A stretch of 64,000 nt of DNA from Rhizoctonia solani (lineage: Eukaryota > Basidiomycota > Agaricomycetes > Cantharellales > Ceratobasidiaceae). Below, one piece after another: positions 1 to 64,000 of the stretch (its first letter is position 1; each line of letters begins with the position of its first letter). The stretch is from assembly GCF_016906535.1 (NCBI RefSeq), contig NC_057384.1, positions 496,001-560,000 on the forward strand, written 5' to 3'. The notes under the pieces are model-generated. The model made no database searches. It saw only the letters and a list, made by a program, of their open reading frames with translations, and had not been told where the DNA came from. Both the position numbers and the translations under genes were made by a program.

Positions 1-581
1 ACGCACACAGGAGCAGAAGAGTCGCTCGCACTCGGAGGGTTGTTGTAGCTGCATATTGGACATAGCCATCCTTCCTTTCCGCCCCCCTCCAACTCGAGTT
101 CCTCGTCCTCGCCGTTGATTGAAGTTACAACAACTTCGGGGTTCGAGCTGTCTTTGTCCTCGTGTGAAGACAGATACAATATCACCTTGGCTGACGACTT
201 GAGGAACCCTGCATACACATCCGTCTGTTTTATCCGGGATAGATTACATGAGGTAGAGAATTTGCGGGGGTTGAGGTTGTCGATATAGATCAATCGGTGC
301 GATGTAACATGGATAGTGCCGTTTTGGTGATCAGGGGCTTTCTCCTTGCTGTATACGCATGTACATGTTGATAGATAAAGATGCCGTGTGGAAGTATATG
401 TGAATAAACATGTGCAGGTATGGCGTGCAGTGTGAGAATGGTGCTAAAATAGACTTAATTAGTGGGAAACATACCCATCGTAGAGCCCAACTGCACCCTG
501 ACTAGCCACCAACCCTTCGTCCTCGTAAAGCAGTGCTGAGATAGGGATCGTACCATCCACACGACGAAAATGGCGGTTCAT
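1..581 (-). CDS. VPS36: VPS36, ESCRT-II subunit (N-terminal part, cut by the window edge)
   Basis: Vps36 is an ESCRT-II subunit that binds phosphoinositide and ubiquitin on endosomes and sorts cargo into multivesicular bodies. Two exons are seen. Exon 1 (581 down to 475) encodes MNRHFRRVDG... and ends in LYDG; its donor is GTATGT. Exon 2 starts at 348 after TATACAG and runs off the left edge. The joined protein has a GLUE-domain signature (LLYEDEGLV, then GTIHVTSHRLIYIDNL, then a YAGFLKSSAKV strand). It is followed by an NZF-like zinc finger insertion (WLCPICSYNNP), a layout typical of fungal Vps36. The start at 581 is the first ATG of the conserved frame. The next gene on the same strand ends about 320 bp upstream. 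The C-terminal winged-helix part lies outside the window. Confidence 0.88.
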
Positions 582-900
582 GGACCAATGTAAGCCTGGG
601 GAGAATTACAAATGTAACAACTCTTGTCGAGTTCTCCCCCAACCTTGGTATGTCTTGGTACGCCTTCAGTGGAAGTCAGAGGATGACGGACGGGAGATTA
701 CCAAGGTCATTGCATGACGTAATGAGAAGACCAAATAGGCGATACTCGGTCAAACGCCCCAGCCGTTCACGGATCATAAGGTTTACAGTCAACTATTTCT
801 AGATATTTCGGTAATTCTACACAATGAAATACAAAAACGGGAATATTCGGGTAGGCTGTCACTTCATTCCAGCCAAGTAGAACCGCCAAGGACTTCTCTC

Positions 901-1857
901 TTAGTAGGCTGGCGGGTTGGCAGTGACCTTGAGGTCCTTGATAGTGCCAGTCTCAATCATGTAAACCCAGCCGTGGACATAGACTAAGGGCCGAGTGAGA
1001 AAACACGTTACTAGCACGCATTACGGACGACGCACCTTGCTTGCCAGATGCCCAGGCACGCTGGACTACATCGGTATCCACAACATTGTCAACTTGTTTG
1101 CGCACGTTGGCCTCGACAAGGGTCGAAAGTTCGGTCGAGGTATCATGCGAGTCCGTCTTTCCGGATGCAAGGGATGCTGCAAGCTGCGTAAGAGGGTTCA
1201 ACCAGCGCGCCAGAGGCGTTGTTGCAGGGGAGGCTGCCCCGCTGATGTTCTGCGCAGCGGCGTGGCAAGCAGCTGCTCCACCACATTGCGTGTGACCCTA
1301 GAGAGAAGTTAGTACTGATGAACGGGCTGAAACCAAGCGCATCCAAGCTTACAGCAATAACAACTGCGAGAATAGTTGAAATTAGTGAGATGGTGACAAT
1401 GATGCGATAAGGCGTACTCACTGTGTTCGACGCCCAAGTTCTCTACTGCATAGGTGAGAACAGCAAGGGCCGAATCATCTTCGGGGTGGAATTGGCTGTT
1501 TCAGTGTTAAAAATGAGCTGAAAGTGCGTGGAGAGAGGAAACTTACTTGGCAATGTTGCGGTGTACAAATATCTCGCCAGGCTTGCAGCCCAAGACAGTG
1601 CTCTCCGGAACTCGGGAGTCAGCACAGCCAATCCAGAGGACCTTGGGGCTCTGGCCCTTTGCAGCATCTGCAAAAAATGTGGGATATTGTTCACGGACTT
1701 CTGCAGCCCATTTGGCGTTGCCAGCAATGAGAGGAGCAAGGGCGACGTCAGACATTTGCTCTGGAGGATTGTAAAACGGAAGGCCGAAGGGATGTGGGGA
1801 AGTATGGGGGAATGATACGCCAGTAGATGTAGTTTGGATCGATGACCGAGGGTTCAA
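901..1857 (-). CDS. beta-class carbonic anhydrase
   Basis: Zinc enzyme interconverting CO2 and bicarbonate. Five exons: 1547..1857, 1422..1495, 1353..1363, 1036..1297, 901..983, giving about 246 residues, a normal length. Exon 1 carries the first zinc ligand and catalytic dyad (IGCADSRVPES) and leads to HRNIA. Exon 2 gives NQFHPEDDSALAVLTYAVEN. Exon 3 is only 11 nt (IVIA). Exon 4 starts with the second ligand pair GHTQCGG. The last exon reads VYVHGWVYMIETG and ends in NPPAY. All junctions are GT-AG and keep frame. There is no clear signal peptide. On the coding strand a CGATATAAA box lies about 65 bp upstream of the ATG. Family call is firm; the isoform's location in the cell is not known. 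Confidence 0.93.
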
Positions 1858-2552
1858 GGTAGAGTCGCGGAAAGCAGGTGGGTGCCGGGGTGCAGCGGCG
1901 GGTGAGAAAAGGCCCTGGTTTTTATATCGGGATTCTTCGGAAGACCTGTTCTGTTTTTGCTCCGAACTCGCGCTTGGACGTGGGAGTATAAATGGAAAGT
2001 TGTGAGGCTGTCGGCACTGGGTATTGCGAGGTATAACGGCGCTCGGGTTGGTCCTGTGTGGTGGGGATTAAGCTCCGTATGCTCACTACAAATACGAAGG
2101 GGTCCGTTACCGTTGGTGCCTCAGAGAAGCACGTGTTACACTTTGCGAGGCAATGGCGCTTGGGAGCATGCTGAAAATTGTCTGAATAAATTAGAGAGGG
2201 TTTTGCTCGGCGGAAAACACTTGGGGGAGGGCGGAGGGGATGACTTGGCGGGCTGCGTCCTTTGAGGCAAACTTTTCCAATCCCCAACGTTGGCAAACAC
2301 GATCCCGCCGGCGCGCTTGTGCTGGACTCAACGGCTCTTGCGTCACGAGGGAAGCCTGGTACTATCCAGGTAATTATGATAACACCTCGCATATGGTCAA
2401 TTCCGGAGCTTTCAAAACACTTCTTGTCCCAATTCTAGATAATGTAATAAAGTATCCATCGAATAGACCCAATAATTAACCAGTCATTATATACTTGGAA
2501 ATACGTCTGAAATCAAATAGCTCCGATTCGGCAACCTCAACCCCAGAGCCCA
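1858..2552. other. intergenic region upstream of carbonic anhydrase
   Basis: No supported gene. It holds the presumed carbonic anhydrase promoter (TATA-like CGATATAAA on the minus strand near 1919-1930) and the 3' flank of the tyrosinase gene. Open frames here lack family motifs and splice logic. Confidence 0.6.
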
Positions 2553-4003
2553 CTACTGATAAATATAGCACAAATCCCCACCAACAGTGCTCAGCATATT
2601 TTGGATAGTCTTGGATGGGAACATGCCATCCGTTGGGATGACAGTCGTGGTGCTCAACCAGGGAGGATACCCATTCGGGTACGCAGGGTCCGTGTATGTA
2701 CTCACAGAGCCCCCCTTGAAGGCCTTGGCGTTGGCCGGGTTCTTGAGCTGCCACATGTACCAGATACGGTCAATATTGGCATGATGAAGGAAAAAGATCG
2801 GCTACCAAACAAGAATGACCAAAATGATCAGTCTCGCTCTGACGTACAAAATTCGATTTCACATACGTCATTTGAAGTCCACGTCGAGCCCCCAGTGCAC
2901 GAAGGCCCAGCAGCTGTTGGACACGTTCCGGCCATGTCACCACCTAAAATCATGTGGATGTTGGGATGAAATGCCTGGGCCTTTTCAGTCGCGTTTTGGA
3001 AACCGACAAAGTCTCCAACGTATCCGTTGATTGCTGCATCAATGTAGGCTTTCGTAATAGTCGCATTGGCGGCTTCGTTGGGGCGCTGCAGCCAGTACCA
3101 GTCGAGGTACGGGAAGGGTGTGAATTGGCGACGAATACGGTGCTTGCTGTAAGAGGTTAGGTTGCGCAGTGGGCGTAATCAGGAAAGGGGCTGGACTCTT
3201 TTGCGCATGTCTACGTACACCGGGTATGCTACGGTCATGTTTGAGAAACCCCCTGTGGTGATTTGGTAGTCATTCAGTGGGTCTCCAAATCCACCAAGGC
3301 CCGTAACGGAATTAGTACTGAATATTCCAGAGGTATTTAGGGATAGAGAGTCTTGGCTCCAGTCTTTGACAAACAGGGTTATTTGTCTATAAATGCGTCA
3401 ATATTTTTGGATACTCACCCCAATAAGGCATGACCCCTCTGTAACCGCATTGTGCCTTGAGTTGTTGGATATGCGCATTAACAAACCACCTGAGACGAGT
3501 TGTAAGCGCATATACCATGGATGCGTTAATGTTCACCTACCGATGCCAAGGTAAGAATAGCCCAGTGTAATGAATCTGGTCGGTCAGATCCATGTGAACA
3601 TATGTCATATCATCATAATAAGACGAGTTTGTTGTCACACTCGGGATGTTTGAGCGAGGGTATGTTGGTTTTAAAGCAGAAGTATGAGGCTTCCGAGCCA
3701 AGCACTATAGCTACAGGTTAGTTGACCTCGAATGTTGAGGAATGCTATGAAACATACGTTGACGGCGGTGATGTATGCTGCTTTCTCGACGGATGAGAAG
3801 GTACGCCACTCTCGCCGAATCTAGGAACGCAAGAGGTCGAATTAAGGGACCTACAAATCACTCATTGCACCGTCGCTTACCTCCGGATTACGACAACCGC
3901 CAGCTGCGGAAACCTCAGTTGCTTCGGCACTCGCTTCCTCTGCCAGAGAGGGAATGGCCCTACTAGCTGCGGCTAGTAAGAGAAAGAGCGATGATGTACG
4001 CAT
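2553..4003 (-). CDS. secreted tyrosinase-family copper oxidase
   Basis: Type-3 copper protein expected to oxidise phenols to quinones. Seven exons: 3881..4003, 3758..3820, 3541..3704, 3419..3489, 3221..3363, 2867..3142, 2553..2801, about 362 residues. The N terminus (MRTSSLFLLLAAASRA) is a signal peptide, so secretion is likely. The mature start has CRNPEIRREWRTFSSVEKAA, usual for this family. The CuA region reads MTYVHMDLTDQIHYTGLFLPWHRWF, with histidines before and inside LPWHR. The CuB region reads NIHMILGGDM and, after an intron, NDPIFFLHHANIDRIWYMW. It is shorter than melanin-type tyrosinases (no long C-terminal domain), like many small secreted basidiomycete tyrosinases. A TATAAAA box lies about 100 bp upstream of the ATG. 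Substrate is unknown. Confidence 0.92.
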
Positions 4004-4981
4004 TGATTGTGTGGTGAGATCGTAGATGAAATAAAAAGAGTGTGGATATTACAACGAGTGGTTGAAACGCGATTTCAAGCGAACGAACACAAGTACTGAG
4101 TTTTATATAGCACACCGGCAAAACTAAAGAGATAGGGGTTGAGGGGAAGATCACACGCTAGAAGCATTGGGAGATCATTTACGCGCAGTTGTTACTGGAT
4201 CGCAAGGTACATTCTTATCCATAAATTTATTGATATTTTATTACTCCGGAGCTAGAGACTTGTTCCAGTATCAGATCATGTCAGGTTCGGCCTGAGCGGG
4301 CACTAGTGATGTAGAGTATGTGCCAGCCAGGGACAAGGCTAGTGCTAGTGTAGAGCGTACGTGTAGCAGTGCGTTGCAACCATCGGTGTAGAAACAGGCC
4401 CATTGCTTAATCGGTAACAAATAAGTTTGTTGCAATTCCGGAACCAAAAGTGGGTTGCTAAGAAGATAAACAGTACTGAGTGTACATGTGTCTCAGATGG
4501 CAATTGTTCCTAACAACCGTCAAGGTGCCCAAATGTTCATGATCACGAAAGGTTGCGTGCGTTCAGAATTGACGTAACGTTAAATCCCATCAGGTCGAGT
4601 TGGTCAGACGGGAAGTCTAAATTGTTCATCATTAAGCTTGCAATGGGTGAATGGCTTCGGTATGGGTGGAAGGAATTCACATTTAGGTTGGCTTACCTGA
4701 TCGATGGACATCATGTAGTCCCGATATATCAGTGCAAGATCGGGCAAAACTCCCAGGTGCTTGGAATAAATCCGTAATACTGGGCCTAACTCTCCAGAAA
4801 CTACCACACACGACCCATGACTCAACGCACTAGATTTCAAGGAATATAATACTACTGCTTTAATACATATTAATGAGAGCGTCTGCACAGCAGCCAAAAG
4901 CCAGTGAATAAATTAGCGTCGAGTCGAATAGTTATATAATCCACAACGATAAATCCAAACCTGCTCCTTCTCGCCATGATA
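4004..4981. other. intergenic region between tyrosinase and methyltransferase
   Basis: About 1 kb with the tyrosinase promoter at its left end and the methyltransferase 3' flank at its right. No gene, RNA or repeat recognised. Confidence 0.55.
4101..4112 (-). promoter_or_regulatory. TATA box of the tyrosinase gene
   Basis: Minus-strand GCTATATAAAAC about 100 bp upstream of the tyrosinase ATG, a plausible core promoter. Position and match are seen directly; function is inferred. Confidence 0.5.
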
Positions 4982-6427
4982 TTAGGCACGTCGCTCTGCC
5001 CATGTGCATCGGTAGCTGACCTGCGCGCGGTTTCTACGTAGTTGGTGCTTGTAGGTATCCAAAAGCCCGTCTATTTCGATAGCTGCTGAGCCCTGTGACA
5101 ACAAAAATGGCCGCAGAGAATCGCCCAAGCTGATCATGCAATCCATCGACAAGGCTGAAATCTCGCGCACTACGGCAATGGGGTTATCGGCATCGATACC
5201 CACTGGAATTTTGTGTACATCTGAGCCAATGTTGGTGAAGAGCGGTCCATCGGAATCGCTGATCGTCCGCAACATTCCCTCTAATTCAACGCCAATGTTG
5301 GGATTATAACCCCGTTCACGCATGATCCCTTGAACTTGGCTATAGAACTGATTGGTCGCATACACATCTGGAGGTTGCCCATTAGGAAATTCGAGATATA
5401 TGTCGAGCTCCCCACTGATTAATCTAAGGGTTAGAATGACGTTAAGGCGTGTGCATGGTCACGCACCTCATAAACAATCCTCCAGGTTTCAAGCGCTTGG
5501 CGACATCTCGGAGGAGTTTCCTAAGTGGGAGTGAGTTGAACATACCCGTGGTTTATTTGAGACACGTACGCCCAGTCCTTTATCTGCAAGTGCAAACGCA
5601 AGTTTAAAAAAAGCAGAAAATAACGGGTTAGAGTCTACTCACATGAAAATTCTGAAAACGGGCGTGAATAATGTCTACTGATCCCTCAGCGTTCCTGATC
5701 CCGTCGCGCTGGAAGTCGTATACTTCAAACCGAACGTGCTGTGATCAAATTAGCCAGGGTGTTGCAAGATGAAATGGCTGCCTACGTTGTTTGCGGCTTC
5801 GGTTGGTGACGAAGGGACTAGGGCATGGTGAGATTGGAACCCTCGTGCACGAGAATAAATACCTACAAATCTCAACTCCGTGTAAATGTATACTGTGGGA
5901 GAGCGTCTCCGCTACATCTTCGATCCTGCAAAAAAAATAAGACGTCCGTTGTACTCAAAGTGCAAGAGTAATCACCATTTTCCATCGTCCTAGAGTAGCT
6001 TTTAGCCCGAACGCCAAGGAGGACGCTACAAGAGATAAATTACTCACGCTTCCCAGGTCAACAACCACCTTCCCCTCAGGCGGGTCAAGATGTGCTTGAA
6101 ATGGCCCGAAATAGTGAGATTCGAGGCAAAGATGTACCAAATTGTGCAGCATTGTACGACGCTAGAGGCAGATATGCATCGTAAATCAGGGCCAAGGGGG
6201 CGATCGTCGAGGTCACGTACTGTCATTTCTTGGTGATCGATAGGTAGAACACTTGGGAGTTGTGGTACATCGGAAGCGTTTTGTAGGGCGGGTTCAAGTA
6301 GATAGCGAGGAAAACGTCGTCCATGGTAATGAAAGTAATAATTCGAATATTCATCCCGTCTGATAGGAACGAGCTCTGGCGACGGTGGAAAGAGCCCAGG
6401 GTTGGCAGGGTCATTGGGATCGGCCAT
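4982..6427 (-). CDS. SAM-dependent methyltransferase (class I fold)
   Basis: Small-molecule methyltransferase of the type common in fungal secondary metabolism; substrate unknown. Nine exons: 6221..6427, 6048..6161, 5976..5989, 5867..5925, 5786..5817, 5643..5738, 5546..5583, 5467..5520, 4982..5414, about 348 residues and frame-consistent throughout. Motif I is split by introns: VVVDLGS ends exon 2, DDGKW is supplied by a 14-nt exon, and IEDVAETL follows. Then come GVEI (post I), a VRFEVYDF strand, SVDIIHARFQNFH and LLRDVAKRLKPGGLFM (motifs II-III). A C-terminal region of about 140 residues completes it. No signal peptide. A TATAAAA box sits about 135 bp upstream. It could be described as LaeA-like by fold, but regulator activity cannot be claimed. 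Confidence 0.87.
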
Positions 6428-7754
6428 ATGATCGGGGATAGATATGTTTTGACAGATAAAGATCTATGTAAAAATTTAGAGTCTAAATGAGAGGCGAAGG
6501 TGAGGCGGTAGCTCCGTTATCTCATTTTTCTGGAGAGGGTACGGGTAAGGAGACTCATATTTTATAAGTGGAGGAAGATATGATGGTCGTTCAAGCTTGA
6601 CCAGAGCGTGTTCTCGCCATCAGCTAACGATCACGGACAGGCAGAGGGCCCGAAAAGCGCATGTGTCCGTTTTCCTGGATCGGGTAGATTGGTATTGGCT
6701 GTCAGATGTAATCTGTCAACAAAAATCGAGTCCAACGGCGCACAGATGATGGAAGTGGAAGAGCTCGTGATACGTCCTATCGATCTCTGTTGGAAGAATT
6801 TGCGCGCCAGACGGCAGGTCCAAGTGCACGCGAGCAAGGCTTTAAGCTCTCAGGATCTAGCGGTGGATTCAATGAGATTTCCTCGGACGCTAAGCGCATG
6901 ACTCCCAAAGCAAGGGTGCGTTTGTTGCCGCTAGGGATTTGATGTCCACTCCAAAAAGCATTTCTCTGCTCTCAATTTCAGCCATTGCTTGTTCTCCAAT
7001 TATACTGGGATACAATCGCTTTGTTGCCTAGTTGTGTTTGTAATCGGAGACTGAATACCCGAACTTACCTGCCTTTCCTGCTCTGTTTTCCTTCGTACTC
7101 ATCCTTCACTCCGAAATTCGACCCCCGCCATATACCGAAGACCGAAGAGACGCTGCGATATTCGCACTCAGCAGCAAGGGAATAGATATCAAGACGTTAG
7201 AATCAACCAACATATAGGCACAGTAGTCTAGGCATCTGGAGCTAGGGGGACAGGGGTTCGATTGTTGCAGAAGCATTTGGCTGCCGATTCGACGGAAGCG
7301 CGTTCGCAAGCGAGATGATCTCTGGTACGCGGAGAAAAAATATGCTTCAGAGTGTATCGACTGACGAAATAGCACCACATAGAGAGCGTTTTTATCAAAC
7401 AAACAGAGGGGGACGAGGACAGAGCTTCGACTAGGCGTGGGTAAACAAACGTGCTGGACCTCTCCAGTTTTGGCCAGGGCGGGAGGCTGGCGCTCTGGTT
7501 ACGATAATCTCTGCCTGTGCAGGTGATCTCGGGATTTATTGACTGTGGCGGAAAACCTGAAGTTCTTGGACCTCAAGGTGAGCTGGACTTATGGTGGAAA
7601 GTTGGATTCACAGAGACAAATCCGTATATTGTTCCCCTCCTAGTTTCATACTCCGACCCGGATCCGCTTAGGGATCACGATCCATCACGATTATACGACG
7701 TGGCGCGTCTACCTCAACACTTAGGAACAAACCACGCGTTTTCTCACTGGTATA
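6428..7754. other. intergenic region between divergent methyltransferase and polymerase genes
   Basis: About 1.3 kb that should hold both promoters. No domain-bearing frame, tRNA or repeat was recognised. Confidence 0.5.
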
Positions 7755-10700
7755 ATGACTCTTTCTTCCTTGTTTGATTCCTTGGACCGCCTCGATGAAA
7801 CCGACGACGACGAAGAGGATTTTTCTGGCCTCTATCCCCCTGGATCGGCGAGTGACACTCCACATTCGAGGTGAATTCGAAACGCCAATCAATTACTTGT
7901 ATTATTCATTAATATCAATCTTTACAGTTCTCATCTGCGAAAAAGAACACACATGTACATCGATGTAGAGGAAAATGCAGAGGCCAAGCGTGCAAAAATA
8001 TTAGTACCTACGCACGCTTCTTCCACGCTCCAGCCACGACATGGTGGGACAGGGGCACCGCTCGGTGAAACCGAAAGTATAGTCCCAATCCAAAATTGCG
8101 CTAACAGAGAGACCTACCCGACTGCTCAAATTTCCTCCTCAACCTCAGTCAAAGTACTGGCTGAATCTGATCGTATTGAGGAGCATTTCGGCATTCAAAC
8201 TGTGGAGTCTCCCCCAACTTCATCGCCTTCCAACTCTAGCTCCAACGGTGAACTAGCCTTTGAACCGGTACCTTCTGAAAACGATCAAAAATCGTAAGTG
8301 GGCTAACAGCGGAAATGCATGTATCACTGACGCCAGTTACTCCTTGGACACGACGCCAACCCCGGCCCATCAAACGAAAAATAGAGCCGCGCTTCATGAA
8401 AAGACAAAGCCAATACCATCAAATAGAATGCCTCGGTCCAGGGCAGAGAGCGGCCAAGGTAATACTATTATTCGCGTACCACGACTGACCTTTTCAATGG
8501 TTAATATTCACTTCGTGCCCGCCAAAGCCTCAGTTGCAGAATCTGCTCCAATTGCGACGTGTTCCAACGCGGATCTATCACAACCCAATATTCCGAAACT
8601 AGTTTCGCAGGCGGCATACAAGCCACAGACCAATCTCGCGCGACCGAGGACCAAAAAGGAGTCAAGGCCGATTAAACCGTCGAATTCATTTCGTGATCCC
8701 GACTTGGTGGCGTCGCGTCAAGATAACCACGTGGCTCAAGGCGCTAGCGGGTTATTTGGGGCGCAGATCACGCTTGTGTCCCGGAAATCGCGCCACCCAG
8801 CTCAATCGGCACGAGCTCGCGGTCCCAAAGACGTAAAGGACCAATGTACTACGATCTCGGAATTTGCTACATATCTGCAAACCCGATCCAGAGATGCAGA
8901 GGATACTAACAAGAAGCAAAAACCCATCTTTTGCGACTTGATTGTGTATTATGCAGCCGAAATTCCCGGCAAAAAGATATCATATAGTACGAAAAGACGA
9001 ATGGAAATTGTATGTTACCCGTGGCGTGGTAATTTGTCCACTGACCCTCGCGGTCTTCAAGCTTTCAGGACTTTTGGCCAAGGTAGTCGGTAACTTTGAT
9101 TCCTCCGTCACACACATCGTCTCGGACTTGCCCGAGAAACCTCTTCTCGAAGTCATCGGCCTGAGTTCTGTGGACTCGATACCTCCGTCAGTTTGGGTTG
9201 TCGGTTGGACTTGGGTCACAAAGTCTATGAATGTACTGTTCAGTTGTCTCTTCCGGTCGTGATTCTTACACTAAACTAATTGATTCCAGTCTTCACGTCG
9301 CCTCGAGGAAACGTCATATGAAAGATTTCACAAGAGGCTAGTTCTAGATAATCGGCTATCTCATGGACCCAGAGATAATCGTAGGAGCATGTCTGCTGGG
9401 ATAGATGATGTTACTGAAACGGGGTGAGTCTAGATGCTCTACATATCCGTCTAATCTACCAACATGCAGAATGTGCCTGGCTTACAGTAGCGAAGCGTCA
9501 TTTCGTGAGGGGTTTGAGTCTCAAGGCGGTGAACATTCGGCGCCTGCGTCTAGCGGACTTTCGATTCGCGTGAGCTCCGCAATTTATGTTGAGGCCCCTC
9601 CAGATCCTTTGGGAAGTATAGTTGCGCTTGCTCGTGAGATGGTAAGGCTCCGCAACCATATCTATTCTCAACGAACGTTATCTTTATCCGATTTTCAGAC
9701 TCATGGAGATTTCAGTTCGGAACGGAGTAGCTCTCCCGAAATTCCAGAGCCAGAGCGGCTTCCTCGACAAAAGAATGGCACCAATAGCACTCGTTCCAAC
9801 CCATGTCCTCGTCCTCATGGGAATGGATTCGCGTGTATGACCGGAATATTACCCCTGCTGCGCCATGCGTAAACCAGATGCTGGTGGATGAGGTACGCTC
9901 CGTTGAACTTACGAGACGGCGCTGCCATTTAGCTTTGGCCTACGGGAACTTCCAGCTTTCACGGCTCAGAGATATCTACGAGGCAAAGAAGCATGAGGAT
10001 CCATCAAACCAATTCAGAGTCTTGAACTATACCAAAGGTGCGTTCTTTTGGACGTCCTGGGGCTGACGTAGAGCTCTGAACATTCCTTTTGGCTGTGATT
10101 GCGTGCGTGCGTCCCCACAGCAATTAGGAGCATAACAAACATCCTAAGAGAATAACCTCGGTCGATCAAGTCTCGCATCTTACTGGCGTGGGTGCAGGGA
10201 TCGCGGAAAAGGTGCGAGCTGTTGCCGGGGAAATCATTGGATGATTAGCAACTCTATCTAATTGCTTCTACCCCTATCGTCCATGTCACCGACTTGCCTT
10301 GTGTCTTTGAAGATCATGAGTTCATTGCCACAGGGCGAGTAGCCAAAATTGCTGCCCAAACAACGAAGATCTAGCCGTTACTCGAATATTCCAAGGCATC
10401 TATGGTGTTGGGCCCCAAATAGCTCATAGCTGGTATGTGCGTGGGTTGAGAACGTTGGCTGATATTCGCAACCGAGTGGATGGTATCGTTCTCTCGCCAG
10501 CACAGGAGCTTGGCCTTCAGTATTATGCTGATTGCAGCGACGCATGCCCCGAAGCGAGGCTGCCGAGATCTTTCAACGCATCAAGGCCGTAGGTACGTAT
10601 TTCTCCGCGCCGTTCATGAGTAGCCTTTACTTAGCCACGACCTTGTCTAGCCCTCAACTCGACCCCATGCTCGACATCGAGATTATGGGTAGCTTTCGGC

Positions 10701-11601
10701 GGTAAGATTATCGCGGCTAACTAATCAGAGCTGATATTGGAGAGGGTACAGGGGAAACAGACTTGCGGTGACGTTGACATCTTGATGACCCGACCCACTA
10801 ACGACGGGAAATCCCATCGAGGCATGTAGCAACATTCCGGTCATTTCCCTCTGACGTGACCGCCGCAATTAGGCTGTTGAACAAACTACTCCCCGTGCTT
10901 CACAGTCAACAGCTCTTGTCCCATGACCTTGCAGTCCCAGACGACGAAAACGACCTAGAGGCCAAGTACATGGGACTATGTCAGTTGCATAGCGATACAC
11001 TCATGCGGCGAATTGGTATGCTTGGTGTCTACGCCACTATGTTTGCAGGCCCAGAAGTTAACGTGTGTCTTCAGACATCTTGACGATTCCATGCGAACAG
11101 TGGGGCTCTGCCCTGCTTTATTTCGTGCGTTCTAGGCGCTGCATCGCCGAGCTGCTCCTAACCTTTCCCTTCCCCTGGCTCCATATGGACATCCGCTTAG
11201 ACCGGAGACGATTTGGTATAGTTTCATTTCTTACTTGTTCCCGATAAAGCTTAAATGTGTTCCTTAGTTCAATAGGAGCATGCGGCTACTAGCTCGAAAA
11301 AGTGGCATGTCACTTAACCAGCGAGGGCTATTTCAGGGCGTCGTTCGTGACCCTAAAACCCAAAGAAAAACAATAACGGTGGGTGGTCGCATTAGTTTTG
11401 CAGCCACCTGGTTGACTGGTCCTTCAGGCATATTGATCGCATCTCGTACTGAACGGGAAATCTTCGATCGACTAGGGGTGGTATGTGTTTTTTCTTGTAT
11501 TTACTTCTCTCATCGATCACCCCTTTGCTCATTTAATTCGTTTATTCGTCTTTCGGTAACAGCCTTGGAGAGAACCACATGAGCGTTCCGTTGGCGCATG
11601 A
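7755..11601 (+). CDS. family X DNA polymerase with BRCT domain (Pol lambda/Pol4-like), frame broken by 1-nt losses
   Basis: Repair polymerase for base-excision repair and end joining. About 18 exons, starting MTLSSLFDSLDRLDETDDD and ending WREPHERSVGA. After a low-complexity basic N-terminal half comes a BRCT domain (LSGLLAKVVGNFDSSVTHIV ... WVVGWTWVTKSM, about 8900-9230). Next are the 8-kDa and HhH regions (SHLTGVGAGIAEK, FQGIYGVGPQIAHSWYVRGL). The palm contains the metal-binding pair in GDVDILMTRP and the third aspartate in RRIDILTIP. A 15-nt exon (11201..11215) encodes TGDDL. Conserved frames only join if one base is missing at about 9800-9802, 10137-10139, 10313, 10358-10360, 10534 and 10751-10754. 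Each fits contraction of a base run. The gene is either a degenerate allele or, more likely, a poorly polished stretch. Confidence 0.88.
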
Positions 11602-12052
11602 AATAAGCTACCCTCCGGTCTACAGTATTTTGGGAATCTATACATTAGTTCAATCTGCTTCGATGCATGACTGCGTTTGGCCTTGGAAATGAGTTTGAGA
11701 CATCTTTCTCTACTGCATCTACATGACTCCCCTTTTGGAACATCTAGGCCCTACTGGTTTGTGGTTCCTTAGTCCTGGATTCGCCAGACTGGTGTGTTTA
11801 CGATCGATCGAATTCGTACCGATTGGTCCAAGTATTTGTCCATCAAAAGCTGGTTATTCGTGGAGTTACTTGTTCTATGCCGCATTTATACCACAAGGAT
11901 AAGTAAACTGGATTTGTCTATGGCAAGGCACCCTGGTCCTCGTGTTTGGATGCAGCAAACACACGACAGACATATGTCAAATCAACTAAAGTACACAATA
12001 TCGACATCTACCTTCCCTGGTTGCAAAACGTTTAGTGTAGGTAACACGCTTG
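11602..12052. other. convergent intergenic region
   Basis: About 450 bp between the polymerase stop and the PPR stop; 3' flanks of both genes, no other feature seen. Confidence 0.55.
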
Positions 12053-14680
12053 TTAGGGATGGGATGAGCCCTCCGGATATTTCTTTTCTGGGAATCTGGC
12101 CTTGGATCTAGGAGGTTTCGCCACTCCTAGTACTCGCTCTCTTCGCCGTTTCAGCTGTAATTCATATGACTTGCAAGCCCAGGTCACGAAGGCAATATCG
12201 GCCTTGCGATGTGAATGCCTTGAGACCAGCCGCTGATGCAAAAGTGTCAAATCCGAAAACAGAAGGTGGGGTCCGATTCCCGGTTCGGTATTTGTTCAGG
12301 TCTGGTAAAGCGTACCAGCAACCCAACACGTGGTGTGGGTGTGGCCAGGAGACTGGTAAGCGACTTCTCTGAATTAGCCGGGATGGCGTATTCTAGACGC
12401 GACCGTTGAACAGGTGACGAGGGTGGACTTTGGTCATTGAGGGATGCGGGAGGATATTTTGTTACGAATTCGCGTAGGAGCGCGAGTGCAGTTTCCACAT
12501 TGTCGCACCTGTTATGTGGTACAAGATATTAATCAATCAAGATGAGTGGAAAATACAAATGATACTCACAGACTATAAGCCCGTATGATTGCCGCCCAAG
12601 CTCGTTCGGTGGCTCGTGGCGTTGCTTCCGCAAGAACTGGGTCTACCTGGCCATCATGAAGGCGTTGTATCCATTTTTTCCAGTCTATCCATGTCTTTTC
12701 TGCATACGCGAGTGCGATTGACCGGTCCGATTCAGCAGCGCGGGCAAGAAGTTCCAAAATATTGACAAAGTATATGCGTTTGGAGCGACATGTGAACAAC
12801 ACTCCTCAAATTTGGTAATGGCTTGCTGCAGTGATGCATGAGAATAGTATATCCCAAGATATGCGTTCGCAACCCGCGCGCTGATTGGAACGTGAGAGAA
12901 CAAACGGTCGGGAGATGCAGTGCGTCGAGAGAGAATCCTAGAAAACAGTATGTCGGCCTCCCTGAGAACCTCAGGGGCGGATTGGGGAATAGTGTATACT
13001 GGAGCAGGTATCTCTGAGAGAATTGGATTCTGCACATCATCCATATTATCCCGCAACGGCGTGTCTTCCGGTTTCTCGGTTCGCTTTCGGGTCATCCCCC
13101 GCTTAAAGGCAGGGCGAAACGCCGAGTACGCTTGAAATGCGCAGACCATGATCTCTTCATCCAAAATAACCTCGGAGCCGTTTTCAAATTGCCTTGATTG
13201 TGCCCTCATAGCCTCGGTCAAAATCCAGCGCGCCCTAGCGAGATCACCTGTTCGTTTAACAGAGTGCATCAAGGCGGCCATAGTATTTCTATCAGGACCG
13301 ATACCACCAACTGTCGCCCAGAAACCGGGATGCCGTCTGGTTGAATAAGTTCCTTGGCAAGACGAAAGGCATCGCCAGCAAATCTGGTCCCGGCACGTGC
13401 ACAAGCCCGGATCGCGCCATTGTAGCAATCGACCAGAGATCTAGTATCGAGTTGCGGCTGAGTCAATTCCGATCGACCACTTATTAATCCTTGTTTGATT
13501 TCTTGAAGGAGCTCAAGTGCACGAAGTGGGTTGACCTGGTGCCCACGCGCGCATGCCGCAATAACTACGCTATACGTTTCCAAGGACGGGTTCGGGTGTG
13601 CAGCATATCGCATGTGAGTAAAGAGGTCATGTATTGCTGCGATGGAAGCAGAAGGATTGGTTTGTGAGGCACCAGAAGGTTCGGACAAGAGGTTGGAGTC
13701 TCGTGATACGTCAAGATAAGCACGCATAATGGATACATAGGCTTTTTGAGACGGCGGGGTTCCTTGGGCTTCTAGTTTATGTATAAGATCCTGTGTGGTT
13801 TTGATAGTGTCCATCATCAGTCGCTCATGCGTATGTGAATGCAGATGCGAATCGATGAGGTACGACAGGCGGTCTGGGCCAATGGGATAGCCCGCTGTGT
13901 AATGTTAGACCATGTAATCCGTCAAATGCCCGACCCACCTTTTTGCAGCTTGTCGCTAAGTTCAGAAAAAACAGCGACATCCTGCATAGGATAGGGGTGG
14001 TTGAGTAGGCGAAGATCCAAATTTTCGACTTGACCGGCATGGTGTTCCTAAACGCATGTTAGTTGTTGTATAGCACGACTATGCGAATGTACTTTGAGCA
14101 AATCCAACGCCTTTAATGCATAGTCCAGGTCACCGACATCAAGCTAACCGGCGTAGATAAGTAGGGCGCATTATACTGGCATAGTATTACACACCGCGCC
14201 TATGATGATGTGCTCCCATTCCGTATCCAATACCAATCCCAGTTGGAGGTCAATTCCGGGAGCAAGCTCTGTGGCCACTTGCATGTGGTTGATGATAGTT
14301 CGATGTGAGCTATCTCGAAGGCCAAACCGTTCTTGAAGCGTTTGCAACGTTTGTGCAGAGTCTTCCTTGGGCTCGTCCCAAGTGGTTGTGCTGCTGAAGG
14401 GAGAGAAGAGAACAAGTCATTGTAGATCGACTTAAGTTGTCGTTCTGAATAATGTAGGCTCTCGTCTTGTGGTACTTGTGTAGGGACAGTCGATCTTCGC
14501 TGGAGAGCGGCAAAGCCCGACCAACGAGTCTACTCAAAGGGTTAGTTCAATTCAAGGATGAGTGCGATAACGAACAGAACGTCTTGGGCAAGTAATACAT
14601 TGGGCCCCTATGAATGTAGAAGTGTGATCAAAACGTATCCGGCAAGAGCTGCACAAGGGGCGAATGGCTCGCGTGATCAT
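12053..14680 (-). CDS. pentatricopeptide-repeat (PPR) protein, probably mitochondrial; frame broken by 1-nt losses
   Basis: PPR proteins bind organelle RNA and act in processing, stability or translation. Six exons: 14576..14680, 14195..14529, 14093..14143, 13939..14047, 12570..13894, 12053..12508. After correcting four single-base losses the length is about 794 residues. The N terminus (MITRAIRPLCSSCRIRF) is basic and lacks acidic residues, as in mitochondrial presequences. Helical-repeat signatures include AYVSIMRAYLDVSRDS, ETYSVVIAACARGHQVNPL, CYNGAIRACARAG, NTMAALMHSVKRTGDLARA and ARVANAYLGIYYSHA. The losses fall at base runs 14377-14379, 13317-13319, 12767-12769 and 12256-12259. Exon phases close perfectly once one base is added at each. 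It is PPR by motif; RNA target unknown. Confidence 0.8.
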
Positions 14681-15050
14681 GGTGGGCGAAAATAGACAAG
14701 TATCAAATTGTGAGTGCCCACTCTATATCACGTGCCGTGCAGACAGATTGATACATTTGCCACGAAATTCAAGTCGAAGTTTTATTGTGTAAGTCAAGCC
14801 TACAAATTATGAAGTAGAAGCCAACGATTGGGTTCCGAAGATCTTGAAGAGAAAATTATTTTAAGTATACTCTTTGTTACCTTTATATCGTCTCAAATAT
14901 GTGCTCTCTCCGAGGACATTCTCTTGTTTTATAGCAGAATATACGGTCGGTGCGACTTGAGATATATATACTGCGGGGTACGCTGCCTTTCAGTCTCCTC
15001 TCCTGAGCAAAAAAGGCATTTTGAGCAACAGAAAAACCTTAAAAGGTAAC
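14681..15050. other. spacer between PPR gene and tRNA-Pro
   Basis: About 370 bp holding the presumed PPR promoter and the 3' flank of the tRNA gene; no gene seen. Confidence 0.5.
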
Positions 15051-15138
15051 GGCCCGAACCCGGGATTGAACCGGGGACCTCGCCCAAGTAGAGAAACGAG
15101 CTCCCTAAGGGCGAATCATACCACTAGACCATCCGGGC
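15051..15138 (-). tRNA. tRNA-Pro(AGG) with intron
   Basis: Minus strand folds as a tRNA: acceptor GCCCGGA pairs with TTCGGGC, T-arm CCCGG-TTCAATC-CCGGG, D-arm around GGTCTAGTGGTATGA. The anticodon stem is CGCCC/GGGCG with loop TT-AGG-G. An intron of about 16 nt (AGCTCGTTTCTCTACT) follows base 37, the canonical tRNA intron position. Discriminator base is C. The AGG anticodon gives proline (CCU). Confidence 0.93.
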
Positions 15139-16258
15139 TTGGTGTAGTTCCATAATTGCTAAATATATCCTATATAGATGGCAATTCACCAGGTAGTGGG
15201 GCTCTCCTCCTTCAGTCGTGGTACAAAATCGTTATTTTCCGCTATATTCGAGCTACATAGCACTACATTCATGCCATTTCTTAGCTTGTACCTAACATAC
15301 ATACTAGGAAAGCTCAAGAAAGTCGTAAATCATGAAAATCAGGTAACTAAATTTGACTTTGACAAGCCTCAGCAAGTTTGTGTTTATTTGCACTCCTTGA
15401 ACACTACGATTCTTGTTGGAAGCTCAGGTAAATAGGGGGTATCCATCTCCTACGTACAATTAGAATTGTAAATATCTAATCTACTATTTAGGCCTATTGA
15501 CATAGAGAAATTCTAGCATAACTGGGAGTGGTAGCCTTGCTTCTGCAAGGTCACTCTTGGGGTCTGAAATGAGATGTTACCACCAGCGACTCAATAAGTC
15601 ACCTGATTAGTGTGAAAAGTTAATATACAAACCTCAGTGACTGTGTCAGGATTCTGGCTATTTGGAATACATCCTTTGTAGGCAGCCCATTTAGGCCCAG
15701 AACAGGCTCAGAATTGCAATATTACCTGCATAATTTCCATCGCTTCTCAAACTTGTACCCCCAAGTAGGTATTCCACTTGATATTACAACTCAAGTGTGC
15801 ATGAAGATGCTTGTCCGACTTAGAAATCAACCTATACTTTGGTCTGATTTGTATGTATGCTGATGTATGTAACCATTTGCAGTGCATATAAAATGCCGGG
15901 TAGTATACCAAGTGGGAACGAAGGTTTGCACTAAACGCAGAAAAGGACACAAGACTATAGATGCATGAGAAAAACATGAAAAAATGAATAAGAAAATAAC
16001 TCACCTGAGTAAGCTGAAACGGACCATGGTGGACTAGTGCCGTAATGTTCACTAAAAAGTGTATTGATATAGTGCATCCGACACTTGACTTACTGTACTG
16101 CAGGTTTGAGCGTTGACTTCGGGCCCTGAGAGAGACCTTACAGAAGCAAGGCAACAAGAGTTAATTAAAGCCAGTGTAAGGGTGGTAGATAATTTATATG
16201 CTACTTACTTTTGTGTTGTGAACTCGAACTTTCTTTCATTCTGTCGTTTTAGAATCCC
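15139..16258. other. AT-rich region without recognised gene
   Basis: About 1.1 kb. Frames of 60-136 codons exist but carry no domain motif or convincing splice pattern. Possibly decayed repeat; nothing can be supported. Confidence 0.45.
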
Positions 16259-16429
16259 TTAATCAGTTTCAATGTGGACCAAGGTCCTCTTGCATGCGAT
16301 TGGTTTCAATTTCGCTCCTGGCTCCCGGATTTGAGTATGGCGGATCTCCAGCTCATACCGTTCCACAATCATTTGGTATTCCCTAGCCCAGTGCTCTGGT
16401 GAAAAGAGACCGAAAGTTTTAACAATCTC

Positions 16430-17177
16430 CTAGGTGAGCCAGATCTCGAGCTGAAGATTTTCCTGCCCGGCTTCTTGTGGCTTTCGGTGGGCGTTCTCCT
16501 TTGCATGCTCACTGTGAGCGTGCAGGATTCGGACATGTTCCAGCTCCCCGAAGGACTGGATCGCCTTGCACAGGGCGTAAAGCCACTAGCGAAATACCTT
16601 TTTACGAGTTCTGTAACTCTCGGCAATACCTAGGAAGAGAGTTAGGGCAACTAAAAGGGGATGAATACTGTGTTTGACTGACCGTTCTTGTCCTGAGTCT
16701 TTCCCTTTCCCTTGGTAGGCTTTGTCTTATATTGTATATTAGATGTGTTCGTCTCGAGCTCCAAAACGTAACGTTTTTGCCTTGAGCTCATGGCTTTTCC
16801 TTCAAGGTGAATCCTACCTTTCAAGTGTTAGCGCCAGAGACGCAGCGACGAAATATACGTGCGTACCAAATGGAGTAGTATCGTCCTTGCCCTCATAGCC
16901 ATCTTCGTCCGCGTCTTCCTCGCCACCTGAGAGCTGGTCAACACGAGGTGATTGAACGGCGTAGCAATCTTACTTTGCATGGTTGTGTCGGGCGTGGGAA
17001 GTAATCTTCATCGGCAGACTCATCTAAGACCATAATTAGCAACGCGTGTACCATAGAACGCATCAAGTCACCAATATCATGGACTTTGACCCCAGTGGTA
17101 ATTTTAGCCTTCTTGGTGAGACGAAGAGATGGTTCACTCTTGCGCTTCTCGCTCTGCTTCTGAAGAGTGTTCAACAT
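16430..17177 (-). CDS. uncharacterised charged protein; open frame continues past an in-frame TAG
   Basis: I do not recognise the family. Five exons read well: 16974..17177, 16867..16933, 16683..16799, 16598..16629 and 16430..16564. The protein starts MLNTLQKQSEKRKSEPSLRL, has an acidic stretch (GGEEDADEDGYEGKDD), then a basic lysine-rich stretch and a likely coiled segment (EHVRILHAHSEHAKENAHRK). A TAG at 16430-16432 ends it. The same frame then stays open for about 56 codons to 16259 and looks coding (TFGLFSPEHWAREYQMIVER). So the gene may be a truncated allele, or end here naturally. No neighbour suggests a role. Confidence 0.5.
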
Positions 17178-18642
17178 GGCGAACGTTTTGGATGGATTTG
17201 GGGACGCGATGCGCTTTATTTATGATAACGCCCCAGACACAGCAAACATAATGCGACATAAATAACACATGCAGCTTTAGCGTTCCCTGAGAATGATACC
17301 GTTAGACCATCTGGTAATGGAGTTACCACTCTGGCAGTAGTTTATTCGCTGCCAATGATTGGCCAATAGTATCAAGTCAAAGAGGTATTCGGTAGATCGA
17401 TATCACGATGTATGCATATAAAGACTATGCAGTTAATTCGTCTCACTGACCTGCCTCGGGCATCGTTCGAGCCTCCTCCCTCCCTCCCACCACTCGGGGT
17501 TTTGGATAAATTTAAGCTGCATTTGACTCTTACAAGTTTAATCTAACTTTCGAGCCGGGAATGAACTGTAGTGCCGATTCGTTTCTTCAGTAAACTATTC
17601 CTTTAATTTATAAGAGTCCCGACCCTACGGTAGAACACTATATCTATCCCTTGTATAAGTATACGCAGAATAATGGTTGGCATGTTGAGCACTATTGCGT
17701 ATGCACAAAATCAGTTACTGGGGGCTGCGGATCGGAGCCTGTGGAGACGCACGAGCTCAGACTTATGCGTAAGGTCGCGCAGGGAGGAGTGTATTTTGTC
17801 ACGTGATCATTAGTCTCGCTCGTTCGACCATACTCCCACAGCGCATTCGATTCATCATCGCAACTTGATTTTCATATTTCCCGCCCACCAACCCATCCGC
17901 TCGCACCGTTTTCACTCCTCGAGAATCTTTATCTTTCGCTTGGATGTTCTCACGCTCCGCTCTGATTGTTAGGTTTGACCACCCACCCGCGAGTTCTGCT
18001 CGCGTCTCGGTGCCCCAGCTTTCATCCGTCCGCTCCGTGCCGGATCCTCCACTCCTACTGGTTCCTAACGATGATTATGTATGCGTACTTTATATATTTG
18101 TTAGTAGCTTTATATATGGTTTCATATCGGATACGCGGAGCCACCGAAGCCTAAGTCACAGAATTTACCTTGGTACATTGCTTCGGTTCCCTACCATCCA
18201 GGTCTAGAGTATTAGCAAAGTAATAAAATATCCTCAAAAGAGCCAAGCCATCTGTTCCTGTTCAATTGATTCTTCTCCCTCAACCAAGCATGCTCTTCGC
18301 AGATGGTGTAATTAACATTAGAGTAGTTACTAGTCTTCTTTGTTGTTCTGCTAGACATTTCGTCCAATCTATAACTATGATGCTCTTTGAAGCACTGTTG
18401 CCTTTTTTTTGCACAGGTTGTTCATACCCCCATCGTGGCTGTGCTAATTAACATTATCAACTGCTGTTGAGCCCAGCGCTTAACCACCGTTGTCATCCTC
18501 TGTGTCACCTTTAACGTGTGTTCCGCCTCTGGACTTTAAATACATTGAAATAAGGCATCTCTGAGTTCGACACCACGCGTGCAACACCCAACGTGGATAG
18601 TGCACGATAAGTCACGTGGGTAGCCACCTCCTTAGATCAGTA
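17178..18642. other. intergenic region upstream of NEO1
   Basis: About 1.46 kb between two divergently transcribed genes; contains pyrimidine-rich tracts (about 17830-18060) typical of fungal promoters. No gene or repeat recognised. Confidence 0.5.
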
Positions 18643-21600
18643 ATGACTTCTGGGGAACGAGAGATTGCTCTCAACTTGTTCCCCCACGGTCGTTCCGCTC
18701 GAAATCCAATGTCACGCAAAGGCAAGAACCGCCGGCCCAATGTTCCAGAAGACGAAGTCGCGCTGTTAGCCGAGGAGGACAATTTGCCCAGTGGATCTGG
18801 TATACAAGTGAGTGTGTGCACGGTTATGACGCTGGCTACTAATCAGCTATCAGGCGGAGCAACCAACGAACAAGATGTCTAAAGATAAAAGTCGAACTAT
18901 CCCGTTCCGACCTAGCCGTAGGTAAACCGATTCATTGTTATGATCTATACTAATAGCTCCTGTAGAATCTCTCCGATCCAAGTACCCTCCGAATGTAGTG
19001 CGCAACCAGAAATATACGGTTATAACCTTCCTCCCCCTCGTTATCTATGCGCAGTTCAAATTTTTCTTCAACTTATATTTCCTTTTGGTTGCACTTTCCC
19101 AATTTGTGCCCGCTCTGAAGATTGGATTCATCGCGACATATATTGCACCACTTGCTTTTGTTCTATCTGTGACCATGGGAAAAGAGGCATGGGATGACAT
19201 TCTTCGCAATAGGCGAGACAGAGAAGCTAATGCACAACGCTACTTAATTCTTGAGCCTGATTCGACCCCGCTGGCCTCCAACTCATCCACTGGGTTCCCC
19301 CCTACCCGCGCCACACCATCTTCTCAACTCCAAGTTGGAGATCTTGTTCAACTCACCCAGAACCAACGAGTTCCTGCTGACATGATACTCTTGCGTACTT
19401 CTGATCCTTCTGGGACTTGCTTTGTTCGAACAGATCAACTAGATGGTGAAACCGACTGGAAACTAAGAGTTGCTGTACCTGCTTGCCAATCATTGCACGA
19501 TGACTGGTCGCTGTTGGGTGTGTCCGCGGAAGTATACGGTATGTGTCTGCGGATGCGTTTCGATGCGATGTAACTTTTGTTCCGTTAGCCGATGCCCCAA
19601 TCAAGGACATACATACATTTATTGGAACTTTTACGCTTCATTCAACATCCTCTGAGCCTGATACTGAGCAGCAAGTTCCTCAAGTCACACCGCTTACTGC
19701 AGAAAATATGCTTTGGTCGAATACCGTGCTTGCAGCAGGAAGTGCGATTGGAATGGTCGTATATACTGGAAAAGAAACCCGTGCTGTAATGAATACCTCG
19801 CATCCCGAAACCAAGGTCGGATTGCTGGATCTAGAAATAAATCGGGTGGCCAAGGCAAGTTGTTCATGTCATTAATACTCATTTTCTAACCACACTATAG
19901 ATCCTTTGCGCCGTCACGTTTGCCCTTTCTGTCCTTTTAGTCGCCCTCAACGGTTTCCGAGGACAATGGTACATCTACGTTTTCCGGTTCTTAATCCTCT
20001 TCTCTAGTATAATACCGATCAGGTAGGCTTTCACATTTTGCCCTATCTCGTCGTCTAATATCGCAAAGCTTGCGGGTCAATCTGGACATGGGAAAGACTG
20101 TCTACGCCCATCAAATCGAATCAGACTCCGAAATACCTGGAACTATAGTTAGAACTAGCACACTACCAGAAGAACTTGGTCGAATTGAATATCTTTTGAG
20201 CGATAAAACGGGTACTCTTACGCAGAACGGTAAGTCATAGTCTTTACAAGTACCCACTCGCTAATAACCCTTAGAAATGGAGATGCGAAAACTTCATCTG
20301 GGTACTATTTCTTATGGTGCCGACGCTATGGACGAAGTCGCACATCAATTAGTCGTGGCCTTTGGCTCGGAGCATTCCACGGGGCGCACTTCGAAGCGCC
20401 AGGGTTCGCTAGTTACTGGTGTACAACTTGCCTCTCGTGGACGAAGAGACATATCTTCTCGTGTGCGCGATGTAGTCCTAGCATTAGCATTATGCCATAA
20501 TGTAGGTGCCTTGGCCTAAACGAACCCGTGCTGACACCCTGAGTTAGGTCACTCCTGTTACCAATGACGATGGTACAGTAACTTATCAAGCTTCTTCGCC
20601 CGACGAAGTTGCCATCGTCAAATGGACCGAGTCTGTTGGGCTCACTCTTACCTCTCGGACTCGAACGCAGATTGAGCTCCAAACACCTGACGGAACAACG
20701 CTCGTCTACAGTGTTCTTGCCCTATTTCCCTTTACGTCTGAATCCAAACGCATGGGCATCGTCGTCCAAAGCATGGAAACTCACGAAATCATGTTCGTCC
20801 AGAAAGGTGCTGACACGGTCATGGCTCGGCTCGTACAGCGATCGGACTGGCTCGAAGAAGAAACCGCCAACATGGCTCGGGAAGGGCTCCGAACTCTTGT
20901 CTGTGGTCGGAGAAGACTCACATCTGAAGAATGGGCTGCGTTTGAAACGGCGCATAAGGCCGCCAGCGTACGCCTAGAAGGCCGTGCGGAAGCCATGGCT
21001 GCTGTGGTAGGGGAACATCTGGAACGTGGGCTGGAGTTGCTGGGCCTAACTGGGGTAGAAGATAAACTCCAAGAGGACGTAAGGGCGACGATCGAACTCT
21101 TGCGGAACGCCGGGATTCGAATATGGATGCTCACAGGTGACAAGGTCGAGACTGCGACGTGTATTGCGATCTCTACAAAACTAGTGGCACGGAACCAGTA
21201 CATTCATCAAATAGCCAAACGTACGTCCAGTCGATCTTGTGCATAACCAAATTAACCTTTATCTCCAAAGTAAAAAGTCCAGATCAAGCAAGGGACCAGC
21301 TAGACTTTTTACAGTCAAAGTTAGATTGCTGCCTAGTAATTGACGGCGAATCCCTTCAGGTGTGGTCGCTCCATCCGGTCCTAATCTTAAGAGGTTAATG
21401 ATCCATTTTAGCTTTGTTTGAGCCACTTTGAGAACGAGTTCATCGAAATAGCAACCAAGCTGACTGCGGTGGTCGCTTGCCGCTGCTCGCCTACTCAAAA
21501 GGCTGACGTAGCGCGGCTTATTCGACGCTATACTCGTAAGCGTGTCTGCTGCATTGGCGATGGCGGAAACGATGTGAGCATGATTCAGGCCTCGGACGTT

Positions 21601-22882
21601 GGTAAGTTTCAATCCCGGACCTTGCCCCCGTTTTGGACACTGACCACGAGTTATTGGCCTGGACTGAAACTGTTATCGATGGACGCCAAATGTTTCTTTG
21701 GATACCGGTACGAACACTGACCCTGCTCGCTCTATATGGATAACCCTTTTATTCGATGTCTCTATCGCATTCTACGTTTGACCCCACATTTGTGCTTGAC
21801 CCCACACTTCTAATACTCTGTCATTGATCAATCTTATTGACCACGGATCGACCTCCGGAACTTGATACGGAATACTGACACGTCTGACCCGATCATCATA
21901 CAGGCGTTGGTATTGTTGGCAAAGAGGGAAAGCAAGCATCACTTGCTGCCGACTTTTCGGTGACGCAGTTTAGTTACCTGACTAAACTACTGGTATGGCA
22001 CGGTCGTAATTCATACAAGCGCTCAGCGAAGCTCGCGCAGTTTGTCATTCACCGAGGTCTTATCATCTCGGTCATGCAGGCGGTATTCTCGGCGATATTC
22101 TATTTTGCGCCAATCGCACTCTACCAAGGGTGGTTAATGGTAGGCTATGCGACGGTCTATACTATGGCGCCTGTGTTCTCGCTGGTCCTTGACCGAGATG
22201 TCAACGAAGATCTCGCGCTCTTGTATCCCGAACTGTACAAGGAATTGACCAAGGTGTGTATACTAGAAACTAGAGCAAGTTTGTACGTACTCACGATCCT
22301 ACAGGGCCGATCCTTGTCATTCAAGACATTCTTTACGTGGTGTGTGATAAGTGTGTACCAAGGTATAGCTCGCTCTCGTGAACCAATCCGTTGATCCGGT
22401 CAAGCCTGATGTGTCTCTTTCTCGGGCCAGGGGGAGCGATTATGATCATGTCTCTTCTGCTCTTCGAAAACGAGTTCCTTAACATCGTCGCCATCTCATT
22501 TACGGCTCTCGTTTTGAATGAACTTATCATGGTGGCGCTAGAGATTACGACTTGGTACGCTCATCATCTAGATTATGGCACGTTTCACCTCTCATTACGG
22601 TATCCTAGGCATCTGTACATGGTGATCGCCGAGATTGTCACTCTGATATTCTATGCAATTAGCATGGCGTTCCTGCCCGAGTATTTTGGTAAGTGCTACC
22701 ATTGGTCGTAATAATTGGCACGAATTAAACTCTAATTTAATCGGGTAGACTTGTCATTTGTGGTGTCACTACGGTTTGCCTGGAAAGTGGCCCTGATTGT
22801 ATGCGTCAGTTCGGTTCCGCTGTGGCTCATCAAAACTGTCCGAAGTCGAGTACGGCCGGCGACGTACAGTAAGCTCACTTGA
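18643..22882 (+). CDS. NEO1: Neo1/ATP9-type P4-ATPase (phospholipid flippase)
   Basis: P4-ATPase expected to flip aminophospholipids in Golgi/endosomal membranes. Fifteen exons sum to 3276 nt (1091 residues), exactly in frame: 18643-18807, 18854-18917, 18966-19538, 19589-19854, 19901-20022, 20069-20229, 20275-20501, 20548-21220, 21271-21359, 21412-21601, 21904-22253, 22305-22362, 22431-22554, 22609-22688, 22749-22882. Signatures in order: [20 protein letters not shown] and [19 protein letters not shown] (TM1-2), [10 protein letters not shown], the actuator loop DGETDWKLR (the Neo1 form), the phosphorylation motif [52 protein letters not shown], then C-terminal membrane helices. The intron at 19855-19900 is GC-AG; all others are GT-AG. 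No Cdc50-independent/-dependent call can be made, though Neo1 orthologues work without Cdc50. Confidence 0.95.
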
Positions 22883-23389
22883 TCCCACGGACATGATACG
22901 CTAGTAGATTGCATTGTTACAACAAAATTCAACTATTTTCATTTCAATAAATCCTAAAACATTCACAATTCGAAGACCACTCCGCCAAGGCAGAAATCGG
23001 GTCGGAATACATAAATAAGACAAATCAGTTTGTTTGTGCTGGGCTGCGCGAGGGGGGAAACGTGTTGAACGCAGAAGTTTGTACACCAAAACGAGGTCGA
23101 GCCGAGCCGAGGAGTATGGTTTAGAGTCGAGAGCGGAGTGAAAAATGGTCGAGCGGAATAAAAGGACAAACCCCAGAATAAGACGGGCGGATCAAGGAAG
23201 AAACACCAGCGTTGGCAAGTACAATAAGATCAACATAGGGGCAACACACACACATGTCCGCAAACGGAGAGGAAGAAATCTAGCAAGAAGAAAAAAGACA
23301 AAAGATTTGTGATTTGCTCCGCACCGCTGTCGGACATGGTGCTTGTGTGCCCCCAAACATTGCTAAACCGTTTTGTTGGGGGGAGGCGT

Positions 23390-26300
23390 TTAATTTATCG
23401 AGAGTTCTCCAGAGTTCATGGGCTCGTCGATTGGCTCGGGCTTGGCTCCGACGTTGGTCAATACGTCATTGTGTAGCCACGGGAGGACCATTGGCGGATG
23501 AAAGTAGGACAGATTATTCCCGCTCGGATCGTTCCCAGGTAGGTTGGGATACGTCAGCGAAGGCGAAAACGAAGTGTACTGGTAGTTGTTCGGGATAAAT
23601 GTCGCCGACGGTGACGCACGAGACGGGTCTGGGACGTTTGGGTTCGCGAGATCATCCAAGAACGAAGGCGTGCCGTCGGAGCGCTCAGATCCAGACGTGG
23701 ACGAAGCGAGCGTATCGGCTGTTGACATCCTGCGCTTCTTGTGCGCCGGCGGACGTCCGGCCCCACTGCTCGTGTGTGAACTCATGCCCATTCCGCCATT
23801 GGAATTCGTATGCGTTGGACTGCCCGTCATTGGTGGCCCAGTTTCGTTGGGGGATTCGCCCGATGTGTCCATCATGTTGGGCAAGAATGGACCAAAGTAT
23901 GGCTGGGTGTTGTATCCCACCTGGCCACCAAAGTTGACCGAAGAGCCAAACATAAGCGAAGGCGAAGGTGCGTAGGACGGATACATTTGTTCGTCGGCAC
24001 CCATCATCCCTGAACTGCTATGCGAATAGTCGTATGAGCCATAGTACGGCATGTGTTGCTCGCTTGTTGCGCTCGGCGAAAACGTCGCCGGGTCTTGGTT
24101 CACGGTCGGGGACGTTGCTGTTGGAGAGGCGCGTCTGCTCGCACCCGGACTGGCCGATGGCGTAGCCGAGGACGAACCGTTCCCGTTCCCGGGCCGTCGC
24201 GCGTCGTGCCGCGAGCGCTTACGAATGACGTCGGATTTCATCGACGAAGGGCGCCGTTCGCCATGGAGCTTCAAACTGGAGTCTGGTCAGAACCCGTCGT
24301 GCTCGCTAATGAAGATACACGCTTACTAGAGACCACATCTGCGGAGCAAACCCGGAGAAAGAAGAGGCAAGTCGATTGGGTGATTCGTGTCGAAAAAAGA
24401 TAGGTGGCAAAATTGGACCAATGGTGTCGTAGGAAAGAAGAGAGCCCAAAGTGCACAAAACGGGACAAAACGTCAATATTCGTTACGTCGCAAAGCGGAA
24501 TATTCGGACCGGTCCGAACACTTGTGAAGAACCGGAACAAGAAAGAAAAAACTCACGCATTACAAAGCGTTCGGCCTTCTTCATCTTTTCGCCAGAGCGG
24601 GGTTGCGGTTGTGTGGCAGTTGTAACACGAGACTGTATGACCTTGGCGGTCAGCAAACGTAGATTAGACAGCGGTTCAAGTGAGGATGATCAAACGAATG
24701 GTAAATCCTCAAGGCACAAGGCGATCATCCCAAGCGGGCGAAATGAGATGATGGTTAGCCGAGACAAGCCATCAGGTCACCCCCGGGACAAACACAACCA
24801 ACTACGCTGAGCGCCTCCGGGCAACCCAACTACCCGAACCAGAGAAAACGTGTACAATAGGATGAACGGGTGAGCTGAGCTCGGCCGTGCATACGAGAGA
24901 AAAAAATCCTGCCACAAAAGATGGCTAAACCAAGCGAGATATGGCTCGGCTTCAAAAAGAAAAGGAAAAGATCTTCGGAATGACCCGCGGGAAGAAACAG
25001 AGACCATGACGAAAAGATGAACAGAAGAGATCTTTCGAGCGCGCTGGTGCACATGTTCCAAAGGAACGTGTTCGTTCCATAAAAGGATAGACGCAAAGAA
25101 AGAATAAGGATGGCCACCAACCGGTGCCGCGGTAAAGAGTTTGCGGTCGCGAAAAGCATATCATCCAAAAAAAAAAAAAGTAACAGGGAATAAACACATA
25201 CCAGGCTCGCCCATATTGTCTCCATCAGCGTTCCCGCCTCTTGGAGCATGCCAGCCAGGGTTCCTAGAGCCACCCTCGCCACCGCTGTTGCGCAGCGTCT
25301 TGGGCCTGGGACGCTTGTGAAGTTTGCAATACAATCCGCACGCATTACCTTTTTTCGGAAATGAGCTCCACCTTTGAACCTTTTTTTTTCTATACCAGGC
25401 ACTCACAATTCAACTCATCATTTAGGCCTCGCCTCCAAAGCGGCGTCGAATTTGCACCACAGTTGGCGCATTCACTCTTGACGCCTCCAGGTGCGGTGTT
25501 TCCATGTAGAGGTAGAGCGTTGCTCCCGCTCCGACCGCGAGTGGGTGGAGGCGTTGCGCTCGGTGCGCCATTGGCATTGGTGCTTCCGCTGGGCGTAGAA
25601 TGGGTTCGACTCGTGGGGGAGGATGTGGGAGTCGATGTTTTTGAGTTGCCAGCGTTGGAGGTGTTGATGTTAATGGTCGCTGGGTGCTTGTATGTGCCTC
25701 CGGTGTTAGTCAAGTTCCCGGTGCTATGCGCGCGCGAGTGTCCGCCAGTATTCGAGTTGCGGCGCGAGTTCATGGAGGCGGAATTATGCGTGGGGGATGT
25801 GGTTGTGGGCGAAGTGGTATACGACGAGACGGGGAGGCTGAGCGGAGGAACGCCGCCTGAAAGATTGGGCGCAAAGTCATAAGACCCAGCACTAAACGTC
25901 GCAGCCGCTTCTGCGAATTGCGAGTCTTGGGATTGCTGGCCATACTTGACGGGACGAAGCGCAAACGCAGGACTGGTGGGGGCGGACTGGGCCGGCATGA
26001 GAGGCGGAGAGCCCTCTCCACCCCAATTGAAGCTGGTGGCGTTCATGGTAGTAGGAGTCGTTGGTCCGTTGGTGCTGGCGGAACTGTCAAAGCCGGATGT
26101 ATGGGCATAGGCTTGAGTGAGAGGGACACTATCTGCGTCAGGCTTGACCCCCATGACTCCCATGGTATTGTACCCGCTAGAGTTAGTATTGCTACGAGAC
26201 ATGCGAGGTTTAGATGCTCCGTCGGAATGGGCCTGGTCAGACTTGTTCTTGGCGTCGTCGCTGAGCAGCTCGTCAAGTTGGAGCTCAAAAGTAGGACGGC

Positions 26301-27610
26301 CAACGCTCACGTCGCCTGAATCGGTGACAGACCCGGCAGCTTCTCCATAAGAGAGAGCCGGCTGGGTAAAAGAAGGCGCGTGGGGATTGACGAGCAGGTG
26401 GTTGGGCCCAAACCCGCCAAAGAGTGTTTCGAATCGGAGTAGGCTTGCCTCGCCGTCTTCCATGAGGTTGAGCATATCGGCTTCACTGACGAGCCCCTGA
26501 GCGGGAGTCGAATCGTTGGTACCAGGTGCGGTAATGAGACCAAGAGTGGGTGCTTCCATATCAAGGTCCTCGTCGTGCTCGGTATCGACGTCTGCGTCGT
26601 TGGGATCGTGGGGTGGGATGTCGATGTCCGAGGCGACCGCAGCAGTCGCGGTAGTAGTAGCGCTCCGGGGACGGCCGGAGTGTGGTGTGTCCGGTGCGTC
26701 GAACTTGGTCGCGTCGGTCGCTCGGCGAGGGCGGAGCCCGGGGGTAGGAGTGTTATTCTTGGACTTGATGACGGTGGTAGTGGTGGAAGTAGCGGCGGCG
26801 GGCTTCAAGGCGAATGTGTACTGCATTCCTCGTATGCCGCGACCACGCATAGCACGGGCAGTCTTCTCGCTCGCAAGGCGGCAGCGCTCCTTTTCTTCGG
26901 CCCGCTGGCGGAGGCGCTCGGCGGTGAACTTGGGGGCCTGGAGGTCACTAATGTCTCGGTTTTTGTCGCGATCGAGCTGTCGGGATATATAAAGGAGCGG
27001 GGGAAGCGAAGGATGTGATGTGGCATGATGAATGGAGGGGAGCGGTCGAGTATAATTTGTCTTGTCAGTCAGTTGTCTTGTGTGACATGTGATTTGTAAT
27101 ACGAGGGATGTGCAGACGGAAATTTGGGGAAATTTGGAGGCTGCGACGGGGGTCGAGTGGATGTATGTGTGTGGTCTGCGCACGCAGACATGGACACGGA
27201 CATGGACATGGCCATAGACATATGCACAGTAGTCGTGCGATAGCCACCCAAAGAAACTAGACTTACACGTTCACCAGTATGACGAGATAGGCGCTTGAAC
27301 TCGCGACGAGACTTGGCATTGTTGTCGGCATCCGAGTCGACCATGAGATTGTGCAAGTGCCAGAGACGCCAGCTGAGGTTCTCCAGACGCTGTCCCTGTT
27401 CGAGGTGGGCGGCAACCTTGGTGCATACTGTGGCCTATAAGCCCCGGTCAACGCATAGTGGGCGCTACATACCCTTCCAGGTGCGGGTCAGGGCGTCGCC
27501 GTCGGTCAGATTGGAGAAGGGGGAGAACGATTTGTTTCCCTAGACACAGTCAGCAACTGTCTGGCTCGCTCCGAACCACTTACCTTGAATTTCAGCACAA
27601 ACGGGGCCAT
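23390..27610 (-). CDS. two-finger GATA transcription factor with N-terminal DUF1752 region (AreA/Gln3-like)
   Basis: Nuclear regulator, by family likely in nitrogen control. Eight exons: 27584..27610, 27473..27539, 27267..27427, 25407..26976, 25202..25348, 24557..24632, 24327..24338, 23390..24275, totalling 2946 nt (981 residues). The N terminus [19 protein letters not shown] leads to [20 protein letters not shown] and SWRLW, the DUF1752 signature of AreA/NIT2/Gln3. A long Ser/Thr/Asn-rich middle follows. Finger 1 is C-X2-C-X17-C-X2-C ([15 protein letters not shown] ... [11 protein letters not shown]), split by an intron after the last N. Finger 2 ([18 protein letters not shown] ... [16 protein letters not shown]) is split by two introns, with a 12-nt exon supplying CGLY. 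A basic tail ([16 protein letters not shown]) follows. The intron between the fingers is long (about 570 nt). Confidence 0.93.
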
Positions 27611-30536
27611 TCTGCCCAGTACTCAGAGTGCGAGCGAGAGTGTGTAGCTGTAGACTGCGGGCGTTGCTGGTTCCTGGAGACTATACGGACCTAATCCTCC
27701 TTCTGCACGAAATAACGTGACATTGCATCCGGCCGCATTCATCCACCATTTATCCGGTCCCTTCCGCCTCCTCCCCCCGCCTCCCTCCGTCCCGCTGCTC
27801 CCGCCCACCCCGCCGCCGCTCAAACACCCCTCCCCATCGTCTGTATTCCCCCCGACATCGCCATATCAAGCGCCCAGCGCTTCCTGATCCGGCCCCTCGG
27901 TCCGCATCCGAATCGGGAAGACCCGTGGCAGCTCACCCGATGGGCTCGTACCTGCCATCCTCGTACTGGACTATTTCCTCACCCCTCCCATTTCGGCCGG
28001 ACCAGATCTCCTGGGTCCGAATCCCCCCCACCCGAGTCATCACTTGGCTTGCCTCTCCCCCATCCCCGCCTCCTCTTCCACGTGCTGCGTTCTCCCTTTC
28101 CCCTCTGCCCACCCCGACGGACCCACGTGTTTGCTACCCGACACATAATATTCCATCGGGCTGTGCCTCCGTTGAATCTTGTTCTGTGTCTTCTGGCTCC
28201 ACGAAGTCCTATTTGCGCCGTAACTCGCATGATATCCCTGTTGCCCGATGTCACCCCTTGTCTAGACAATCCGGGGCTACACTCCCATTGTACATATACA
28301 ATACATTGCACGCTTCCCCCGTGGCTAGACCGAGCCACTTGCAAATACTAGTGCAGACATCACCTACACTTCTCAATAGCCTGCCCCTTGATAATGCACC
28401 ACGCCACCCGCCTCAGGGAGTCTCATTATACTATCTTCCCCCGGTCCAAACACTCATTGCGACACTCCAGGGCCAACTTTAGCTACCAACACGGATCACA
28501 CCGCGCCCCACCCGCCCGATCTAACCAAATATAGCCATCCCTATACCGATATATGGTACTCCGATCTCCTAGACACTACACGTCGTATTCACTTGACTCT
28601 TAATAAACAATAGCGCATTAAATACTGAAGGAAATTCTTAAGGTTGCCCATCAAAGTCTCTAAATGATCTGTCAACTATGAATAGTGGAGCCGCGGCGCG
28701 AACCGATTCCGGTCAACAGACGCCAGGAACTAGGCTATATGCACGCGTGTTACAGGCTGAATGGCCTCTCAAACACCCTGGTGCTAAACTAGTCCTTCTC
28801 GGCAGACGGAGCACCCATTTCTTCGTAAAAGAAGTTTGTATGTAATATGACGGGAAACGTGTTCAGTGTGCTCACACGTTCAACCACTTCGACTTTGCTA
28901 CAAGCCTATGTTTGTCTGATTCCGTACCCAATTCATTATAGCCTTGTTTCACTGCCAGCCCAGAGCTCACCAACAAAGGAAACAAGGTACACTCGCATAA
29001 CCCATCCACCGTTTTCGGCAAGCTCCACTGGAGCGAGGGGAGGTAATGGGATAACCACCCGGCCCAGTCATGTTTTCCATACGCGGTACAGTTCTCAGCG
29101 CACATTTTGCCCCCAGTACGGATCTTCATTACCCTTCTGCGCCCCAACGAAGATCCTTTTACCTCACTGGTCTCGACTTGTTCTCATTTTACGTCCCCGT
29201 ACAGGGGGGCAGCCCTTGTTTTCATTTCGCAGCCGGCAAGGGGGGAGGGGCATGCAATTTGAATCGAGGGACGAACGCATGTGTGTGGGCGTGTGTGGGG
29301 GAGGGGAGGGAGGGATCGCAAGATCGTCCCGGAAACCATGGGCTGCATTGTACGTCTTTCTTTGTTTTTCCTTCCATCCGTTGGACCTCGGCATTCCACG
29401 TACTACACCACGCAGTATAATATTAGGCTTAAATTAATTCCAGTTCGAGTTGCAGACGATCAACGCGCGACGTTGTTGACGTTTAGCAATTGGGTGTTTT
29501 GAGTGTTTTAAGAACTTTATAAGCTGAGTTTGAATCGACAGGGATAGGGGGGCGTTTGCTCGTCGGGAGGTGCAACAGAAGAAGGATATATGCAACACCG
29601 TTTCTAGTCGTAATCAACTTGTACCTTCCATGTGAATATCCATCGGCTGTAACATCAAAGAGGGGGGGGTGGAGGACAGAACTCACATGCGCATATATGC
29701 GTACAGTATTGCCCCACCGCTATGTCCCTTCGTATAACAAAGATCCGAACCTGCACACGTGTCCACTCCTGCGCCTCGCCCAAACAGGGTAGTTACCCAA
29801 CGTGCGACATAAAATTCGACACTTTGCATGCAGGATTCTGAACAGAAATGACTGTCAGGTCGGCGTAATATCATTTTACTTTAGGCTTCAATACGCCGTT
29901 GTATTGGGCCTCCCCAGGAAGGACGTCCGTTACGGCCGACGAGCCTCGTATCAAAGCCCCGAACGATGGTGGAAAGCGCACGTTGTCCCATTTGTAAGCC
30001 GCTGGTTCGGGTTATGACGTATCCGTAAAGTTCAAGTCCAGAGCCCGCAAGTAATTAAAAAAAAATAATCTTATCTCTCGACGTAAATCAATTACAATAA
30101 CTGGGAATCTCATCGGCGATGGCGCATTGTGTGGCCGCCCCATCTCCCATCGATGGAATAACCACATCGCCGATCTGTCCTGTCTTCTGCGCCCACACGT
30201 CCCTTCGGCTCATCGCGAGGCCCAGGGGCTTGAGACGGAGGTTTGCGACTCGAGGCAGCAGCGACCTTTTTTTCTCTTTCTCTCTCTCCCTTACGAATGA
30301 TGCGTGTGGCTGGCTAGGCTGTGCTACGCGAACATCAAACGTGCCTGAGGGAGAAGGGGCAACAAAAAGCCGATAAGCGCGCATGTAACAAGCCACTTGA
30401 GGTGCTGTAAAGTCCGATGAGACACTTGCCGTGAGCCCTGAGCAAGACCCTTTTCTACCCTTTCGCTGGTATATAGGACCCGCTGAGCTAAGCTACTGCT
30501 GACAAAGCTTTAGCCACTCTCTTGGGTCCAACGGCG
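27611..30536. other. long intergenic region between GATA factor and kinase
   Basis: About 2.9 kb between divergent genes, with C/T-rich tracts at 27700-28100 and G-rich runs near 29230-29310. Long promoters are usual for fungal regulators. Several frames up to 196 codons occur on both strands, but they overlap each other, are compositionally biased and show no domain, so no gene is called. Confidence 0.5.
30469..30476 (+). promoter_or_regulatory. TATA box of the H3-tail kinase gene
   Basis: GTATATAG about 65 bp before the first in-frame ATG (30537) and 180 bp before the ATG of the H3-like start (30651). A start site near 30500 would leave both ATGs in the mRNA. Confidence 0.4.
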
Positions 30537-30650
30537 ATGTGCGTATGTTCGGTACCGCCTAAAGGTCATAACAACGACCACCGGTTGTGTAACTCCTTGA
30601 GCCCAGAATTTGACTCGAAATTCACCACGGACCAATTTAATACCCTATGC

Positions 30651-32351
30651 ATGGCGCGGACCTTGCAGACCGCCAGAGTATCGACCGGTGGGAAAGCATC
30701 GCGGAAACAAATAAAAACTCCAATAGCAGGGGGTCCAGCAAGTAAGGCTAAGTGCAAATCAACCGCTGCTCAAGATGAATCCAGCCTGTCGAGCATACAA
30801 GAAGTTGAAGATACGACGATCTATGTTTCTCACGCCGAGTTTATACCTAGACAACGAAAACGACGCTCAAGGCATCCGCCTGAACCTTCAAGCTCGTCGT
30901 TGCCGGCCCGTAGATCGACTCGAATACGGGACGCAGCAAAGAAGAAGGCTTCTGGAGCACAATGTGGGTCTATCGTATATTATTAATCAGTCCAAAGTAC
31001 CCATCTCGTGGCGAGGCAGACTCAGGTACTAGGGTAACGAGCTCGGCTTCCGAATCCTGCGGCACTGCCATAAACAGTACGATTGAACAACCGTTTTATC
31101 CCGTGGGCAACGACCGGCCCCGCCCATTCCTACCCTTTGCGCGGTTCGACAATGACCCAGAGTTACTCAGCAGTATACAGGACTTGAACGTGCCGCTTTT
31201 GGAGAATGCAGTCTGGCAGCCAAATAGCAACGGTGAAGGGTTGCGAGGCGGGTTCGGCTACGTTGAGAAGGCTTCATGGAATAAACAAGATGTCGCTGTA
31301 AAGTTCCTAAAGAGTTCTCAGACAGTTTCCGGCGCGACTAGAGGAAAAAAGGTGCATGTGTTCAATACTCGACTTGGGTTCGTCTAATACCGACTTATCA
31401 CCGTAGTCATTTCGTCGAGAGCTTAGTGCCTGGAGAAAGCTTGCGCATCCTAATATCCTACCATTCCTTGGGGTGGTGGTGGTAGATAAGATGTACTTGG
31501 GAATGGTGTCGCCCTACATGCCAAATGGGTCTGCACCCAAATATATCAGCGAAAACCCGGATGCCGACGTGCTTCAAATTGTGAGTTGTCTCGCCTGTGC
31601 GTAAGCGCGAGCTTCACTATTCGGAGCAGCTGCATGATGTGGCGGAAGGAATGAGCCATCTTGCGGGGCAGAAACCACCAATTGCGCATGGGGACCTAAA
31701 AGGAGTAAGCAACTCCTTCTGATTCCGCATACTGCTATAGTTGACGCGGTCGCTACATCCACAGGCGAACGTGCTGGTCGACCAAGGAGGTCGTGCGTGC
31801 ATCTGTGACTTTGGTCTATCACGATTCATGAAGGACTTCATGTCGATTGATACGACTTTTGGCGGCACTATCCGGTAAGCTCCCCGACTATACTCCGGAC
31901 TGCCTTGGACCGAGTTATGACCGCATCGTAGGTGGATGGCACCCGAACAGCTTCGTGCCGAAACAATGATAGTATCCCTTCCTGCGGATATCTTCTCGTG
32001 GGGAATGCTCTCACTCGAAGTGGGTTGGTTCCTCAATATATCAAGCACCGTTGACAACTTTGATACCAATAGTTAATGACCGGATCTATTCCGTGGCCCG
32101 AAGTTCAGCAAGATAGCGCAGTTATACTCAAAGTTGCCGCGCGGGGTCAAAGACCAAGTCGACCAGTGTGTCAAACTAAATCATGTCAATCTCACCACAA
32201 ATGCAACTGCCTAGTAGGGAATAAAGAGTTATGGGTGCTGGTTCAAAAATGTTGGCTTGACGATCCTGACCAACGACCTACTGTGCCTCAACTCTGTGAT
32301 GCTCTATCTATTATTAAATGTAGTGGGGCCCAAAGGTCGATACAAAGCTAA
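30651..32351 (+). CDS. TKL-type protein kinase with an N-terminal histone-H3-tail-like sequence
   Basis: Seven exons: 30651..30963, 31026..31351, 31407..31580, 31630..31704, 31765..31874, 31932..32019, 32073..32351, giving 454 residues exactly in frame. From the ATG at 30651 the first residues are MARTLQTARVSTGGKASRKQ, nearly the H3 tail but with Leu and Val at the K4 and K9 positions. A Ser-rich, basic linker (RKRRSRHPPE, RRSTRIRDAAKKK) follows. The kinase has a glycine loop (GLRGGFGYVEKASW), catalytic lysine in VAVKFLK, HPNILPFLG, catalytic loop HGDLKGANVL, DFGLSRF, RWMAPEQL and a C-lobe PDQRPTVPQL. The HGDLKG form is usual for the large fungal TKL group, so activity is plausible. An in-frame ATG at 30537 could add 38 residues. 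Family call firm; role unknown. Confidence 0.87.
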
Positions 32352-33659
32352 AATTCCTAGTGCTTGTACTGGTACACCTTTTGGGGGGTTCTCAGACTAT
32401 TTTACTTGGTATTTATCATGACCTGGACTTATGGCACGTATTCAAGATCAGATCTTGTGCCCATGTATGTAATTGTCGTTTTAGGAATGAAAGTCAACAC
32501 GTTCAAGGACTCATACACAAATATATTGATAAACCCAACCTGCTCTGGCCTCAAGTGCGTTTATGACTCTCAAAAATCGGTCCGGTTTTGTCATATTATG
32601 GTTTTTATCACTAAAATTAGGACCTTGAGTTCTGGCAATGGCTCAAAGGATCTATTAAACAAACTAACCTAATTCGCAGCCAGTTTGCTCCTGGAAGGGG
32701 CTGTATTGTGATGAATGCTTATATCTTGAGAGATTTGCGTAAAGCTGTAGTTGAGGTCTGTATACATAAAAAAACCTGGCGGTGCCTGTGTACTCTATGC
32801 CATTTATCAATTGATCTATGAGTACCGATTGTTGGCAATTTACAAAGAAGCTATCTTTAGCAAATTTCTTGATTAAACTCATAAAAATCGCTGGTCATTA
32901 TTTATAGTACCACCGCGCTAAGAATGAGGTGATGATGCTCTTCCAATTGGGGCATAGGCTTGATCAAATGTACATATATAAATACGAGGATCTACCATAG
33001 CCGACAATGCCGGTAATACTTCAAAACACGTTTATACTAACCCAAGGACCAATACCGAGCCTAGGAAGCCGGCCTTCACGAGATCAGTGGCAGCCTCGCC
33101 GAGCAACGCGCTCACTGTGTTTTCTTCCCGCCCTCCTTCCCTATTACCACGATTTCAAGCGCCGATGACCCACCCAATCCGTGAGTCGTACTCACGCCTC
33201 GGGGTCCTCGGCCCGGGCGTCCCTCACTCGCCAGTTGCACTCGACATCGTGGCGGCAGGCCCATCCATGTAGGCATACTGGCATACATGGACCGATCTCA
33301 GAAACCAGAGACCCTAAGACCAGTATAAGTATGCTGGTATTAATCCGATTCCTAACTTATTGCAGTCCTGGAGTAGAGTCTAATACTGAAGGTTAGTTTG
33401 GTTCATTCACTTGAGCGGAAGAATACCCTGAGAATATACGACCTGCATTTTCATTCGTTTATAAGGCCAGATCTTTACTTTCTCTTTTCGCACTGTCTGT
33501 GTTCCTCTCACCTACGTAAGATAATAAAATTTGGTAAGATACTTGAGAAATCATCACTATCAACACTATTTGAACTGTGAGTGGGCTAATGAGTGCGTAG
33601 TTTTAAGTGTGTGTGCCAAAGTTCGTTGTAAGTTGTGTTACCCTTTAGACGGAATTTAG
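32352..33659. other. spacer between kinase and copia element
   Basis: About 1.3 kb with no supported gene; AT-rich. It ends at the left TSD (TTTAG, 33655-33659) of the copia element. Confidence 0.5.
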
Positions 33660-33950
33660 TGTTGAAGCGCAGGTGTGTCGATGCTAGATATAATGTATAC
33701 TCAGCTTCGACTATGATATAGCGAACTCAAATTCAATGTACCTAGATATAATGTATACTACAGGTACTTGTGAGATAACATGAAAAGATAGAAAATAATC
33801 CGTACTTTACCTCAGCTTCGACTATGATATAGCGAACTGAGGTTTACATGAAAAATTCCATGAGCATATATGCGAATAGTACAAACAGATACAAACGCGT
33901 CACGTGGACACGTATACAGGTTATCTAGTTATGATACTGATATTACAACA
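33660..33950 (-). repeat. 3' LTR of copia element
   Basis: 291 bp, TGTTGAAGCG...TTACAACA as read on the plus strand. Contains a duplicated 20-nt-scale motif (CTTCGACTATGATATAGCGA, twice). The polypurine tract GAGTGGGCG lies immediately inside it on the coding strand. Confidence 0.95.
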
Positions 33951-33998
33951 CGCCCACTCAGAATCATGACGGAATAAAAGAGAAAAAAATAGAGAGAA

Positions 33999-36737
33999 CT
34001 ATGCCATACCCATATCTGTAATGAACTTTGGAAATTTAAGTCGTCCAAGGGGCTTTGTAAGCACGTTGGCAACTTGTTCATTGGTAGGGATAAATTTAAG
34101 TTCTATCTCCTTGAATGCAATCAATTCGCGAATGAAATGATACTTCACTCGTATATGTTTTGTATTTTGATGATTGCTCGGATTTTTTGCAAGTGCAATA
34201 GACGATTGATTGTTGGTTAACAGAGCTGTTGGTCCGTTCGTAAGAAAACCTAATTCGGATAGGAAACTTCGAATCCAAAGAATTTCTCGTGCCGCGCTTG
34301 CGGCCGCAACGTATTTGGCCTCAGTACTTGATAAAGATATCGTCGGCTGTTTTCTCAATGACCATGCAATAGCACCTCCTGCCAGAATGAATGTCCAACC
34401 AGTCGTGGACCGACTTGTATGCGGATCTCCGGCGTAATCTGCGTCGACGAACCCGATGAGCTCTGAATTCTTAGAGCTGTCGTACACAATTCCAAGATCT
34501 TTTGTGGCTTGTAAGTACCGTAGAACTTGTAGCAATGCTGACCAATGCTCCTTCCCAGGATTTGCGGCATGTTGAGCAAGCAGTCCTGTTGCGTATGCGA
34601 TGTTGGGCCAAGTTGAGATCATTCCGTACATAAGTGAGCCAACACCTTGTTGGTAGAGAGTGCGGTCCACGCTTGGTGAGTTGTATTTCGGAAGGCTTAA
34701 CGATTCCGCCATTGGGGTAACGCATGGTTTGCAGTCTTCCATCCCAAAACGTTTAAGAACGTTGTCGATGTATTGACGTTGGGAAATTTTTAGCGTTCCC
34801 GCCTTTCAATCCCTCGTTATCTTGACTCCGACAAACATTTGTGCCTCCCCTAGATCCACTATGTCGAAAGATTTAGCCAAATCGACCTTTATGTCTTCAA
34901 GGTATGATCTTGGTGTGCCTGCAAGCAACATATCGTCGACGTGCGCTAATATTATTGCTAGTTTATTGTCTTCCCTTTGCCAAAAAACGGCGTGGTCGGT
35001 CTCGCATTGGGTGAATCCAATTCTCGTGAGTACCTCGCGCAAACGTAGGTAAAACGCTCTTGCCGCTTGTTTCAACCCGTATAATGCCTTCACGAGTTGC
35101 CATACTGACTTATCATTGTCGCGAAACCCCTCAGGCTGCTCCATATATATCTCCTCGTCTAAATCGCCATGTAAGAACGCAGTCTTGATGTTGAGTTGAA
35201 GGAGCTCAAGGTTTTGGTTAGCAACTTCGCTTAGGAGCACTCAATATGAGTTGGACGCAGCTACAGGTGAGGAAACTTTGTTGAAATCAACGCCCAGGCG
35301 CTGAGAGTATCCTTTTGCAACCAGTCGGGCTTTGTATCAAACGATTTTGCCATTGGGTCCACGTTTATATGTGAGAACCCATCGACATTCCACAACATTC
35401 TTATCTGTTGGACAATTTGCTTGTTTCCAGACTCCGTGTTTGGTAATTGAGTTGATTTTGTCGATCATCGCAGCTAACCAGAGGTGAAAATCTGGCCTTT
35501 CCATTGCTTCTTTGAACGTCTTGGGTGGTTCGTCGATTACTGACATATAGGCGTACTTGGCGTGTTTGTTTGTCCTTGCACCGTACCGTTCCGGCGGGCG
35601 AATGTGTCAAGTCGAACGACGAGGTCAAGCAGGAGGTTCAGGCGTTGGCTTGCAAGTCTCCGGGGACTGTGCGCGCGATTGGTGAGGCGATGTAGTAGAT
35701 GCTTTGGACTCCGAATCAATTTTGACCATAGGTCCGTCTCTTTGAATTTTCTCATCTGTTTTCGAGACTGAAATTTCAACTTCCCTGGTATGTGTTTTTG
35801 ATTCTTTCTCGTCGCCCACTTGCTCGGCGTTCCATTTGGGCTTTTCAAAATCCTCGATGATAATTTGTTGACGTGATTCACCGCCCTTGTCAAATACGAC
35901 ATCTTGTGAGGTGAGGATCTTCCCGCTTGACCGCTCTACCAGTATGTGTGCCTTTTGATTTGGCGCAAACCCTAAATATTGGCATTTGATTGACCTTGCT
36001 TGTAGCTTGGTTTGTTTATTGTCGGGTACGCGTGCCCATGCCTTGCAACCAAATATGCGGATTTGCGATACGTCGGGGACCTTTCCGGTGAAGATTTCTT
36101 GAGGGGTCCGCCCATTTAGGAATCGTTTTGGAGTAATATTCCATAGGTACGCTGCATAAATGACCGCATATCCCCAGAATCGATCTGCCATGTTCATGTC
36201 GATTCGAATCGTTTGCTGACAATCGTTTATGGTACGAATGGCTCTTTCAGCCACACCGTTACTCTCCGATGAGTCAGGTTTGGTCACTTGATGCTGTATC
36301 CCATTCGTACGCATCCAGCTCTCGAATTCTTTGGATTGGTATTTGCCGCCGCCATTGGTACGTAGTATCTTGATTTTATTCCCGATTAAGTTTTCGACTG
36401 ACGCTTTTAATTCCTTGAATCGCAATGGGTATTCGTCCTTACTCTTCAGGATATTCACGAACATCATTCGCAATTTATTGTCAATTGTAACTGAAAAATA
36501 TCGGAATCCGCCGATGGCTTTGATGGGTAACGGACCGCATAGATCACTGTGCATGAGCTCAAGTAGCTCCAAGGCGTGGTTTTGGGACTTAGAGAACGGC
36601 GCGCGGGTTTGTTTGCCTTGTATACATGGGCCGCAGATCAATTCGGGAGGTGAGCGACTTCCTATTATATCCATGCCTTTAACTGCGCCTTTTCTGACCA
36701 TTTCTAGGACGTATTCGTAGTTGATATGGCCTAATTG
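33999..36737 (-). pseudogene. copia pol region (integrase, reverse transcriptase, RNase H), broken
   Basis: Same frame as the gag part. Integrase shows HSDLCGP, then TID in the core and ESNGVAERAIRTIN. RT shows the active-site HVDDMLLAG and the ALYGLKQAARAFY motif. RNase H shows FVDADYAGD and SLSSTEAKYVA. Five TGA codons interrupt this part (the sixth is at 36738-36740). Catalytic or conserved acidic residues are also changed: integrase GAT to AAT at 36354-36356 (RTNGGG instead of RTDGGG) and GAA to AAA at 36342-36344. RNase H/IN sites show further Asp to Asn changes (LLTNNQ, ANVLTK). The copy is therefore not autonomous. Confidence 0.92.
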
Positions 36738-38231
36738 TCAATGCCAAGTGGTCAAATCGGCTCTCGCGATAGCAGTTGCAGCATAGGCAACAAAATTGTG
36801 TGCCTTGGCGTCATTGCGTTCGTTCTGATTGTCTGGTTCGACCAATCCAATGTGTGCGGTTTCTTTGGTACGTTTCACTTGTGCATTTAGTTTGTAGAGT
36901 TGATCAGTTTGACGAGCATAACCAATCTCGGGACCTTGTCCCTTATTTGCGACAAGGACCGCGCCGTAGTCCTTTCCGAATGCGACCTCTGTCCCGTTGT
37001 TTACAAGTTCTTGGACCGACATGAGGTTTGCTTGTAGCTTGGGTACGTGTAGGACTTCTTTTATTACCGCTTTGTGCTCAGTTCCTTGACGGTTTTGCAT
37101 CACGATAAAAACGCGACCGATGCCTGCAGCCGGGATTTGCTTCCTGTTTCCAACTTGAACGTGGACGGGCAATGTAAGTGGACAATATGTGGCAAACCAG
37201 TGTTGATTGGGCGTCATGTGCTTCGATGCACCCGAATCAAGTAGCCATGAGTTATTGGCCGGTTCGCTGTTGACTGCCGGTAACGCATATAGGACCGCGG
37301 GTAAGTCGTTTGTTGTAACTGCGACCTTTGCTGATTCAGTTTTCGTTGACGTCTCTTTGCCCTTGTCCTTTGGTTGCTTGTCGGCACCGTTCTTCTGCCT
37401 TGGTCCCGTTCCTTTGGCGCCGCCTCCCGCTGCCCAACATTCTTGCTTTGAATGACCAGGTTTACCGCAGTTAAGACATGCGGGTCCTTTGTTTTTCTTT
37501 CGCCGGTTTTTCGAGTTCAAGCTCGACGATTTTGCGTTCGATGTTTTGGACTTGTTCGGTAAGTGCGAGAACATCGCCGTGAGACCAGTGCCGTTTTTAC
37601 AACGTTCTTCCTCCTTTAGAGCGGCTTCCTTGACCATCAGAGGTGTAACAGCGCTCGCCTGGTTTGTGGTTTGGATGACGGTGTTAACGATTGCATAGGT
37701 GGGTGGCAACGCATTCATCATGATTTGTGCCATCATTAGGTTGCTGACAGGCTCCCCAAGTGTTTTCATCTTGGAAGCAATTGACAATAGGTTGTTTAAA
37801 CCGGTAGCGATGTCGTCATCTTCCAAAATTTTCGTTGAGGTAAGCTGCTGATATAAGAAAGATAGCGATTGGACGCCTTTTCCTTCCCAGCGTTCAACTA
37901 TTCGAGTCCATGCTTGCTTAGCCGTAGTTGTGTCCATTACGTCCGCCATAGCTCCATCTTCCATGTTCAGCGTGATTTGCGCAAACGCGTCCTCATCCCG
38001 TTTTGTCCACTTAGCAATCGACTCTTTATAGTTCAAGACTTTTGCGTCGTCTTTTAGTTTGGCTTCGGTGGGTGAGTTGGGCAAGTTATTGGTTCCGTTC
38101 GCTACGCTGAATAATCCACGCAGTTTCAAAACTGTCGTTTGACGAAACTTCCACGCGTTGTAGTTGGACCCATCGTCCTTCAACTTCGGGAGTTCGTAGA
38201 TTTTCGTGTTCTTATTCTCACTTGTTGACAT
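36738..38231 (-). CDS. copia gag and protease portion (open to the first TGA)
   Basis: 497 codons starting MSTSENKNTKIYELPKLKDD. A UBN2-type gag domain (SNYNAWKFRQTTVLKLRGLF, WTRIVERWEGK) is followed by a CCHC knuckle (CLNCGKPGHSKQEC). The aspartic protease site is LLDSGASKHMTP. The frame ends at LTTWH-TGA; in other copia elements this point reads WHRQLGH, so the TGA replaces an Arg codon of the GAG-pre-integrase zinc region. Confidence 0.92.
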   Translation of the reverse strand: MSTSENKNTKIYELPKLKDDGSNYNAWKFRQTTVLKLRGLFSVANGTNNLPNSPTEAKLKDDAKVLNYKESIAKWTKRDEDAFAQITLNMEDGAMADVMDTTTAKQAWTRIVERWEGKGVQSLSFLYQQLTSTKILEDDDIATGLNNLLSIASKMKTLGEPVSNLMMAQIMMNALPPTYAIVNTVIQTTNQASAVTPLMVKEAALKEEERCKNGTGLTAMFSHLPNKSKTSNAKSSSLNSKNRRKKNKGPACLNCGKPGHSKQECWAAGGGAKGTGPRQKNGADKQPKDKGKETSTKTESAKVAVTTNDLPAVLYALPAVNSEPANNSWLLDSGASKHMTPNQHWFATYCPLTLPVHVQVGNRKQIPAAGIGRVFIVMQNRQGTEHKAVIKEVLHVPKLQANLMSVQELVNNGTEVAFGKDYGAVLVANKGQGPEIGYARQTDQLYKLNAQVKRTKETAHIGLVEPDNQNERNDAKAHNFVAYAATAIARADLTTWH

Positions 38232-38285
38232 GTTGTGCGGCTAACGTGCGTGTATTTTGTCTTCTTGGTTAATTTGCCAGTGCGG

Positions 38286-38299
38286 CGGGGCTCATAACC
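38286..38299 (-). promoter_or_regulatory. primer-binding site of copia element (half tRNA-iMet)
   Basis: The 14 nt next to the 5' LTR read CGGGGCTCATAACC on the plus strand. This matches the 5' anticodon-stem/loop half of initiator tRNA-Met (GGGCTCATAACC, anticodon CAT), the half-tRNA primer used by Drosophila copia. Seen directly; primer use is inferred. Confidence 0.8.
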
Positions 38300-38590
38300 T
38301 GTTGAAGCGCAGGTGTGTCAATGCTAGATATAATGTATACTCAGCTTCGACTATGATATAGCGAACTCAAATTCAATGTACCTAGATATAATGTATACTA
38401 CAGGTACTTGTGAGATAACATGAAAAGATAGAAAATAATCCGTACTTTACCTCAGCTTCGACTATGATATAGCGAACTGAGGTTTACATGAAAAATTCCA
38501 TGAGCATATATGCGAATAGTACAAACAGATACAAACGCGTCACGTGGACACGTATACAGGTTATCTAGTTATGATACTGATATTACAACA
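38300..38590 (-). repeat. 5' LTR of copia element
   Basis: 291 bp, identical to 33660-33950 except CAA here for CGA there at 38319-38321. Confidence 0.95.
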
Positions 38591-38896
38591 TTTAGCTGGA
38601 AAAAGGCGTACAATTTTTAGTTTCGTGTCCTCATACAGAGGCATAACAGGAGTATCCGAGATGACCTTTCAAGGACCACAACAGCAACAGGGGTATGTTT
38701 AATAAGAAGTGCCAAGTGCGTGTGTTCGGGTTGTCACCAAAAGCAACGAAGAGGGTGTGAGGCGAACTTTGGGCCAGCGAACACGAGTCAGCTCTAGGAA
38801 CGTTAATCATATATATTTAAGGAGATTCAGGGATAGAAAACTTGTATTTACAACTCCTGATCAACATTTAATCCCGCAGCCCTTTTCTCGTGCTTT

Positions 38897-41235
38897 CTAT
38901 CTGATTGAGACTTGCTCCTTGTCAATGTTGGTACTAAGGATAAACTGGCGATGTTCCTCTGAACGAGGTTCGAATCCGAACTCAAAATCATCTAGTTCAC
39001 TAGGCCGTGGAACAAGTGCCTGAATTAGTCTTTGAAGTGTAGGCTGAGCCAAGCTACTCACACTACGAGCGCGTTGTGCTTTGGCTTGATTTGGGGCATT
39101 ATCTCCTCCCCGTTGATGTTTTTCTTCTTGGAGAATCTGAACATGGATATCAGTGAGGCAGCGCCCACAAATGCCGCCTCCTCAGCGAAATAGATGCCTG
39201 GGCATTTACTATAAAAGTTTATAGATATTGTCTGTGAGACAAAGTTGGTGGATCATTTCCGAGTAGAATGCATACCGTCTTCCCCACCCAAAAACAGGTG
39301 GCCGCGGGACACTAGGGTCCAGGTATCTGTCTGGGTTGAACTCTTCGGGGTTTCTGTAAAGATGGGGATCACGCGATATAGCCCTAGCGAATGCAGAAGA
39401 AAACTATCATATCAATCACAGTGATCTGTAGTTCTTGGTTAAGTAATCACCAAACATTCCCCATACTGGTCAACAAATAGGAATAGGCGATTGAGCCAGT
39501 AGAGTAATCAGTTCCATATATGTGCGAAGACAAAGTAACGTTCCTTACACGATTGTCTCTTTTTCAATGTGGTATCCTCGATAAATGTCATCTTTAAAGC
39601 ATACATGGGGTAATCCTGATGTGTGGGTGAGCACGTTTGCTTCTTTGGGGCTTCGAGAAGTCTTTACCAAGCGGAACAACGGGGTACATCCGTAGAACCT
39701 CTTCAACCACATTCCTGATGTATGGTAGCCGTTCTTGATCTTTAATCATTGGTAAAGTTAATTGACCGAGGATAGTGTCGAGCTCCTGTTGGGCTCGTAA
39801 CTGTATATCTGGGTGCAAAACCATTGTAGCTATGAAGTTTAGAAGAAAATTTGCGCTCTGAAATGAACGTAGTAGAAGTCAGTAAAGTTGATTTTACCCA
39901 CTCGGTGAATTGCTCACAGTATCCATCCCGGCTGGTGAATGATCGAGTATGTTAGACTTGGTTTTGTCCTATGACTACATTTGAAGCTGATTCTCTCACT
40001 AACCTCCAAAGAGAATTATTCCAACCTCCTTCAATCGTTCCTGTGTCTCTGCAGGGCTCAGTCCCGGAAGTAGTGCATGGTTATGATCCTGGAGCATAAG
40101 ACCAAGCAGCGAAATTTGACGAGTTTCTCCAGTCTGGAGATAGCGGAGGGATTTATGTTCACATATTAAGGAGAGAGGAAAAGAATACTCACAGCCTGTT
40201 CCTTTACCCATTCGTAGAGCCTCGTCTTTGCGTCTTCTTGCATTATGCCCCATTCTCTTCCTACGCGTTTCCATCCTGTTCCAGGAAACCAGTTTGGTAT
40301 GTGTAGCATTGCTGGGAATACGTTCACCAAAAAGTCTCACAGTAGCGCAGTTAGTTGAACTGTCAGTGTATCTCATTGTATACTCACTTGTTTGCATCCC
40401 TGCATGTAAAGCGTGTTCAAATGCGAGTTTTGTCATCATGAAGAATGGGTCGTTATGGCCTTGTGGCTCATACCCATAAGCAACTTGAAGCATTGACGAT
40501 CCTGTAGAACTTTGTGGGGTCATAAGTGATATGCATTAGAAATCATTGAAGATAAATAGGGCCTACAAAAATAATTCGTTTTTGACGGCCTGGAAGGGCC
40601 GGGAATGATTTGTGATATCTAACAAGCTTTTCAAGAGCAATCGAGCCTGCCTTTCTTGCATAGGGTTAAACTGAATAACAGCGCGCTTGTTGAGCCAGTT
40701 GTTCATTATGCGGTGATAGTTACGCGTGAGTTCGCCATATTTAGCAAAGGAAACAATTTTCGCCCAGTTCATTCTGGATAGGTTGGTCAAGCAAGTGTTA
40801 CATCAACAGCAATAGCAACTTCAACATACAATGATGGGTCAGTAAGCATTGGCACGGAGGGTCGATCTGAGTAGATCGCTGAACGTTTATCCAAGAGGTC
40901 GGATGCAGCCTTGAAAGAATTAAGGATGACGATTTTCTGGCCAAATAATTCAAGATAAACGATGTCGGCTAAGAATTAGTTGTGTATCAGTTTGCATAAA
41001 TAATATCGAGATTGCACCAGTTTGGCGGCATACATTTGAGCTTTTCTCCAATTTCCGCGAAAGCAACACACTCTTGGCCTGAAGGAATTGAAAACCAGTT
41101 GCCTACAAACGGAATTGATGCCGGGGATGGTGGGTGCCAAATTTTAGGCCGACGAGCCAAGCGCCAGCATTGATAAAGGAAAATTGCGATCAGAGATATA
41201 GTGAGAATTGAGTGACTTAATTGAGTGCTTTCCAT
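38897..41235 (-). CDS. cytochrome P450 monooxygenase (basidiomycete OrdA-like)
   Basis: Haem monooxygenase anchored in the ER; substrate unknown. Thirteen exons: 41034..41235, 40830..40968, 40567..40773, 40388..40509, 40193..40335, 40004..40133, 39918..39931, 39668..39857, 39549..39615, 39456..39465, 39276..39403, 39067..39208, 38897..39019. They total 1617 nt (538 residues), in frame and of normal length. An N-terminal membrane anchor (SILTISLIAIFLYQCW) is followed by a proline hinge (PPSPASIPFVGN). The I-helix motif AGMDT lies largely in a 14-nt exon, and the ExxR motif is EEVLR. The haem loop is FGWGRRKCPG, with an intron between RR and KC. The 10-nt exon (VMGN) is the least certain. The gene appears intact despite flanking transposons. 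Confidence 0.9.
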
Positions 41236-41748
41236 GGTGTTGTGGTGCTCCAGAGTTCCAGAATGGAGAGAGAGAGGGGGTGCGGTTAAGGTATCTCAGT
41301 CGGCCAGAATTTATCTGGTCATCTTTTGTTTGATTCCCTTTCTTCACCGATTCTGTCTGGAGTGTCACAGATAGTACGTACAGAAATTGCATCCGTGTGA
41401 TTGCTGAGGTAGTTCATTGAATTCTATTCCAGATGCCAAGTCCGCCCCATACTAGCCACCTGTCAGGTACAGTTGTGTCCCTCAGCTTGCACACTGATGG
41501 GGAATTTGTTATTCCAAATTAGGCCCTGCCAAGCCGCTTTTGCAAAACATGTACAACATGAAGAGTTTTCAGACTTTTATCACATAAGACTAACCAAACA
41601 AACAATGAGGCATAGAACAAATGTACATATATGCATGATAATTAAATTAAATTAAATGATTTAAGCCTGTACATGTGCTGTCTGAGGGAGTTGCTCATCA
41701 CTGAGGGGTTCCTCTGTTAGAGGATCTTGACTAAGGGTGTCAACAACT
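41236..41748. other. P450 upstream region
   Basis: About 510 bp; presumed P450 promoter. No repeat or gene recognised until the LTR at 41749. Confidence 0.5.
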
Positions 41749-42458
41749 TGTTGTAGACACACATATACCAAGGGAATTTAATCCTATTTTCTCACTTTTA
41801 AAGAAAGTCAAATGGACAAGTTTTTGATCACATGATCTTGGCGCTTATATCATACAATAAGCGCCTTGCCATGTCCTCCTCCTTGCTTAGTCAGCATACA
41901 TAGCCACCTCCACCTGATGACATCATTTTGACATGTCAGTGACACATACACATGAGTAAGACTGCAGCAGGAGCAGGGTTCTTATTGGATTAGGTATTGC
42001 ATATATGTATTTGTAATTAGGACATACTCTGTAATATGTAAGGAGGCCAACCAACCATGGTAACACCCAGGTCAATCACCTCTTATTGCATCCTGTACAC
42101 TGTACAAGGACCTTAGGTCCAGTAAATAGTTACTTAGTCACTTAGTCACTGCCTTAAGTGGCTTTGTCATTGTACTTAGATAGCTCCTTGCCACCTTAAG
42201 CAGTCTTGACATTGTAGTATAGTTGGCCATTGCTGTAGATAGCTCCACCATTGCCTTAAGCAACTTACTCATTGTACACCACAGCCACAAGTGCCAACCC
42301 CCTCAATGTCCTTACAGATGTCTAGAACACTAGGTAATCAACCTTAAGTTGGTTGCAAACCATGCCCACCAGCACAACCCACTCAGCTATCAACAACAAG
42401 GAGACCCCCTGTACTAGCACAAGGGAAAATGAGTGATTGGGATTGCCCTTTAGCTTGT
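41749..42458 (+). mobile_element. family 1 gypsy fragment: 5' LTR plus start of internal region
   Basis: LTR 41749-42329 (TGTTGTAGAC...GTCTAGAACA) followed by CTAGGTAATCAACC and about 120 bp of leader matching the leader of element B. The rest is lost; a reversed family 2 LTR follows at 42459. Confidence 0.8.
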
Positions 42459-42709
42459 TGTCATGACCCAACTGTAAGGTTGGTCACACACTAGTGGCAG
42501 GCACTTAAGGCTGTACTAAACACTGCACATGACTATCTAAGGCTATACTACTAACCACTTAAGGCAATCCTAAGCTAACTACTGATGGTGGGGAGGGGCC
42601 TTATGCCAGTGAGGATGGTGAGGACTTCTGCAGTCTAGGTGACTTCTGAGTAAAGGGGGCCTATGGGGGCCTGGACTACTTAGCTGATTGGGTACCTGTC
42701 TATGATGAA
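42459..42709 (-). repeat. truncated family 2 LTR, reversed
   Basis: Starts TGTCATGACCCAACTGTAAGG (reverse of a family 2 LTR end) and stops where the next family 2 LTR begins. Confidence 0.7.
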
Positions 42710-44318
42710 TGTTACACCCCTACAAATTATACCATTGGAATTGCCTCTTTTTCTATTAATTTCAGTATTTTTTACAGACTCTTTATCTTTTGTTTTTTGA
42801 TCACATGACCTTGGTGCTTATTACGCCAAGATGCTGTGCCAAGATGCTGTGCCAAGGGCGCTTAGGAGAAATCCACACTTCTGCACAGCCCACAGCATGC
42901 TTCCTTTTTCACACAGACTCTTGTTTTCTCACAAGCACAGACCATGTACATAGTGTTCAGTTGTCTATATATACAGAAGGGAAATTGCTTGGAATCCCCA
43001 AGTTGATTTTACCTTGTCTCTAATCACAGACAGGCTATTGCCAAGCTAAGTAGTCCAGGCCCCCCTAGGCCCCCTTACTTGTTGATACCACCTCTCCAGA
43101 AGTACATCTGTCCTAGATGTCTGTAAGGATGTTGAGGGGATGGGCGCTTGTGGCTGGGTGTATCTAAGTAAAACCGCTTAAGGCAGTGTGCAAGCTACCT
43201 GCAACAACATCCAACTATACTACAGTAACAAGACTGCTTAAGGCAGCAACAAGCTATCTAAGTGCAATGAGGAAGCTGCTTAAGGTGGTGACTAAGTGTC
43301 TAAGCTAACTAAGTAGTTACCGGCCCTAGTGGCCTTGTACAATGGGGTGATGCAACAAGAGGTAATTGACCTGGGTGTTACCATGGTTGGTTGGCCTCTT
43401 TATATATTCTATGGGTCTACTAATTACAAATACATAATGTGCAATACCTATTCAAATAAGAACCCTGCTCTGCAGTTGGTCTTACTCATGCATATGTGTC
43501 ACTGATGTGTCATGGTGGCATCATAGGTGGAGGTGGCTATGTGTGCTGAGTAAGTGCAAGTGGGGACATGGCTCAGCATTTTAGCATATGATATAAGCAC
43601 CAATGTCACATGATCAAAAATATAGTCCATTTGACTTTGTTTAAAATTGAGAAAATCAGAATAGAATCCCTGGGTATAAGTGTGTCTACAACAACATCAC
43701 CACCTCTACTGGCCTAAGGCCCTCCTACACTGCCTATAGATAGTTCAGCACTGCCTTATAGCAGTTTTCTCAGTAGTTAGCCTAGATAGATTAGTCAGCA
43801 GTGTTTGTATTAGATACAGCCCTAAGCACCTGCCTCTAGTGTGTACCCACCTTACAGTGGTGTACAACATTGTAAAATTGACTTTTGTAGGCTTGAATTG
43901 ACAACAAGAAGCCCTCCAGTACTAGCACTAGGGAAATAACCATGATTGGGGCCACTTTGGGACCAGAATAATCAAAAGGTCACCACCCCCATGTAGTACC
44001 AACTTGCTATAAGGCTGACAGGTGCCAATTGCCTGCATACCACAAGTTTTGCCAGAGCTCAGTAACTAGCAACCCTAGCCAGCTGAAACACCTGCTTGTG
44101 GAAAACCTGCTCATATCACAATTGCCAGATCTGTTGATTTGGTGTAGGGACCATCCAACACTAGGTGCTTGACGCAAGGGTTTAGCATTCACACATTACA
44201 AAAAAACTGCTCATAAGTCCTGTCACAGGCACCTTTACGCCCCACACTGTTTTCCACAATTCCATCCACATGCTCTGGCATCCCACACCCTTACTCCCAT
44301 CCTTCCAGTTGCTCCAGC
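42710..44318 (+). mobile_element. family 2 gypsy fragment: 5' LTR (split by a solo LTR) and untranslated leader
   Basis: LTR from TGTTACACCCC (42710) to TGTACAACA (43869), interrupted by a reversed family 1 LTR at 43109-43693. The sequence 43870-44318 matches the leader of element A (48663 onward), including CGCAAGGGTTTAGC and CACAGGCACC. It ends at a CCAGC target site. Confidence 0.82.
43109..43693 (-). repeat. solo family 1 LTR, reversed, TSD ACATC
   Basis: 585 bp from TGTCCTAGATGTCTG to GTGTCTACAACA, flanked by ACATC at 43104-43108 and 43694-43698. A clean solo LTR inserted inside a family 2 LTR. Confidence 0.9.
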
Positions 44319-44933
44319 TGTTGTAGACACATTCAATACCAGGGAAATTATTCCCATTTTCTCAATTTTGAACAAAGACAATTGGACAACATTTTTGATC
44401 ACATGACATTGGTGCTTATATCATACACTAAGCGCCAAGCCACGTCCTCATCTGTGCTTACTCATCACACAAAGCCACCTCCACCTGATGACATCACTAT
44501 GACATGTCAGTGACACGTATGCATGAGTAAGGCCAACTGCAGAGCAAGGTTCTTATTTCATATGTAGTACTTCCTTTCCCACACAACTGTATTTGTAATT
44601 AGCCACTCTCTATAATATATAAGGAGGCCTACCAACCATGGTAACACCCAGGTCAATTACCTCTTGTCACATTCCCACCACTGTACAAGGCCTTAAGCCA
44701 GAAACCACTTAGTTACACACCTTAAGCATTGTCCTCACTGTACTTAGGTAGTTCACCAACACCTTATAGCATCTTGTCACCGTAGATAGTTAGCTTGTTG
44801 TTGTAGGTAGTACCATTGCTGCCTTAAGTGGATTCATACTTAGTTCCATATGGCCACAAGCGCCTGCTGCCTCAACGCCCCTTGTTGTAGACACACTTAT
44901 ACCCAGGGAATTTATTCCCATTTTCTTGATTTT

Positions 44934-45492
44934 TGTTGTACACCACTGTAAGGTGGGTACTTGCTAGTGAAGGCAGGCGCTTAAGGCTGTACTACTACAA
45001 GCAACACTTATGTAATCTAACTACTAAGGCTATACTAACACCGCTTAAGGCGGTTATCTACTAACTACTGACAAGGGGGCCTGAGGCCTGGGAGGTGTGA
45101 TAAGTTTATCAAGGGGGTTAACTTCTGAGAACTGGTGTGGGCTGGCTACTTAGCTGGCTGGGGGTTCCTCCTCAATGAGATGAGACAAGGTAAAATTGAC
45201 TTGGGGTCTCCAAGCAATTTTCCTGCTGTATATAGACATAAGTGCGCTATTTACATGGTCTGTGCGCATGAGAAAAGAAGTACATGGTGGGAAATAAGAA
45301 GCGTGTTGCAGGCTGCGCAGAAGCGTGGATTTCTCCTAAGCGCCCTTGGCACAGCATCTTGGCGCGGCATCTTGGCATAATAAGCGCCAAGATCACGTGA
45401 TCAAAAAACATAAGATAAAGAGTTTGTAAAAAATAGTAGAAATATCAGAAAAGTCAGGCAAATCCAATGGTATCAATAAGGGGATTGTAACA
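44934..45492 (-). repeat. solo family 2 LTR, reversed, TSD ATTTT
   Basis: 559 bp from TGTTGTACACC to GGATTGTAACA; ATTTT at 44929-44933 and 45493-45497. Confidence 0.88.
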
Positions 45493-45858
45493 ATTTTAAA
45501 CAAAGGCAATTGGACTAGATTTTCAATCACGTGACATTGGCACTTATATCATACGCTAAGCACCAAGCCATGTCCCCATCTGTGCTTAATCAGCATATGT
45601 AGCCACCTCCACCTATGATGTCATCATGACACATCAGTGACATATGCATGAGTAAGGCCAACTGCAGAGTGGGGTTCTTATTGGATTAGGTATTGGATAT
45701 CATGTAATTGTAAATAGCTTGCTAGTAGAATATATAAGGAGGCCAACCAACCATGGTAACACCCAGGTCAATTACCTCTTGTTGCATCCCTTTAAAACTG
45801 TACAAGGCCTTAGGCCAGTAACTACTTAGTCCACACCTGTACTTGTTGCCTTAAGCAA

Positions 45859-46458
45859 TGTTGTACACCACTGTAATGTGGGTACTTGCTAGTGGGGCAG
45901 GTGCTGAAGGCCGTACTACTACAGACAAAGCTAATCTACTACTATCTAAGGCTATACTATTGCCGCTTAAGGCAGACTTCTACTGGGTTCTGATAACAGA
46001 GGGGCCTTAGGCCTGGAGGTGAGGTGAGTCAAGTAAAGGGTAAGTGCTTCTAACTACTGGGGGCCAGCTACTTAGCTGGCTGGAATGGGTCCTCCTCAAA
46101 TGAGTATGAGACAAGGTAAAATTGACTTGGGGTTTCCAAGCAATTTTCCTGCTGTATATATAGACATGGGGTGCTATTTACATGGTCTGTGCGTGTGAGA
46201 AAGGAAGTACATGATGGGAAATAAGAAGCATGCTGTGGGCTGCGCAGAAGCATGGATTTCTCCTAAGCGCCCTTGGCACGGCATCTTGGCGCAGCATCTT
46301 GGCGCGGCATCTTGGCGCGGCATCTTGGCGCGGCATCTTGGCATAATAAGCGCTGAGATCACGTGATTAAAAAACAACAGATATTGAGTTTGGAAAAAAT
46401 ACTAAAAATATCAGAAAAATCATGCAAATCCAGTGGTATATGTTAGGAGGTTATAACA
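45859..46458 (-). repeat. solo family 2 LTR, reversed, TSD AGCAA, with expanded tandem repeat
   Basis: 600 bp from TGTTGTACACC to GTTATAACA; AGCAA at 45854-45858 and 46459-46463. It is longer than other copies because a CATCTTGGCGCGG-type unit is repeated five times near 46270-46345. Confidence 0.88.
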
Positions 46459-46637
46459 AGCAACTTCCTCACCGTAGATACATAGTTTGCCATTGCCCAT
46501 AAGGGCTTGGTTGCCGTACTTAGGTAGTTAGTTGTTGTAGGTAGCTTCACCACTGCCTTACGTGGTCTACACTTAGTTAGATACGGCCACAAGCACCTGC
46601 TGCCTTGACACCCCTTAAGGATGTCTAGGACACCAGC

Positions 46638-47209
46638 TGTTACAACCTCCTGAACAATACCATTAGATTTGCCTGATTTTTCTCTTATTTTTACCATTTT
46701 TTGCAAACTTGTTACCTTATGTTTTTCAATCACAGGATCTTGGTGCTTATTATGCCAAGATGCCGTGCCAAGATGCTGTGCCAAGGACGCTTGGCAGAAA
46801 TCCACGCTTCTGCGCAGCCCGCAGCATGCTTCCTTTTTCACATGTAGGCTTCTATTCACACACGCACAGACCACATGTAGTTAGTAGTTTTGTCTATATA
46901 AACAGCAGGGAAATTGCTTGGAGACCCCAAGTCAATTTTACCTTGTCTCATATCCATTGAGGAGGCATCAGCCAGCTAAGTAGCCAGCCCCCCAGAAGTT
47001 CTGCTGACGCATTACCCCTGTATCTCACTCATCACACCTCCAGGCCTCCGGCCCCTTTGTATTGACAGTAGATAGTTATTGGTCACCATAAGTGACTTAG
47101 TAGATAGTAGTTAGCCTAGAGTAGATAGATTACATAAGCTAGTGTAGTAGTTACGGCCACAAGCGCCCGCCTTCACCAGCGCGTACCCACCTTACAGTGG
47201 TGTACAACA
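46638..47209 (+). repeat. solo family 2 LTR, TSD CCAGC
   Basis: TGTTACAACCTCC to GGTGTACAACA; CCAGC at 46633-46637 and 47210-47214. It landed on the same pentamer already duplicated by the family 1 insertion on its left. Confidence 0.85.
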
Positions 47210-47255
47210 CCAGCCATTGTTCCTTGGCAGCCTGCTCCCAACCACCCTCTTGCAG
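47210..47255 (+). repeat. remainder of family 2 leader
   Basis: Resembles the element A leader just after CCAGC (CCTCTTGCAG near the gag start), so it continues the fragment broken off at 44318. Confidence 0.55.
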
Positions 47256-48088
47256 TGTTGTAAATTGGGGAAAAGAGGTTGAGACTCTGGTGCTGAGCAG
47301 AGTCTGTGTTGGAAGATTCCCAATTTCCAAGCTAAGTAAAGAAGTAGCTTCTTTAGGGTTCTCTGGGTCTAGCTATCTTGAATACAATCAACTACAGATA
47401 TGTCCTTTCTCAGTGTAAAGTGTCTTAGTAAGTATTTCTGTAAGAGCAAGAGTACTGGCTCAGGTTCCCTTTGGCAGAGATAGTTATGTAAGTTTCACTC
47501 CTAGTTGCAGGAACTAACTGGTTACCTAGTATATATCCTTCTTTAAGGATGATTGCCTTCTGTTCACTTAACCTAAGAACTCTGTATCAGGTCTACAACC
47601 TTTCCACACTATGGGTACTTGGGAGATCCACTTATACAAGTTTAAGTTATTTGAAATCTTGAGGCACAATATATCACACAATTGAGGGAGGCAAGCCCAA
47701 ACCCAAGAGTGACAGTCAACAGTAACAGTGAGTGGAGTGGTAGGAAGGGTGCCCTCCAAGGGTATGCAAGAGTCCCCTTTTATACCCTAGAGTGGCAAGG
47801 TTACTGATGTCATGCCCTAGAGGCATGACCACCTTAGAATCCACTAAGTCAAAGAAATAGTGAATATATGCGCTATTTTTATGAAGATTTATGGATATAT
47901 GCATATCTATGCTGTTTAAGTGCTGAGTGTGTATTATGTAATCCAATAACATGACTTGGAGTCATGTTATCATGCCTTTCTTATCTTTGGTCATGTGACC
48001 TTATCTTTGTTGTGATGTTTGTACATGTATTTACTATTCCCTCCCCCTTTGAATATATAAGGAGGGTTCTGAGAGCCTTAAGCCTCAG
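47256..48088 (+). repeat. unassigned LTR-like fragment
   Basis: About 830 bp starting TGTTGTAAATTGGGG, containing a palindromic CATGCCCTAGAGGCATG at 47812-47828 and a TATA stretch (GAATATATAAGG) near 48051. It is cut at 48088 by the family 1 LTR. Looks like part of another LTR, but no second copy is in the window. Confidence 0.4.
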
Positions 48089-48098
48089 TGTCATAGAC
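48089..48098 (+). repeat. first 10 bp of a family 1 LTR split by element A (continues at 57157)
   Basis: TGTCATAGAC; the rest of this LTR resumes after element A with the duplicated TAGAC. Confidence 0.75.
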
Positions 48099-48662
48099 TG
48101 TTACAACCCCCTAAATTATACCATTGGATTTGCCTGATTTTTCTCTTATTTTTACTATTTTTTGCAAACTCTTTCCCTTATGTTTTTCAGTCATGTGATC
48201 TCAGTGCTTATTATGCCAAGATGCCGCGCTGAGATGCCGTGCCAAGGGCGCTTAGGAGAAATCCACGCTTCTGCGCAGCCCGCAGCATTCTTCTCATTTG
48301 ACATATGTACTTCTTTTCTCACGCGCACAGACCATGTAAATAGTGCGTTCTTGTCTATATATACAGCAGGAAAATCACTTGGAGACCCCAAGTCAATTTT
48401 ACCTTGTCTCATTCCATTGAGGAGGACCCCCCCCCAGCAAGCTAAGTAGCTGGCCCTCAGTAGTTCAGAAGTTGACCCCTTTTACTTGCGCTTACCACAC
48501 CTCCCGGGCTAAGCCCCCTTTGTCAGCAGAACCCAGTAGAAGTCTGCCTTATAGCGGCAGTAGTATAGCCTTTGGTAGTTAGTAGATTAGCTTTGTTTGT
48601 AGTAGTACAGCCTTAAGCGCCTGTCCCACTAGCAAGTACCCACATTACAGTGGCGTACAACA
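48099..48662 (+). repeat. 5' LTR of element A (family 2)
   Basis: 564 bp, TGTTACAACC...CGTACAACA. TATA (CTATATATACAG) near 48354-48365. GTCAATTTTAC, 35 nt downstream, is partly complementary to the sequence just after the LTR. Confidence 0.92.
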
Positions 48663-48664
48663 TT

Positions 48665-48675
48665 GTAAAATCAAC
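48665..48675 (+). promoter_or_regulatory. candidate self-primer binding site of element A
   Basis: GTAAAATCAAC directly after the 5' LTR pairs with GTCAATTTTAC in the LTR at 9 of 11 positions. Both mismatches disappear if each CAA was once CGA, in line with the TCG decay seen in these elements. Confidence 0.55.
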
Positions 48676-49415
48676 TTGCTGTAGGCTTTGATTGACAACA
48701 AGAGGACTCCCAGTACTAGCACAAGGGAAATAACTGTGATCAGGGCCACTTTGCAGAGCAGAATAATCAAAAGCTCCCCACCCCCACGTATTACCAAATT
48801 GCTATAAGGCTGACAAGCTCTAACTGCTTGCATACCCCAAGTTTTGCCGGAACTCAGTAGTCAGCAACCCTAGACTGCTGAAACACCCGCTTGCTGAAAA
48901 CCTGCCCATATTACAACCACCAGGTCTGTTGATTTGTTGTAGGGACAGTCCAATGCTAGGTACTAGACGCAAGGGTTTAGCGCCAGCACACTACAGAAAA
49001 ACCGCTCATAAGTCCTGTCACAGGCACCTATCCCCACACCGTCTCCAATCATTCCATCCACATGCTCTGGCGCTCCACACCCATACTCCTGTCCCTCCAG
49101 CTGCTCCTCTTGACGTTCTATTCCAACCCACTCCCAACTGCCCTCTTGCAGCACATCTCCTGCTCCGCAAGACTTGCCAAGGATGGAACCAGAGCCGTCC
49201 ACTACTGCTCTCCTTGAGGCTGTCACAGCCCTCACTGCCACAGTCTGGTCTCTCCAGGACCAAATCAAATCCCAAGGCAAGCAAATCACCCAGCTTGTTG
49301 CCATATGCAAGGAGACCAACAACCTTGTTGGCAACAAAGACCAGGGCAGAGCCCAAACTAAGCCTGGCCCATTGACTGGGCCTGTTACCCCTCCTACCCA
49401 CACAGGAGGGGAAAC

Positions 49416-49965
49416 TGTTATAACCTCCATTAGAATTGCCTGAATTTTCTATCATTTTTAGTATTTTTTACGGACTCAATATCTCATGTTTTTCAATCAC
49501 GTGATCTCGGCGCTTATTCATGCCGAGATGCTGCGCCAAGATGCCGTGCCAAGGGCGCTTAGGAGAAATCCACGCTTCTGCGCAGCCCGCAGCACGCTTC
49601 TCTTTTCACATGAACGCTTCCTTATCTCACGCACTGACCATGTATATACTTTCCCCTTTATCTATATAAACAGCAGGAAAATTGCTTGGAGACCCCAAGT
49701 CAATTTTACCTTGTCTCATACCATTGAGGAGGACATTCAGCCAGCTAAGTAGCCGGCCCCCCAGTAGTACAGAAGTTAACCCCTTCATTGCGCTCACCAC
49801 ACCTCCCAGGCCTAAGGCCCCTCCATTCCCAGTAGTTAGTAGAAGTCCACCTTACGTGGCATTAGTATAGCCTAGTTAGATAGTTAGATACACATTGTCA
49901 GTAGTAGTACGGCCGTAAGCGCCCACCCACTAGCAAGTACCCAACCTTACAGTTGGCGTACAACA
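49416..49965 (+). repeat. solo family 2 LTR inside element A gag, TSD GAAAC
   Basis: 550 bp, TGTTATAACC...GCGTACAACA; GAAAC at 49411-49415 and 49966-49970. A member of the same family inserted in its own relative. Confidence 0.9.
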
Positions 49966-50471
49966 GAAACCCACACTCCAGGCACGGTTAGGCCTGGGCT
50001 CAAGGCCCCATTCAGGCCATCAAGAGGAACGGGATTTGATTCAGAGGAGGAAGAAGAGCCAAGGCACCCCAAAAAGGAGCCTCAAGGAACGCCTTGAAGG
50101 CACCTTGGGTCCCTCACCCCCTTTGACGCAGGGTCCAGTGTGAAGCGGCCCAAGATGGACCTTCCTGACCCCTATAAGGGCAATTCTAGGGGGCATAAGG
50201 CAACCCAGTGGCTGGATTGAATGCTGCTGTGGGTTGCCCTTCATTGAGATCAATTTGATGAAGAAGAGCAGATGGTTGTGTGGATACTTTACCACATGAC
50301 AGACAAGGCAGCCAACTGGGTGCTTCCCCTCATTGGGGCAATCATCAAAGGGGAAGGCAACCCTCCAACTACCATCCCGGCCCTAACGGCCAAATTCAAG
50401 GAGGCGTTTGCCAATCCCAATGCCAAGCAGGCCACAGCCAGAAAAATTGCGGCACTCTCCCAGACCACAAC

Positions 50472-50644
50472 TGTCATAAACAGAGGAAAATAGAACTAGC
50501 CGGAATTGAACCAGCTTGACCACTAAGCCATAGAGCCCTATTATTCCTCTGCTGACAACCCATGATTACACCTGCTACCCCCCAAATTTGGGCTTGGGCC
50601 AGCATGCAACCACTTGTACTGGTCATGTGACCATGTCCAGGACA
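50472..50644 (-). mobile_element. 173-bp element with LTR-like ends and tRNA-like Pol III boxes, copy 1
   Basis: TGTCATAAACAG...GTCCAGGACA, TSD ACAAC at 50467-50471 and 50645-50649. On the minus strand it contains TGGCTTAGTGG (exact A-box consensus) and GGTTCAATTCC (B-box with one change), only 7 nt apart. They form a D-arm-like stem GCTT/AAGC and a T-arm-like stem GCTGG/CCGGC without an anticodon arm. No coding capacity. Could be a short TRIM-type LTR, a SINE relative or a MITE; the 5-bp TSD and TG/CA ends favour an LTR-type origin. Confidence 0.75.
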
Positions 50645-51307
50645 ACAACCACCTCCAAGTACGTCATGGAGTTCTGCAATCTCATGGCAGAATTGGACTG
50701 GAATGAGGAGGCTTATATTGCGCAGTTCATGCAAGGCCTCCACTGGAAGGTCAAAGAGTTGTTGTCAACAAAAGACAACATCCCCAAAGAACTCAAGGCC
50801 ATTTTTGCAGCTTCAATCAAAATAGACAACACTTGACGCAAAAACAAGGAGAACCGCCCTAAAAAGGCACCCGCTAAGTCCCCAGCCACCATGGCCACCT
50901 CCACAACCACCACTAGGGTCCGCCTATCAGAGGACCCCAATTATGTTACCCCAGAGGAAAGGGACCGCCGCCGTGCATTGGGACTATGCGTCAAATGCAG
51001 CCAAAAGGGCCATGGCATCAAACAGTGCCCCAACGGATGGAAAGCCACCATCAAGGAAGTGGCCAAGGTAGCTGAGGATGCTGAGTTGGGAAAAGATTAA
51101 AGTCAAAGACTGCTGCCAAGCCCTTGACTCCCAAAATGGACATTGTAGATAGCTATATAGAATTTGTATCTGTGGGACTTGATTCAAATAAAAAACCCCT
51201 ACTGTTTATTGATCTATACATCCAAAACTCCTTGGCAGAACTGTCATAAACAGAGGAAAATAGAACTAGCCGGAATTGAACCAGCTTGACCACTAAGCCA
51301 TAGAGCC

Positions 51308-53194
51308 TGTCGTAGACACAATCAATACCAGGGAATTTATTCCCATTTTCTCAAATTTAAACAAAGGCAAACAGACAATATTTTCAATCACGTGACTTTG
51401 GCGCTTATATCATACGCTAAGCGCCGAGCCACGTCCCCATCTGCGCTTAATCAGCATACATAGCCACCTCCACCTATGATGTCATCATGTTATGGAATGA
51501 CTAATTTAGACATATGCGCCCCTAATTGCCAATAGGGAATAGTGCAAACTGGAGTAATCATACTTGCTCTATCCAAATATGGGCATGAATATTACTATAT
51601 TTGGAAACTGGCAGTGCTACAAGACCTTTTATACCTTATTTCCTCATTGCGCTTGCATATATACACGTCTGATTATGCAAAGTGGTCATAATATTATTTC
51701 TATGATTTATAGCATTTTTTGTATCATGCATTTATATGTAGGAACAGTACTTATAGACCATAGAACAAGTGCAAGTAAGCATGCAAGCGCCGGCGCTTAG
51801 TAATTGCAAATAAGTGCCAAAGGTTGGCGGGGCGCGCCAACGCCAATATCTCGGCGGGAAATAGGCATATTAATATGCAGACAAATACCAATAGGTCGGA
51901 GGCTCCGGCATCTCACTTCTCAAAAAGGAATCGCCTGATTCTAAGCCAAATTGATGGAGATACTAACCATTTAAGTTTCTAGCTTTTTCTATGAGATCCT
52001 ACCTTGCCTCAAGGTTATTTTTAGTATTCACACTAATGTAATTTAGTCATGTATGCTCTAGAACATTCTGTAAATAGCCTTGGGTCTATCTCACTAGGAC
52101 TTATTGGGACTAATTGGTCTTTATGTATCAAATAGCTCAGACTGTACCTCTCATGTAACTTCCCCTTTGGTACATCATGTATATAGTTATTTGTTCTCCC
52201 TCTGGGGTATATAAACCCCCTGAGGGAGACCCTTTGAATACAACCTTCTTTTCATCCCATTCTTACCCCTTGTGTGAACTTGAAGATCTATTAGATCTTC
52301 TTTACTTAGTTTAGAGTGTCTTATTTTGCTTTCTTAGCCTCTTAAGCTCACTGAACTTAACCTGTAAGGTATCTCGGCGCATATAGCCTCTAGCAAGGTC
52401 CCAACAGATACTGGGTAGCTAGGAAAGGCTCTAGGGCGACCCTGAACCTCTTGAGTAAGTCAGTTGGGAGAGTTTAAGGCCTTGAGAGCGGCATATACAC
52501 CTTAACTGAGTGCAATCTCAGTCAAATAAATTACTAACAAATCCAGATAAATTGTAGTAGGTAACTAAGACTCAATACTAACTTCCATACTATAGGTATA
52601 AGCATAACCAACCACCTGCATCTGCAGTAATTGCTTGATTACTTGTTAAGTGTAGGGATCACCCTGATTACTAACCTAATTTACCCTTATATAGCTAGTC
52701 TATTGCCTTTTATATCCATAGATAACTGATCTATTAATCACTTTATTATATTTTGTACTTAATTACATAGTCCCTAAAACCCTACTCTATAACACATCAC
52801 AACACATCAGTGACACATATGCATGAGTAAGGCCAACTGCGGAGCAGGGTTCTTATTGGATTATGTATTGCATATAATGTATTTGTAATTAGTTTACCTG
52901 TAGAATATATAAGGAGGCCAACCAACCATGGTAACACCCAGGTTGATTACCTCTTGTTGAATCCCCCCCACTTGTACAAGGCCTTACAGCCAGATTACTT
53001 AGTAGCACTATAAACGCCTTAAGTGTCAACCCCACTGTACACACGTAGCTTGCCATTGCCCTTACGGCCTTGGTCATTGTTGTTTAGTAGTTAGACGTTG
53101 TAGGGTAGACCTTGCCGCCTTAAGCGGTACTCATTGTACATCCACACGGCCACAAGCGCCTGCGCCCTTGACGTCCTTACAGACGTCTAGGACA
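51308..53194 (+). repeat. solo family 1 LTR, TSD GAGCC, itself split by a third LTR type
   Basis: TGTCGTAGACAC...GTCTAGGACA; GAGCC at 51303-51307 and 53195-53199. Net length without the nested LTR is about 575 bp, normal for the family. Confidence 0.88.
51488..52794 (+). repeat. 1307-bp solo LTR of a third family, TSD CATCA
   Basis: Starts TGTTATGGAATG and ends CTATAACA, giving a 6-bp inverted end (TGTTAT/ATAACA); CATCA at 51483-51487 and 52795-52799. Contains a promoter-like GGGTATATAAACC near 52206-52218. No open frame of note. The only copy in the window. Confidence 0.75.
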
Positions 53195-56100
53195 GAGCCC
53201 TATTATTCCTCTGCTGACAACCCATGATTACACCTGCTACCCCCCAAATTTGGGCTTGGGCCAGCATGCAACCACTTGTACTGGTCATGTGACTGTGTCC
53301 AGGACAAGAACCCCTGAAAACCCTCATAGACTCTGGAGCCACATCAAACTTTATATCCCCATTGATTGTGGAAAAATTAAAAATCCCAAAACCCCAACTC
53401 AAAAATCCACAAGTTGTGAGAATGTTAGATGGTACTATTTCTCAGACTGGTTGCATTTGGCACCAGGTCCACCTCACGGTCTTGGCCAATGGCCATACAC
53501 ACTCCATCCCCTTTCTTGTCTGCCCCATTGGCAAGACCCTGGCTATATTAGGCATGACATGGTTAACCGCAGAAGCTCCCCTCATTGACTGGCAACAGGG
53601 ACTTGTCACCTTCCCCAAACAAGTTCAAATTGCCTCAGAAGAAGAAGCTGATCAAGGCCCATTAGCTGATCTACCCAGTCAATACCACAAGTTTGCTAAA
53701 GTCTTTGGAGAGGAAGAATTCAAAGTCCTACCTCCCCATAGGGAATACAATATAGCCATAGACCTCCTGCCAGACGCCAAGCTCTCCCCCAGCCCTATCT
53801 ATGGCATGACAGACGCAGAATCCAAGGCCCTGAAACAACACATTGATGAGGAACTAGCAACAGGCAAGATCCACCCCAGCACTTCATCAGCAGGCGCTCC
53901 AGTTATGTTTGTAAAGAAGGCAGATGGTTCCCTTAGACTGGTTGTGGATTATTGGAAGCTCAACAACATAACCCACAAAAATGTGTACCCACTCCCCAGA
54001 CAAGACAACCTCATGGCTAAGCTACAAAACGCCAAACTGTTTACAAAACTGGATCTACAATGGGGTTACAACAACGTCCACATCAAAGAAGGTGACAAAT
54101 GGAAGACAGCCTTTAGAACCAAATACAGCCTCTTTGAGTACCTAGTCATGCTGTTTGGCCTTACCAATGCCCCTGCAGCATTTCAGCACTTCATGAATGA
54201 TCTGTTCAGAGATCTGATTGACGTAATGGTGGTGATCTACTTAGACAATATCCTCATCTTCTCAGAAAAACCAGAAGATCATCCGACCCACGTCAGAGAA
54301 GTACTATCCTGGTTGATAAAGAATCAATTATTCTGCAAACTGTCCAAATGCCACTTCCACGTCACTACAGTAGATTACTTGGGTATTGTCATATCCCCTG
54401 ATGGCTTCTCAATGGACCAAAAGAAGGTAGAGGCTGTTACATCATGGCCTCAGCCCAAAACAGTCAAACAAGTCCAGGCATTTCTAGGCTTTGTCAACTA
54501 TCTCCAATGGTTCATTCCAAACTTTAGCTCAGTTGCACAACCCCTGCACAACCTCACCAAAAAGGAAACCCCCTGGTCATGGGGAAACCTAGAAGAGGCA
54601 GCTTTTCAGAAGTTAAAGTCCCTAGTAACCAAGTCCCTGGTCCTTATCCACACCAACCCTGACCTCCCCTACTACCTAGAAACCAACACATTGGGAGTAG
54701 CCATGGGAGCCATTCTGAGCCAACAAGGGGAGGATAACCGTCTTCATCCGGTTGCTTACATGTCAAAGTCCTTCTCCAGTGCTGAAGCCAACTACAATAC
54801 GCATGATAAAGAACTACTAGCTATCATCAAAGCACTGGAAGAATGGCGGATCTTCTTGGAAGCAACAGATAAACCAGTCCAAGTTTTTACCAATCATTGA
54901 AACTTGGAATATTGGATGCAAGCACAGACATTCAACTGCAGGCATGCCCAATGGCACATATTCCTGAGCAATTTCAACTTTGAAATCCATTATTGCCCAG
55001 GAAAGCAATTGGGAAAACCGGACGCCCTATCCAGAAGGGCAGATTATGCGGAAGCCCCTCAGGAACCAGAAGTAATGCTACCAGCCAAAGTATTTGCCAA
55101 CACATCAGAAGAGGAACTCAAGATTGTCATGGAAATCCAGAATAAGCTGAGGGAAGATCCGTCCCTGGAACCCATCATCCAGTTCCTAACAGAAGACACA
55201 GACAATGCACCTCCCTCCATCCAAAAGGCCTATTGGGATTATGACTGGGAGGAAGAGCTCTTATGGTATTGCAGGAAACTAGTTGTCCTGGACTCAGAAC
55301 CTCTCAAGGAATGGCTATTAAAAGAATTCCACAACTCCCCACTGGCAGGTCACCCAGGACAACAAAGGACGCTTGAACTTGTCAGCAGAAACTATTGGTG
55401 GCCTGGGATGAAATCCTCAGCCAAGGAGTGGGTTGAGTGTTGCCCAACTTGCCAAGCAAATTGCCGCGCCCATGCACCTGTGATCTCCCTAAAACCACTG
55501 GAAGTCCTGCCATTCCCGTTCCATACCATATCCTACAACTTTATCACAGGGTTCCCCAAGTCACAGGGACATGATGCCATCCTAGTGGTAATAGATTCAT
55601 TCTCCAAGTTTGGACATTTTATCCCAACCTCAAAGAAAGTCACTGCAAAGGGCCTGGCAGACCTGTTCATCACTCATGTATGGAAACTCCACGGATTACC
55701 CGTCAGGACTGTATCAGATCAAGGAACAACGTTCACAGGGAAATTCCTCAGGGCCCTCTACCAGAGACTGGGTGTCAAACCCTCCTTCTCCTTGGCTTAC
55801 CACCCAGAGTTGGACAGACAGACAGAAAGGGTTAACCAGTTTATTGAGTTCTACCTCCATTCCTATGTAGCGGCAGACCACTTGGACTGGGCCACCTGGC
55901 TACCATTAGCAGAGTACGTGTACAACAATGCCAAACATGCTGCCACGGGAAAAACCCCCTTTGAATTGGTCTATGGGAGAAACCCGGTCATGAACCTGTC
56001 CAACGTGCCGGCAAACATTCCAGAAGCTGATAATATAGCCAACACCCTGGCCAAGGAATGGAAAGAAGCCAAAGTGTCCCTCAGAATGAGCAAGGAAAGA

Positions 56101-56593
56101 ATGACCAGAGATAGAGGAACAACCCCAGAGTATTCAGTTGGCAAGAAAGTCTGGTTAGATGGGAAAAACATATTGCTAAGGACCAATTTGAATAAATTGG
56201 ACCCCAAGCAACTTGGTCCCTTCAAAGTTATCAAAAAATCTCTAGTCACACCTACCGCCTAGAGCTACCAGAAACTCTGAAAATCCATGACGTCTTCTAT
56301 GTTGGGTTGCTATCCAGGAGCCACAAATCACCAAGTCAACCATTTCCAAAACGGCCCCCTCCTGAAACAATAGAAAGGGAAAAAGAGTATGAGGTTGAAC
56401 AGATCATAGATTCCAAAAGACAACAAGGAAAATGGTTCTACCTGATAAAATGGAAGGGGTATGGCCCAGAAGACAATTCATGGGAGCCCAAAGAACTGTT
56501 GGAACACAGCCAAGAAGAGATCAAGCGCTTCAACCAAGCTAGACTCAGAAAGGCTTGTGACGCCGCCAAGAGCCTTTAAGGGGGGGGGGGCAA

Positions 56594-57156
56594 TGTTACA
56601 ACCCCCTAAATTATACCATTGGATTTGCCTGATTTTTCTCTTATTTTTACTATTTTTGCGAACTCTTTCCCTTATGTTTTTCAGTCACATGATCTTGGCG
56701 CTTATTATGCCAAGATGCCGCGCCAAGATGCTGTGCCAAGGGCGCTTAGGAGAAATCCACGCTTCTGCGCAGCCCACAGCACGCTTCTCATTTGACATAT
56801 GTACTTCTTTTCTCATGCACACAGACCATGTAAATAGTGCATTCTTGTCTATATATACAGCAGGAAAATCACTTGGAGACCCCAAGTCAATTTTACCTTG
56901 TCTCATTCCATTGAGGAGGACCCCCCCCCAGCCAGCTAAGTAGCCAGCCCTCAGTAGTTCAGAAGTTCACCCCTTTTACTTGCGCTTACCACACCTCCCG
57001 GGCTAAGCCCCCTTTGTCAGCAGAACCCAGTAGAAGTCTGCCTTATAGCGGCAGTAGTATAGCCTTTGGTAGTTAGTAGATTAGCTTTGTTTGTAGTAGT
57101 ACGGCCTTAAGCGCCTGTCCCACTAGCAAGTACCCACATTGCAGTGGCGTACAACA
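56594..57156 (+). repeat. 3' LTR of element A (family 2)
   Basis: 563 bp, close to but visibly diverged from the 5' LTR, so older than element B or the copia copy. Preceded by a long G run (56580-56590) as polypurine tract. Confidence 0.92.
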
Positions 57157-57514
57157 TAGACACAATCAATACCACGGAATTTATTCCAATTTTCTCAAAT
57201 TTAAACAAAGTTAAATGGACAACATTTTCAACCACGTGACTTTGGCGCTTATATCATACACTAAGCGCCAAGCCACATCCCCAACCGCGCTTAAAATCAG
57301 CATACGTAGCCACCTCCACCATGACGTCATCATGACATGTCAGTGACACATATGCATGAGTAAGGCCAACTGCGGAGTGGGGTTCTTATTTGATACGGTA
57401 TTGCATATAATGTATTTACAATTAGCTTGGTCTTGTAATATATAAGGAGGCCAACCAACCATGGTAACACCCAGGTTGATTACCTCTTGTTGCATCCCCT
57501 AACTATACAAGGCC
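57157..57514 (+). repeat. continuation of the split family 1 LTR (from 48098)
   Basis: Resumes TAGACACAATCAATACC and runs to ACAAGGCC, where element B is inserted; beyond element B it continues at 63952. Confidence 0.75.
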
Positions 57515-58095
57515 TGTTGTAGACACACTTGATACCAGGGAATTTATTCCTATTTCTTGCTTTTAAACAAAGGATAACGGACAACATTTTCAATCACGTG
57601 ACTTTGGCGCTTATACCATACGCTAAGCGCCAAGCCACGTCCCCCTCTGCGCTTACCTCAGCATACGTAGCCACCTCCACCTGATGACATCACTATGACA
57701 CGTCAGTGACACGTATGCATGAGTAAGGCCGACTGCGGATTGGGGTTCTTATTGGTTATGGTATTGCATATCTTGTATTTGTAATTAGTTCTCTCCTGTA
57801 ATATATAAGGAGGCCAACCAACCATGGTAACACCCAGGTTGATTACCTCTTGTCGCATCTACCCATTGTACAAGGACCTTAGGTCCAGTAATTACTTAGT
57901 TACTTAGTCTCAGGTTGCCTTAAGCGACTTCTTGGTTGTACTTAGCTAGCTCGCCATTGCCCTTATAGGCTTGGTTGCCGTAGTATAGTTGGTCGTCGTT
58001 GTAGGTAGCTTGCCCACCGCCTTAAGCGGTTCTTACTTAGTCTTACCCGGCCGCAAGCGCCTGCCTCCTCAATGTCCTTACAGACGTCTAGGACA
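57515..58095 (+). repeat. 5' LTR of element B (family 1)
   Basis: 581 bp, TGTTGTAGAC...GTCTAGGACA. It holds a CACGTG box, an 11-bp inverted repeat around 57603-57634 (TTGGCGCTTA ... TAAGCGCCAA) and a TATA box at 57801-57810. GGTTGATTACCT follows at 57837. Confidence 0.95.
57801..57810 (+). promoter_or_regulatory. TATA box of family 1 LTR
   Basis: ATATATAAGG, conserved in all family 1 LTRs here. A start about 30-35 nt downstream falls at 57831-57838, the edge of the self-complementary stretch. Confidence 0.65.
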
Positions 58096-58096
58096 C

Positions 58097-58108
58097 TAGG
58101 TAATCGAC
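58097..58108 (+). promoter_or_regulatory. candidate self-primer binding site of element B
   Basis: AGGTAATCGACC, 1-2 nt after the LTR, is the reverse complement of GGTTGATTACCT (57837-57848) except for one G:U-compatible position. The arrangement matches the self-priming of Schizosaccharomyces Tf1. No tRNA-like TGG primer site is present. Confidence 0.65.
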
Positions 58109-58593
58109 CTTACGTCAGTTGCAAACCGTTCTGCACCCATCCCTACTAAGTCCCAACCCCCAAGAAGGATACCTGTACTAGCACAAGCAAAAACACGTGA
58201 TCGGACTCCCCTTTCAGCTGGAATAATCAAAGAGCTGTCTGTCCCACATAGTAGCAAATTGCTATAAGGCAGACTATCCCTATCGCCCGCATACCACTGG
58301 TCACCGCACCATTTGTCAGCGGAGTCAATCAGCAGATCCACCCGCTTGCAGAAAACCTGCTCTACATCACGCCTGTTCACGGCTGTTGATTAGTTGAAGG
58401 GACTGTCCAACGCTAGGCGGTTGACGCAGACTCTTAGCGCCAGAACAACAAAGCGCCCCATAAGTCCTGACACAGGCACCCTTGGCTACATAGCCCCCAT
58501 CATTCCCACTTGCCCACCATTACCTTGCGTACCCCCACGCGCTCTTCTTTGCGGGCCTCCTCACACACTGGCTGCTCCTACCCACAACCAACC

Positions 58594-59946
58594 ATGGCTA
58601 CCCGCTCCAGGACAGCCTCTCAAGCCCAATCCCCCTTTGATCAGGGATACATGGAACCCGCACTTCCGCCAACCACCTCTGTTGAATATGGCAAGGTATC
58701 CCTTGAACGAGTCACACAGCTCCTCCTTGGCCTCCTTGGCCAAGTCAAACGCCTTGAGCAAGAAATTGCCAAGATCAAGGAAGCTGGAATCAAGACCCGG
58801 ACAAACGTCAAAAACATCTCCCAAACTGTCAATGTTGTCAAGGATGGGCTCAGGTCCCTTCAATCCCATGGTCCCCGCACACCCAAAGGACCCCAAGCCA
58901 AGGCTGTGGAAGAAACGCCACGCCCCCTACCAAAAACCAAGCCTATTGGATCGACTAGTGGGGTCCCCTTCTGGTCAGAAGCACCCAAGGTCCTCCCCGG
59001 TTTGGCCCAGCCAACCCCAAGAAGAGTCGCTCCCCCGCAAGTCCCATCTCCCCCTACATCTCTGCGTCTCCAATCCCCGATTGGAGCACCTGCCCCTCTC
59101 CCTCCGGCTCCAACAGCCCACTACCCCGCTCCGGTCAAGGTTGACCACCCCGATGCCTACACAGGCAAAATAGGAAGCGAGGCAAAACAGTGGCTAACCA
59201 GGATGCTGGCCTGGACCCGCCTTAACTTGCGGATGTTCCCGACCAATCAGGAGGTCCTATCCTTCCTCCTGATGAACATGAAGGACTCCGCCGGGGCATG
59301 GGCCCATCCACACCTTGACCAGCTTGGATCACACCGGGCTATCATTCAAACGGTCAAGGGCTTCAAGCTGGAATTCCTGGCAGCATTTGGCAACCCTGAC
59401 GCCACAAGGGCCGCTGAACGGAAGATCACCACCCTAACCCAGTCCGGCACCTGCGCGGACTATATCACAAAGTTCAGGACCTTGGCCATGGAACTGGACT
59501 GGAACAATGCGGCCCTTCAAGGCCAGTTTGCCCGTGGCCTCCATTGGGAGGTCAGCCGTCAAATTGCAACCCGCAAACACCGTCCCCGTACCCTCTTAGA
59601 GCTGCAAAATGCAGCACTTGTCATCAATAACGCCCTCCGTGAGGAGCGTGCTAGCCACCCACCAAAGGATAGTAAGCCTAGCAGACCAACTAACCCCGCA
59701 AGGGGGACAAGTACCGGCCAGTCAAACACCGGTTCTAAGAAGCTCTCCGACGACCCAAACTTTGTGTCGGAAGAAGAACAAAACCGCCGCCGCACCGCCG
59801 GCGCTTGCATCAAGTGCGGCAAAATGGGTCACAAGTTTGCGGAATGCCGCACGGGCTGGAAGGCCACCCCTATTGAGGAAAAGGGGAAGGCCAAGGAAAC
59901 CGCCAAGATTGGCGAATACTCCAAGTACCAGTCGGGAAAAGAGTAA
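58594..59946 (+). CDS. element B gag
   Basis: 450 codons from ATG 58594 (MATRSRTASQAQSPFDQGYM) to TAA 59944-59946. An N-terminal coiled coil (LLGLLGQVKRLEQEIAKIKE) and a proline-rich spacer come first. A retrotransposon gag/capsid region (QWLTRMLAWTRLNLRMF, YITKFRTLAMELDWNNAALQ) follows, then a CCHC knuckle CIKCGKMGHKFAEC. Its last sense codons are GGA AAA GAG, inside the heptamer GGGAAAA. Confidence 0.93.
   Translation: MATRSRTASQAQSPFDQGYMEPALPPTTSVEYGKVSLERVTQLLLGLLGQVKRLEQEIAKIKEAGIKTRTNVKNISQTVNVVKDGLRSLQSHGPRTPKGPQAKAVEETPRPLPKTKPIGSTSGVPFWSEAPKVLPGLAQPTPRRVAPPQVPSPPTSLRLQSPIGAPAPLPPAPTAHYPAPVKVDHPDAYTGKIGSEAKQWLTRMLAWTRLNLRMFPTNQEVLSFLLMNMKDSAGAWAHPHLDQLGSHRAIIQTVKGFKLEFLAAFGNPDATRAAERKITTLTQSGTCADYITKFRTLAMELDWNNAALQGQFARGLHWEVSRQIATRKHRPRTLLELQNAALVINNALREERASHPPKDSKPSRPTNPARGTSTGQSNTGSKKLSDDPNFVSEEEQNRRRTAGACIKCGKMGHKFAECRTGWKATPIEEKGKAKETAKIGEYSKYQSGKE
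59934..59940 (+). promoter_or_regulatory. -1 ribosomal frameshift site between gag and pol
   Basis: Heptamer G GGA AAA in the gag frame, two codons before the gag stop; a -1 slip puts ribosomes into the pol frame (AGA GTA AGG...). The pol frame has no ATG before protease. Element A keeps the same heptamer at the same place. Downstream structure was not assessed. Confidence 0.7.
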
Positions 59947-62900
59947 GGGTACCTGCTGCCGCGCGCAAGGAACCCAAGGACTCTGGTTTTATTGAATTTT
60001 GTAATATATCTGACAGTAACAATAGAATTTCCCCCCTGTTCACAATTTCGATTAAACCAGAGAAACAAGCGGAACACTTAGAAGTCCTGATAGACTCAGG
60101 CGCCACATTGTCATTCCTTCACCCCCGTACTGCCAAGGCATTACGCCTACCTCTCATAGACCTTCCAACGCCCTGTACTGTTACCATGCTCGATGGGTCG
60201 AGCCCCCAGGCTGGCAAAATCTGGAAAAAGGCATCACTAACCTTTACCTTTGATGGCAAGAAGATGACGGAAACATTCCTCATATGTAACACTGGAAACC
60301 ACCCAGCCATCCTAGGCCTAAAATGGCTAGACGCCCATAACCCGGAAATAGATTGGAACTTGCAAACCCTCTCATTCCCTCACAGGCCCCCGGAACATGT
60401 AGCCATTGCCAAAGAGGAGGAAGCTGACAAGAATCCCCTTGAAGGAGTACCCTCCAAGTACCACCAATACGCAAAGGTATTTGGAGAGGAAGAATTCAAT
60501 AAACTCCCACCTCACAGGCATTACAACATTGGGATAGAACTTACCAAAGAAGGCCCACTGAACTCCCCTTTGTACAGCATGACTGACGCCGAGTCCACCA
60601 CACTCAAGGACTGGCTCAGGGACGAGCTCAAAGCTGGAAAGATCCGCCCCAGCAAGTCACCTATTAGCTCCCCCGTTATGTTTGTACCCAAAAAGGATGG
60701 CTCCCGTTGTTTGGTTGTAGACTACCGCCGCCTCAATAACCGGACCAAGAAGAACGTATACCCCCTACCTTGTCCAGACAACCTCATGGCCCAGCTCCGT
60801 GGCGCCAAGGTCTTCACCAAGTTAGATCTAAGATGGGGTTACAACAATGTCCGCATTAAAGAAGGTGACGAGTGGAAAACAGCGTTCCGAACCAAGTACG
60901 GCCTCTACGAGTCCCTGGTCATGACCTTTGGCCTGACAAATGCCCCAGCTGCCTTTCAGCATTTCATGAATGAACTGTTCAAAGACTTACTGGACGTATG
61001 CGTCATCATCTACCTTGATGACATCCTAATTTACTCCAAGGATGACGCATCCCACACAAAGCACGTTCATGAAGTCCTAAAGCGGTTAATGGATAACCAG
61101 TTATTCTGCAAGGCATCGAAATGCACCTTTCACGTTACCTCTGTTGAATACCTAGGGATTATTGTCTCCAATAAGGGTTTTAGTCTGGATAAGCTCAAAA
61201 TCCAGGCAATACAAGAATGGCTGGTGCCCACTAAAGTCAAGGAAGTTCAATCATTTCTGGGATTTGCCAATTTCCTTTGTCGCTTTGTTGCCAACTTTAG
61301 TCACATGGCTAGGCCGCTACACAACCTAGTCAGGAAAGACACTCCCTGGAAATGGGACATCAAGGAACAAGAGGCCTTCCAGGGATTAAAGGATGCTATT
61401 ACCAACGCACCAGTACTATGTCATGCGGATCCATCCAAACCCTACTTCCTGGAAACAGACGCTTCAGGGGCAGCACTAGGCTCCGTACTCAGCCAGCGTC
61501 AGGAAGACGGCCGCCTTCATCCACTAGGTTTCCTATCTGAGTCATTCAAGGGGGCCAAACAGAACTACGACACCCATGACAAAGAACTGCTAGCTATCAT
61601 CCGTTCCTTTGAGTATTGGCGTATCTTCTTGGAAGGGACTGCTCACCCTGTCACTGTGTTTACCAATCACCGCAACCTGGAATACTGGAAGGAGTCCCAA
61701 ACATTTAACCGTTGCCACGCTAGGTGGCACCTACTGTTAGCAGGCTATAACTTCCAAATTGTTTACCGCCCTGGGAAGCAATTGGGGAAACCTGACGCCC
61801 TTTCACAACGCTCTGACCACGCCGACATTCCACCCACTAACCAAACCATGCTTCCCGACACCATATTTGCCAACGTAGCCTTAATCACGCCGGAAAAGGA
61901 GTTGCAACGCCAGATTGAATCGTCACTCAATCAAGACGAGTCTTTGGAAGAAATCCTACAGTTCTTACATAACCAGTCCAAAGCCCCGCCTTCCATCAAA
62001 CGCGCGTTTAAGGATTACAAAATGGAGGCAGGTCTACTGTTCTATCAAGGACGCATTGTAGTCCCTGATGCGGGCTCTCTGAGAACGGATCTACTCCGGA
62101 TATTCCACAATAGTCCCCTGGCAGGGCACCCTGGCAGACAACGCACCCTAGAACTAGTTTCGCGCAACTACTACTGGCCAGGCATGCGAGCAGATACATA
62201 CTGGCACGTGGACTCCTGTGAAACTTGCCAACGAATCCGAAAGCCAAAATACGCCTCCATTCCCCCACAGCCACTTGAACTCCCATCCAGACCATGGCAA
62301 CACGTCTCCTATGACATGATTGTGGATTTGCCTAGGGATGGAAACAATGACTCCATCCTAGTCATAGTGGATAGCTTTACTAAATACGGTATCTTTGTTA
62401 AATGCTCCAAAAAACTCAAGGCACCTGAACTTGCGGAGCTGTTCCTGGAACATGTATGGAAACGTCATGGGATGCCGGAAAAGACTATATTGGATAGGGG
62501 CAGGGTTTTCAATAACAAGTTCTTACGGGCCCTGTACAAGCAATTAGGCATTGATCCTCACTTCTCCTCCGCCTATCACCCCCAGAGCGACGGACAAACG
62601 GAACGGGTAAACCCCTCTATTGAACATTTTCTGAGGGCTTACTCCAGCATCAATCAAAGGGACTGGACGAGATGGCTCCCAATGGCGGAATTTGCGTACA
62701 ACAACGCCGTACATAGCAGTACGGGGAAAACTCCGTTCAAAGCCTTATATGGATGGGAACCTTCCCTAACCCCGTCCAACGTACCAACAGACGTCCCGGA
62801 AGCCAATGAGCTAGCTCAGACAATGGAAGCCCAGTGGAGGGAAGTAGGAGCGGCACTCCGGCAATCTAAGACAAGAATGACCGCCGGAGAAGAAGGAAGC

Positions 62901-63377
62901 CCAACCACATTTGAAATAGGAGAAGAAGTGTGGCTTGATGCCAAAAACGTTAACCTCAAAACCTTGAGCCCCAAACTATCAGAACAACGCTTGGGACCCT
63001 TCAAAGTTTCTGAGAGGATCTCTGACCAAGCATACCAACTTGAACTCCCCCCAACTATGCGTATCCACAATGTCTTCTATGTGGGGCTGTTATCAAAGGT
63101 CAGAAAAGATGACAAACGCGCCTTTGAGAATCGCCCTCCTCCAGTCACTGTGGACAGAGAGGAAGAATACAAAGTAGAAGGGATAACAGACATGGAAGAA
63201 AGAAACGGAAAATGGTTCTTCAGAGTCAAATGGAAGGGCTATGGGTCAGAAGAAAATACGTGGGAACCCCAGGAAAACCTCAAAAACGCGGGAAAAATTT
63301 TGAGGAAGTTTGAAGAAGAAATGAGAAAGAAGGCCCTTGGCGCTGCCAAGGCCCTTAGAGGGGGGGCAGTGTTGTAG
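59940..63377 (+). CDS. element B pol polyprotein (protease, RT, RNase H, integrase, chromodomain)
   Basis: About 1145 codons in the -1 frame relative to gag. Protease is VLIDSGATLSF. RT runs from about PLYSMTDAE to the active site IIYLDDILIYS, with FGLTNAPAAFQ. RNase H has ETDASGAALGSVLSQ and VFTNHRNLEYW (N where D is usual). Integrase has the HHCC zinc region (HNSPLAGHPGRQRTLELVSR; CETCQ), core DSFTKYG, LDRG and QSDGQTERVN, and a GPF motif (GPFKVSERI). The chromodomain is WFFRVKWKGYGSEENTWEP near the C terminus. The stop TAG lies 8 nt inside the 3' LTR. Expected to act in cytoplasmic particles, with integrase targeted to heterochromatin by the chromodomain. Confidence 0.93.
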   Translation, partial: RVRVPAAARKEPKDSGFIEFCNISDSNNRISPLFTISIKPEKQAEHLEVLIDSGATLSFLHPRTAKALRLPLIDLPTPCTVTMLDGSSPQAGKIWKKASLTFTFDGKKMTETFLICNTGNHPAILGLKWLDAHNPEIDWNLQTLSFPHRPPEHVAIAKEEEADKNPLEGVPSKYHQYAKVFGEEEFNKLPPHRHYNIGIELTKEGPLNSPLYSMTDAESTTLKDWLRDELKAGKIRPSKSPISSPVMFVPKKDGSRCLVVDYRRLNNRTKKNVYPLPCPDNLMAQLRGAKVFTKLDLRWGYNNVRIKEGDEWKTAFRTKYGLYESLVMTFGLTNAPAAFQHFMNELFKDLLDVCVIIYLDDILIYSKDDASHTKHVHEVLKRLMDNQLFCKASKCTFHVTSVEYLGIIVSNKGFSLDKLKIQAIQEWLVPTKVKEVQSFLGFANFLCRFVANFSHMARPLHNLVRKDTPWKWDIKEQEAFQGLKDAITNAPVLCHADPSKPYFLETDASGAALGSVLSQRQEDGRLHPLGFLSESFKGAKQNYDTHDKELLAIIRSFEYWRIFLEGTAHPVTVFTNHRNLEYWKESQTFNRCHARWHLLLAGYNFQIVYRPGKQLGKPDALSQRSDHADIPPTNQTMLPDTIFANVALITPEKELQRQIESSLNQDESLEEILQFLHNQSKAPPSIKRAFKDYKMEAGLLFYQGRIVVPDAGSLRTDLLRIFHNSPLAGHPGRQRTLELVSRNYYWPGMRADTYWHVDSCETCQRIRKPKYASIPPQPLELPSRPWQHVSYDMIVDLPRDGNNDSILVIVDSFTKYGIFVKCSKKLKAPELAELFLEHVWKRHGMPEKTILDRGRVFNNKFLRALYKQLGIDPHFSSAYHPQSDGQTERVNPSIEHFLRAYSSINQRDWTRWLPMAEFAYNNAVHSSTGKTPFKALYGWEPSLTPSNVPTDVPEANELAQTMEAQWREVGAALRQSKTRMTAGEEGSPTTFEIGEEVWLDAKNVNLKTLSPKLSEQRLGPFKVSERISDQAYQLELPPTMRIHNVFYVGLLSKVRKDDKRAFENRPPPVTVDREEEYKVEGITDMEERNGKWFFRVKWKGYGSEENTWEPQENLKNAGKILRKFEEEMRKKALGAAKALRGGAVL

Positions 63378-63951
63378 ACACACTTGATACCAGGGAATTT
63401 ATTCCTATTTTCTTGCTTTTAAACGAAGGATAACGGACAACATTTTCAATCACGTGACTTTGGCGCTTATACCATACGCTAAGCGCCAAGCCACGTCCCC
63501 CTCCACGCTTACCTCAGCATACGTAGCCACCTCCACCTGATGACATCACTATGACACGTCAGTGACACGTATGCATGAGTAAGGCCAACTGCGGATTGGG
63601 GTTCTTATTGGTTATGGTATTGCATATCTTGTATTTGTAATTAGTTCTCTCCTGTAATATATAAGGAGGCCAACCAACCATGGTAACACCCAGGTTGATT
63701 ACCTCTTGTTGCATCTACCCATTGTACAAGGACCTTAGGTCCAGTAATTACTTAGTTACTTAGTCTCAGGTCGCCTTAAGCAACTTCTTGGTTGTACTTA
63801 GCTAGCTTGCCATTGCCCTTATAGGCTTGGTTGCCGTAGTATAGTTGGTTGTTGTTGTAGGTAGCTTGCCCACCGCCTTAAGCGGTTCTTACTTAGTCTT
63901 ACCCGGCCGCAAGCGCCCACCTCCTTGACGTCCTTACAGACGTCTAGGACA
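63370..63951 (+). repeat. 3' LTR of element B (family 1)
   Basis: 582 bp, colinear with 57515-58095. Differences include CAA/CGA, CCGAC/CCAAC, GTCGC/GTTGC, GGTTGCC/GGTCGCC, GCGACT/GCAACT, CTCGCC/CTTGCC and GGTCGTCG/GGTTGTTG pairs. Confidence 0.95.
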
Positions 63952-64000
63952 AGGCCTTGGTCATTGTTAGTTAGTAGCTAGATGTTGTAGGGTAGACACC
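63952..64000 (+). repeat. end of the split family 1 LTR (cut by the window edge)
   Basis: AGGCCTTGGTCATTGTTAG... matches the interior of family 1 LTRs (for example 53073 onward) and continues beyond the window. Confidence 0.7.

Follow-up and report, generated by a model that had tools for sequence, protein, structure and literature searches.

Retroelement copies in Rhizoctonia solani XN have undergone C-to-T changes that fall preferentially at TCG, on both strands, independently in three copies of one Copia element and again across further Copia families, and the sampled gene DNA is spared. We think it probable that a RIP-like mutator of multi-copy DNA with a preference for TCG is present, or recently was, in this fungus. 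Such a mutator would convert C to T in multi-copy DNA, mainly at TCG and on either strand, and would strike each element copy separately after that copy arose.

The window analysed is the whole 64,000-nucleotide stretch of contig NC_057384.1 (positions 496,001 to 560,000). Its host, an AG1-IA strain, is the rice-sheath-blight fungus, a member of the Agaricomycotina (Cantharellales). Positions 1..32000 form the gene side of the window and served as reference DNA. Copia element W (33660..38590, minus strand), recognized from its LTR pair, flanks, reading frame and relatives, carries an interrupted gag-pol, has LTRs at 33660..33950 and 38300..38590 (both minus strand) and is flanked by 5-bp direct repeats, TTTAG, at 33655-33659 and 38591-38595. 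A repeat cluster nearly free of TCG (41800..56950) contains Gypsy element A and is followed by a second Gypsy element (57000..64000, plus strand), identified by its domains and examined by context counts, in which gag and pol remain as long open frames.

Stop codons in the damaged elements

A sequence-only reading of the window had listed eleven in-frame stops in these elements, all of them TGA preceded by T, and we confirm this: all eleven read TTGA on the coding strand. The Copia frame (38231..33999, minus strand) ends in TAG and has exactly six internal stops, at 36738..36740, 35625..35627, 35607..35609, 35337..35339, 35241..35243 and 34806..34808. The five in Gypsy A (plus strand) lie at 50095..50097, 50218..50220, 50245..50247, 50834..50836 (in a different frame, past an insert) and 54898..54900 (in the pol frame), each being TTGA in whichever frame is open at that place. 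Gypsy A is also disrupted by frame changes and, near 50.49-50.65 kb, by the insert; past these, TAA and TAG are present (51098 TAA, 56260 TAG), so that the count of eleven depends on tracking the open frame.

Under the genetic code, a TCG-targeted C-to-T change in coding DNA can create only one stop, TGA, and only from a T|CGA codon. As the same reading held, no Copia stop derives from CAA, CAG or TGG, the frame having 90 such codons and not one internal TAA or TAG. CGA-type codons preceded by T comprise six TGA and five intact CGA, and those after A, C or G comprise nine intact and no TGA (Fisher p=0.014, counting every TGA as a former CGA). The chance of all 11 stops having a 5' T is p ~8e-7 if T is assumed to make up 28% of 5' bases, and p = 1.4e-3 using the Copia frame's own share (11/20). 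By themselves the stops are thus moderate evidence, and it is the copy alignments that are decisive.

These alignments bear out the former TCGA proposed for the Copia stops at five of the six, where a sister copy carries TCAA: C9 at 35625, C9 and C3 at 35607, C12 and C9 at 35337, and C12 at both 35241 and 34806. TTGA in the window against TCAA in a sister copy points to an original TCGA struck on opposite strands. The exception is 36738, where C12 and C9 also read TTGA and the TCGA origin stands without independent proof. This comparison of TTGA with TCAA at palindromes offers a simple, consensus-free proof of an ancestral TCGA, and one that separates independent from shared changes in any repeat family.

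Across the genome, the rule of TGA after T is strong, with exceptions. Internal stops in the 58 RVT_2 matches, some of which are overlapping fragments, comprised 39 TGA, five TAA and two TAG, and those in RVT_1 matches (150 scored of 788 candidates) eight TGA and no TAA or TAG. The context was TTGA at six and CTGA at two stops in eleven Gypsy stretches; in six Copia loci (excluding L031) we counted seven TTGA, one GTGA and three CTGA, of which two come from duplicate loci.

Context, strand and timing of the changes

Between Copia W and its copy C12, C/T differences were found at 100 of 117 TCG sites, compared with 20/91 at ACG, 21/64 at CCG and 6/81 at GCG, and at only 8 of 1266 non-CpG cytosines. 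Against C9, in six aligned pieces, all 96 TCG sites differed, as did 28/47 CCG and 20/65 ACG. The same preference recurs in other Copia pairs, of which young ones are given here as TCG, other CpG and non-CpG: 44/142, 9/260 and 4/1082 for L005/L006; 44/122, 6/166 and 2/662 for L003/L004; 94/111, 28/193 and 5/864 for L002/L008; 29/50, 9/116 and 1/476 for L079/L081; and 63/65, 12/63 and 6/359 for L001/L033. For TCG against other CpG, Fisher p values ranged from 1e-8 to 5e-35 over eight Copia pairs, which have some loci in common and are not independent. The excess is several-fold in young pairs and about two-fold where TCG is saturated (e.g. L004/L023, TCG 77/83, CCG 22/47); it did not appear in two comparisons of short solo LTRs, which offer few sites (C2, TCG 1/8, ACG 2/7; C15, TCG 1/5, ACG 1/8).

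TCG was the most-struck context in every pair of Copia loci with TCG differences, so the possibility that ACG, CCG and GCG change as often, which the sequence-only reading had named as telling against it, fails. Its proposal of a TCG-directed mutator is supported as a preference (bases 5' of CG rank T>C>A>G) but not as an exclusive target; CCG and ACG loss is weaker and greater in old copies. No clear preference was seen beyond TCG at positions -2 and +2.

The near-absence of change outside CpG bears directly on cytidine deaminases of the AID/APOBEC kind, acting on DNA or cDNA with a TC preference to edit retroelement intermediates. These enzymes are best known for preferring a 5' T and strike TC whatever the 3' base, and the choice of strand at palindromes in C9 is patchy (p=0.02), as such editing might leave it. 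Non-CpG TC sites are nevertheless almost unchanged between W and C12 (TCA 1/118, TCC 0/109, TCT 0/96), both strands are struck, and the C12 LTR pair changed after insertion. A search with the deaminase profile PF00383 gave four matches. We regard such editing as highly improbable.

Palindromes establish that both strands were struck, independently in three Copia copies. Between W and C12, opposite strands had been struck at 16 TCGA palindromes, compared with none at ACGT, one at CCGG, none at GCGC and none at three non-CpG controls; between C9 and C3, the oldest, the corresponding counts were 21, 4, 4, 0 and 0. At 23 sites struck in all three of W, C12 and C9, one copy disagreed with the other two: C12 at 10 of them, C9 at eight and W at five. 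LTR pairs add information on timing. The C12 pair has 10 differing columns, of which eight belong to six TCG sites, two TTGA/TCAA opposites among them. The C9 pair differs at five columns, two from one TCG palindrome, two at ACG and one a transversion, and the W pair at a single site (TCGA at 33680, TCAA in the other LTR).

Inheritance of the stops from a damaged master element, merely copied thereafter, would account for the TTGA shared by the window, C12 and C9 at 36738. The near-identity of the W LTRs also allows some damage in the body to predate insertion: palindromes were struck at 1/6 in the LTR and at 31/55 proven ones in the body (p=0.09), which is suggestive only of damage arising partly before insertion. 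Stops ancestral to the family are, however, contradicted by TCAA in another copy at five of the six Copia stops, and the triple-struck sites have no clear shared history, so we give this explanation very little credence.

We also considered strand-coordinated tracts, as from a processive mutator. Runs over all TCG sites gave p=0.01 in C12 and p=0.26 in C9, but this test is confounded because the sequence fixes the strand of non-palindromic TCG; a rerun on palindromes was ambiguous (p 0.66, 0.07, 0.02 and 0.41 for W, C12, C9 and C3), and the idea was dropped.

The more serious alternative to a RIP-like mutator, although we consider it rather unlikely, is that 5-methylcytosine deaminates slowly and spontaneously in heterochromatic repeats that are permanently methylated, TCG being favoured intrinsically or through repair, with neither homology search nor defence episode. 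Nearly all changes are at CpG, and other CpG contexts decay too in old copies. Against this, TCG exceeds ACG several-fold in young pairs, and in genomes that have been studied closely the spontaneous decay of methyl-CpG is not known to favour TCG. TCG loss is moreover not clock-like relative to non-CpG divergence: L003/L017 differ at 18/525 non-CpG cytosines and 47/107 TCG, with all 47 changes in L017, whereas L079/L081 reach 29/50 TCG with a single non-CpG difference in 476. Changes are also often one-sided between copies (63:0, 88:0, 92:2; an exception is L005/L006, 24:20). Ordinary methyl-CpG decay may nonetheless run alongside the mutator, since CCG and ACG sites are being lost as well.

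Of the RVT_2 matches 32/58, and of the scored RVT_1 matches 142/150, are free of stops, and the identical, TCG-rich Copia copies L006 and L007 are untouched (0/130 TCG changed), so the process can be neither rapid nor general.

Depletion of TCG in repeats and gene DNA

The comparison of repeats with genes bore out the expected depletion of TCG in the window. The Gypsy cluster has 11 TCG against 766 TTG (both strands), the gene side 1097 against 1286, and the second Gypsy element 51 against 366, with other CpG depleted less. In our background sample, comprising 32 kb of the window, six 4-kb loci (one of which, L048, is a Gypsy element) and ~9 kb at the DNMT gene, rather than a genome scan, non-repeat DNA is largely spared; the 15001-16000 bin of the gene side is poor in CpG of every context and one gene locus, L047, is mildly TCG-poor (0.32). 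In the unique flank beside the left LTR of Copia W, where leakage of the changes might show, the TCG value is 0.53 over 560 bp and 0.23 in a farther 579-bp stretch with few sites.

Gypsy copies with open frames are TCG-poor, as if their targets had been purged. The mutator may thus have shaped the surviving retrotransposons, since these open-frame copies lost most TCG words.

Candidate enzymes and relation to known systems

The search for DNMT- and RID-type genes proposed with the sequence-only reading was answered in part. One C5-methyltransferase gene lies near C3:2,179-2,183 kb; its closest PDB relative is DNMT1, both PF00145 matches fall within it, and its matches to the replication-foci and BAH families stay under Pfam's cut-offs (the DNMT1-RFD family profile matched nowhere and carries no information). 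No RID-type gene was seen in the PF00145 search, in which genes split by exons, e.g. DNMT5, could be missed. A DNMT1-type gene with no RID-type seen also fits methyl-CpG decay. We favour a genome defence of RIP-like kind, acting in episodes, in which the one DNMT1-type enzyme found would methylate cytosines that are then deaminated.

Classical RIP in Neurospora and other Pezizomycotina, which duplication triggers during the sexual phase, likewise produces C-to-T changes on both strands of repeats and destroys coding frames, but it prefers CpA, contexts in which W and C12 differ at only 4/510 sites, and it has a RID-type gene, of which our PF00145 search, with misses possible, saw none. The authors of this R. 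solani genome judged RIP not to be prevalent (PMC7884421), and we suggest as a reason that one of two standard indices shifts in the direction opposite to RIP on the most damaged stretch: the Gypsy cluster gives a (CpA+TpG)/(ApC+GpT) of 1.34 (threshold <=1.03). Two little-mutated Copia loci pass both indices.

The closer likeness is to the RIP-like hypermutation at TpCpG known from Pucciniomycotina (Microbotryum; Hood 2005, Horns 2012, as cited in passages of PMC5381629, PMC10502011 and PMC4014442), which also strikes retroelements by C-to-T at TCG on both strands. Transposable elements persist there in large numbers, according to a passage of PMC5381629, and for Microbotryum and two rusts PMC4352252 reports one DNMT1-class gene, of Masc2 type, and no RID. 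The resemblance to Microbotryum noted from the sequence thus holds for context, strands and repeats but not for the host, which is no relative of Microbotryum: the TCG bias described here falls in the Agaricomycotina, in the Cantharellales, where a passage of PMC4014442 leads one to expect CpG without a 5' T. That source also describes, in R. solani AG8, a CpG-biased hypermutation between nuclei, moderate (~40% CpG) and affecting genes and repeats alike. AG8 shares the species complex and C-to-T with a 3' G; in XN, however, TCG accounts for most C/T differences between young repeat copies, the gene DNA sampled has been spared, and the AG8 passages give no trinucleotide counts. In another agaricomycete, Heterobasidion parviporum, population SNPs show C-to-T with a 40% bias to a 3' G, as excerpted from PMC5870257, a comparison with the repeat copies of XN that holds at the dinucleotide level only. 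Our searches of the open-licence literature, some of them perhaps too narrow, turned up no previous account of TCG bias in the Agaricomycotina.

A RIP-like TCG signature is thus found in a subphylum where, from the passages of PMC4014442, it was unexpected. As a tentative possibility, short of an even chance, a TCG repeat mutator may be ancestral or widespread in Basidiomycota and overlooked in Agaricomycotina as dinucleotide RIP indices miss TCG. Rhizoctonia would then show an arms race in which high-copy Gypsy elements survive because TCG (in one family nearly all CpG) has been purged from their open frames, and TCG-rich Copia elements stay low-copy and are struck down. If the signature extends to other Agaricomycetes, this defence would be older than thought, or would have arisen twice with the same odd target.

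C-to-T differences between copies and their sequence context

When repeat copies were aligned without a reference, and C/T differences were tallied per context on both strands in columns where both neighbouring bases are identical, the interrupted Copia element of the window (33660-38590, minus strand) and its relative on contig C12 differed at 100 of 117 TCG sites, 21 of 64 CCG, 20 of 91 ACG and 6 of 81 GCG sites, and at 8 of the 1266 remaining cytosines. In the comparison with the C9 copy (six pieces), all TCG sites differed (96/96), with T always in C9, alongside CCG 29/48, ACG 20/65 and GCG 8/62. Further Copia families resemble the window/C12 pattern, and TCG exceeded the pooled other CpG contexts in eight tested Copia pairs (p 1e-8 to 5e-35, some loci being shared between pairs). 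Five rows of the Copia pair table are copies or overlapping loci with zero differences at counted sites, and one pair of loci (L031/L035) had zero TCG available for counting. The preference was not seen in two solo-LTR comparisons, both short and with a small number of sites: C2 (TCG 1/8, ACG 2/7) and C15 (TCG 1/5, ACG 1/8).

Relatives of the window's Gypsy A (49466-56952) are very abundant, with 1522 candidates, of which 11 were scored. Leaving aside the window's own, the remaining ten show ∼79-80% identity across 3.6 kb and are spread over nine contigs. Differences among Gypsy A relatives followed a context order like that of Copia, with more noise, both in two pairs above 90% identity (TCG 16/30, ACG 11/47, CCG 12/61, GCG 1/53) and in seven pairs at 80-90% (TCG 48/79, ACG 71/174, CCG 71/184, GCG 14/115). 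A C-to-T process that prefers TCG acts on the repeats, and the TCG-directed mutator proposed in the sequence-only reading is supported, TCG being the most-hit context in the Copia copy pairs.

Stop codons, palindromes and LTR pairs

That reading had also described eleven retroelement stops as TGA preceded by T, derived from TCGA. The first part held throughout, with TTGA on the coding strand in 11 of 11: the Copia frame has exactly six internal stops, each TTGA, and the five of Gypsy A, which is additionally broken by an insert and frame changes, read TTGA in whichever frame is open there. With the CGA-type codons of the Copia frame itself as an in-frame control, split by preceding base, 6 of 11 preceded by T are now TGA, and 0 of 9 with another 5' base (p=0.014).

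Because TCGA is its own reverse complement, the strand of the hit determines whether TTGA or TCAA results, and the target is lost either way; TTGA in one copy and TCAA at the same site in another therefore point to TCGA in the ancestor, hit separately in each copy. Five of the six Copia stops pass this test; the stop at 36738 does not, as the window, C12 and C9 all have TTGA there. Opposite-strand pairs between the window and C12 numbered 16 for TCGA, 0 for ACGT, 1 for CCGG, 0 for GCGC and 0 for three non-CpG palindromes; the old pair C9/C3 gave 21, 4, 4, 0 and, for the non-CpG palindromes, 0. At the 23 triple-hit sites with one odd copy, this was C12 ten times, C9 eight times and the window five times, a spread that indicates no clear common hit history among the copies. 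The main rival explanation is a steady decay of methyl-CpG with a TCG bias, against which the hits follow no clock and are often one-sided between copies, so that episodes are favoured.

The C12 element, which from the order of its pieces is taken to be a single element divided by a later insert, has LTRs with 10 differing columns; eight of these fall at six TCG sites. Those of the C9 element differ at five (two at one TCG palindrome, two ACG, one transversion), and the sole difference between the window Copia LTRs is one TCGA/TCAA. Such differences imply that the process acts, at least partly, on integrated copies. Within 33660-38590, proven palindromes were hit at 31 of 55 sites in the Copia body vs 1 of 6 in the LTRs (p=0.09), hinting at damage preceding insertion, or at LTR refreshing. 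Elsewhere, two 4.5-kb loci (L023, C13:771445-775955; L024, C11:1314858-1319368) are 99.96% identical and contain a heavily mutated Copia, which suggests that this element was duplicated once damage was already present.

TCG in repeats, gene DNA and open-frame elements

The depletion of TCG in repeats relative to genes was pronounced, the Gypsy cluster (41800-56950) containing 11 TCG and 766 TTG and the gene side (1-32000) 1097 and 1286. In a 1-kb profile TCG is 0 across 42001-49000, with GCG and ACG remaining in part of the stretch; within 42001-44000 all four CpG contexts are almost absent (0-8%) and the neighbours have mainly TCG gone, which suggests that in the oldest repeats CpG also decays by a second process blind to context. 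On the gene side, all four contexts are low (0.20-0.32) in the bin 15001-16000, where TCG is not especially depleted. Among six 4-kb background loci picked at round coordinates, four had TCG fractions of 0.43-0.51; the lowest (L048, 0.25) is a Gypsy element, and L047 (C10:1100001-1104000; TCG 0.32, other CpG 0.36-0.43) carries an F-box gene and could represent a family of duplicated genes on which the mutator has acted.

Among the best-scoring 150 of 788 RVT_1 candidates, 142 were without a stop, and the eight stops seen were all TGA. Twenty stretches around stop-free RVT_1 matches have open frames of 615-1228 aa; TCG makes up 0-24% of their TCG+TTG, and in 18 of them it ranks below the other three contexts. 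Ten stop-free Copia matches gave loci that retain TCG at 26-68% of TCG+TTG; an eleventh such match outside that list (L008) is heavily hit (29 TCG, 253 TTG). One Gypsy family of six copies (L059-L064, on C11, C12, C13, C15, C3 and C9), with 0-15 differences per ∼1500 bases, has long open frames, 0-2 TCG and almost no CpG of any kind, and encodes Arg by AGA/AGG 17 times vs CGN 3-5 times; near-identical Gypsy copies on C2, C7, C10 and C14 (L065-L068) likewise have long open frames and almost no TCG. We read the TCG-poor open-frame Gypsy elements, from their composition, as if they were survivors in which the mutator's target has been lost or purged; their TCG poverty may instead reflect kinship among the stretches or plain family codon history.

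RIP indices and a candidate methyltransferase

The RIP criteria given in the text of Li et al. (2021; PMC7884421), who judged RIP not to be prevalent, are (CpA+TpG)/(ApC+GpT) of 1.03 or less and TpA/ApT of 0.89. The Gypsy cluster fails the former (1.34) and would pass the latter (1.02), the window Copia fails both (1.12 and 0.74), and two Copia loci with little mutation (L002, L006) pass both. A TCG index after the Microbotryum literature (as described in part of PMC10502011), in its simple form without tetranucleotide correction, was 17.6 for the Gypsy cluster vs 0.10 for the gene side. These values suggest why the signature was missed, as the standard (CpA+TpG)/(ApC+GpT) index fails on this cluster; RIPCAL, as stated in a section of its own paper (PMC2621366), was not designed for trinucleotide bias; the expectation for R. 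solani in a passage of Hane et al. (2014; PMC4014442) was CpG, but not TpCpG.

A search of the assembly for a DNMT-type gene found one C5-methyltransferase gene, on C3. The best PDB match of its exons is DNMT1, replication-foci and BAH matches are weak and under Pfam cut-offs, and, by reading of the sequence, what we take to be the PCQ and ENV motifs are present across introns. In sections of Amselem et al. (2015; PMC4352252), the CpG-type signatures of three basidiomycetes are linked to a Masc2-like DNMT1 in genomes lacking RID, a description that the DNMT1-type gene of R. solani fits. We infer both the RIP label for the TCG mutator and the enzyme that would lie behind it. The place of R. solani in the Agaricomycotina (Cantharellales) makes this a new case of an already known type of process.
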